From positions 8,090,986 to 8,154,985 of the forward strand of contig NC_091116.1 in assembly GCF_024713975.1 (NCBI RefSeq): a stretch of 64,000 nt of DNA, written 5' to 3'. Numbering within the stretch: the first letter of the stretch is position 1; each line of letters opens with the position of its first letter. The DNA is from Paralichthys olivaceus. Its lineage: Eukaryota; Chordata; Actinopteri; Pleuronectiformes; Paralichthyidae. The translations under genes and the position numbers were made by a program. Below the pieces are notes generated by a model, which made no database searches, was not told the origin of the DNA, and saw nothing but the letters and a program-made list of their open reading frames with translations. Shown piece by piece: positions 1-64,000 of this stretch.

Positions 1-3000
1 TTCTCGCTTGGTGTGCTTCTCCTGTCGACTCCTGTCCTAGCTAACGTTTACTTATTCCTCGCCGGTGTGCGTGTGTCTGTGTGTGTGTGGTACTTTCAGC
101 AAACAAAGCTGTTTGCACTAAAAATAGACTTTACCTTTCCCACAATCCTTTGCAGGTTCTCGATGCCACCATCCTGATCCCCTGTGCACTCACTGTCGCC
201 TTTGCTTTTACACCCAGTACTTTTACTCAAGTAGATATATACATTTTTGAAATACCGGTATGTATTTTCTACTCCACTGCATTAATAAACAGTTTTAGTT
301 ACTAGTTACTTTAAGAACTAGATTTTGCACGATGGATAATATGACAAGCTTTGTGGTTTCCAGCATTTTTTGCTTCATACAAATACAATGTATAGACAGG
401 GTCACACTTCATATCACTCTGACTTGCTAACAGTGCCACCAAATAGCGATTTTTTTACCCTCTGTTATTTCAATAAATGTTGAAACGATCCAATGTCACA
501 GCAAGAGCAAATATTGGAGAAAAACTTAAAAAAACCTTTTTTTAAAAGAACTTTGATTTTTCTTCTTTCCTCTTCTATCAATCATCTCACAACCCCTCAG
601 AGCACAAGCACGTTAAATAAAATAGATTTAAGAGATTGCTAAGCTAAATAAAGTAGTGAACCACTGCCAAACAGCATGTTCCAGTAATAGTGGTCATTTT
701 CATGGACAATTTGCTTCAGTGGCTGACTGATTTTTTTCACATTACCATGGTTACACGGTTGTTTCCCTATAGAGCATGAACAATAACTATGATCATTTCT
801 GCGATTACAGTCGTTTCATTGGCATCGCCTCATACTTTAGCATGAAAACGAGCTGTAAAACCATCCAGGCAGGAATTATTTTTTGCAATAATCCTCACAT
901 CACGGCACATTATCCTTTGCATTCCTGACACGTGCCGGGCTTGCTTACATTATTCCCTCCTTATCACCGAGGGAACACGTTCAATTGACTTAAATCGGGT
1001 GTCACATTAGCCTCCTGCAATTTTGAAGATGTGAGACGTTTCTTAGGCAGCAGTTAAGGAAGAACTCATCAATACATCATTACGTGCTCTCAGCGAATAC
1101 CTGCCTCCTACATCACATTGTGATGATTGATTAGCAGCGGCTACAGGGAAAATGGGGAGGACAGCTGGAGGATGGTTCCCACCTTGTCAATATGTTTGGA
1201 ATTTCTAAATAATAAAGACTTCTCCGATCATTCAGTCACAAATGGAACTGATTGGATTTGAAATGTGCGTGTGTGTGTCTGTGCATGTGTGCAGATGGGG
1301 GCTGTATGTGATGGCGGGGAGCGGAAGGCGGTTTGAGTGTTTGGCTCTGATGCTGATTTCACACTGTGCGTGCGTGCGTGCGTGCGTGCGTGCGATCTGC
1401 CCTGCAGCAAAATGGAGTCATGCTATATGGAGTCCCTATTTTGATCTAATTCTATCCTCTGTGTGTGTATTAATATGCATGTGTGTTTGTGATAAGGGAT
1501 TTCTGCCCCGCGTAGAATAGTGGAAATGAGAAACTGCTGCAGTGTCTAACCCACGCCAACACACGCACACACAGAGAAACACACATTTGTTGTGAACTGT
1601 TCAATTAACATTCAATCACGGTAGGTCTTAGAGTAAAATGAAATATATTCGTATCACAGATAATCACATGATAATAATAATCCATGTAATTCTTATACAG
1701 AAAAAGCTACTTTTCTGTCTTTGTTCTATATCTGTTCTATATCTGCCTTTGCTCCCACATTATATTAATTCAGTCTTTGTCCAGTTAATGAAAGATTTGT
1801 CTTTGCCAAAAATCTCTCCCACTCTCACTATTGTAATTCTCAACCTGAGAGTCCTAATTCCCATGGGGCTCGCGAGATAATTTGTAGGCATTGCCAGATA
1901 GTTGTGGAGCAAAAACATGATATAATATATTCAAAATAAAATTACATATTTTAGACTTAGAGTAGTTGTTACATGTAATTGTCTGCTTGTTTGTGGGAGT
2001 CCAAGTTAGACCCTGACCCTGAATCAGGAGTTCATGCAACATCTGCGTGTGGCGGCACAGGGGATTGATATTTTTGATGTTTTTGACTCTGCATCTATTA
2101 TTATCTATTGTGGCAGTTTTTAGAAAAAGTAATTTACATTTCCATACCCCCTATGCTAAATAATTTGTTTCACTGAGTGATTTTTGGAAGGCATCCATAT
2201 AAAATGGTGCAGCAGGAACAGGCAGCAAATAGGGACTAAGGAAAACTGTGCTTTGATTTGTGAAAAATATACAGTGCAGAGTCGATGGCTGTGAACGCCT
2301 CACAGCAATGCCAAAAGAAAAAAATTGAATTAATGGATTGACACTTTAAGGGTTTACTAAATGACCAAATTACAATTTAGTCTTGGATTATCTGACAAAT
2401 ACAGATTTTTACCTCCTCTCAACCCACTGCAGACTATGATCTCTAATCCTGGGCGGATAAAACCGTTGTCATGATACGAGCAGAAGAAGTGAGGAAACAG
2501 TTGTTTTTAAAAAAAATGGTTTTGAGGAACACAGGCTGACACAACACCCGGGTCAGAGTGAAAACATCTCTCCTTGTGCTCTCTCATCAGACATAACCAA
2601 TCTCACATGATGTGCGACCTTCACGCGTATGCACACACTGGCTGGCAAACACATTTAACAGCACACTCATGGAAGATAATCAACTTTCCGCTGATTAAAA
2701 CTACGTTTCACACAATATAATAAGATGATACAGTTCGCTGGCGAGTCGACCACAGCTCGGTCTGTTCTCTGGAGCCCACAGCCTCAGTGTTTTTTTGGCA
2801 GGAGAGCAACAATCACACTTTGAATGAAGTTATATAAGTGAGAGATGAGTTTTTGTCTCTTTTCTACAAAGGGCCACAGGTCAGCTGAGGCGTGTTTGCT
2901 TTTGGAAGGTGCTGGCTTCCAGCTATGACTGCTATCTTCTTGTCTTATCTCTCCTTTTGGTCTCGCACTAACCCTTTTAACCCATTTCGGCCTCTTGTGT

Positions 3001-3120
3001 TTTGTGTGTGTCCCCGACCGACCAACTAAAAAGAGAAGGTGCTCCAGTGAAAAGCTTTTCACCTCCCTGCCTCCTCTTTCTCTCTCTCTGTCTCTCTCTC
3101 TCCTCATCCATTCCCTGCAG
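1..3120 (+). other. app: app intronic sequence upstream of the first exon in the window
   Basis: No coding exon of app could be recognised here. I looked for the Kunitz protease-inhibitor exon and the small OX-2-type exon that precede human exon 9 and found neither, so they are either outside the window or absent from this paralogue. The stretch is AT-rich with short simple repeats, including GTGC repeats near 1,372-1,393 and a pyrimidine tract at about 3,061-3,110 that serves as the polypyrimidine tract of the next exon. Nothing else was identified. Confidence 0.6.
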
Positions 3121-9146
<6,026 letters not shown>

Positions 9147-9147
9147 G

Positions 9148-9148
<1 letters not shown>

Positions 9149-9185
<37 letters not shown>
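9149..9185 (+). repeat. (CA)n microsatellite in the app 3' UTR
   Basis: About 18 CA units beginning two bases after the app stop codon. Confidence 0.95.
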
Positions 9186-9187
<2 letters not shown>

Positions 9188-10249
9188 AACACACATACAT
9201 CTCCCCACTTATCATGCACCCACCCTCCCCCATCCTCCCCCCTCCCAACTCGTCCCGATGTGGCTTAGATCATAGAGTGACTGAAATAGTCAGTTACGAG
9301 CGACTGCAGTCAGGGGTTTGTTTTCTGCCTGGGCGGACGCCGCGGCCAAGCCAGTTTGCACCACGTTTGTTCACTTTATCGGAGCAAGTCGCCTTTTAAT
9401 TCAAGGAAAATGGGGCGGGGGGTGGGGTTTATATGTTTGCTCCGTCTGGGCCTGCTGATGTATAGAAGTGAGGCCCCCGCCCAGTGCATCGAAACAAACC
9501 CACACACGGGGGAAGGAAGCGGCTTCTCTCCACACTGATTCAGGGCCAGTGTATAGTTGGGGTTTATTTTACATTTCTTACTTGTTTCTGGCCTGGGAAA
9601 GTTTTAGGTGTTGACTTGTGTAGAAATCTGACCTCTGATCAGTCGGACATGAGGTGCACGCTGACCTGGGCCTCGTCTACAGGAGGCGTGCAGGAGACTC
9701 CATCAAATCAATCAACATTGGTTTGTTCCTGTCATATTCTTTGTATTGATTATATAGAGAAATATAGATTAGAATCAAGCAACGTGATTTCTGAGGATGA
9801 GGCCCAGTGGTTCCCCTCAAACTGCACCACTACTGCACTCACTCTACAGTCTACACTGGAGTATAAGTGATCCTCCTCTCCCTCCCCTCCTCCTCCTTCT
9901 TCATTCCTCCCTCCATCCTCTTTTTCTTTTTGTGCATTCTTACGACAGCTGGGCTGTGTTAAGCCACACAAAGCTCTTAAAGGATATTCGGGGATGCTAA
10001 TGTTACCATGTATTCTGAATGAGCTGTTTTTATTTTAGGGTTTTCTCTCTTTATCGTTTCCGGTTTTGTTTTTCAAAAAAGAATGAAAAAATGTAGAAAA
10101 AAAAAAAAAAAAGATCAGCCAATGTAAAGTCCTTTTTTTAAATTGCGTGTAATGTTAACTGAAGTAATGCTCAAGTCTTAGCTGTTCCTATGTAGTGCAT
10201 GACGACAGGATTTGGAAAAACTGAAAAAAAAAACGAAGATCTTAACGCT

Positions 10250-10314
<65 letters not shown>
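10250..10314 (+). repeat. (CT)n microsatellite in the app 3' UTR
   Basis: About 32 uninterrupted CT units. Confidence 0.97.
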
Positions 10315-10316
<2 letters not shown>

Positions 10317-11593
10317 AGATACTTTTCTCACATATAGATTGTCATTCTAGCAAGATTGTACATTTAGTATCTTCTCGTGATCACGTGACTTCAAAACAAT
10401 GATGAAGAATATATATAAATCTAGATGAACAGGCTCTGCTTTGATATCATGTAAAATACACATTTAAAAGAGATCTGTGATTTTGGAAATTAAGTGTGTT
10501 TGTCATTTCTTTTTAATTATTATTATTTTTATCATATGCTATGTTCCTGAAGCTGCAGGAGAGGTGTTGGGGGGGTGCTGGTTTCATCTGTTTGTATATT
10601 ATTCTCTTATCTGAAATACATTGTGTAGAAAATCCTCATGCATAGTGAGCGTTCAGAAATCACCCTATTTCAGTTTTGTCAGATTCATGTTGGCGTGTTT
10701 TTTATTTTAAAGGGCATGTTATGGGGGTGATAGTTACAAGGAGTGGGGGAAACGGACAAATAATAGAAGGCAGGATGGGGGATGGGTAAGAGTTATCCCT
10801 GCGTGTGCGTGTTTTGTCATTTTCTGTCGTGTTTCTTTGTCCAGTTGTAAGCCGACGTCGTTCCTCTTTCTTTTTTGGGGGTTTGTAATCATTTCGCTTT
10901 CTGCTGATAAAACAGGTGAAGTGCTGAGAGGAGGAGGAGAAGGAGGAAGGAGGGCGAGGTAGAGAGGAAATGACTTGCAGTTCCGGATGGATAGCCAGCC
11001 AAGCAGGCAGTCTGTATATATAATGGATTTTCACTTCCCCCAGCACCTCCCTTCGCCTTCCTCTTCCCTTCAAGCACGCTGCTCACCTCTCGCCATCAAC
11101 GCACACTTGACTCCTGCACAGCGCTGGAGTATTTAACTAATAGGCATCAAGAGAGCTGAGAGCAAGTCAGGGGGTTAAAAGCAGGGACCAGGTATTGGTT
11201 TGAGGTAAATTCATGCTTGTAGCCAAGAATCGCACCCCCCCTTGTTCATCTCCATGCACTCAACTCCTGCCACAGAGTCAACATCATCTCAGCATCACAA
11301 GAAAAAGTGTGGCGTGACCTCTCACTCTGTTTATGCATCTAATGGCGAGTAAGATCTGCGAGAAAGTGACACGTGAATGTGCATGTGGTGGCTGCAGTGA
11401 GGTGGTGGTCTTTTCAGAGGGTGCTCATTAGAAGCCCAGCAGGGGGCAGTAGAGTAGAAGAGGAAGCAGGATTTATCTTTCCATCTCTTTTTTTTTTTTC
11501 ACGTGGGTAATATATTGGTTTTGTTTTCCACTGTGTAATATTGTGCAGGCCATTTGCATTGACTGGGAAAACGCTTTCTACACTGTATTCCAT

Positions 11594-11599
11594 AATAAA
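11594..11599 (+). terminator. app: app polyadenylation signal
   Basis: Canonical AATAAA, followed within about 30 bases by a GT-rich downstream element. Confidence 0.7.
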
Positions 11600-11620
11600 G
11601 TTTTGAATGTACATACAGAT

Positions 11621-12900
11621 GCTGTGTGTGTTGACTGTTTTTTATTCAAACAGATGAATCCAAAAGCCACCAGCTAAAGATTGAATTATTTTTACATCAC
11701 ATTGAAACCAAATCCGTGTTTTAAGTGCTCAAGTGGTAAATTAAATATAAAGTTGTATTGTCACAATGTAAAAATACTCCATCGTGTTTACAGTCTTTCT
11801 CAAGTATCAAGCAAAATATACCTAAAAGTAAAACACCCCCTCTGACTGCTATACATATCATTACATGTATATTGTATTACCAGATTCTAAATAGTACTGC
11901 ATAAATGTGTGGAGAAAAAGACGGGAGGTTGGGTCATGTGGTTCCCAAGTTAAAGTCCAGGCCCCTCCACAGGGTTAAACGATCAGAGGAGTCACCATAT
12001 GACGAGTGAGAATAGGGCTTGATTAGCTGCGTGTATTTAATCGTTTTCTCCCGTTGCTGGTTGATGAACTTCTGCAGTGATTATCACAAGGCAAGAAGCC
12101 ACAGATTATGACAAAAAGACAATTTTTTTTAAAGATCTTTTTCAACAAAACATAGAAATAGACAATAGTGTAAAGAAACTGCATACATTCGAATGAATAT
12201 GATAAAGTTTCAACATAGAACATTATATAACATAAATTTGCAATTAAATGTGTGTAAATGTTTTTTTATGATTTTATTGTTAGTTATATATTTATTATTC
12301 AATCAAAGCCGTTATATAAGTGCATTCTTGATTTTTATGTACAGAATAGACTCTGAAAGTATCTTGAATTGTTTCTACCTGGCTTTACGTGTGTGGAATT
12401 TCCCAACTGAATTAAGAAGTTGGCAGTGTACTGAAATATCTGTTTCACAAAATCTAGCTTTCCAATAGCTTGGTTTAGTTTGTGTTGCAAAAGAATCACT
12501 GACACCTTCCAGGAAGCTGCTGTGGGTCTAAATTCATTAAACATTCATAGTTTCCTCTTCAGTCTTCTGTTTTAAAGCCAAACCGAAAAACTTTTTTATT
12601 CAGAAGTGTCTTTCACTAAACAATTCTACAATGTCATCACATCATTGTATTTTATTCTACTTTTATTTGACCAGTTTACACAGTTCTATCAACTTTAAAA
12701 TTGTAAATACAAATGTATCATTTTAATTTCTTTTTGAGCTCTTTACTTTTAAATTATTGTCCTTGTTATTTAGTCTCTGTGTTGTTTTAATGTCCCTGTG
12801 CAGCACCATGAAAAAAATCTACATTTATTTCATAATTGTTTTTAATTCTATATGATTTTTAGCGGAACCTATGAGCGGAACATATGTTTTGGATTATTTG
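11621..12900. other. Intergenic spacer between app and atp5pf
   Basis: AT-rich DNA with only short reading frames. I see no gene and no trace of GABPA, which lies between APP and ATP5PF in mammals. Confidence 0.6.
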
Positions 12901-12909
12901 AGGTTTGGG

Positions 12910-13035
12910 ACGAGCAACACGTGCGCACCATAATGACGTCAGCTTCCGCTTCACCCCTTACCACCACATTCCCACAATCCACCGCGTGTCCTCCACTTCC
13001 GGCTCGCGTACGCTTGCGTGTCAAACCCAAGGTTA
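12910..13035 (+). promoter_or_regulatory. atp5pf: atp5pf promoter and probable non-coding first exon
   Basis: A CpG-rich island in an AT-rich spacer. It holds a CACGTG box (12,918-12,923), a perfect CRE TGACGTCA (12,934-12,941) and an ETS/NRF-2 type ACTTCCGG (12,995-13,002). A donor-like AAG/GTTAGT follows at about 13,032. The following 350 bases are rich in GCTAGC/GCTAAC-like words typical of fish first introns. ETS sites bound by GABP are a known feature of nuclear genes for mitochondrial ATP synthase. The start site and the non-coding exon are inferred. Confidence 0.6.
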
Positions 13036-13828
13036 GTGCGAACTTTTTACATAAATGCTAAGTTCACTACACCCGTCGCCACCTCGAACACTTAGAAGCA
13101 CGACCTCCTTCCTGCAGTGAGTGCAGCGTTAGCGTTAGCGCCGCAGCTAACGACAGGGAATAATGTCTAAGAGCCGTGTCGCGGTAGCTTAGCTCGTTAG
13201 CGCTAGCAGTTGGGGTGAATGAAGCAAACACTTAGCTGAAGGTGGGACAGAATGAAACCAGGCTTGTTTATAATTGTTATGTCACAAAGTCGCTATTTAG
13301 ATGTAAACAAGCTAACTGGATCATTTTGACGGCAGCTAACTCATGATAACTGCTAAGCTAGTGCTAATGTGCTAACGTGAACTTGCTCCAGATGAGGGGA
13401 GGACATAGGACATAGTTTCTGTTCCATCATGGTGTCTAATAATGTGTGGCAGCTATTTCCTGCCGATGTCACGCTGTGCTTATGCAGAGGTCGGATCACA
13501 CATTAGCCTGTTTCCACCCCAGACACAACCTTTACAGATTCAATAGATCGATCAATAGATCGAACAGGATCAGGTTATTTACCAGAAAGAATCATTGTCA
13601 TCTTTCGTTATTACTCCATCTTTAATCAACATCCCATTGAGAGGGGACAAGTTCCACTGTCTCAATGTCCCTCTCACAGAAGTTACACGAGTTCCCAATT
13701 CACATTCACCTGTAAGAAATGAATGGTTGGATAAATGTCATTCATGTCCTGTTATGGTGACACAGGGGTCGGACCCCAGCCGCTTCTCCTGGGACGAGAT
13801 TAACCAGAAGCCCTGTTTTCTCCTCCAG

Positions 13829-14758
13829 ATGGCACTTCACAGGTTATTCCAGTTGTCCTCTGTGCTGCGCTCCGCCGTGAGCCTGACCCTGCGCAGGAAC
13901 ATCGGCCTCTCCGCTGTCCTCTTCAACCGGGCCAAGGAGCTCGATCCAGTCCAGAAGCTGTTCCTGGACAAGATCCGCGACTACAACAACAAGAGCAAGT
14001 CAGTTGAAGATACACAACATCGAACCCCTCGATTCTTTGAAAATACTCTTTGGATTTTACCTCAATTCTTAAACATTGTTTAATGCCATTACTCTCCCAG
14101 GACCTCCGGAGGCATTGTGGATGCAGGGGCCGCTTATCAGAAGAATCTGTCTGAGGAGGTCACCAAACTGCAGAGACTGTATGGTGGTGGAGACCTCATC
14201 AAGTTCCCAGAAGTCAAATTCACAGGTTAGTCAAAGCTCATGTTGGATAAAGTTCAGTGTTTCGTCTACTGACCTAATTGCTTCATGTTATCAATCAATA
14301 AGACAAAGAAATCAAAAATTTACAGTGTATTTAATTTAGTCCAAGATATCTAAAGAAACCAATTTGCTTTCAAAACTGAGTGTCCCCATAATAAAGCAGT
14401 GCCTGTCATAACACGACTGATGCTTGTACATGACTTAACAGTTATGTCCATGACTATTTACTCCCTTGTTGTTGGAAAGATCCATTGATTTCAGGCTTTG
14501 TTTGTTGATATAGTGTATGAAGAGCTTCCTTGTTAAACTTCTCTCAGAGGTTTCCAGACCCGTGGTTTTTGTTGAAGCTACAATTATTATTTGCGAAATA
14601 CTGCTGCGACTTTTATCTCATTGTCAAATCTAATAGTAGTTATTGTTTTAAAGCTGCAGTATGTTTCATTTCAAAATGTTCACATGGCAACAACCGCCAC
14701 TAACAGTTTTATTTTCTTCTTTCTTCCAGAGCCCAAGCTTGAAGAAGTGGCCAAGTAA
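13829..14758 (+). CDS. atp5pf: ATP synthase-coupling factor 6, mitochondrial (F6 subunit)
   Basis: Peripheral-stalk subunit of the mitochondrial F1Fo ATP synthase, imported to the matrix side of the inner membrane. Coding exons are 13829-13998, 14101-14225 and 14730-14758, giving 107 residues against 108 in human. The start ATG follows directly on the acceptor TCCTCCAG. The first 30 or so residues (LHRLFQLSSVLRSAVSLTLR) form an Arg/Ser-rich mitochondrial presequence without acidic residues. The mature part carries the family landmarks ELDPVQKLFLDKIRDYNNKS, TSGGIVDAGAAYQ and FPEVKFTEPK. Phases agree at both junctions (AA/G and G/AG). An in-frame upstream extension to 13,595 exists but runs through intron sequence and the acceptor, so I rejected it. 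Synteny with app supports the call. Confidence 0.96.
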
Positions 14759-14807
14759 ACGCTGTCCATGTTGTAAATCCCCTACTTGTCACTAATATGT
14801 TGTATTT

Positions 14808-14813
14808 AATAAA
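14808..14813 (+). terminator. atp5pf: atp5pf polyadenylation signal
   Basis: AATAAA 50 bases after the atp5pf stop, giving a very short 3' UTR as in mammalian ATP5PF. Confidence 0.8.
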
Positions 14814-14814
14814 A

Positions 14815-15655
14815 AGATAATGGAATCAACCATGTTTAAATTAAAGTTATCTTAAATCTATGGTTGTGTTTTCACAACATTCAAGATACAAGCGAGTAGG
14901 AATTTTTCTGTCTGTCTGCCACAGTCCAGAGGAAAAACCACAGGACTTGGAATGAAAAGTCACATGGTTCACATCCAGATTTAGTTTTTCTTGAAAAAAA
15001 GAACGTATGTGAAACGTTCTTCCACATGTACTGTCGCACAGCTGAGGGTGGACACTGAATGAAAAGTGGTCTAAGCAGATGGACGCTCATAAGAATCGAA
15101 CCAGTGACCTCTGTGACCTCTGATCTAGAAGTCATCCTCCAACAGACTGAGTCATGTGGTCAGACACTTTCTGTTCCTTTCTTAGAAGCTTCTTGTCTAA
15201 GGTCCAGCCCCCAATGCAAAACACCCAATAATCTGTAGAATATTTTGATCATAGTTTTATAATATATGCAGAAAGGTGAAATGGCATAGCAATGGCATAA
15301 ATATATATCAGAAATGGCATTGTGTGGCTCAGTGATCTCGGTGCATGGGTTCAAGTGTTGTTATTTACAACCAGTTTTAAACGGCAGAGTCAAATGCAAG
15401 TGTAAGAGTCAAACGGGGGACTTGGATCAAATAGCCCACTCTGTGAGGAGGCAGTTCTGAGGACATTGGTTTGAATCTTAAGAGTCACTTAGTTTGGTGT
15501 AAATTACCTAATGCAGTAAGTGTCTGAGCAAGTAGCGCAGTCTGTAAGGAGACTGACTGGCAGTTGTGAGGACCTTGGTTTGAATCTTGAAAGAGGTGCT
15601 TACTTTTGACATCCGTTACCCAATGGAAACAATCAAAGATACTGGAAGTACTCTC
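14815..15655. repeat. Cluster of degenerate tRNA-derived SINE heads
   Basis: Four tRNA-like pieces lie here: about 15,055-15,165 on the minus strand, and 15,315-15,352, 15,425-15,480 and 15,530-15,595 on the plus strand. Each has an A-box-like stretch (for example TAGCGCAGTCTGT or GACTCAGTCTGT) and a B-box-like GGTTYGAATCTT or GGTTCGATTC about 40 bases on. None folds as an intact tRNA, so they are best read as SINE remnants. No gene was found in this stretch. Confidence 0.5.
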
Positions 15656-16831
15656 ATATTACCAAAACATGCACATAAATATCGCTCTTTCATAGGTAAA
15701 CGTTTACCTCAGACTGTAAATGGTGTGTTGTGAAAGAAAGTGGCCAATTCATCTTCAGATGATAACCGATGGGCCCAGAGATTGTTTTTTTTACCAACTA
15801 TGTGTGAAATCACTCCATAATTATTATATCATTGCTCTCTGTTTATTGTCCTCAAAGTTTACTGCTCACCATGGAGTGAGCTATATTGCATCTGTTGCAC
15901 AGGGATTAGTGAGTGAACGAAAAAGACGGATTTCGGACACAGTCCATATCTGCAGCGGTGCCTACATTGCAATGAATCCATCCATGAATTTTGCTGTGCC
16001 ACTGTCTCGTCCATAACAAACACATTGAGTGCCCACACAGCGAGAGTCTGGTGAGCTCTGTAAACTCTGCCGATACAGCTTCATGACAAATATTTCTTGT
16101 TGGTTGGATGCAATATATTGTTTATGTAAACCACCGTCACTGGGGACAAAGTACAGAAGAAGAAACAGCCAGAAACCCATTGCTATAATATGAACAACCC
16201 TTGAGTAATTCTCAGGCACTGACAAATGAATCGATACCCACGATGAACCTTTGAGCTCGTAGTATTTACAAGTCACTGCACCACAGTAACCAACTCTTTT
16301 CTCAATAACTGATACTGAGTGTCATCATCATCATCATTAACTCCATCTTTTCAGCATCAGTAATCCTTACAGTGACAACATGGAGTGCACCAGTGCTCTC
16401 ATTTGTGAAATAACCTTCTGTTTAATTGTGAGTATATAATCCCTGTTTACAGGAGTGTGATGTATGTGGCTCCCAAATTCAAATGTAAGCTTTTCAGAGT
16501 TATTCCTGGAACTGAAGCTAATTTCATCCTATTCTGACCTGCCTGGGAGACTGAGCGCACATCAAGCAATACCCACTCCTGCAGAGTTCACACTGGGAAC
16601 ACCACAGGTTTACATACACAATGATAATTGGTTGCTAATTTGATCAAGTCTTGCCTCATTTTGATAATTGTAAAGGAAGAAACAGTCTTTGGAGCACAGC
16701 TGAACACAATTGCTTACTTTCCATCTGAACTGTTTATTTATTCAGCAAGAACATCTGTATGTGTTTAAACAGTGGTGAAGAAGCAAGCTCTAACTCCAGA
16801 TTAAGTATAGATCTTGTTTCATAAACAGAGA

Positions 16832-16832
<1 letters not shown>

Positions 16833-16874
<42 letters not shown>

Positions 16875-16890
16875 GCGTGTGCGTGTGTGC
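16833..16890 (+). repeat. (GT)n microsatellite
   Basis: About 18 GT units followed by interrupted GTGTGC units. The matching place in copies 2 and 3 (35,213-35,224 and 57,856-57,867) has only a handful of units. Confidence 0.9.
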
Positions 16891-17584
16891 GAAAGAAACC
16901 AAAAAAGACTTGTAGAAGTAGAAAAAAAAGGCAAACATGCTTTTAAGCTACATATGGTTTTGGCTGCTACAATATATAGACATACAGCAGCACTTAGGCA
17001 CAGGGGCTGAAAATATATAATTCAGTCCAATGCAGCCCTCTTGAGACTTTCTTGGTTTGATATAAACCAAGAAAGTGTCTTCCCTCTTCCCATCATAGTT
17101 CTCTGATAATATATCTATATAATATAATATATAATATCATCACTGGCTTGTAACATTTTAGTGTATCTCTGCTCTTGGAATCTTTAAGTCATAAAGTATG
17201 ACACAAACGTTTAATATTATGATGAGGCATAAAAATGTAAAATAGTACAGTAAACCATAAAATCATCAAAAGATGAATTGTATATTAAGGCAAAAGACCT
17301 CAAAAAACCCCATCATTGTATAGTAAGGTATACAAATTATATTAAAAAGCCCAAGTGCAGTAAGTGTGCGTAGTAACAACCCTGAAGATCAATTATAATA
17401 ACTTTATATCATCCTGTCAATGGATGTGCTCATGAGGGATGAATAACATTTAAAAATAAATTAAATAAACAGATTGTGATATTTTATTATCATATCATAT
17501 GATGTGCTATACATTTTTTTTAAATCAGTCGTGCCCACGAATGTTTGGAAATTGTTTACAATATTTATTGTTTGAGTTAGATAA

Positions 17585-17740
17585 AGAAACTCCACCCCCG
17601 CAAGTCTACGTAACTTGGTCTATTCGAAGTTCCCTTCTCCATATATCCCATTGGAGTCCTCCACTTCCTGTTTGCCAGTCGGTACTTCCGCTTGGATGCG
17701 GAACTGCTTGGATCGGGAGCCCGTAGATCTTCACGAGGTG
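17585..17740 (+). promoter_or_regulatory. Promoter-like module with a first-exon-like donor, copy 1
   Basis: A GC-richer island in AT-rich DNA. It carries TATATCCCATTGGAG (inverted CCAAT), an ETS-like CACTTCCTG and CTTCCGCTTGGATGCGGAAC. It then has GGAGCCCGTAGATCTTCACGAG ending at 17,737 followed by the donor GTGAAT. GCTAAGCTAAGCTAGC words, typical of fish first introns, follow at 17,883-17,900. No reading frame is convincing. A non-coding first exon is possible. Confidence 0.35.
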
Positions 17741-18316
17741 AATACTGTTTCAAATATCAACACAGTTATACACAGTTATACACAGTTATCAGATCTTCTG
17801 TGTGTTTGACGTGTCGCTGCACATTTTTCATTGTTCACTTGCGTTTTCGAGCAAAACGCGTCTCATTAGTTCCTCGTGTCGATGCTAAGCTAAGCTAGCT
17901 ATCCCAAGCTAACCACACCTGAGCGCGTGTGGAATTCTCTTGTAAAACACTCGATCGCTTCTTTTGTCCTAAACTAACTAAAGTACGTCCACTTGAATAA
18001 TGATCAGCTTTTCATTTTCATCAATATCAAAGTAACACAAGTTCAATACGTGTTGATTTCATAGATTTGTATTGTGTATTATATGAAATAAAAATGCAAA
18101 TTGAAAAACTAAATAAAAATAAAAACTAATGACAATTTCAAAACTATAATAACCTTGGTACGTATATGCGTATATATAACCTTTATGATGAATATTAAAT
18201 TGCAATAAGTATTGATAGTGTTTTGCAGCCATGTAAAACATCCAATTATATATAATTTACCATCATAAATCAATATACATGGAAAATAATGATCATGACG
18301 ATAAACAGGGAGGGAG

Positions 18317-18455
18317 GGAGTTTTTCCTCTCCACAGTCGCCAAAGTGCTGCTCATTGTGGGAACTGTTGGGTTTCTCTATGTTAAATGAGATTTTAAAGT
18401 GCCTTGAGATAATGTATATTATGATTTGGTGCTATACAAATTAAATTGAATTGAA
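18317..18455 (+). mobile_element. L2-type LINE 3' tail fragment, copy 1
   Basis: Contains GTTTTTCCTCTCCACAGTCG, AAAGTGCCTTGAGATAATGT and the AATTGAATTGAA end, the same order as at the 3' end of the longer L2 at 30,986-33,103. Only the tail is present, with small deletions. Confidence 0.8.
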
Positions 18456-19009
18456 ACAGGTTTATTGTTTCATCTCTATTTAACAGATTAGATCATTTTA
18501 ATTGTTTTATTACTATTGCTCTGTTGAATGAGTAAAGAATTGCACTAGACACGTGGCATCTATTGCATGTGTTCTACTTCATCATTGTTTTCACAATGCA
18601 TAATCATTACATTGATATATATTGGACATCATTATTGATATTCTTTTATCGCTCAGCCCTGATTTGACCTTTATTAAAATGTTAATGTCACCGTTTGAGC
18701 TCCCTGCTCCATTTAAATGTATTTTATATGAACTAAAGTGTGTTCCTAAGGAAAGCTCGTATCATTTGTTTGCTATGTTTGCTACGGTCATTAGCTAGGG
18801 ATGGAGGTAGAGGGAGCCAGTACGCTGGAGATGCCAGGAGCCCACAGACCCATCATTTGGTGACTATTGCTTGAAATATCAACACATTTATTGGTTCTTC
18901 TGTGCGTTTGACGTGTTGCTGCAGCTTTTCCATTGTTAACATGTTTGTTAATAGTGGAATCTGCTGCGACTCTTGATACATTTAAATTTCAGACGTCATA
19001 TTATACTAT

Positions 19010-19122
19010 GACTTTTTCTAGGCTGTCATGTCGTCTAAAATAAGAAGAAAAAAAAGTCATAGGTTAGTATGTCGTCTAAAATATGACAAAAAAAGGCATA
19101 GGTTAGTATGTCGTCTAACGTA
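19010..19122 (+). repeat. Short minisatellite (unit about 37 bases), copy 1
   Basis: Two to three imperfect units built from GTCATAGGTTAGTATGTCGT followed by CTAAAATATGAC and an A run. Duplicated at about 37,127-37,232 and 59,800-59,902. Confidence 0.75.
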
Positions 19123-19892
19123 TTCTTTCATGTTTGGAAGGGGAAGCTGCAACACACAGCTTCACCACCAGATGTCAGCAGAGTCTACACATTTTATCAA
19201 TAGTGTTGTATCACCCAGCCCTACCAAACCCCAAATATATATATGTATATATGTATGTATGTATGTAGCGTGACATCACGAAAAGGCCCTTCCAAATGTT
19301 TAATTAACATTTATAGGAACTTCTATTCATATATATTATGTTATATTTTTACCTACCATGTTGTTCAGTTTTTTTTTGACCTTATAAGTAGAAGGACATT
19401 TGATTTGATATAAAACTGAAAACAAAATCAGTAATCACCAAACATCCACAGTGAGTTGTAGTTGTACATTTCCCAAACACTAAGCTGTTGGATTTGATGG
19501 AGAACACAACCCTGAGTAACTGTGACTCTTATTTCCTGCAGATCTCCAGCTGTCTGCGTCACGCCGAAGGCCTCTCACAGCAGCACAAAGCGACGAGATA
19601 AACGATGATAGATCCCCAAAAGATGTGGCAAACTCTTGCTCCAAATGCACAAGATGGAAGCTTTTGTGTCCTGGGTATGTTGGTGTAAATTCTGGACAGA
19701 GGGAGGAATTCTCCAAGTCCGGGATTCCTGGATTGGGCCCTTTGATAGTTTTACTGTGCGTGTGTGGGCGATCAAGGTAACATCTCACAATAGGCCCCTT
19801 TAAAAGCGCAACTCACGATATGATGATGCTACTATTTTTTGATCCAATTTGTGGCAACCACCTATTTACTTGTTTGTAATCTTCTCACTTAA

Positions 19893-20246
19893 AGGTTCAT
19901 TGTGTAAAATTTAGGTGAAAGGGATCTATTGGCAGAAATTGAATGTCACATAATCCTCATGATGTTTTCACTAGTTCACTTCATCTAAATTATATGAATA
20001 TAGTTTTATTTACTGTTGAAAAGGCCATTAATATTTAAATACACCATATTTACATCGAGGGGCTCCTCTCTATGGAGGCTGCTTGTTTTTTACAGTAGTC
20101 CAGACTGAACAAACTAAATCCCTTTTGAGGTAACTGAAGCTGCCACAGGTTATTTTTCATGTTTTAGGAGAGGGTGAGGTGAGAGGTGTTCAGCTGCAAC
20201 ATGCAACTTCAACACTAGATATCACTAAATTCTGCACTCTGTACCT
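19893..20246 (+). mobile_element. MITE with about 22-base inverted ends, copy 1
   Basis: Left end AGGTTCATTGTGTAAAATTTAG and right end, read on the other strand, AGGTACAGAGTGCAGAATTTAG form imperfect terminal inverted repeats. The interior, with ATCTATTGGCAGAAATTGAA and CAACACTAGATATCACTAAA, matches my memory of a non-autonomous DNA element that is abundant in percomorph fish. About 354 bases and no coding capacity. I could not fix the target-site duplication. Confidence 0.7.
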
Positions 20247-20249
20247 TAT

Positions 20250-21640
20250 ATAATTTAAAAAGTGGTAACTGTGACATCTCTATTATGAATAAAAGTAAAG
20301 TGAAAGTTCTTCACCTCATGACTGCTACTAAATATAAGTAATCAATCAGTGTGGTATTCTTAAAACACGTTTGATGTTTCATGTCATTGTACTAGTTAAT
20401 GTCTTGAGTGTTAATTTGAAGACAACATGGCAAACAGGAAGTGATTCACTTTCTGTGAAGTCACAAAACAAACCGCAGGAAGCTGAAGGTGTGAACAGTT
20501 GTTGATATGTGAGAATGAGTAGAGATGTGAATGAAATCAGACATAATGTTAGTGTTGAAGGTCACCAAGTAAATTGACTCAACTGCTGCAGTACTTGTCA
20601 TCGAAATTGATGTTTATTGCATTTGTTTTTCATTTTCTTACAGCGAGAGACATTTGACACGAGGCTCAGAAGCAGAGTCGATGCTACAGAGAAACAAGAG
20701 GTCACACTGGAGTACAACTTGCAACTCCCAACATGACTTTTGTACTGCACCAGGCTCATCACACAGCTTTAGTTAGTCCATTAACATCATATAGAGTTAA
20801 TATACAGTGAAGTTAAAGATAAGATAAAGTTCAAATAAAGTCACTTTTCAGGTAAAGTAAAAAAAGGAATATGAACATAACAATATGGAAGGACTGCGAC
20901 ATGTCAGCTTGTTCCAGTTGTTGGTTATTACTGGTATAGATCTGTTCCAGAGTGGAGGTTCTTCTGTCACAAACTATCTCTGACAAGTGTTTGAATGAAA
21001 AGACAATGAAAATAACAGACGACTTCAAATGATTCCGATGAATTCAGATCATGTGGGACATTAATGAGGGACATCAAAGTTTCGGTCTGTTTATTTCATG
21101 TAGTTAGTGTGGACATCACGATCTGTCGCAGGGCTGACGTGGAGGGTCACGCAACCTTCAGCACTCTCACCTTTTGAGCCATGGGTACACCTGCTGCGCA
21201 TGTTGCACCATGAGGGAGGCAGGAGTGCCGGGGGGGGGACCAACGCGCCTTTGGAAGACCATGCAAATGTACACGTGGAGATTCCTGGGCTGGATTCAAG
21301 CCCATGACATGAGACTGTGCAGCACCCTGAGACAACTGTTTGTTGTGATACTGTGCTATATAAAGACAATAATGTTATTCCTCTGAGTCCAAATAGACTG
21401 TGTCCACATGAAGCCACTTTGTTTGTGTGTGGCCATGAATTGCATGAGGTAGCAATTTGTTTGGATCAAGTATTTTAGAGCAAAAGAGAAGCGGCTCGAG
21501 TTAAAGTGTTGAAATGTGATTCTAATTGTGTGAAGCTTCAAAATAAAAGCTCCTAATTCAGCACGTGTGAAGTGAAGGAAGTCTGTGTTGACTCACTCAC
21601 CTCTCACGTGTCCTTTGATGTGTGTGATCTGTGCTGAGTT
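20250..21640. other. Unassigned sequence, partly unique to copy 1
   Basis: 20,250-20,612 is shared with copies 2 and 3. 20,613-21,640 is the first part of a segment of about 1.35 kb present only in copy 1. Reading frames here are short and overlapping with no recognisable family. No gene is supported. Confidence 0.5.
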
Positions 21641-21797
21641 TATACAGGTGTTGAGCAGGTGTGTGGAATGAGCAGGAGGCGGGGCCAAGCAAGGCTGATT
21701 GGTGGAGGCGAATGGAAGAGGTGGAGTACAGAAGGTGTCAGTTCCTCCAGCGCTGGCGTCAGCGTTGGTCGTGACACTCATGTGTCGGGACCAGAAG
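21640..21797 (+). promoter_or_regulatory. GC-box/CCAAT promoter-like segment and first-exon-like block, copy 1 only
   Basis: GGCGGGGCC (21,678-21,686) lies a few bases before an inverted CCAAT box, ATTGG (21,698-21,702). About 95 bases on, GGGACCAGAAG ends at 21,797 before the donor GTAGGT. The spacing fits a TATA-less promoter with a short first exon. It lies immediately upstream of the exon array and falls inside the part missing from copies 2 and 3. Activity is inferred. Confidence 0.4.
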
Positions 21798-22319
21798 GTA
21801 GGTTTCAGTGTGGAGGCTGCTGGGACTCAGCATGGCATTTTAACATTGTGTCGTTTGTTGTTGTTGTTGATGATAATAAATCCCATGGTCCTGCTGTTTT
21901 AAAGGCTTTCTGATCGTGATCTCTATCAGTAGCTGTTTATGTGTCCGCTCACGTTTGTTGGGTGTTTGTTGTGTTGGTGAATGGCAGCAACTTTGTAGGT
22001 GGTGTAATCGTCACTCTTTTGGTTTGGTGGGTGTTGCACTCCACGTTTGTGTTGGTCACCTGTGTGAGTGTTGCGTGAAGGTAGCTTGAGTAACACCAGT
22101 TGTTTGATTTGTCCACCTCGTGGTGGCAGCCATTTTGTGTGAAGTGACATTCACTTGTGGTACAACTTGTGTGTCTGCTGCTCACTTTGAATCCAGCAGC
22201 AGTAATTAGTTGGCAAATGCATTGTAATGAATACACTGATTGTAGTTGTTAGTTAGTGAAATGTGATGTAAGTGTTGAATCAGTGTTTTAAGGGTGGGGG
22301 TGTTTCCTGTAGTGTCCCT

Positions 22320-22432
22320 GTTTGTCTCTCGTCTCTCCTCTAGCTCCACTGTGATTAACTGATCAGTCATCAATGAGGTGCATCTGGACGGTGGACTGAG
22401 GTTCTTGGAAACTCCTGTGTTAGCATCAGAAG
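22320..22432 (+). other. Second first-exon-like block with a similar donor, copy 1
   Basis: Ends TTAGCATCAGAAG before GTAGGTTTCCAGTGTGGAGA. The sequence around the donor is related to that at 21,791-21,825, so the two donor blocks look like old duplicates. Equivalents lie at about 39,095-39,206 and 61,770-61,878. No coding frame is evident. Confidence 0.35.
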
Positions 22433-22639
22433 GTAGGTTTCCAGTGTGGAGACTGCTGGGCCTCATACATTGTATTGTTCTCATCATGATTTGTATCAAT
22501 GGTGTGATTTTACATGTTGTTTGCCTCATAGGGCCACATAATGAGTCCAGTTATCACAAGCACATAATAATTGTTAAATGTTGTGTATGGGGGATATGGC
22601 AGCTGTCAATAAATCTAAAAATGAGGCTGTTTTTAAAAG

Positions 22640-23846
22640 AAAAAAAAGCAGTGTCTGCATTGTTCTTTACAAAGTCAAACATTTATTGTATGAAGGGAAA
22701 AATGCTTGAAGATGTGTCTTGTCTGTGAATCACTGAACTTGTATTTAGTTGTACAAGCAGTGTGTTTGAGAACTGCCTCACATGTGTGTTGCATGGAGTC
22801 GACCAAGTTGTGTCACCTGTGTACAGGTATTGTAGTCCAGGATGATCGGAGTGGCCACTCCATTATGTTAGTGTTGCTGGATGTTGAAGATGCTGCGTGC
22901 TTACTTGTGTGTTTGGGGTGGTTGTCTAGTTGAAAGACACATTTGAAGGGTGTCTCCTCTTTGGCATAAGGCAACATGATGTCTTGAAGTATTGTGCTTG
23001 TGCTACCATGCTTCAACAATGGGACTTTGCTTAGGTGTCATTTAGGTTATTGTCTGATTCATCTAAATGGTAGTGTTCTGTTGTCTCCCTTGTCTTTGTG
23101 GTTTTGGTTGCTATTTTAAAGGATTTGAGATGATTGAAGTTGAGCGGTTTGTACTTTTCTTGTTGTCTTGATACTTTTGAATCAAAGTATGCTGTTGTTG
23201 TGAACAATGACCCATGTTCCAGTGATTTTCAGACAAATGCACTAGAACCAGCATGTAGAACATTTGCTGCCTTGGTCCTTAAATGAGGGCCACCTGTTTG
23301 ACTTGAGTAATAGAACTCCACACTGCTGTTATTTTGAACACAACCTTTTCAATTACATAGCATCAACAGCATGTGTACTATATCTACTCATAAAGTATTT
23401 GCCTACTAAAAATAGTGATTGATGTGGTTAGTGATGTTGGACTGCTATTTTATATATATATATATTGTTTTTAATATAAACACAATGACTGTTGTTTAAG
23501 GTGGTGAACTTGTGTTAGGGTTGTGTCTTGTCATGCCTCTGTCACAATAGAAAGGTGATTGTCCAGCCAGGAAAATGCCCAGGTGAGTATGTTTCTATTT
23601 TCTATCTTCTATCACCAGTATATTTGTATTTACCATGTGTGTGTCCCTCCAGTAGTAGTTGTACAGTTCAGTGTTTGTTCATTAAATCAAAAGAGACTTT
23701 ATAATGTGTGTTTGTAATCCATGTCATGTGTTACAGGTTTGCTGAAGCACCTGGATTGTGTCACTGCTGGATTTGTGAGAAGATTTGAACAGTTATTGTT
23801 TCAATGTAGTTGATCTATTGCTGCTTGTTCCATGTGAGAAGTAGAG
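22640..23846 (+). repeat. Monomer 1.0: first array unit of copy 1, atypical
   Basis: Lacks the left Tc1 end and begins at an A-rich tract. It keeps the right Tc1 end (to 23,343) plus about 155 bases of flank not seen in later monomers, then E1 and E5 only. E5 is followed by GTGAGA. Confidence 0.75.
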
Positions 23847-25450
23847 TTGTTCAAAATAATAGCAGTGTTAATAAAAAAAAAATAATAATGAAAAAAAAAA
23901 AAGATAGTGTCTGCATTGTTGTTTACAAAGTCAAACATTTATTGTATGAAGGGAAAAATGCTAGAAGATGTGTCTTGTCTGTGAATCACTGAAATTGTAT
24001 TTAGTTGTATTAGCAATTGTTTGAGAACTGCTTCACATGTGTGTTGCATGGAGTCGACCAAGTTGTGTCACCTGTGTACACGTGTTGTAGTCCAGGATGA
24101 TCGGAGTGGCCACTCCATTATGTTAGTGTTGTTGGATGTTGAAGATGCTGTGTGCTTACTTGTGTGTTTGGGGTGGTTGTCTAGTTGAAAGACACATTTG
24201 AAGGGTGTCTCCTCTTTGGCATAAGTCACCACGATGTCTTGAAGTATTGTGCTTGTGCTACCATGCTTCAACAATGGGACTTTGCTTAGGTGTCATTTAG
24301 GTTATTGTCTGATTCATCTGAATGGTAGTGTTCTGTTGTCTTCCACGTCTTTGTGGTTTTGGTTGCTATTTTAAAGGATTTGAGATGATTGTAGTTGAGC
24401 GGTTAGTACTTTTCTGGTTGTCTTGATACTTTTGAATCAAAGTATGCTGTTGTGTACAATGACCCATGTTCCAGTGATTTTCAGACAAATGCACTAGAAC
24501 TAACATGTAGAACATTTGCTGCCTTGGTCCTTAAATGAGGGCCAGCTGTTTGACTTGAGTAATAGAACTCCACACTGCTGTTATTTTGAACACAATGACT
24601 GTTGTTGAAAGTGGTGAAATTGTGTTAGGGTTCTGTCTTGTCATGCCTCTGTCACAATAGAGAGGTGATTGTTCAGCCAGGAAAAGTCCCAGGTGAGTGT
24701 TTCTATTCTTCTCAAAAATCTATTGGGTGAACCTGCATGGTTTTCTAATTTGTAATTTAGTTTTGTGTAAGTCCAGTTTTTGTATGAATGCCACACAGTG
24801 TTTGCTAAATGATACCCCTGATGTTTTCTCTGTCTGTCATACAGGGCCGATGAGGACAGCGGCTCACTCGTTATGTGGAGCGATGTTGTTTGAGGTAAGT
24901 AATGTATTAAGAGCAAATAGTCTGAATAATCTGTACACACTGACGTTGTTTATAGTTGTAAAAAAATAAAGACGACCACTTCTGTCCCCTTTTAGACATT
25001 GTACTGAAAGTCCTTGGTGGTGGGAGGGAACCACATGGAAAGTGGTGAGTGTGATCTAAAATAGATTATCAGCTTTTAAAGATTGTTGTTTAGCAGCAAG
25101 TAGGTATGTGTTCCTCCAGGTAAGCCATAAGTCCTGGTTACTGTATGTCCTTCATGTGTTTCAGGTGTTATTGTGTCTACCAGGTTGTACTTCATGTGGA
25201 CCTAAGAAACCTCTAAGCTGTTCCACCAGTGTTATTGAGGATCAACAGTGGTAAGTGGTTGTACAGTTCAGTGTTTGTTCATTAAATCAAAAGAGACTTT
25301 ATATTAATGTGTGTTTGTAAACCATGTCATGTGTTACAGGTTTGTTGAAGCACCTGGATTGTGTCACTGCTGGATTTGTGAGTACATTTGAACAGTTATT
25401 GGTTTGAATGTAGTTGATCTATTGCTGCTTGTTCCATGTGAGATGTAGAG
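23847..25450 (+). repeat. Monomer 1.1: full length, E1-E5
   Basis: Tc1 relic of 751 bases (to about 24,595) followed by all five blocks. E2 is 24,845-24,894, E3 24,996-25,044, E4 25,165-25,250 and E5 25,340-25,377. Confidence 0.8.
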
Positions 25451-27062
25451 TTGTGTTCAAAATAATAGCAGTGTGTTTTAAACAATAAAATAAAATAAAA
25501 GATAGCAGTGTCTGCATTGTTCTTTACAAAGTCAAACATTTATTGTATGAAGTGAAAAATGCTAGAAGATGTGTCTTGTCTGTGAATCACTGAACTTGTA
25601 TTTAGTTGTACAAGCAGTGTGTTTGAGAACTGCTTCACATGTGTGTTGCATGGAGTCGACCAAGTTGTGTCAGCTGTGTACAGGTATTGTAGTCCAGGAT
25701 GATCGGAGTGGCCACTCCATTATGTTAGTGTTGTTGGATGTTGAAGATGCTGCGTGCTTACTTGTGTGTTTGGGGTGGTTGTCTTGTTGAAAGACACATT
25801 TGAAGGGTGTCTCCTCTTTGGCATAAGTCAACATGATGTCTTGAAGTATTGTGCTTGTGCTACCATGCTTCAACAATGGGACTTTGCAGAGGTGTCATTT
25901 AGGTTATTGTCTGATTCATCTGAATGGTAGTGTTCTGTTGTCTCCCACGTCTTTGTGGTTTTGGTTGTTATTTTAAAGGATTTGAGATGATTGTAGTTGA
26001 GCGGTTTGTACTTTTCTAGTTGTCTTGATACTTTTGAATCAAAGTATGCGGTTGTTGTGAACAATGACCCATGTTCCAGTGATTTTCAGACAAATGCACT
26101 AGAACTAGCATGTAGAACATTTGCTGCCTTGGTCCTTAAATGACGGCCAGCTGTTTGACTTGAGTAATAGAACTCCACACTGCTGTTATTTTGAACACAA
26201 TGACTGTTGTTGAAAGTGGTGAAATTGTGTTAGGGTTGTGTCTTGTCATGCCTCTGTCACAATAGAAAGGTGATTGTTCAGCCACGAAAAGTCCCAGGTG
26301 AGTATGTTTCTATTCTTTTCTCTTCTCAAAAATCTATTGGGTGAACCTGCATAGTTTTCTAAATAGTAATTTACTTTTATGTAAGTCTAGTTTTTGTATG
26401 AATGCCACACAGTGTTTGCTAAATGAGACCCCTGATGTTTTCTCTGTCTGTCATACAGGGCCGATGAGGACAGCGGCTCACTCGTTAGGTGGAGCGATGT
26501 TGTTTGAGGTAAGTAATGTATTAAGAGCAAATAGTCTGAATAATCTGTACACACTGACGTTGTTAAAGTTGTAAAAAAATAAAGACGACCACTTCTGTCC
26601 CCTTCCAGACATTGTACTGAAAGTCCTTGGTGGTGGGAGGGAACCACATGGAAAATGGTGAGTTTGATCTAAAATAGATTATCAGCTTTTAAAGATTGTT
26701 GTTTAGCAGCAAGTAGGTATGTGTTCCTCCAGGTGAGCCATAAGTCCTGGTTACTGTATGTCCTTCATGTGTTTCAGGTGTTATTGTGTCTACCAGGTTG
26801 TACTTCATGTGGACCTAAGAAACCTCTAAGCTGTTCCACCAGTGTTACTGAGGATCAACAGTGGTAAGTGGTTGTACAGTTCAGTGTTTGTTCATTAAAT
26901 CAAAAGAGACTTTATATGAATGTGTGTTTGTAAACCATGTTATGTGTTACAGGTTTGTTGAAGCACCTGGATTGTGTCACTGCTGGATTTGTGAGTAGAT
27001 TTGAACAGTTATTGTTTGAATGTATTTGATCTATTGCTGCTTGTTCCATGTGAGATGTAGAG
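25451..27062 (+). repeat. Monomer 1.2: full length, E1-E5
   Basis: Medium Tc1 relic (to 26,200), then all five blocks. Confidence 0.8.
26201..26990 (+). other. Representative exon-like blocks E1-E5 of one full-length monomer
   Basis: In this monomer the blocks are E1 up to 26,297 (donor GTGAGT; its 5' edge is uncertain, either at a TTTCAG inside the Tc1 relic or at CACAATAG near 26,265), E2 26,459-26,508 (50 bases), E3 26,609-26,657 (49), E4 26,778-26,863 (86) and E5 26,953-26,990 (38). Introns are 90-161 bases. Joining E3-E4-E5 leaves a 44-codon frame from an ATG at the E3 end, but that ATG is GTG in the monomer at 23,847. Another frame is open across E3 and most of E4. Neither is persuasive as a protein. 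Confidence 0.5.
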
Positions 27063-28138
27063 TTGTGTTCAGAATAATAGCAGTGTGTTCATAAAAAAAT
27101 TAAATGAAAAAAAAAAAAAAAAAAGATAGTGTCTGCATTGTTCTTTACAAAGTCAAACATTTATTGTAAGAAGTGAAAAATGCTAGAAGATGTGTCTTGT
27201 CTGTGAATCACTGAACTTGTATTTAGTTGTACAAGCAGTGTGTTTGAGAACTGCTTCACATGTGTGTTGCATGGAGTTGACCAAGTTGTGTCACCTGTGT
27301 ACAGGTATTGTAGTCCAGGATGATCGGAGTGGCCACTCCATTATGTTAGTGGTGTTGGATGTTGAAGATGCTGCGTGCTTCTATGTCTTTGTGGTTTTGG
27401 TTGCTATTTTAAAGGATTTGAGATGATTGTAGTTGAGCGGTTTGTACTTTTCTGGTTGTCTTGATACTTTTGAATCAAAGTATGCTGTTGTTGTGAACAA
27501 TGACCCATGTTCCAGTGATTTTCAGACAAATGCACTAGAACTAGCATGTAGAACATTTGCTGCCTTGGTCCTTAAATGACGGCCACCTGTTTGACTTGAG
27601 TAATAGAACTCCACACTGCTGTTATTTTGAACACAATGACTGTTGTTGAAAGTGGTGAAATTGTGTTAGGGTTGTGTCTTGTCATGCCTCTGTCACAATA
27701 GAAAGGTGATTGTTCAGCCAGGAAAAGTCCCAGGTGAGTATGTTTCTATTCTTTTCTCTTCTCAAAAATCTATTGGGTAAACTTGCTGCACTTGCTATCT
27801 AGGTGTGTGTCCCTCCATGTGAGCCATAACTCCATTTCCTTCATGTGTTTCAGGTGTTATTGTGTCTACCAGGTTGTACTTCATGTGGACCTAAGAAACC
27901 TCTAAGCTGTTCCACCAGTGTTACTGAGGATCAACAGTGGTAAGTGGTTGTACAGTTCAGTGTTTGTTCATTAAATCAAAAGAGACTTTATATGAATGTG
28001 TGTTTGTAAACCATGTCATGTGTTACAGGTTTGTTGAAGCACCTGGATTGTGTCACTGCTGGATTTGTGAGTAGATTTGAACAGTTATTGTTTGAATGTA
28101 GTTGATCTATTGCTGCTTGTTCCATGTGAGATGTAGAG
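27063..28138 (+). repeat. Monomer 1.3: shortened, E1, E4, E5
   Basis: Tc1 relic shortened to about 575 bases, and E2 and E3 removed. The left end has the GTTCAGAATAAT variant and an A run of 18. Confidence 0.8.
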
Positions 28139-28994
28139 TTGTGTTCAAAATAATAGCAGTGTTAATAAATAAAAAATTAATAATAAATAAAAGATAGTTT
28201 CTGCATTGTTGTTTACAAAGTCAAACATTTATTGTAAGAAGTGAAAAATGCTAGAAGATGTGTCTTGTCTGTGAATCACTGAACTTGTATTTAGTTGTAC
28301 AAGCAGTGTGTTTGAGAACTGCTTCACATGTGTGTTGCATGGACTCAACCAAGTTGTGTCACCTGTGTACAGGTATTGTAGTCCAGGATGATCGGAGTGG
28401 CCACTCCATTATGTTAGTGTTGCTGGATGTAGAAGATGCTGTGTGCTTACTTGTGTGTTTGGGGTGGTTGTCTTGTTGAAAGACACATTTGAAGGGTGTC
28501 TCCTCTTTGGCATAAGTCAACACGATGTCTTGAAGTATTGTGCTTGTGCCACCATGCTTCACCGTGTTCTGTGGTTTGAACAGTGTTGCCTTCATCACTC
28601 CACAAAATGTTGTGGTATTTTCCTTTAAGGAAAATTGTAACCTCTTCAGCACATGTTAATTTTTCAACAATGGGACTTTGCATAGGTGTCATTTTGGTTA
28701 TTGTTTGATTCATCTGAATGGTAGTGTTCTGTTGTCTCCCATGTGTTTGTGGTTTTGGTTGCTATTTTAAAGGATTTGAGATGATTGTAGTTGAACAGTT
28801 TGTACTTTTCTGGTTGTCTTGATACTTTTGAATCAAAGTATGCTGTTGTTGTGAACAATGACCCATGTTCCAGTGATTTTCAGACAAATGCACTAGAACT
28901 AGCATGTAGAACATTTGCTGCCTTGGTCCTTAAATGAGGGCCACCTGTTTGACTTGAGTAATAGAACTCCACACTGCTGTTATTTTGAACACAA
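28139..28994 (-). mobile_element. Tc1-like DNA transposon relic, longest version
   Basis: Inverted ends: TTGTGTTCAAAATAATAGCA on the left and its near-complement TGCTGTTATTTTGAACACAA on the right. On the minus strand, transposase relics are readable: an ILWSDE-like catalytic stretch, then FQQDNHPKHTSKH and MEWP, the well-known Tc1 core around the second catalytic Asp. Intact Tc1 elements are about 1.6 kb with about 340 codons. This is 856 bases with stops and frame changes, and the last catalytic region is missing, so it cannot make transposase. Equivalent relics occupy the left part of every monomer. Confidence 0.85.
28359..28652 (-). pseudogene. Tc1 transposase fragment (97 codons)
   Basis: Longest surviving piece of the transposase, with KHGG, the QQDNHPKHTSKH core and MEWP. 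The canonical continuation SPDLNPIE is absent, replaced by RSSWTT and a stop soon after. Sister frames of 97 codons occur at 42,273, 47,559, 50,341 and 52,053, and shorter ones of 68-69 codons at 22,813, 24,068, 25,670, 39,596 and 62,268. Confidence 0.8.
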
Positions 28995-29842
28995 TGACTG
29001 TTGTTGAAAGTGGTGAAATTGTGTTAGGGTTCTGTCTTGTCATGCCTCTGTCACAATAGAAAGGTGAATGTCCAGCCAGGAAAAGTCCCAGGTGAGTATG
29101 TTTCTATTCTTTTCTCTTCTCAAAAATCTATTGGGTGCACCTGCATGGTTTTCTAAATAGTAATTTAGTTTTGTGTAAGTCTAGTTTTTGTATGAATGCC
29201 ACACAGTGATGCTAAATGAGACCCTTGATTGTTTTGTCTGTCATACAGGGCCGATGAGGACAGCGGCTCACTCGTTAGGTGGAGCGATGTTGTTTGAGGT
29301 AAGTAATGTATTAAGAGCAAATAGTCTGAATAATCTGTACACACTGACGTTGTTAAAAATAAAGACGACCACTTCTGTCCCCTTCCAGACATTGTACTGA
29401 AAGTCCTTGGTGGTGGGAGGGAACCACATGGAAAATGGTGAGTTTGATCTAAAATAGATTATCAGCTTTTAAAGATTGTTGTTTAGCAGCAAGTAGGTAT
29501 GTGTTCCTCCAGGTGAGCCATAAGTCCTGGTTACTGTATGTCCTTCATGTGTTTCAGGTGTTATTGTGTCTACCAGGTTGTACTTCATGTGGACCTAAGA
29601 AACCTCTAAGCTGTTCCACCAGTGTTACTGAGGATCAACAGTGGTAAGTGGTTGTACAGTTCAGTGTTTGTTCATTAAATCAAAAGAGACTTTATATGAA
29701 TGTGTGTTTGTAAACCATGTCATGTGTTACAGGTTTGTTGAAGCACCTGGATTGTGTCACTGCTGGATTTGTGAGTAGATTTGAACAGTTATTGTTTGAA
29801 TGTAGTTGATCTATTGCAGCTTGTTCCATGTGAGATGTAGAG

Positions 29843-30911
29843 TTGTGTTCAAAATAATAGCAGTGTGTTAATAAATAAAAAAAATTAATAATAAATAAAA
29901 GATAGTGTCTGCATTGTTGTTTACAAAGTCAAACATTTATTGTAAGAAGTGAAAAATGCTAGAAGATGTGTCTTGTCTGTGAATCACTGAACTTGTATTT
30001 AGTTGTACAAGCAGTGTGTTTGAGAACTGCTTCACATGTGTGTTGCATGGACTTGACCAAGTTGCGTCACCTGTGTACAGGTATTGTAGTCCAGGATGAT
30101 CGGAGTGGCCACTCCATTATGTTAGTGTTGTTGGATGTTGAAGATGCTGCGTGCTTCTATGTCTTTGTGGTTTTGGTTGTTATTTTAAAGGATTTGAGAT
30201 GATTGTAGTTGAGCGGTTTGTACTTTTCTGGTTGTCTTGATACTTTTGAATCAAAGTATGCTGTTGTGAACAATGAGCCATGTTCCAGTGATTTTCAGAC
30301 AAATGCACTAGAACTAGCATGTAGAACATTTGCTGCCTTGGTCCTTAAATGAGGGCCACCTGTTTGACTTGAGTAATAGAACTCCACACTGCTGTTATTT
30401 TGAACACAATGACTGTTGTTGAAAGTGGTGAAATTGTGTTAGGGTTCTGTCTTGTCATGCCTCTGTCACAATAGAAAGGTGATTGTTCAGCCAGGAAAAG
30501 TCCCAGGTGAGTATGTTTCTATTCTTTTCTCTTCTCAAAAATCTATTGGGTAAACTTGCTGCACTTGCTAACTAGGTGTGTGTCCCTCCATGTGAGCCAT
30601 AACTCCATTTCCTTCATGTGTTTCAGGTGTTATTGTGTCTACCAGGTTGTACTTCATGTGGACCTAAGAAACCTCTAAGCTGTTCCACCAGTGTTACTGA
30701 GGATCAACAGTGGTAAGTGGTTGTACAGTTCAGTGTTTGTTCATTAAATCAAAAGAGACTTTATATGAATGTGTGTTTGTAATCCATGTCATGTGTTACA
30801 GGTTTGTTGAAGCACCTGGATTGTGTCACTGCTGGATTTGAGAGTAGATTTGAACAGTTATGGTTTGAATGTAGTTGATCTATTGCTGCTTGTTCCATGT
30901 GAGATGTAGAG
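29843..30911 (+). repeat. Monomer 1.5: shortened, mosaic
   Basis: The left end is of the long-monomer type (GTTCAAAATAAT, TAATAAATAAA) but the Tc1 body and exon set (E1, E4, E5) are of the short type, indicating recombination between monomer types. Confidence 0.75.
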
Positions 30912-30985
30912 TTGTGTTAAAAATAATAGCAGTGTGTTAATAAAAAATAAATAAATAAATAAAAGATAGTGTCTGCATTGTTCTT
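30912..30985 (+). repeat. Monomer 1.6: truncated at the L2 LINE
   Basis: Only the left Tc1 end and AT-rich tract remain before sequence switches abruptly to L2 after GTCTGCATTGTTCTT. Confidence 0.8.
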
Positions 30986-33103
30986 AATTACGTCAATTCT
31001 GGACGGAAATTCTATTACAGTCGATTTTTATCCGACAAAACTGTTCACAAATTTAAAGAACTGCTCCCCTCCTCACTTCCCTCTCAGCCATGTCTCAGTA
31101 CAATACAAGAAGATTATCAAAACCTTACTCCCACACTAGTTGATAACTTTGTAAATAGTACTGCAGCCTCACTAAAAACAGCACTTGAAGCTGTCGCCCC
31201 ATTAAAAAAGAAGAAACTAAGTCAGAGGAGATTAGCTCCGTGGTATAATTCCCAAACGCGCGTTCTAAAACAGACATCGCGGAAGCTAGAAAGGAAGTGG
31301 CGTTCCACCAATCGCCAAGACTTCCACCTAGCCTGGAAGAATAGCCTTATAAATGACAAAAAAGCACTTAGAAATGCCCAAACCTCTTATTATTCATTAC
31401 TAATAGAAGAAAATAGGAACAACCCCAGGTTCCTCTTCAGCACTGTAGCCAGGCTGACAGAAAGTCACACCTCTACTGACCCATCTATTCCTCTAGATGT
31501 GAGAAGCAATGACTTCATGAGCTTCTTCACTAATGAAATTACAACCATCAGGGATAAAATCCACCACCTCCTCCCAGTGAATAACACTGATACATTGTCT
31601 GGTCCTGAAACCATAGCACCAGATTTATGTCTAAACAAATTGTATATTTCCATGAAGCATGATGAATCTAATCGCCTATTTCAACTTCAGGAATGTCTCA
31701 AAGATACCAAGGCCTGGATGACCCAAAATGTTCTACTTTTAAACTCAGACAAAACTGAGGTTGTTGTAATTGGCCCTAAACATCTCAGAGAAACACTGTC
31801 TGACCAGATAGTCACTTTGGATGGTGTCAGTCTGGCTTCCAGCTCCACTGTGTGGAACCTTGGAGTGTTGTTCGACCAAGACATGTCATTTGACCCCCAT
31901 ATTAAACTAGTGTCTAGGACGGCTTTCTTCCATCTGCGCAATATTACCAAAATTAGAAACATCCTGTCTAAGCAGGATGCTGAAAAACCAGTCCACGCGT
32001 TTGTAACCTCTAGATTAGATTACTGCAACTCTCTATTAGCAGGATGCTCCATGAAGACTGTTAAAAGTCTCCAGTTGGTCCAAAATGCTGCAGCACGAGT
32101 GCTGACAGGAACTAGAAGGAGAGATCATATCACTCCTGTCTTAGCTTCCTTACATTGGCTCCCGGTAAAATTTAGAATAGAATTCAAGATCCTGCTCCTC
32201 ACTTTTAAAGCCCTCAACAATTACGCCCCTTCATATATCAAAGAGCTGATAACACCTTATTCGTTCCCAAAACACAGGCTCTCTAGTGGTTCCAAGAGTC
32301 TGTAAGAGTAGAGCAGGAGGTAGAACATTTAGCTATCAGGCTCCTCTCCTGTGGAACCAGCTCCCACTCTGGGTTGGGGAGGCAGACAGTGTCCCAGCAT
32401 TTAAAGTAAAACTAAAAAACTTCCTCTTTGACAAAGCCTATAGTTAGGGCTGGATCAGGTGAGTGTTGAACCATCCCTTAGTTGTGCTGCTATAGGTCTA
32501 GACTGCTGGGGGAACTCCCATCATGCATTGAGCACTTCATCACTTCCCTCTGTCTCTCTGCCCCCCCACACCTGTTTATTTATTTATTTATTAGTTTGAT
32601 CATGTCAAAGTGTCACTTTGTCCTCCCATAGTCCCTCTGGCTCTTCTCTCTATCTCGTTTCAGATAACTCCAGCACCGGGACTGCAGGACAACAACGACT
32701 ACCATCACCATTGTCATCATTATTTATTTAGTTATTGTTATAGTCAGCCTTGATACTGATGGTGCCAAATTGTTCCCGGTCTCTCTCTCTCCACCTCATC
32801 TCTCTCTTCTCTCCCCCGCTTTCCACCCATCTCTCCTTTCCTCCCCCCTTACTTTTCTTTCCTCACCCCAACCGGTTGAGGCAGATGACCGCCCACATTG
32901 AGCCTGGTTCTGCCAGAGGTTTCTCCCTGTTAATGAGGGAGTTTTTCCTCTCCACAGTCGCCTGTGCTTGCTCATTGTGGAAACTGTTGGGTTTCTCTAT
33001 GTTAATATTGTTTTAAGGTCTTGACCTTTAAATGTAAAGTGCCTTGAGATAATGTAAATTATGAATTGGCGCTATATAAATAAAATTGAATTGAATTGAA
33101 TTG
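30986..33103 (+). mobile_element. L2-type LINE, 5'-truncated and internally deleted, copy 1
   Basis: The 3' end has the conserved AAAGTGCCTTGAGATAATGT ... GGCGCTATATAAATAAAATT tail and an AATTG repeat, as in fish L2. The 5' edge abuts array monomer 1.6. A frame is open from the 5' edge to 32,305 (about 440 codons) covering the linker after the endonuclease, the end of the reverse transcriptase and the C-terminal region (SRLDYCNSLLAG, HWLPVKFRIEFK). The catalytic palm including the YADD-type motif is missing: the frame passes from PDLCLN straight to KLYISMK. It therefore could not reverse transcribe. Confidence 0.88.
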
Positions 33104-34285
33104 TCATTTTGCGACACGGATGAGAGCGAAGACGAGCTGGAAATAGCCGCATGGTGACCTTGAAGTCTGCGAGGAGGAAGAGGAGAAGATGGGAGTGAGA
33201 GGTTTAACACTCAAACACACACGTGTATTTATTATCCACAGAGGCAGATTCTGACACATGAATCGAATCAAACCAAAAAAACAGCACAAAGCAGTCAATA
33301 AAGTTCTCTGATGCTAAAACAAATGTATCTGTCGTCATAATTCCTAATCGATTCAATTGTTGCTAAATGTTTGTTTTAATCTGAAACGGCAAAGTACCTT
33401 TTCCTAAAGTTGACAGATAAATGAAATGGGGTGAAAAACATCAAGACAGGAATAAGTGGAACGCACCGTCAAATACACACGCTGCATTCAATATGGAGTA
33501 GCTTGTGTGTTTTGTACTTAAGTTTTGAGGTACTTTGCTTTAGTTACCTCTGCCAAGGTAGTTATGTTGTCACCCCTCTGTCTGTTTGTTCGTAAACAGG
33601 ATTAAGACCCATAAAAAAGAATGTGACTATAGAAATAAACTGTGTTAACTGAGGGATTATGTTAAAATTACCAGATGGATTTCTGTGGAGGTGGAGGGAT
33701 ATGGGTCAGTGAGGATCCAATTACATTGTGGTCCTGTTTCAGATCAGGGGCAAATCAAATTATTCAATATTGTGAAATATTTTAACATTATATGTGATTT
33801 CTCAGAGAATAATAATTGTATCTTGATAAAAAAAAAAAAACATATTTTCTATTAATGAATGTTTAGTCCACATTGAAATACATTTTGTGCAGTACTGTAT
33901 TCTTTACAGTGCATTGTCACAGTTGAAATTCATGCCTTGTTTTCAGGTGGATGAGAAAATTGCAGATGAGCAAAGTGAAGTGTAGTGCAGGGTTTAAGAG
34001 CTGCACTGTTGGGCAGGAGACAGAAAAAAGGTTGAAAGAAAAATGTAGGGAGCTCCTCGGGTGTTATTTTTTCTCAATCTCTCCCTGATTTTGCCGTAAG
34101 AGAAGGTATCATTCCACTTTTCAGATTGAAACTGTTCTCCTCGAACCTCCATAGACACGGGGAAAATGCAAATGCCACACAGAATGGTCCGAAGGTAAAC
34201 AGTGGGTGCGTAGAGCAAAAGAAGTGGAGCATATTGGCTGAAATACATCTGCTGTCTGCCATTTAATTTATCTCCATTCATATGC
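33104..34285. other. Spacer between the L2 LINE and the next segmental copy
   Basis: No gene recognised. It begins with a GA-rich stretch (GACACGGATGAGAGCGAAGA) that has a short acidic frame with no support. It contains the interspersed repeat listed at 33,546-33,756. The second copy is 55,748-56,928. Confidence 0.55.
33546..33756 (+). repeat. Interspersed fish repeat of the CCTCTGCCAAGG type, copy 1
   Basis: Runs from ACCTCTGCCAAGGTAGTTAT through GGTGGAGGGATATGGGTCAG to ATCAGGGGCAAATC. I recognise this order of words from a repeat common in teleost genomes. No coding capacity. Confidence 0.55.
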
Positions 34286-35705
34286 ATATAACCAAAACAC
34301 GCACAGTAAATATCGCTCTTCTTGGTGTTTCATGTTTTTTAAACGTTTACCTCGGACTGTAGACAGGAAGTGAAAGGAAGACACAGAACAACCCTCGAGT
34401 AATTATCAGGCACTGACAAATGAATCGATACCCACGATGAACTTTTGAGCTCGTGGTATCTCAATAACTAATGAGTGTCATCATCATCATCATTAACTCC
34501 ATCTTTTCAGCATCAGTAATCATTACAATGACAACACGGAGTGCACCAGTGCTCTCATTTGTGAAATAACCTTCTGTTTAATTGTTAGTAAATAATCCCT
34601 GTGTGCAGGAGTGTGATGTATGTGGCTCCCAAATTCAAATGCAAGCTTTTCAGAGTTATTCGTGGAACTGAAGCTAATTTCATCCTATTCTGACGTCAAG
34701 TCTGTTTTCTGAGCAGGAATTCGCAACTGGGTTGAATAGTTCCTGCAGAGTTCACACTGGGAACACCTGGTGTCCACAAAATAACCACGATAGAAGGATG
34801 CAAATAAATGGCTCAGTGTGAATCATATTGCTAAAACCAAAGATATCGGCAGACCAGATTGATCCAGTAATATTTGGGACCGTGGCACTTTTTGGTGTAT
34901 GCGTCACCACTGATATGTCTGTTAATGGAAGGTAAAGAAAAACGTGTGACTCAGTCACGCTGCCCGCATTTCCTCCGCTCTTCGATTTCCTGCTTGCCAA
35001 GGCCCAGCACATTGGTGTCCACATTGAGGAGGAGAGAAGAGACATCATCTGCCATCCTTGCTGACACCTAATTAGGAAAACGGTGAATTTGAGGCCACGC
35101 CACATGGCACGGACGGCACAAGGCTGCCTGCTGCTGGCTCAGTTCACCAAGCAAGTCTATAAACCAACATGGGCAGTTAAAGGATATTGCTTCGGCTAAG
35201 TAATGTGAGATTGTGTGTGTGTGCGGAAGAAACCAAAAAAAAAGGTAAACATGCTTTAAAGCTACAATGTATACACATACAGCAGTACTTAGGCACAGGG
35301 GCTGAAAATATATAATTCAGTCCAATGCAGCCCTCTTCCCATCATAGTTCTCTGATAATATATATATAATATCATCAAGATGAATTGTATATTAAGGCAA
35401 AAGAATGCAAAAAACCCAATCATTGTATAGTAAGGTATACAAATTATATTAAAAAGCCCAAGTGCAGTAAGTGTGCATACTTTTCAGAGTAGTAACAACC
35501 CTGAAGATCAATTATAATAACTTTATATCATCCTGTCAATGGATGTGCTCATGAGGGATGAATAACATTTAAAAATAAATTAAATAAACAGATTGTGATA
35601 TTTTATTATCATATCATATGATGTGCTATACATTTTTTTTAAATCAGTCGTGCCCACGAATGTTTGGAAATTGTTTACAATATTTATTGTTTGAGTTAGA
35701 TAAAG

Positions 35706-35860
35706 AAACTCCACCCCCGCGAGTCTACGTAACTTGGTCTATTCGAAGTTCCCCTTCTCCATATATCCCATTGGAGTGCTCCACTTCCTGTTTGCCAGTC
35801 GGTACTTCCGCTTGGATGCGGAACTGCTTGGATCGGGAGCCCGTAGATCTTCACGAGGTG
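35706..35860 (+). promoter_or_regulatory. Promoter-like module with a first-exon-like donor, copy 2
   Basis: Duplicate of the 17,585-17,740 module with the inverted CCAAT, CACTTCCTG and the donor after TTCACGAG preserved. Confidence 0.35.
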
Positions 35861-36426
35861 AATACTGTTTTAAATATCAACACAGTTATACACAGTTATT
35901 ATATCTTCTGTGTGTTTGACGTGTCGCTGCACATTTTTCATTGTTCACTTGCGTTTTCGAGCAAAACTCGTCTCATTAGTTCCTCGTGTCGATGCTAAGC
36001 TAAGCTAGCATCCCAAGCTAACCACACCTGAGCGCGTGTGGAATTCTCTTGTAAAACACTCGATCGCTTCTTTTGTCCTAAACTAACTAAAGTACGTCCA
36101 CTTGAATAATGATCAGCTTTTCATTTTCATCAATATCAAAGTAACACAAGTTCAATACGTGTTGATTTCATAGATTTGTATTGTGTATTATATGAAATAA
36201 AAATGCAAATTGAAAAACTAAATAAAAATAAAAACTAATGACAATTTCAAAACTATAATAACCTTGGTACGTGTATGCGTATATATAACCTTTATGATGA
36301 ATATTAAATTGCAATAAGTATTGATAGTGTTTTGCAGCCATGTAAAACATCCAATTATATATAATTTACCATCATAAATCAATATACATGGAAAATAATG
36401 ATCATGACGATAAACAGGGAGGGAGG

Positions 36427-36565
36427 GAGTTTTTCCTCTCCACAGTCGCCAAAGTGCTGCTCATTGTGGGAACTGTTGGGTTTCTCTATGTTAAATGAGA
36501 TTTTAAAGTGCCTTGAGATAATGTATATTATGATTTGGTGCTATACAAATTAAATTGAATTGAAA
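36427..36565 (+). mobile_element. L2-type LINE 3' tail fragment, copy 2
   Basis: Same insertion as at 18,317, carried along by the segmental duplication. Confidence 0.8.
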
Positions 36566-37126
36566 CAGGTTTATTGTTTCATCTCTATTTAACAGATTAG
36601 ATCATTTTAATTGTTTTAATACTATTGCTCTGTTGAATGAGTAAAGAATTGCACTAGACACGTGGCATCTATTGCATGTGCTCTACCTCATCATTGTTTT
36701 CACAATGCATAATCATTACATTGATATATATTGGACATCATTATTGATATTCTTTTATCGCTCAGCCCTGATTTGACCTTTATTAAAATGTTAATGTCAC
36801 CGTTTGAGCTCCCTGCTCCATTTAAATGTATTTTATATGAACTAAAGTGTGTTCCTAAGGAAAGCTCGTATCATTTGTTTGCTATGTTTGCTACTGTCAT
36901 TAGCTAGGGATGGAGGTAGAGGGAGCCAGTACGCTGGAGATGCCAGGAGCCCACAGACCCATCATTTGGTGACTATTGCTTAAAATATCAACACATTTAT
37001 TGGATCTTCTGTGTGTTTGACGTGTTGCTGCAGCTTTTCCATTGTTAACATGTTTGTTAATAGTGGAATCTGCTGCGACTCTTGATACATTTAAATTTCA
37101 GACGTCATATTATACTATGACTTTTT

Positions 37127-37232
37127 CTAGGATGTCATGTCGTCTAAAATAATAAGAAAAAAAAGTCATAGGTTAGTATGTCGTCTAAAATATGACAAAA
37201 AAAGTCATAGGTTAGTATGTCGTCTAACATAT
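37127..37232 (+). repeat. Short minisatellite, copy 2
   Basis: Copy of the 19,010 minisatellite. An AT repeat of about 20 units follows at 37,345-37,387. Confidence 0.75.
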
Positions 37233-37343
37233 TCTTTCATGTTTGGAAGGAGAAGCTGCAACACACAGCTTCACCACCAGATGTCAGCAGAGTCCACACA
37301 TTTTATCAATAGTGTTGTATCACCCAGCCCTACCAAACCCCAA

Positions 37344-37391
<48 letters not shown>

Positions 37392-38023
37392 ATGTATGTA
37401 TGTAGCGTGACATCACGAAAAGGCCCTTCCAAATGTTTAATTAACATTTATAGGAACTTCTATTCATATATATTATGTTATATTTTTACCTACCATGTTG
37501 TTCAGTTTTTTTTTGACCTTATAAGTAGAAGGACATTTGATTTGATATAAAACTGAAAACAAAATCAGTAATCACCAAACATCCACAGTGAGTTGTACAT
37601 TTCCCAAACACTAAGCTGTTGGATTTGATGGAGAACACAACCCTGAGTAACTGTGACTCTTATTTCCTGCAGATCTCCAGCTGTCTGCGTCACGCTGAAG
37701 GCCTCTCACAGCAGCACAAAGCGACGAGATAAACGATGATAGATCCCCAAAAGATGTGGCAAACTCTTGCTCCAAATGCACAAGATGGAAGCTTTTGTGT
37801 CCTGGGTATGTTGGTGTAAATTCTGGACAGAGGGAGGAATTCTCCAAGTCCAGGATTCCTGGATTGGGCCCTTTGATAGTTTTACTGTGCGTGTGTGGGC
37901 GATCAAGGTAACATCTCACAATAGGCCCCTTTAAAAGCGCAACTCACGATATGATGATGCTACTATTTTTTGATCCAATTTGTGGCAACCACCTATTTAC
38001 TTGTTTGTTATCTTCTCACTTAA

Positions 38024-38374
38024 AGGTTCACTGTGTAAAATTTAGGTGAAAGGGATCTATTGGCAGAAATTGAATGTCAGATAATCCTCATGATGTTTTC
38101 ACTAGTTCACTTCATCTAAATTATATGAATATAGTTTTATTTACTGTTGAAAAGGCCATTAATATTTAAATACACCATATTTACATCGAGGGGGTGCTCT
38201 CTATGGAGGCTGCTTGTTTTTTACAGTAGTCCAGACCGGACAAACTAAATCCCTTTTGAGGTAACTGAAGCTGCCACAGGTTATTTTCATGTTTTAGGAG
38301 AGGGTGAGGTGAGAGGTGTTCAGCTGCAACATGCAACTTTAACAGTAGATATCACTAAATTCTACACTCTGTAC
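38024..38374 (+). mobile_element. MITE with inverted ends, copy 2
   Basis: Same element as at 19,893, duplicated with the segment. Confidence 0.7.
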
Positions 38375-39402
38375 CTTATATATTTTAAAAAGGGGTAACT
38401 GTGACATCTCTATTATGAATAAAAGTAAAGTGAAAGTTCTTCACCTCATGACTGCTACTAAATATAAGTAAGTAATCAGTGTGGTATTCTTAAAACACGT
38501 GTAATGTTTCATGCCATTGTACTAGTTAATGTCTTGAGTGTTAATTTGAAGACAACCTGGCAAACAGGAAGTGATTCACTTTCTGTGAAGTCACAAAACA
38601 AACAACAGGAAGCTGAAGGTGTGAACAGTTGTTGATATGTGAGAATGAGTAGAGATGTGAATGAAATCAGAAATAATGTTAGTGTTGAAGGTCACCAAGT
38701 AAATTGACTCAACTGCTGCAGTACTTGTCATCGAAATTGATGTTGTGTTGGTGAATGGCAGCAACTTTGTAGGTGGTGTAATCGTCACTCTTTTGGTTTG
38801 GTGGGTGTTGCACTCCACGTTTGTGTTGGTCACCTGTGTGAGTGTTGCGTGAAGGTAGCTTGAGTAACACCTGTTGTTTGATTTGTCCACCTCGTGGTGG
38901 CAGCCATTTTGTGTGAAGTGACATTCCCTTGTGGTACAACTTGTGTGTCTGCCGCTCACTTTGAATCCAGCAGCAGTAATTAGTTGGCAAATGCATTGTA
39001 ATGAATACACTGATTGTAGTTGTTAGTTAGTGAAATGTGATGTAAGTGTTGAATCATTGTTTTAAGGGTGGGGGTGTTTCCTGTAGTGTCCCTGTTTGTC
39101 TCTCGTCTCTCCTCTAGCTCCACTGTGATTAACTGATCAGTCATCAATGAGGTGCATCTGGACAGTGGACTGAGGTTCTTGGAAACTCCTGTGTTAGCAT
39201 CAGAAGGTAGGTTTCCAGTGTGGAGACTGCTGGGCCTCATACATTGTATTGTTCTCATCATGATTTGTATCAATGGTGTGATTTTACATGTTGTTTGCCT
39301 CATAGGGCCACATAATGAGTCCAGTTATCACAAGCACATAATAATTGTTAAATGTTGTGTATGGGGGATATGGCAGCTGTCAATAAATCTAAAAATGAGG
39401 CT

Positions 39403-40974
39403 GTTTTTTTTAAAAAAAAAAGAAAAAAAAGCAGTGTCTGCATTGTTCTTTACAAAGTCAAACATTTATTGTATGAAGGGAAAAATGCTTGAAGATGTGT
39501 CTTGTCTGTGAATCACTGAACTTGTATTTAGTTGTACAAGCAGTGTGTTTGAGAACTGCTTCACATGTGTGTTGCATGGAGTCGACCAAGTTGTGTCACC
39601 TGTGTACAGGTATTGTAGTCCAGGATGATCGGAGTGGCCACTCCATTATGTTAGTGTTGTTGTTGGATGTTGAAGATGCTGCGTGCTTACTTGTGTGTTT
39701 GGGGTGGTTGTCTAGTTGAAAGACACATTTGAAGGGTGTCTCCTCTTTGGCATAAGTCAACATGATGTCTTGAAGTATTGTGCTTGTGCTACCATGCTTC
39801 AACAATGGGACTTTGCTTAGGTGTCATTTAGGTTATTGTCTGATTCATCTGAATGGTAGTGTTCTGTTGTCTCCCACGTCTTTGTGGTTTTGGTTGCTAT
39901 TTTAAAGGATTTGAGATGATTGTAGTTGAGCGGTTTGTACTTTTCTAGTTGTCTTGATACTTTTGAATCAAAGTATGCTGTTGTGAACAATGACCCATGT
40001 TCCAGTGATTTTCAGACAAATGCACTAGAACTAGCATGTAGAACATTTGCTGCCTTGGTCCTTAAATGAGGGCCACCTGTTTGACTTGAGTAATAGAACT
40101 CCACACTGCTGTTATTTTGAACACAATGACTGTTGTTGAAAGTGGTGAAATTGTGTTAGGGTTGTGTCTTGTCATGCCTCTGTCACAATAGAAAGGTGAT
40201 TGTTCAGCCACGAAAAGTCCCAGGTGAGTATGTTTCTATTCTTTTCTCTTCTCAAAAATCTATTGGGTGAACCTGCATGGTTTTCTAAATAGTAATTGAG
40301 TTTTGTGTAAGTCTAGTTTTTGTATGAATGCCACACAGTGATGCTAAATGAGACCCTTGATTGTTTTGTCTGTCATACAGGGCCGATGAGGACAGCGGCT
40401 CACTCGTTAGGTGGAGCGATGTTGTTTGAGGTAAGTAATGTATTAAGAGCAAATAGTCTGAATAATCTGTACACACTGACGTTGTTAAAAATAAAGACGA
40501 CCACTTCTGTCCACTTCCAGACATTGTACTGAAAGTCCTTGGTGGTGGGAGGGAACCACATGGAAAATGGTGAGTTTGATCTAAAATAGATTATCAGCTT
40601 TTAAAGATTGTTGTTTAGCAGCAAGTAGGTATGTGTTCCTCCAGGTGAGCCATAAGTCCTGGTTACTGTATGTCCTTCATGTGTTTCAGGTGTTATTGTG
40701 TCTACCAGGTTGTACTTCATGTGGACCTAAGAAACCTCTAAGCTGTTCCACCAGTGTTACTGAGGATCAACAGTGGTAAGTGGTTGTACAGTTCAGTGTT
40801 TGTTCATTAAATCAAAAGAGACTTTATATGAATGTGTGTTTGTAAACCATGTTATGTGTTACAGGTTTGTTGAAGCACCTGGATTGTGTCACTGCTGGAT
40901 TTGAGAGTAGATTTGAACAGTTATTGTTTGAATGTAGTTGATCTATTGCTGCTTGTTCCATGTGAGATGTAGAG
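39403..40974 (+). repeat. Monomer 2.0: first array unit of copy 2, E1-E5
   Basis: No left Tc1 end. Begins at a T/A-run like monomer 1.0 but carries all five blocks. Confidence 0.75.
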
Positions 40975-42050
40975 TTGTGTTCAGAATAATAGCAGTGTGT
41001 TCATAAAAAAATTAAATGAAAAAAAAAAAAAAAAAAGATAGTGTCTGCATTGTTCTTTACAAAGTCAAACATTTATTGTAAGAAGTGAAAAATGCTAGAA
41101 GATGTGTCTTGTCTGTGAATCACTGAACTTGTATTTAGTTGTACAAGCAGTGTGTTTGAGAACTGCTTCACATGTGTGTTGCATGGACTTGACCAAGTTG
41201 TGTCACCTGTGTACAGGTATTATAGTCCAGGATGATCGGAGTGGCCACTCCATTATGTTAGTGTTGTTGGATGTTGAAGATGCTGCGTGCTTCTATGTCT
41301 TTGTGGTTTTGGTTGTTATTTTAAAGGATTTGAGATGATTGTAGTTGAGCGGTTTGTACTTTTCTGGTTGTCTTGATACTTTTGAATCAAAGTATGCGGT
41401 TGTTGTGAACAATGACCCATGTTCCAGTGATTTTCAGACAAATGCACTAGAACTAGCATGTAGAACATTTGCTGCCTTGGTCCTTAAATGAGGGCCACCT
41501 GTTTGACTTGAGTAATAGAACTCCACACTGCTGTTATTTTGAACACAATGACTGTTGTTGAAAGTGGTGAAATTGTGTTAGGGTTCTGTCTTGTCATGCC
41601 TCTGTCACAATAGAAAGGTGATTGTTCAGCCAGGAAAAGTCCCAGGTGAGTATGTTTCTATTCTTTTCTCTTCTCAAAAATCTATTGGGTAAACTTGCTG
41701 CACTTGCTAACTAGGTGTGTGTCCCTCCATGTGAGCCATAACTCCATTTCCTTCATGTGTTTCAGATGTTATTGTGTCTACCAGGTTGTACTTCATGTGG
41801 ACCTAAGAAACCTCTAAGCTGTTCCACCAGTGTTACTGAGGATCAACAGTGGTAAGTGGTTGTACAGTTCAGTGTTTGTTCATTAAATCAAAAGAGACTT
41901 TATATGAATGTGTGTTTGTAAACCATGTTATGTGTTACAGGTTTGTTGAAGCACCTGGATTGTGTCACTGCTGGATTTGTGAGTAGATTTGAACAGTTAT
42001 TGTTTGAATGTAGTTGATCTATTGCTGCTTGTTCCATGTGAGATGTAGAG
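40975..42050 (+). repeat. Monomer 2.1: shortened
   Basis: Short Tc1 relic, then E1, E4, E5. Confidence 0.8.
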
Positions 42051-43756
42051 TTGTGTTCAAAATAATAGCAGTGTGTTAATAAATAAAAAATTAATAATAA
42101 ATAAAAGATAGTTTCTGCATTGTTGTTTACAAAGTCAAACATTTATTGTATGAAGGGAAAAATGCTAGAAGATGTGTCTTGTCTGTGAATCACTGAACTT
42201 GTATTTAGTTGTACAAGCAGTGTGTTTGAGAACTGCTTCACATGTGTGTTGCATGGACTCAACCAAGTTGTGTCACCTGTGTACAGGTATTATAGTCCAG
42301 GATGATCGGAGTGGCCACTCCATTATGTTAGTGTTGTTGGATGTTGAAGATGCTGCGTGCTTACTTGTGTGTTTGGGGTGGTTGTCTTGTTGAAAGACAC
42401 ATTTGAAGGGTGTCTCCTCTTTGGCATAAGTCAACACAATGTCTTGAAGTATTGTGCTTGTGCTACCATGCTTCACCGTGTTCTGTGGTTTGAACAGTGG
42501 TGATGTCATCACTCCACAAAATGTTGTGGTATTTTCCTTTAAGGAAAATTGTAACCTCTTCAGCACATGTTAATTTTTCAACAATGGGACTTTGCAGAGG
42601 TGTCATTTAGGTTATTGTTTGATTCATCTGAATGGTAGTGTTCTGTTGTCTTCCACGTCTTTGTGGTTTTGGTTGCTATTTTAAAGGATTTGAGATGATT
42701 GTAGTTGAGCGGTTTGTACTTTTCTGGTTGTCTTGATACTTTTGAATCAAAGTATGCGGTTGTTGTGAACAATGACCCATGTTCCAGTGATTTTCAGACA
42801 AATGCACTAGAACTAGCATGTAGAACATTTGCTGCCTTGGTCCTTAAATGACGGCCACCTGTTTGACTTGAGTAATAGAACTCCACACTGCTGTTATTTT
42901 GAACACAATGACTGTTGTTGAAAGTGGTGAAATTGTGTTAGGGTTCTGTCTTGTCATGCCTCTGTCACAATAGAAAGGTGAATGTCCAGCCAGGAAAAGT
43001 CCCAGGTGAGTATGTTTCTATTCTTTTCTCTTCTCAAAAATCTATTGGGTGCACCTGCATGGTTTTCTAAATAGTAATTTAGTTTTGTGTAAGTCTAGTT
43101 TTTGTATGAATGCCACACAGTGATGCTAAATGAGACCCTTGATTGTTTTGTCTGTCATACAGGGCCGATGAGGACAGCGGCTCACTCGTTAGGTGGAGCG
43201 ATGTTGTTTGAGGTAAGTAATGTATTAAGAGCAAATAGTCTGAATAATCTGTACACACTGACGTTGTTAAAAATAAAGACGACCACTTCTGTCCACTTCC
43301 AGACATTGTACTGAAAGTCCATGGTGGTGGGAGGGAACCACATGGAAAATGGTGAGTTTGATCTAAAATAGATTATCAGCTTTTAAAGATTGTTGTTTAG
43401 CAGCAAGTAGGTATGTGTTCCTCCAGGTGAGCCATAAGTCCTGGTTACTGTATGTCCTTCATGTGTTTCAGATGTTATTGTGTCTACCAGGTTGTACTTC
43501 ATGTGGACCTAAGAAACCTCTAAGCTGTTTCACCAGTGTTACTGAGGATCAACAGTGGTAAGTGGTTGTACAGTTCAGTGTTTGTTCATTAAATCAAAAG
43601 AGACTTTATATGAATGTGTGTTTGTGAACCATGTCATGTGTTACAGGTTTGTTGAAGCACCTGGATTGTGTCACTGCTGGATTTGTGAGTAGATTTGAAC
43701 AGTTATTGTTTGAATGTATTTGATCTATTGCTGCTTGTTCCATGTGAGATGTAGAG
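42051..43756 (+). repeat. Monomer 2.2: full length, long Tc1 relic
   Basis: Forms a 2,782-base dimer with monomer 2.1. Confidence 0.8.
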
Positions 43757-44834
43757 TTGTGTTCAGAATAATAGCAGTGTGTTCATAAAAAAATTAAATG
43801 AAAAAAAAAAAAAAAAAAGATAGTGTCTGCATTGTTCTTTACAAAGTCAAACATTTATTGTAAGAAGTGAAAAATGCTAGAAGATGTGTCTTGTCTGTGA
43901 ATCACTGAACTTGTATTTAGTTGTACAAGCAGTGTGTTTGAGAACTGCTTCACATGTGTGTTGCATGGAGTTGACCAAGTTGTGTCACCTGTGTACAGGT
44001 ATTATAGTCCAGGATGATCGGAGTGGCCACTCCATTATGTTAGTGTTGTTGGATGTTGAAGATGCTGCGTGCTTACTTGTGTGTTTGTGGTTTTGGTTGC
44101 TATTTTAAAGGATTTGAGATGATTGTAGTTGAGCGGTTTGTACTTTTCTGGTTGTCTTGATACTTTTGAATCAAAGTATGCTGTTGTTGTGAACAATGAC
44201 CCATGTTCCAGTGATTTTCAGAGAAATGCACTAGAACTAGCATGTAGAACATTTGCTGCCTTGGTCCTTAAATGAGGGCCAGCTGTTTGACTTGAGTAAT
44301 AGAACTCCACACTGCTGTTATTTTGAACACAATGACTGTTGTTGAAAGTGGTGAAATTGTGTTAGGGTTGTGTCTTGTCATGCCTCTGTCACAATAGAAA
44401 GGTGATTGTTCAGCCAGGAAAAGTCCCAGGTGAGTATGTTTCTATTCTTTTCTCTTCTCAAAAATCTATTGGGTAAACTTGCTGCACTTGCTAACTAGGT
44501 GTGTGTCCCTCCATGTGAGCCATAACTCCATTTCCTTCATGTGTTTCAGATGTTATTGTGTCTACCAGGTTGTACTTCATGTGGACCTAAGAAACCTCTA
44601 AGCTGTTCCACCAGTGTTACTGAGGATCAACAGTGGTAAGTGGTTGTACAGTTCAGTGTTTGTTCATTAAATCAAAAGAGACTTTATATGAATGTGTGTT
44701 TGTGAACCATGTCATGTGTTACAGGTTTGTTGAAGCACCTGGATTGTGTCACTGCTGGATTTGTGAGTAGATTTGAACAGTTATTGTTTGAATGTAGTTG
44801 ATCTATTGCTGCTTGTTCCATGTGAGATGTAGAG
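43757..44834 (+). repeat. Monomer 2.3: shortened
   Basis: Short type. Its Tc1 deletion endpoint differs slightly from the other short monomers (CTTACTTGTGTGTTTGTGG near 44,072). Confidence 0.8.
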
Positions 44835-46260
44835 TTGTGTTCAAAATAATAGCAGTGTGTTAATAAATAAAAAATTAATAATAAATAAAAGATAGTTTCT
44901 GCATTGTTGTTTACAAAGTCAAACATTTATTGTATGAAGGGAAAAATGCTAGAAGATGTGTCTTGTCTGTGAATCACTGAACTTGTATTTAGTTGTACAA
45001 GCAGTGTGTTTGAGAACTGCTTCACATGTGTGTTGCATGGACTCAACCAAGTTGTGTCACCTGTGTACAGGTATTGTAGTCCAGGATGATCGGAGTGGCC
45101 ACTCCATTATGTTAGTGTTGTTGGATGTTGAAGATGCTGCGTGCTTCTATGTCTTTGTGGTTTTGGTTGTTATTTTAAAGGATTTGAGATGATTGTAGTT
45201 GAGCGGTTTGTACTTTTCTGGTTGTCTTGATACTTTTGAATCAAAGTATGCTGTTGTTGTGAACAATGACCCATGTTCCAGTGATTTTCAGACAAATGCA
45301 CTAGAACTAGCATGTAGAACATTTGCTGCCTTGGTCCTTAAATGAGGGCCAGCTGTTTGACTTGAGTAATAGAACTCCACACTGCTGTTATTTTGAACAC
45401 AATGACTGTTGTTGAAAGTGGTGAAATTGTGTTAGGGTTGTGTCTTGTCATGCCTCTGTCACAATAGAAAGGTGATTGTTCAGCCACGAAAAGTCCCAGG
45501 TGAGTATGTTTCTATTCTTTTCTCTTCTCAAAAATCTATTGGGTGAACCTGCATGGTTTTCTAAATAGTAATTGAGTTTTGTGTAAGTCTAGTTTTTGTA
45601 TGAATGCCACACAGTGATGCTAAATGAGACCCTTGATTGTTTTGTCTGTCATACAGGGCCGATGAGGACAGCGGCTCACTGGTTAGGTGGAGCGATGTTG
45701 TTTGAGGTAAGTAATGTATTAAGAGCAAATAGTCTGAATAATCTGTACACACTGACGTTGTTAAAGTTGTAAAAAAATAAAGACGACCACTTCTGTCCCC
45801 TTCCAGACATTGTACTGAAAGTCCTTGGTGGTGGGAGGGAACCACATGGAAAATGGTGAGTTTGATCTAAAATAGATTATCAGCTTTTAAAGATTGTTGT
45901 TTAGCAGCAAGTAGGTATGTGTTCCTCCAGGTGAGCCATAAGTCCTGGTTACTGTATGTCCTTCATGTGTTTCAGATGTTATTGTGTCTACCAGGTTGTA
46001 CTTCATGTGGACCTAAGAAACCTCTAAGCTGTTCCACCAGTGTTACTGAGGATCAACAGTGGTAAGTGGTTGTACAGTTCAGTGTTTGTTCATTAAATCA
46101 AAAGAGACTTTATATGAATGTGTGTTTGTAAACCATGTCATGTGTTACAGGTTTGTTGAAGCACCTGGATTGTGTCACTGCTGGATTTGTGAGTAGATTT
46201 GAACAGTTATTGTTTGAATGTAGTTGATCTATTGCTGCTTGTTCCATGTGAGATGTAGAG
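44835..46260 (+). repeat. Monomer 2.4: mosaic, short Tc1 with E1-E5
   Basis: Left end of the long type, Tc1 body of the short type, exon set of the long type. The length of about 1.43 kb is unique in the array. Confidence 0.8.
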
Positions 46261-47336
46261 TTGTGTTCAGAATAATAGCAGTGTGTTCATAAAAAAATTA
46301 AATGAAAAAAAAAAAAAAAAAAGATAGTGTCTGCATTGTTCTTTACAAAGTCAAACATTTATTGTAAGAAGTGAAAAATGCTAGAAGATGTGTCTTGTCT
46401 GTGAATCACTGAACTTGTATTTAGTTGTACAAGCAGTGTGTTTGAGAACTGCTTCACATGTGTGTTGCATGGAGTTGACCAAGTTGTGTCACCTGTGTAC
46501 AGGTATTATAGTCCAGGATGATCGGAGTGGCCACTCCATTATGTTAGTGTTGTTGGATGTTGAAGATGCTGCGTGCTTCTATGTCTTTGTGGTTTTGGTT
46601 GCTATTTTAAAGGATTTGAGATGATTGTAGTTGAGCGGTTTGTACTTTTCTGGTTGTCTTGATACTTTTGAATCAAAGTATGCTGTTGTTGTGAACAATG
46701 ACCCATGTTCCAGTGATTTTCAGACAAATGCACTAGAACTAGCATGTAGAACATTTGCTGCCTTGGTCCTTAAATGAGGGCCAGCTGTTTGACTTGAGTA
46801 ATAGAACTCCACACTGCTGTTATTTTGAACACAATGACTGTTGTTGAAAGTGGTGAAATTGTGTTAGGGTTGTGTCTTGTCATGCCTCTGTCACAATAGA
46901 AAGGTGAATGTCCAGCCAGGAAAAGTCCCAGGTGAGTATGTTTCTATTCTTTTCTCTTCTCAAAAATCTATTGGGTAAACTTGCTGCACTTGCTAACTAG
47001 GTGTGTGTCCCTCCATGTGAGCCATAACTCCATTTCCTTCATGTGTTTCAGATGTTATTGTGTCTACCAGGTTGTACTTCATGTGGACCTAAGAAACCTC
47101 TAAGCTGTTCCACCAGTGTTACTGAGGATCAACAGTGGTAAGTGGTTGTACAGTTCAGTGTTTGTTCATTAAATCAAAAGAGACTTTATATGAATGTGTG
47201 TTTGTAAACCATGTTATGTGTTACAGGTTTGTTGAAGCACCTGGATTGTGTCACTGCTGGATTTGTGAGTAGATTTGAACAGTTATTGTTTGAATGTAGT
47301 TGATCTATTGCTGCTTGTTCCATGTGAGATGTAGAG
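46261..47336 (+). repeat. Monomer 2.5: shortened
   Basis: Short type, E1, E4, E5. Confidence 0.8.
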
Positions 47337-49042
47337 TTGTGTTCAAAATAATAGCAGTGTGTTAATAAATAAAAAATTAATAATAAATAAAAGATAGTTT
47401 CTGCATTGTTGTTTACAAAGTCAAACATTTATTGTATGAAGGGAAAAATGCTAGAAGATGTGTCTTGTCTGTGAATCACTGAACTTGTATTTAGTTGTAC
47501 AAGCAGTGTGTTTGAGAACTGCTTCACATGTGTGTTGCATGGACTCAACCAAGTTGTGTCACCTGTGTACAGGTATTGTAGTCCAGGATGATCGGAGTGG
47601 CCACTCCATTATGTTAGTGTTGTTGGATGTTGAAGATGCTGTGTGCTTACTTGTGTGTTTGGGGTGGTTGTCTTGTTGAAAGACACATTTGAAGGGTGTC
47701 TCCTCTTTGGCATAAGTCAACACAATGTCTTGAAGTATTGTGCTTGTGCTACCATGCTTCACCGTGTTCTGTGGTTTGAACAGTGGTGATGTCATCACTC
47801 CACAAAATGTTGTGGTATTTTCCTTTAAGGAAAATTGTAACCTCTTCAGCACATGTTAATTTTTCAACAATGGGACTTTGCAGAGGTGTCATTTAGGTTA
47901 TTGTTTGATTCATCTGAATGGTAGTGTTCTGTTGTCTTCCACGTCTTTGTGGTTTTGGTTGCTATTTTAAAGGATTTGAGATGATTGTAGTTGAGCGGTT
48001 TGTACTTTTCTGGTTGTCTTGATACTTTTGAATCAAAGTATGCGGTTGTTGTGAACAATGACCCATGTTCCAGTGATTTTCAGACAAATGCACTAGAACT
48101 AGCATGTAGAACATTTGCTGCCTTGGTCCTTAAATGAGGGCCACCTGTTTGACTTGAGTAATAGAACTCCACACTGCTGTTATTTTGAACACAATGACTG
48201 TTGTTGAAAGTGGTGAAATTGTGTTAGGGTTCTGTCTTGTCATGCCTCTGTCACAATAGAAAGGTGATTGTTCAGCCACGAAAAGTCCCAGGTGAGTATG
48301 TTTCTATTCTTTTCTCTTCTCAAAAATCTATTGGGTGAACCTGCATGGTTTTCTAAATAGTAATTGAGTTTTGTGTAAGTCTAGTTTTTGTATGAATGCC
48401 ACACAGTGATGCTAAATGAGACCCTTGATTGTTTTGTCTGTCATACAGGGCCGATGAGGACAGCGGCTCACTCGTTAGGTGGAGCGATGTTGTTTGAGGT
48501 AAGTAATGTATTAAGAGCAAATAGTCTGAATAATCTGTACACACTGACGTTGTTAAAAATAAAGACGACCACTTCTGTCCACTTCCAGACATTGTACTGA
48601 AAGTCCTTGGTGGTGGGAGGGAACCACATGGAAAATGGTGAGTTTGATCTAAAATAGATTATCAGCTTTTAAAGATTGTTGTTTAGCAGCAAGTAGGTAT
48701 GTGTTCCTCCAGGTGAGCCATAAGTCCTGGTTACTGTATGTCCTTCATGTGTTTCAGGTGTTATTGTGTCTACCAGGTTGTACTTCATGTGGACCTAAGA
48801 AACCTCTAAGCTGTTCCACCAGTGTTACTGAGGATCAACAGTGGTAAGTGGTTGTACAGTTCAGTGTTTGTTCATTAAATCAAAAGAGACTTTATATGAA
48901 TGTGTGTTTGTAAACCATGTCATGTGTTACAGGTTTGTTGAAGCACCTGGATTGTGTCACTGCTGGATTTGTGAGTAGATTTGAACAGTTATTGTTTGAA
49001 TGTATTTGATCTATTGCTGCTTGTTCCATGTGAGATGTAGAG
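47337..49042 (+). repeat. Monomer 2.6: full length, long Tc1 relic
   Basis: Dimer with 2.5, period 2,782. Confidence 0.8.
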
Positions 49043-50118
49043 TTGTGTTCAGAATAATAGCAGTGTGTTCATAAAAAAATTAAATGAAAAAAAAAAAAAA
49101 AAAAGATAGTGTCTGCATTGTTCTTTACAAAGTCAAACATTTATTGTAAGAAGTGAAAAATGCTAGAAGATGTGTCTTGTCTGTGAATCACTGAACTTGT
49201 ATTTAGTTGTACAAGCAGTGTGTTTGAGAACTGCTTCACATGTGTGTTGCATGGAGTTGACCAAGTTGTGTCACCTGTGTACAGGTATTATAGTCCAGGA
49301 TGATCGGAGTGGCCACTCCATTATGTTAGTGTTGTTGGATGTTGAAGATGCTGCGTGCTTCTATGTCTTTGTGGTTTTGGTTGCTATTTTAAAGGATTTG
49401 AGATGATTGTAGTTGAGCGGTTTGTACTTTTCTGGTTGTCTTGATACTTTTGAATCAAAGTATGCTGTTGTTGTGAACAATGACCCATGTTCCAGTGATT
49501 TTCAGACAAATGCACTAGAACTAGCATGTAGAACATTTGCTGCCTTGGTCCTTAAATGAGGGCCAGCTGTTTGACTTGAGTAATAGAACTCCACACTGCT
49601 GTTATTTTGAACACAATGACTGTTGTTGAAAGTGGTGAAATTGTGTTAGGGTTGTGTCTTGTCATGCCTCTGTCACAATAGAAAGGTGAATGTCCAGCCA
49701 GGAAAAGTCCCAGGTGAGTATGTTTCTATTCTTTTCTCTTCTCAAAAATCTATTGGGTAAACTTGCTGCACTTGCTAACTAGGTGTGTGTCCCTCCATGT
49801 GAGCCATAACTCCATTTCCTTCATGTGTTTCAGATGTTATTGTGTCTACCAGGTTGTACTTCATGTGGACCTAAGAAACCTCTAAGCTGTTCCACCAGTG
49901 TTACTGAGGATCAACAGTGGTAAGTGGTTGTACAGTTCAGTGTTTGTTCATTAAATCAAAAGAGACTTTATATGAATGTGTGTTTGTAAACCATGTTATG
50001 TGTTACAGGTTTGTTGAAGCACCTGGATTGTGTCACTGCTGGATTTGTGAGTAGATTTGAACAGTTATTGTTTGAATGTAGTTGATCTATTGCTGCTTGT
50101 TCCATGTGAGATGTAGAG
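49043..50118 (+). repeat. Monomer 2.7: shortened
   Basis: Nearly identical to 2.5. Confidence 0.8.
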
Positions 50119-51824
50119 TTGTGTTCAAAATAATAGCAGTGTGTTAATAAATAAAAAATTAATAATAAATAAAAGATAGTTTCTGCATTGTTGTTTACAA
50201 AGTCAAACATTTATTGTATGAAGGGAAAAATGCTAGAAGATGTGTCTTGTCTGTGAATCACTGAACTTGTATTTAGTTGTACAAGCAGTGTGTTTGAGAA
50301 CTGCTTCACATGTGTGTTGCATGGACTCAACCAAGTTGTGTCACCTGTGTACAGGTATTATAGTCCAGGATGATCGGAGTGGCCACTCCATTATGTTAGT
50401 GTTGTTGGATGTTGAAGATGCTGTGTGCTTACTTGTGTGTTTGGGGTGGTTGTCTTGTTGAAAGACACATTTGAAGGGTGTCTCCTCTTTGGCATAAGTC
50501 AACACAATGTCTTGAAGTATTGTGCTTGTGCTACCATGCTTCACCGTGTTCTGTGGTTTGAACAGTGGTGATGTCATCACTCCACAAAATGTTGTGGTAT
50601 TTTCCTTTAAGGAAAATTGTAACCTCTTCAGCACATGTTAATTTTTCAACAATGGGACTTTGCAGAGGTGTCATTTAGGTTATTGTTTGATTCATCTGAA
50701 TGGTAGTGTTCTGTTGTCTTCCACGTCTTTGTGGTTTTGGTTGCTATTTTAAAGGATTTGAGATGATTGTAGTTGAGCGGTTTGTACTTTTCTGGTTGTC
50801 TTGATACTTTTGAATCAAAGTATGCGGTTGTTGTGAACAATGACCCATGTTCCAGTGATTTTCAGACAAATGCACTAGAACTAGCATGTAGAACATTTGC
50901 TGCCTTGGTCCTTAAATGAGGGCCACCTGTTTGACTTGAGTAATAGAACTCCACACTGCTGTTATTTTGAACACAATGACTGTTGTTGAAAGTGGTGAAA
51001 TTGTGTTAGGGTTCTGTCTTGTCATGCCTCTGTCACAATAGAAAGGTGAATGTCCAGCCAGGAAAAGTCCCAGGTGAGTATGTTTCTATTCTTTTCTCTT
51101 CTCAAAAATCTATTGGGTGCACCTGCATGGTTTTCTAAATAGTAATTTAGTTTTGTGTAAGTCTAGTTTTTGTATGAATGCCACACAGTGATGCTAAATG
51201 AGACCCTTGATTGTTTTGTCTGTCATACAGGGCCGATGAGGACAGCGGCTCACTCGTTAGGTGGAGCGATGTTGTTTGAGGTAAGTAATGTATTAAGAGC
51301 AAATAGTCTGAATAATCTGTACACACTGACGTTGTTAAAAATAAAGACGACCACTTCTGTCCACTTCCAGACATTGTACTGAAAGTCCTTGGTGGTGGGA
51401 GGGAACCACATGGAAAATGGTGAGTTTGATCTAAAATAGATTATCAGCTTTTAAAGATTGTTGTTTAGCAGCAAGTAGGTATGTGTTCCTCCAGGTGAGC
51501 CATAAGTCCTGGTTACTGTATGTCCTTCATGTGTTTCAGGTGTTATTGTGTCTACCAGGTTGTACTTCATGTGGACCTAAGAAACCTCTAAGCTGTTCCA
51601 CCAGTGTTACTGAGGATCAACAGTGGTAAGTGGTTGTACAGTTCAGTGTTTGTTCATTAAATCAAAAGAGACTTTATATGAATGTGTGTTTGTAAACCAT
51701 GTCATGTGTTACAGGTTTGTTGAAGCACCTGGATTGTGTCACTGCTGGATTTGTGAGTAGATTTGAACAGTTATTGTTTGAATGTATTTGATCTATTGCT
51801 GCTTGTTCCATGTGAGATGTAGAG
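50119..51824 (+). repeat. Monomer 2.8: full length, long Tc1 relic
   Basis: Dimer with 2.7, nearly identical to 2.6. Confidence 0.8.
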
Positions 51825-53546
51825 TTGTGTTCAGAATAATAGCAGTGTGTTCATAAAAAAATTAAATGAAAAAAAAAAAAAAAAAAGATAGTGTCTGCAT
51901 TGTTCTTTACAAAGTCAAACATTTATTGTAAGAAGTGAAAAATGCTAGAAGATGTGTCTTGTCTGTGAATCACTGAACTTGTATTTAGTTGTACAAGCAG
52001 TGTGTTTGAGAACTGCTTCACATGTGTGTTGCATGGAGTTGACCAAGTTGTGTCACCTGTGTACAGGTATTATAGTCCAGGATGATCGGAGTGGCCACTC
52101 CATTATGTTAGTGTTGTTGGATGTTGAAGATGCTGCGTGCTTACTTGTGTGTTTGGGGTGGTTGTCTAGTTGAAAGACACATTTGAAGGGTGTCTCCTCT
52201 TTGGCATAAGTCAACACAATGTCTTGAAGTATTGTGCTTGTGCTACCATGCTTCACCGTGTTCTGTGGTTTGAACAGTGGTGATGTCATCACTCCACAAA
52301 ATGTTGTGGTATTTTCCTTTAAGGAAAATTGTAACCTCTTCAGCACATGTTAATTTTTCAACAATGGGACTTTGCAGAGGTGTCATTTAGGTTATTGTTT
52401 GATTCATCTGAATGGTAGTGTTCTGTTGTCTCCCACGTCTTTGTGGTTTTGGTTGTTATTTTAAAGGATTTGAGATGATTGTAGTTGAGCGGTTAGTAGT
52501 TTTCTGGTTGTCTTGATACTTTTGAATCAAAGTATGCTGTTGTTGTGAACAATGACCCATGTTCCAGTGATTTTCAGACAAATGCACTAGAACTAGCATG
52601 TAGAACATTTGCTGCCTTGGTCCTTAAATGAGGGCCAGCTGTTTGACTTGAGTAATAGAACTCCACACTGCTGTTATTTTGAACACAATGACTGTTGTTG
52701 AAAGTGGTGAAATTGTGTTAGGGTTGTGTCTTGTCATGCCTCTGTCACAATAGAAAGGTGATTGTTCAGCCACGAAAAGTCCCAGGTGAGTATGTTTCTA
52801 TTCTTTTCTCTTCTCAAAAATCTATTGGGTGAACCTGCATGGTTTTCTAAATAGTAATTTAGTTTTGTGTAAGTCTAGTTTTTGTATGAATGCCACACAG
52901 TGATGCTAAATGAGACCCTTGATTGTTTTGTCTGTCATACAGGGCCGATGAGGACAGCGGCTCACTCGTTAGGTGGAGCGATGTTGTTTGAGGTAAGTAA
53001 TGTATTAAGAGCAAATAGTCTGAATAATCTGTACACACTGACGTTGTTAAAGTTGTAAAAAAATAAAGACGACCACTTCTGTCCACTTCCAGACATTGTA
53101 CTGAAAGTCCTTGGTGGTGGGAGGGAACCACATGGAAAATGGTGAGTTTGATCTAAAATAGATTATCAGCTTTTAAAGATTGTTGTTTAGCAGCAAGTAG
53201 GTATGTGTTCCTCCAGGTGAGCCATAAGTCCTGGTTACTGTATGTCCTTCATGTGTTTCAGGTGTTATTGTGTCTACCAGGTTGTACTTCATGTGGACCT
53301 AAGAAACCTCTAAGCTGTTCCACCAGTGTTACTGAGGATCAACAGTGGTAAGTGGTTGTACAGTTCAGTGTTTGTTCATTAAATCAAAAGAGACTTTATA
53401 TTAATGTGTGTTTGTGAACCATGTCATGTGTTACAGGTTTGTTGAAGCACCTGGATTGTGTCACTGCTGGATTTGAGAGTAGATTTGAACAGTTATGGTT
53501 TGAATGTAGTTGATCTATTGCTGCTTGTTCCATGTGAGATGTAGAG
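51825..53546 (+). repeat. Monomer 2.9: full length with a short-type left end
   Basis: The left end has the GTTCAGAATAAT variant and long A run of short monomers, but the Tc1 body is the long type and E1-E5 are all present. Another mosaic. Confidence 0.8.
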
Positions 53547-53620
53547 TTGTGTTAAAAATAATAGCAGTGTGTTAATAAAAAATAAATAAATAAATAAAAG
53601 ATAGTGTCTGCATTGTTCTT
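53547..53620 (+). repeat. Monomer 2.10: truncated at the L2 LINE
   Basis: Same truncation point as monomer 1.6. Confidence 0.8.
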
Positions 53621-55747
53621 AATTACGTCAATTCTGGACGGAAATTCTATTACAGTCGATTTTTATCCGACAAAACTGTTCACAAATTTAAAGAACTGCT
53701 CCCCTCCTCACTTCCCTCTCAGCCATGTCTCAGTACAATACAAGAAGATTATCAAAACCTTACTCCCACACTAGTTGATAACTTTGTAAATAGTACTGCA
53801 GCCTCACTAAAAACAGCACTTGAAGCTGTCGCCCCATTCAAAAAGAAGAAACTAAGTCAGAGGAGATTAGCTCCGTGGTATAATTCCCAAACGCGCGTTC
53901 TAAAACAGACATCGCGGAAGCTAGAAAGGAAGTGGCGTTCCACCAATCGCCAAGACTTCCACCTAGCCTGGAAGAATAGCCTTATAAATGACAAAAAAGC
54001 ACTTAGAAATGCCCAAACCTCTTATTATTCATTACTAATAGAAGAAAATAGGAACAACCCCAGGTTCCTCTTCAGCACTGTAGCCAGGCTGACAGAAAGT
54101 CACACCTCTACTGACCCATCTATTCCTCTAGATGTGAGAAGCAATGACTTCATGAGCTTCTTCACTAATGAAATTACAACCATCAGGGATAAAATCCACC
54201 ACCTCCTCCCAGTGAATAACACTGATACATTGTCTGGTCCTGAAACCATAGCACCAGATTTATGTCTAAACAAATTGTATATTTCCATGAAGCATGATGA
54301 ATCTAATCGCCTATTTCAACTTCAGGAATGTCTCAAAGATACCAAGGCCTGGATGACCCAAAATGTTCTACTTTTAAACTCAGACAAAACTGAGGTTGTT
54401 GTAATTGGCCCTAAACATCTCAGAGAAACACTGTCTGACCAGATAGTCACTTTGGATGGTGTCAGTCTGGCTTCCAGCTCCACTGTGTGGAACCTTGGAG
54501 TGTTGTTCGACCAAGACATGTCATTTGACCCCCATATTAAACTAGTGTCTAGGACGGCTTTCTTCCATCTGCGCAATATTACCAAAATTAGAAACATCCT
54601 GTCTAAGCAGGATGCTGAAAAACCAGTCCACGCGTTTGTAACCTCTAGATTAGATTACTGCAACTCTCTATTAGCAGGATGCTCCATGAAGACTGTTAAA
54701 AGTCTCCAGTTGGTCCAAAATGCTGCAGCACGAGTGCTGACAGGAACTAGAAGGAGAGATCATATCACTCCTGTCTTTGCTTCCTTACATTGGCTCCCGG
54801 TAAAATTTAGAATAGAATTTAAGATCCTGCTCCTCACTTTTAAAGCCCTCAACAATCATGCCCCTTCATATATCAAAGAGCTGATAACACCTTATTCGTT
54901 CCCAAAACACAGGCTCTCTAGTGGTTCCAAGAGTCTGTAAGAGTAGAGCAGGAGGTAGAACATTTAGCTATCAGGCCCCTGTCCTGTGGAACCAGCTCCC
55001 ACTCTGGGTTGGGGAGGCAGACAGTGTCTCAGCATTTAAAGTAAAATTAAAAAACTTCCTCTTTGACAAAGCCTATAGTTAGGGCTGGATCAGGTGAGTC
55101 CTGAACCATCCCTTAGTTGTGCTGCTATAGGTCTAGACTGCTGGGGGAACTCCCATCATGCATTGAGCACTTCATCACTTCCCTCTGTCTCTCTGCCCCC
55201 CCCACACCTGTTTATTTATTTATTTATTAGTTTGAACATGTCATCATGTCAAAGTGTCACTTTGTCCTCCCATCGTCCCTCTGGCTCTTCTCTCTATCTC
55301 GTTTCAGATAACTCCGGCACCGGGACTGCAGGACAACAACGACTACCATCACCATTGTCATCATTATTTATTTAGTTATTGTTATAGTCAGCCTTGATAC
55401 TGATGGTGCCAAATTGTTCCCGGTCTCTCTCTCTCCACCTCATCTCTCTCTTCTCTCCCCCGCTTTCCACCCATCTCTCCTTTCCTCCCCCCTTACTTTT
55501 CTTTCCTCACCCCAACCGGTTGAGGCAGATGACCGCCCACATTGAGCCTGGTTCTGCCAGAGGTTTCTCCCTGTTAATGAGGGAGTTTTTCCTCTCCACA
55601 GTCGCCTGTGCTTGCTCATTGTGGAAACTGTTGGGTTTCTCTATGTTAATATTGTTTTAAGGTCTTGACCTTTAAATGTAAAGTGCCTTGAGATAATGTA
55701 AATTATGAATTGGCGCTATATAAATAAAATTGAATTGAATTGAATTG
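53621..55747 (+). mobile_element. L2-type LINE, copy 2
   Basis: Same element with the same 5' junction, same internal deletion and nearly identical sequence as at 30,986. It was duplicated with the segment rather than inserted separately. Confidence 0.88.
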
Positions 55748-56189
55748 TCATTTTGCGACACGGATGAGAGCGAAGACGAGCTGGAAATAGCCGCATGGTG
55801 ACCTTGAAGTCTGCGAGGAGGAAGAGGAGAAGATGGGAGTGAGAGGTTTAACACTCAAACACACACGTGTATTTATTATCCACAGAGGCAGATTCTGACA
55901 CATGAATCGAATCAAACCAAAAAAACAGCACAAAGCAGTCAATAAAGTTCTCTGATGCTAAAACAAATGTATCTGTCGTCATAATTCCTAATCGATTCAA
56001 TTGTTGCTAAATGTTTGTTTTAATCTGAAACGGCAAAGTACCTTTTCCTAAAGTTGACAGATAAATGAAATGGGGTGAAAAACATCAAGACAGGAATAAG
56101 TGGAACGCACCGTCAAATACACACGCTGCATTCAATATGGAGTAGCTTGTGTGTTTTGTACTTAAGTTTTGAGGTACTTTGCTTTAGTT

Positions 56190-56400
56190 ACCTCTGCCAA
56201 GGTAGTTATGTTGTCACCCCTCTGTCTGTTTGTTCGTAAACAGGATTAAGACCCATAAAAAAGAATGTGACTATAGAAATAAACTGTGTTAACTGAGGGA
56301 TTATGTTAAAATTACCAGATGGATTTCTGTGGAGGTGGAGGGATATGGGTCAGTGAGGATCCAATTACATTGTGGTCCTGTTTCAGATCAGGGGCAAATC
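56190..56400 (+). repeat. Interspersed fish repeat of the CCTCTGCCAAGG type, copy 2
   Basis: Duplicate of 33,546-33,756. Confidence 0.55.
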
Positions 56401-58347
56401 AAATTATTCAATATTGTGAAATATTTTAACATTATATGTGATTTCTCAGAGAATAATAATTGTATCTTGATAAAAAAAAAAAACATATTTTCTATTAATG
56501 AATGTTTAGTCCACATTGAAATACATTTTGTGCAGTACTGTATTCTTTACAGTGCATTGTCACAGTTGAAATTCATGCCTTGTTTTCAGGTGGATGAGAA
56601 AATTGCAGATGAGCAAAGTGAAGTGTAGTGCAGGGTTTAAGAGCTGCACTGTTGGGCAGGAGACAGAAAAAAGGTTGAAAGAAAAATGTAGGGAGCTCCT
56701 CGGGTGTTATTTTTTCTCAATCTCTCCCTGATTTTGCCGTAAGAGAAGGTATCATTCCACTTTTCAGATTGAAACTGTTCTCCTCGAACCTCCATAGACA
56801 CGGGGAAAATGCAAATGCCACACAGAATGGTCCGAAGGTAAACAGTGGGTGCGTAGAGCAAAAGAAGTGGAGCATATTGGCTGAAATACATCTGCTGTCT
56901 GCCATTTAATTTATCTCCATTCATATGCATATAACCAAAACACGCACAGTAAATATCGCTCTTCTTGGTGTTTCATGTTTTTTAAACGTTTACCTCGGAC
57001 TGTAGACAGGAAGTGAAAGGAAGACACAGAACAACCCTCGAGTAATTATCAGGCACTGACAAATGAATCGATACCCACGATGAACTTTTGAGCTCGTGGT
57101 ATCTCAATAACTAATGAGTGTCATCATCATCATCATTAACTCCATCTTTTCAGCATCAGTAATCATTACAATGACAACACGGAGTGCACCAGTGCTCTCA
57201 TTTGTGAAATAACCTTCTGTTTAATTGTTAGTAAATAATCCCTGTGTGCAGGAGTGTGATGTATGTGGCTCCCAAATTCAAATGCAAGCTTTTCAGAGTT
57301 ATTCGTGGAACTGAAGCTAATTTCATCCTATTCTGACGTCAAGTCTGTTTTCTGAGCAGGAATTCGCAACTGGGTTGAATAGTTCCTGCAGAGTTCACAC
57401 TGGGAACACCTGGTGTCCACAAAATAACCACGATAGAAGGATGCAAATAAATGGATCAGTGTGAATCATATTGCTAAAACCAAAGATATCGGCAGACCAG
57501 ATTGATCCAGTAATATTTGGGACCGTGGCACTTTTTGGTGTATGCGTCACCACTGATATGTCTGTTAATGGAAGGTAAAGAAAAACGTGCGACTCAGTCA
57601 CGCTGCCCGCATTTCCTCCGCTCTTCGATTTCCTGCTTGCCAAGGCCCAGCACATTGGTGTCCACATTGAGGAGGAGAGAAGAGACATCATCTGCCATCC
57701 TTGCTGACACCTAATTAGGAAAACGGTGAATTTGAGGCCACGCCACATGGCACGGACGGCACAAGGCTGCCTGCTGCTGGCTCAGTTCACCAAGCAAGTC
57801 TATAAACCAACATGGGCAGTTAAAGGATATTGCTTCGGCTAAGTAATGTGAGATTGTGTGTGTGTGCGGAAGAAACCAAAAAAAAAGGTAAACATGCTTT
57901 AAAGCTACAATGTATACACATACAGCAGTACTTAGGCACAGGGGCTGAAAATATATAATTCAGTCCAATGCAGCCCTCTTCCCATCATAGTTCTCTGATA
58001 ATATATATATAATATCATCAAGATGAATTGTATATTAAGGCAAAAGAATGCAAAAAACCCAATCATTGTATAGTAAGGTATACAAATTATATTAAAAAGC
58101 CCAAGTGCAGTAAGTGTGCATACTTTTCAGAGTAGTAACAACCCTGAAGATCAATTATAATAACTTTATATCATCCTGTCAATGGATGTGCTCATGAGGG
58201 ATGAATAACATTTAAAAATAAATTAAATAAACAGATTGTGATATTTTATTATCATATCATATGATGTGCTATACATTTTTTTTAAATCAGTCGTGCCCAC
58301 GAATGTTTGGAAATTGTTTACAATATTTATTGTTTGAGTTAGATAAA

Positions 58348-58501
58348 GAAACTCCACCCCCGCGAGTCTACGTAACTTGGTCTATTCGAAGTTCCCCTTC
58401 TCCATATATCCCATTGGAGTGCTCCACTTCCTGTTTGCCAGTCGGTACTTCCGCTTGGATGCGGAACTGCTTGGATCGGGAGCCCGTAGATCTTCACGAG
58501 G
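58348..58501 (+). promoter_or_regulatory. Promoter-like module with a first-exon-like donor, copy 3
   Basis: Duplicate of the copy 2 module, with all motifs preserved. Confidence 0.35.
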
Positions 58502-59097
58502 TGAATACTGTTTCAAATATCAACACAGTTATACACAGTTATACACAGTTATTATATCTTCTGTGTGTTTGACGTGTCGCTGCACATTTTTCATTGTTCA
58601 CTTGCGTTTTCGAGCAAAACTCGTCTCATTAGTTCCTCGTGTCGATGCTAAGCTAAGCTAGCATCCCAAGCTAACCACACCTGAGCGCGTGTGGAATTCT
58701 CTTGTAAAACACTCGATCGCTTCTTTTGTCCTAAACTAACTAAAGTACGTCCACTTGAATAATGATCAGCTTTTCATTTTCATCAATATCAAAGTAACAC
58801 AAGTTCAATACGTGTTGATTTCATAGATTTGTATTGTGTATTAATATATATATATATATATATAAAATAAAAATGCAAACTGAAAAACTAAATAAAAATA
58901 AAAACTAATGACAATTTCAAAACTATAATAACCTTGGTACGTATATGCGTATATATAACCTTTATGATGAATATTAAATTGCAATAAGTATTGATAGTGT
59001 TTTGCAGCCATGTAAAACATCCAATTATATATAATTTACCATCATAAATCAATATACATGGAAAATAATGATCATGACGATAAACAGGGAGGGAGGG

Positions 59098-59236
59098 AGT
59101 TTTTCCTCTCCACAGTCGCCAAAGTGCTGCTCATTGTGGGAACTGTTGGGTTTCTCTATGTTAAATGAGATTTTAAAGTGCCTTGAGATAATGTATATTA
59201 TGATTTGGTGCTATACAAATTAAATTGAATTGAAAC
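59098..59236 (+). mobile_element. L2-type LINE 3' tail fragment, copy 3
   Basis: Same insertion as at 18,317, carried along by the segmental duplication. Confidence 0.8.
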
Positions 59237-59799
59237 AGGTTTATTGTTTCATCTCTATTTAACAGATTAGATCATTTTAATTGTTTTAATACTATTGCTC
59301 TGTTGAATGAGTAAAGAATTGCACTAGACACGTGGCATCTATTGCATGTGCTCTACCTCATCATTGTTTTCACAATGCATAATCATTACATTGATATATA
59401 TTGGACATCATTATTGATATTCTTTTATCGCTCAGCCCTGATTTGACCTTTATTAAAATGTTAATGTCACCGTTTGAGCTCCCTGCTCCATTTAAATGTA
59501 TTTTATATGAACTAAAGTGTGTTCCTAAGGAAAGCTCGTATCATTTGTTTGCTATGTTTGCTACTGTCATTAGCTAGGGATGGAGGTAGAGGGAGCCAGT
59601 ACGCTGGAGATGCCAGGAGCCCACAGACCCATCATTTGGTGACTATTGCTTAAAATATCAACACATTTATTGGTTCTTCTGTGTGTTTGACGTGTTGCTG
59701 CAGCTTTTCCATTGTTAACATGTTTGTTAATAGTGGAATCTGCTGCGACTCTTGATACATTTAAATTTCAGACGTCATATTATACTATGACTTTTTCTA

Positions 59800-59902
59800 G
59801 GATGTCATGTCGTCTAAAATAATAAGAAAAAAAAGTCATAGGTTAGTATGTCGTCTAAAATATGACAAAAAAAGTCATAGGTTAGTATGTCGTCTAACAT
59901 AT
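59800..59902 (+). repeat. Short minisatellite, copy 3
   Basis: Copy of the 19,010 minisatellite. An AT repeat follows at 60,016-60,053, slightly shorter than in copy 2. Confidence 0.75.
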
Positions 59903-60013
59903 TCTTTCATGTTTGGAAGGAGAAGCTGCAACACACAGCTTCACCACCAGATGTCAGCAGAGTCCACACATTTTATCAATAGTGTTGTATCACCCAGCCC
60001 TACCAAACCCCAA

Positions 60014-60057
<44 letters not shown>

Positions 60058-60695
60058 ATGTATGTATGTAGCGTGACATCACGAAAAGGCCCTTCCAAAT
60101 GTTTAATTAACATTTATAGGAACTTCTATTCATATATATTATGTTATATTTTTACCTACCATGTTGTTCAGTTTTTTTTTGACCTTATAAGTAGAAGGAC
60201 ATTTGATTTGATATAAAACTGAAAACAAAATCAGTAATCACCAAACATCCACAGTGAGTTGTAGTTGTACATTTCCCAAACACTAAGCTGTTGGATTTGA
60301 TGGAGAACACAACCCTGAGTAACTGTGACTCTTATTTCCTGCAGATCTCCAGCTGTCTGCGTCACGCTGAAGGCCTCTCACAGCAGCACAAAGCGACGAG
60401 ATAAACGATGATAGATCCCCAAAAGATGTGGCAAACTCTTGCTCCAAATGCACAAGATGGAAGCTTTTGTGTCCTGGGTATGTTGGTGTAAATTCTGGAC
60501 AGAGGGAGGAATTCTCCAAGTCCAGGATTCCTGGATTGGGCCCTTTGATAGTTTTACTGTGCGTGTGTGGGCGATCAAGGTAACATCTCACAATAGGCCC
60601 CTTTAAAAGCGCAACTCACGATATGATGATGCTACTATTTTTTGATCCAATTTGTGGCAACCACCTATTTACTTGTTTGTTATCTTCTCACTTAA

Positions 60696-61046
60696 AGGTT
60701 CACTGTGTAAAATTTAGGTGAAAGGGATCTATTGGCAGAAATTGAATGTCAGATAATCCTCATGATGTTTTCACTAGTTCACTTCATCTAAATTATATGA
60801 ATATAGTTTTATTTACTGTTGAAAAGGCCATTAATATTTAAATACACCATATTTACATCGAGGGGGTGCTCTCTATGGAGGCTGCTTGTTTTTTACAGTA
60901 GTCCAGACCGGACAAACTAAATCCCTTTTGAGGTAACTGAAGCTGCCACAGGTTATTTTCATGTTTTAGGAGAGGGTGAGGTGAGAGGTGTTCAGCTGCA
61001 ACATGCAACTTTAACAGTAGATATCACTAAATTCTACACTCTGTAC
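60696..61046 (+). mobile_element. MITE with inverted ends, copy 3
   Basis: Same element as at 19,893, duplicated with the segment. Confidence 0.7.
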
Positions 61047-62074
61047 CTTATATATTTTAAAAAGGGGTAACTGTGACATCTCTATTATGAATAAAAGTAA
61101 AGTGAAAGTTCTTCACCTCATGACTGCTACTAAATATAAGTAAGTAATCAGTGTGGTATTCTTAAAACACGTGTAATGTTTCATGCCATTGTACTAGTTA
61201 ATGTCTTGAGTGTTAATTTGAAGACAACCTGGCAAACAGGAAGTGATTCACTTTCTGTGAAGTCACAAAACAAACAACAGGAAGCTGAAGGTGTGAACAG
61301 TTGTTGATATGTGAGAATGAGTAGAGATGTGAATGAAATCAGAAATAATGTTAGTGTTGAAGGTCACCAAGTAAATTGACTCAACTGCTGCAGTACTTGT
61401 CATCGAAATTGATGTTGTGTTGGTGAATGGCAGCAACTTTGTAGGTGGTGTAATCGTCACTCTTTTGGTTTGGTGGGTGTTGCACTCCACGTTTGTGTTG
61501 GTCACCTGTGTGAGTGTTGCGTGAAGGTAGCTTGAGTAACACCTGTTGTTTGATTTGTCCACCTCGTGGTGGCAGCCATTTTGTGTGAAGTGACATTCCC
61601 TTGTGGTACAACTTGTGTGTCTGCCGCTCACTTTGAATCCAGCAGCAGTAATTAGTTGGCAAATGCATTGTAATGAATACACTGATTGTAGTTGTTAGTT
61701 AGTGAAATGTGATGTAAGTGTTGAATCATTGTTTTAAGGGTGGGGGTGTTTCCTGTAGTGTCCCTGTTTGTCTCTCGTCTCTCCTCTAGCTCCACTGTGA
61801 TTAACTGATCAGTCATCAATGAGGTGCATCTGGACGGTGGACTGAGGTTCTTGGAAACTCCTGTGTTAGCATCAGAAGGTAGGTTTCCAGTGTGGAGACT
61901 GCTGGGCCTCATACATTGTATTGTTCTCATCATGATTTGTATCAATGGTGTGATTTTACATGTTGTTTGCCTCATAGGGCCACATAATGAGTCCAGTTAT
62001 CACAAGCACATAATAATTGTTAAATGTTGTGTATGGGGGATATGGCAGCTGTCAATAAATCTAAAAATGAGGCT

Positions 62075-63650
62075 GTTTTTTTTTTAAAAAAAAGAAAAAA
62101 AAGCAGTGTCTGCATTGTTCTTTACAAAGTCAAACATTTATTGTATGAAGGGAAAAATGCTTGAAGATGTGTCTTGTCTGTGAATCACTGAACTTGTATT
62201 TAGTTGTACAAGCAGTGTGTTTGAGAACTGCTTCACATGTGTGTTGCATGGAGTCGACCAAGTTGTGTCACCTGTGTACAGGTATTGTAGTCCAGGATGA
62301 TCGGAGTGGCCACTCCATTATGTTAGTGTTGTTGTTGGATGTTGAAGATGCTGCGTGCTTACTTGTGTGTTTGGGGTGGTTGTCTAGTTGAAAGACACAT
62401 TTGAAGGGTGTCTCCTCTTTGGCATAAGTCAACATGATGTCTTGAAGTATTGTGCTTGTGCTACCATGCTTCAACAATGGGACTTTGCTTAGGTGTCATT
62501 TAGGTTATTGTCTGATTCATCTGAATGGTAGTGTTCTGTTGTCTCCCACGTCTTTGTGGTTTTGGTTGCTATTTTAAAGGATTTGAGATGATTGTAGTTG
62601 AGCGGTTTGTACTTTTCTAGTTGTCTTGATACTTTTGAATCAAAGTATGCTGTTGTGAACAATGACCCATGTTCCAGTGATTTTCAGACAAATGCACTAG
62701 AACTAGCATGTAGAACATTTGCTGCCTTGGTCCTTAAATGAGGGCCACCTGTTTGACTTGAGTAATAGAACTCCACACTGCTGTTATTTTGAACACAATG
62801 ACTGTTGTTGAAAGTGGTGAAATTGTGTTAGGGTTCTGTCTTGTCATGCCTCTGTCACAATAGAAAGGTGATTGTTCAGCCACGAAAAGTCCCAGGTGAG
62901 TATGTTTCTATTCTTTTCTCTTCTCAAAAATCTATTGGGTGAACCTGCATGGTTTTCTAAATAGTAATTGAGTTTTGTGTAAGTCTAGTTTTTGTATGAA
63001 TGCCACACAGTGATGCTAAATGAGACCCTTGATTGTTTTGTCTGTCTGTCATACAGGGCCGATGAGGACAGCGGCTCACTCGTTAGGTGGAGCGATGTTG
63101 TTTGAGGTAAGTAATGTATTAAGAGCAAATAGTCTGAATAATCTGTACACACTGACGTTGTTAAAAATAAAGACGACCACTTCTGTCCACTTCCAGACAT
63201 TGTACTGAAAGTCCTTGGTGGTGGGAGGGAACCACATGGAAAATGGTGAGTTTGATCTAAAATAGATTATCAGCTTTTAAAGATTGTTGTTTAGCAGCAA
63301 GTAGGTATGTGTTCCTCCAGGTGAGCCATAAGTCCTGGTTACTGTATGTCCTTCATGTGTTTCAGGTGTTATTGTGTCTACCAGGTTGTACTTCATGTGG
63401 ACCTAAGAAACCTCTAAGCTGTTCCACCAGTGTTACTGAGGATCAACAGTGGTAAGTGGTTGTACAGTTCAGTGTTTGTTCATTAAATCAAAAGAGACTT
63501 TATATGAATGTGTGTTTGTAAACCATGTTATGTGTTACAGGTTTGTTGAAGCACCTGGATTGTGTCACTGCTGGATTTGAGAGTAGATTTGAACAGTTAT
63601 TGTTTGAATGTAGTTGATCTATTGCTGCTTGTTCCATGTGAGATGTAGAG
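62075..63650 (+). repeat. Monomer 3.0: first array unit of copy 3, E1-E5
   Basis: Matches monomer 2.0. E5 is followed by GAGAGT instead of GTGAGT. Confidence 0.75.
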
Positions 63651-64000
63651 TTGTGTTCAAAATAATAGCAGTGTGTTAATAAATAAAAAATTAATAATAA
63701 ATAAAAGATAGTTTCTGCATTGTTGTTTACAAAGTCAAACATTTATTGTATGAAGGGAAAAATGCTAGAAGATGTGTCTTGTCTGTGAATCACTGAACTT
63801 GTATTTAGTTGTACGAGCAGTGTGTTTGAGAACTGCTTCACATGTGTGTTGCATGGAGTCGACCAAGTTGTGTCACCTGTGTACAGGTATTGTAGTCCAG
63901 GATGATCGGAGTGGCCACTCCATTATGTTAGTGTTGTTGGATGTTGAAGATGCTGCGTGCTTACTTGTGTGTTTGGGGTGGTTGTCTAGTTGAAAGACAC
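63651..64000 (+). repeat. Monomer 3.1 (runs off the window)
   Basis: Left Tc1 end of the long type and the first part of the Tc1 relic. Confidence 0.7.

Follow-up and report, generated by a model that had tools for sequence, protein, structure and literature searches.

The 64-kb window (the whole stretch of DNA that was analysed) contains a tandem array in which short, exon-like blocks and a dead Tc1 transposon have been amplified together, as an earlier note on this DNA had proposed. Self-comparison and a block map confirm the array and resolve 17 regular tandem units of approximately 1.1-1.7 kb, of which ten have the order X-C-D-A-B, six have the order X-A-B and one, the first in the array, is degenerate and carries X and B only; the block counts are X 17, C 10, D 10, A 16 and B 17. 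The Tc1 relics are located between the units and the plus-strand splice borders on them. The expectation of sixteen or more monomers between 22,640 and 53,620 is borne out, with 16 of the 17 units lying there, though this interval is not array throughout: it holds two sub-arrays, but 30,983-38,740 is non-array sequence, after which comes an LTR copy at 38,741-39,410. The features are as follows.

20615..21966, plus strand: 5' extension of the head, full length in seven clusters on chromosome C24 and partial in an eighth
21,119-21,320: dispersed repeat of about 200 bases inside the head extension
21776..22555, plus strand: LTR-retroelement relic, with a partial LTR (about 21,776-21,930), an internal piece (about 21,941-22,214) and a second LTR (about 22,300-22,542)
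22344..22432, plus strand: putative LTR-derived exon with the donor CAGAAG/GTAGGT, where '/' is the splice border
22640..30982, plus strand: first sub-array (self-comparison, block map)
30,959-32,305: ORF of 448 amino acids, presumably LINE-like, within or at the edge of the non-array block; no Pfam match
30983..38740, no strand assigned: non-array block, comprising this ORF and a copy of the flank 17,257-20,614
38741..39410, plus strand: LTR head of the second sub-array, without the 20,615-21,966 extension
39411..53620, plus strand: second sub-array (self-comparison, block map)
47329..48206, minus strand: representative long Tc1 relic, its transposase sense on the minus strand
48260..48291, plus strand: representative exon block X, 32 nt; AG in 73/73 and GT in 75/75 copies; 8/32 sites variable
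48449..48498, plus strand: representative exon block C, 50 nt; AG in 37/37 and GT in 38/38 copies
48589..48637, plus strand: representative exon block D, 49 nt; AG in 38/38 and GT in 38/38 copies
48758..48843, plus strand: representative exon block A, 86 nt; AG in 68/69 and GT in 69/69 copies
48933..48970, plus strand: representative exon block B, 38 nt; AG in 65/65 copies; donor GT in 55/64 and GA in 9/64
61413..64000, plus strand: LTR head and beginning of a third sub-array, which runs out of the window end

The window also shows a larger duplicated block with a unit of about 22.6 kb, and array copies continue beyond it along the chromosome as far as about 8.19 Mb. An upstream stretch at 20,645, considered as a terminal coding exon, found no support in the related places L041 and L042.

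The earlier note described up to five short blocks with plus-strand acceptors and donors whose borders are kept in most copies, and both observations stand. Scored with splice-site matrices, one monomer contains four chained acceptor-donor pairs on the plus strand and none on the minus strand; 500 dinucleotide shuffles gave a mean of 0.49 chained pairs and a maximum of 3, none of the 500 reaching four. The plus-strand splice architecture thus exceeds chance expectation. Consensus AG/GT borders in many copies are a feature that the array shares with multicopy spliced sex-chromosome transcripts of the Pirmy or TTTY kind, the splicing itself being putative here.

The cassette is also apparently non-coding, as had been suggested. 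Stops occur in every reading frame of both spliced units and Pfam returned no match better than E=1.1, and coding exons are rejected on these grounds. Changes at all seven listed variable positions of exon A (counted by hand) would alter the 44-codon D-A-B frame, implying that no micro-peptide is protected, which weighs against the explanation favoured below. A search for processed copies with the spliced 255-nt query gave exon-by-exon array matches only, among the best 40 of 340 candidates scored. Structured or small RNAs fared little better as candidates: Rfam gave no match at its gathering score across the 64-kb window and, at relaxed settings in 2.8 kb, only weak hits to miR-430 (E=0.89) and, on the minus strand, to SCARNA18 (E=0.56); the spliced unit folds no better than shuffled sequences (z=-0.32; 64/200 shuffles fold at least as well), a point against the explanation that we favour below; and the best hairpin in a sliding-window scan (z -3.1) is weak and lies inside the relic.

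The scale of the amplification, the LTR head and a strand-specific loss of C, none of which featured in the earlier note, extend this picture. A genome search found 338 copies of exon A and 253 of exon C; for each, all of the 100 places listed lie on C24, a chromosome of 14.7 Mb, such that the family is limited to this chromosome as far as seen. In a sex-chromosome test, amh and dmrt1 are each single and found only on C3 and C4, respectively, which says little about C24. A scan of viral contigs with exon A gave no matches, and our literature search found no publication describing this array.

The 5' head (20,615-22,555) belongs to the unit. The LTR-retroelement occurs upstream of sub-arrays, on the same strand, at at least 25 places on C24, and at at least 15 dispersed places outside C24 (among the best 40 of 102 candidates scored). 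The donor CAGAAG/GTAGGT is present at 14/14 distinct C24 LTR places and in 0/3 of the aligned dispersed copies. At 4.41 (+), 4.87 (-), 5.82 (-), 8.11 (+), 10.90 (+) and 11.27 (-) Mb the longer head lies ahead of the array, in the array's sense direction; fragments of the head extension also lie at 9.74 and 9.86 Mb, with no array within the 10 kb read at each. The locus has the arrangement by which LTR-driven lncRNAs are recognised, a sense-oriented LTR upstream with a splice donor. The LTR head on C24 appears to have acquired this donor and, if the array is transcribed, now heads hundreds of tandem cassettes.

The earlier note asked whether the conserved splice borders reflect function or recent copying. 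Copying explains most of the identity: among 37 copies the mean distance is 1.1% within clusters and 1.55% between clusters, and 13/37 have their nearest relatives only in a different cluster. It does not fully account for the kept exons, since C, D, A and B together vary less (19/223 sites) than the introns (83/549, p=0.014) or the Tc1 relic (138/878, p=0.005) of the same copies, in tests that are not fully independent, the copies being related and partly picked by similarity to the query. A single indel was found in these four exons, against 32 and 36 in introns and relic. Block X, on the other hand, is unconstrained among copies and varies more than the introns; with X included, the exon-intron difference (27/255 vs 83/549, p=0.098) is not significant, which counts against our preferred explanation, as does the GA donor of B.

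In the window, 14 relics keep both terminal repeats, and relics at the edges of sub-arrays are without one end. Elsewhere in the genome, related elements encode a transposase with HTH_Tnp_Tc3_2 and DDE_3 domains, in minus-strand orientation with respect to the array, and a Tc1 query is 77-91% identical to the 23 leading places outside the arrays; terminal inverted repeats and a Tc1 transposase in relatives place the element in the Tc1/mariner group. The relic, about 19% diverged from live-looking relatives, is depleted of C. Changes toward and away from G/T number 79:13 among fixed differences and 33:41 among segregating ones (OR 7.5, p=2e-8), and on the sense strand 32 C>G changes stand against 2 G>C (p=1.4e-6, with an old subfamily as outgroup). 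These data show that the loss of sense-strand C from the relic predates the amplification. Rare variants among the copies are near-symmetric per site (C>T at 17/256 C vs G>A at 24/403 G; C>G 13/256 vs G>C 11/403), and ongoing strand-biased mutation is therefore rejected as the main cause. A deaminase-only model is insufficient, the bias extending to changes at A and T as well (22:7 fixed vs 13:27 segregating, p=0.0006). Selection for low C in the mature RNA is unsupported, C being slightly more frequent in exon (40/223) than in intron positions (54/419, p=0.10).

We consider it moderately probable that the array belongs to an ampliconic, LTR-headed family of spliced non-coding transcription units that, as far as seen, is confined to one chromosome. 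The LTR relic at the head, which in its C24 form has a splice donor, would provide the promoter and the first exon; the transcript would proceed on the plus strand across the tandem X-(C-D)-A-B cassettes; the Tc1 relics would be intronic and antisense to their own transposase; and the spliced product would be a long repeated-exon RNA with no reading frame. Copy number may have grown as monomers were exchanged unequally, larger blocks were duplicated and sequence was transferred between clusters that lie megabases from one another. Transcription, promoter activity, splicing and function are in this proposal all predicted from the sequence. We favour it because five independent plus-strand signs agree, namely the splice chain, the orientation of the LTR, its donor, the low variation of the exons and the sense-strand loss of C; the unconstrained exon X is a point against it. 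If the array is transcribed, it offers a vertebrate setting in which to ask what causes chromosome-limited amplification (drive, gonad dosage or recombination-poor regions).

A possible, though on balance doubtful, alternative is passive amplification, in which a piece of a splice-bearing locus that was dead, or had never functioned, was multiplied along with its Tc1 relic by unequal exchange on a duplication-prone chromosome; its splice sites would then persist only through the recency of copying, and the array would yield no useful product. The small distances between copies fit such a history, the 13 copies with nearest relatives only in another cluster suggest that exchange alone keeps the copies alike, and the variation of X above that of the introns and the loss of the B donor in 9/64 copies are what it would lead one to expect; it sits less well with variation in C, D, A and B at half that of introns and relic, with one indel against 68, and with an LTR donor that is invariant at 14 places. 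That the array is instead a piRNA source of the Su(Ste) kind, aimed at Tc1 or another gene and with the Tc1 giving antisense or dual-strand transcription, seems rather unlikely. A dead transposon in a repeat unit of several hundred copies is shared with Su(Ste) (PMC7874207), an RNA from the plus strand would be antisense to the Tc1 transposase, and the clusters are large and one-stranded, but the relic, so diverged and stripped of C, is a poor guide, and the search for a target gene was saturated by array copies, with no other among the best 40 of 340 candidates scored.

Spliced lengths of 255 nt and 156 nt, both multiples of three, are what a decayed protein-coding tandem-exon gene, with the array as its pseudogene cassettes, might have left; the fact that each unit, once spliced, has stops in all three frames, the Pfam result and the variants of exon A, which favour no codon position when counted by hand, nonetheless make such an origin improbable. 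Least probable of all, we feel, is a host gene for intronic small RNAs of the SNHG14/SNORD116 or miRNA-cluster type. Tandem non-coding exons with repeated introns recall SNHG14 (PMC7917289), but no Rfam family reached its gathering score in the window and the best hairpin falls in the relic.

The suggestion that this arrangement matches no known family is not supported, as multicopy spliced Y transcripts (Pirmy) and transposon-bearing tandem repeats (Su(Ste)) are published, and the array appears comparable to both. On the ampliconic human Y, the TTTY families likewise give rise to spliced non-coding transcripts from many copies, though they are not known to form tight tandem cassettes of a few short exons. 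Pirmy and Pirmy-like RNAs of the mouse Y long arm are, according to the sections of the source relied on here (PMC8428117), non-coding and multi-exon, with consensus AG/GT junctions, and the present array shares with them this architecture and exons that recur many times over, at several loci on a single chromosome. Pirmy is Y-linked and proven by cDNA; RNA from the present array is a prediction, and the array's regular tandem units of about 1.1-1.7 kb, its LTR head and the Tc1 relic in each unit are not features of Pirmy in those sections. Su(Ste), on the Drosophila melanogaster Y, is gene-derived with the coding counterpart Stellate, and the hoppel element in its promoter starts an antisense RNA, piRNAs having been shown. 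Repeats arrayed in tandem by the hundred on a single chromosome, the broken frame and the defective transposon per unit are common to both (PMC7874207), whereas in the present array the Tc1 lies between exon sets; a search for a coding counterpart of the array parts returned array copies alone among the best 40 of 340 candidates scored. SNHG14, with its SNORD116 and SNORD115 clusters, resembles the array in its clustered repeat units, whose non-coding exons are joined in a single long transcript (PMC7917289), a transcript that is predicted in our case; unlike those clusters, the array has an LTR head and a transposon in the unit, and Rfam, which covers known families only, detected no snoRNA here nor, beyond the weak matches at relaxed settings, the intron-by-intron small RNA genes of snoRNA or miRNA hosts.

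As a rare internal clock and recorder of strand, the relic carried in each unit can be tested against models of mutation and selection; what it records is an old, strand-biased removal of sense-strand C that has since stopped or weakened. We speculate, tentatively, that the founding cassette was long transcribed in the germline before amplification, either with the displaced sense strand deaminated at C and error-prone repair giving C to T and C to G changes, or with its RNA selected for G+U richness; the hundreds of array copies might then be a fossil of a vertebrate non-coding RNA that underwent germline hypermutation, or selection, specific to one strand. Pairwise counts for the head, in which the same sites recur, show no more than a mild asymmetry that is not consistent.

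The window holds 17 array units, ten of the type X-C-D-A-B, six of the type X-A-B and one, at the left edge, with X and B alone, where the letters denote putative short exon blocks on the plus strand. A dead Tc1 transposon (the relic) sits between each B and the following X; 14 relics in the window keep both terminal repeats and those at sub-array edges are without one. This is vertebrate DNA, with an APP amyloid-beta exon and ATP synthase coupling factor 6 in the left flank of the window (Pfam). A bigger unit of about 22.6 kb is duplicated (30,570-41,307 vs 53,195-63,979, identity 98.9%) and contains a copy of the left flank and a 448-aa open frame, which has no Pfam match and which we take to be LINE-like. 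Every flank copy carries a 39-base short tandem repeat (19,028-19,118, 37,137-37,232 and 59,807-59,902).

Array features in the window
22,640-30,982: first sub-array
30,959-32,305 and 53,594-54,940: two copies of the 448-aa open frame, in the block separating sub-arrays
39,411-53,620: second sub-array
From after 61.4 kb: third sub-array

Across the genome searched (588 Mb, 25 contigs), exon A occurs 338 times, 212 forward and 126 reverse (30-base word, up to 3 mismatches; the word read backwards occurs 0 times), and exon C 253 times (29-base word). All 100 exon A and all 100 exon C places among the matches listed lie on one 14.7-Mb chromosome, C24, as do the scored matches of further searches with array parts; the window itself occupies C24:8,090,986-8,154,985.

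Array clusters on C24
4.41-4.76 Mb (approximate, as all below), plus: cluster
4.83-4.87 Mb, minus: cluster
5.70-5.82 Mb, minus: cluster
8.11-8.19 Mb, plus: cluster
8.24 Mb, minus: cluster
10.48 Mb, plus: cluster
10.90-10.91 Mb, plus: cluster
11.17-11.27 Mb, minus: cluster

Heads stand in facing orientation in three pairs, at 4.41+/4.87-, 8.11+/8.24- and 10.90+/11.27- Mb. Among 37 X-C-D-A-B copies the mean distance is 1.10% within clusters and 1.55% between them, the nearest copy lying only in the same cluster for 20, only in another for 13 and in both for 4. Two exon A words 83 bases apart (C24:4,648,390 and 4,648,473) mark a local duplication within one monomer.

The sequence heading the first sub-array falls into two parts. 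The segment 21,967-22,640 is present at 25 places on C24 with 93-100% identity, and fragments of it (about 76-89%) occur at 15 places off C24 among the 40 scored of 102 candidates; the dispersed fragments belong to an LTR retroelement, as their order on chromosome C21 (LTR, internal piece, LTR) illustrates. The extension 20,615-21,966 is found in the window only at the first sub-array, and since it is full length in seven clusters and partial in an eighth there is approximately one per cluster. A putative splice donor, CAGAAG|GTAGGT, stands in the C24 LTR at 14/14 distinct places (one reading CAAAAG|GTAGGT), and its GT is absent from 3/3 dispersed copies aligned, out of the 15 dispersed places. 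The head extension (window 20.4-21.8 kb) also has diverged copies at C24:9,736,001-9,746,000 and C24:9,855,001-9,865,000, with no array in either 10-kb stretch; ankyrin-type exons beside the latter copy resemble those of nfkbiz.

A simple splice-site scan found four chained acceptor-donor pairs in one monomer and 0 on its minus strand, where 500 dinucleotide shuffles averaged 0.49 and never exceeded 3; the splice architecture exceeds chance. In sampled copies the AG and GT borders are kept in 73/73 and 75/75 for X, 37/37 and 38/38 for C, 38/38 and 38/38 for D, 68/69 and 69/69 for A, and 65/65 and 55/64 for B, whose donor has become GA in 9/64 copies and so offers a natural test case for splicing. 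An adjacent acceptor and donor, TTCCTCCAG|GTGAGC at 48,712/48,713, with equivalents in X-C-D-A-B units, resembles a recursive splice site; in X-A-B units its AG is gone.

In an alignment of the window with 29 loci (172 rows, depth 37-75 in exons), exons C, D, A and B vary at 19/223 sites, introns at 83/549 (Fisher p=0.014) and the relic at 138/878 (p=0.005), with 1, 32 and 36 distinct indels, respectively. Exon X varies at 8/32 sites, and with it included the comparison with introns gives p=0.098. Because many loci were best matches to an exon-region query and the copies are related to each other, the lower exon variation is support and not proof. Coding signal is absent from the cassette: all spliced frames of the units contain stops, a Pfam search of the array gave no match better than E=1.1, and the 7 variable sites of exon A show no codon-position preference. 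The spliced lengths, 255 nt (X-C-D-A-B) and 156 nt (X-A-B), are multiples of three despite the lack of an open frame.

The array is most likely a set of LTR-headed units giving a spliced, non-coding RNA of repeated exons. The LTR head would supply both the first exon and the start, from which transcription would proceed along the plus strand through the cassettes; the Tc1 relics would be excised along with the introns, and the product would be a long non-coding RNA of repeated exons; amplification would have acted at the level of monomer, block and cluster. In this proposed working the array is most like Pirmy, a mouse Y family described as proven, multicopy, spliced and non-coding (PMC8428117), and in anatomy it is like the proven Su(Ste), several hundred repeats with a defective transposon in each (PMC7874207); the array is at most a candidate member of either kind. 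SNHG14, in the account consulted, also has clustered units with non-coding exons (PMC7917289), but no snoRNA was found in the array (Rfam). The combination of an LTR head, a donor confined to the C24 copies examined, a Tc1 in each unit and a fossil strand bias was not found in the literature searched.

The plus strand of the array is G/T-rich (GC skew about 0.2, TA skew about 0.15), a skew that drops off in the non-array block, and relatives at 20 loci elsewhere in the genome allow changes in the relic to be polarised. Against their majority (693 sites) we counted C>T 32 vs G>A 5, C>G 26 vs G>C 3, T>G 18 vs A>C 4 and A>G 12 vs T>C 4. With an older Tc1 subfamily as reference, C>G stands at 32/181 C vs G>C at 2/133 G (p=1.4e-6), and in columns where all relatives agree at 10/77 vs 2/65 (p=0.038). 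When five old Tc1 copies were each left out in turn as controls, the C>G/G>C imbalance was absent in 4/5, one (L060) having a weak one (8 vs 0, p=0.012), and an excess of C over G mutation was present in 0/5.

Selection on the spliced RNA is disfavoured, and a process acting on the gene or its precursor favoured, by the C content, which is lowest in introns and relic and not in exons, a difference that is not significant. A deaminase with error-prone repair on an exposed sense strand would account for C>T together with C>G, and transcription-linked asymmetry for A>G; the bias is not confined to C, and neither process by itself accounts for all the changes. Changes toward vs away from G/T number 79:13 when fixed in the array and 33:41 among segregating variants (OR 7.5, p=2e-8), so that the bias is older than the amplification and not the present mode of copy change; for A vs T the counts are 22:7 fixed and 13:27 segregating.
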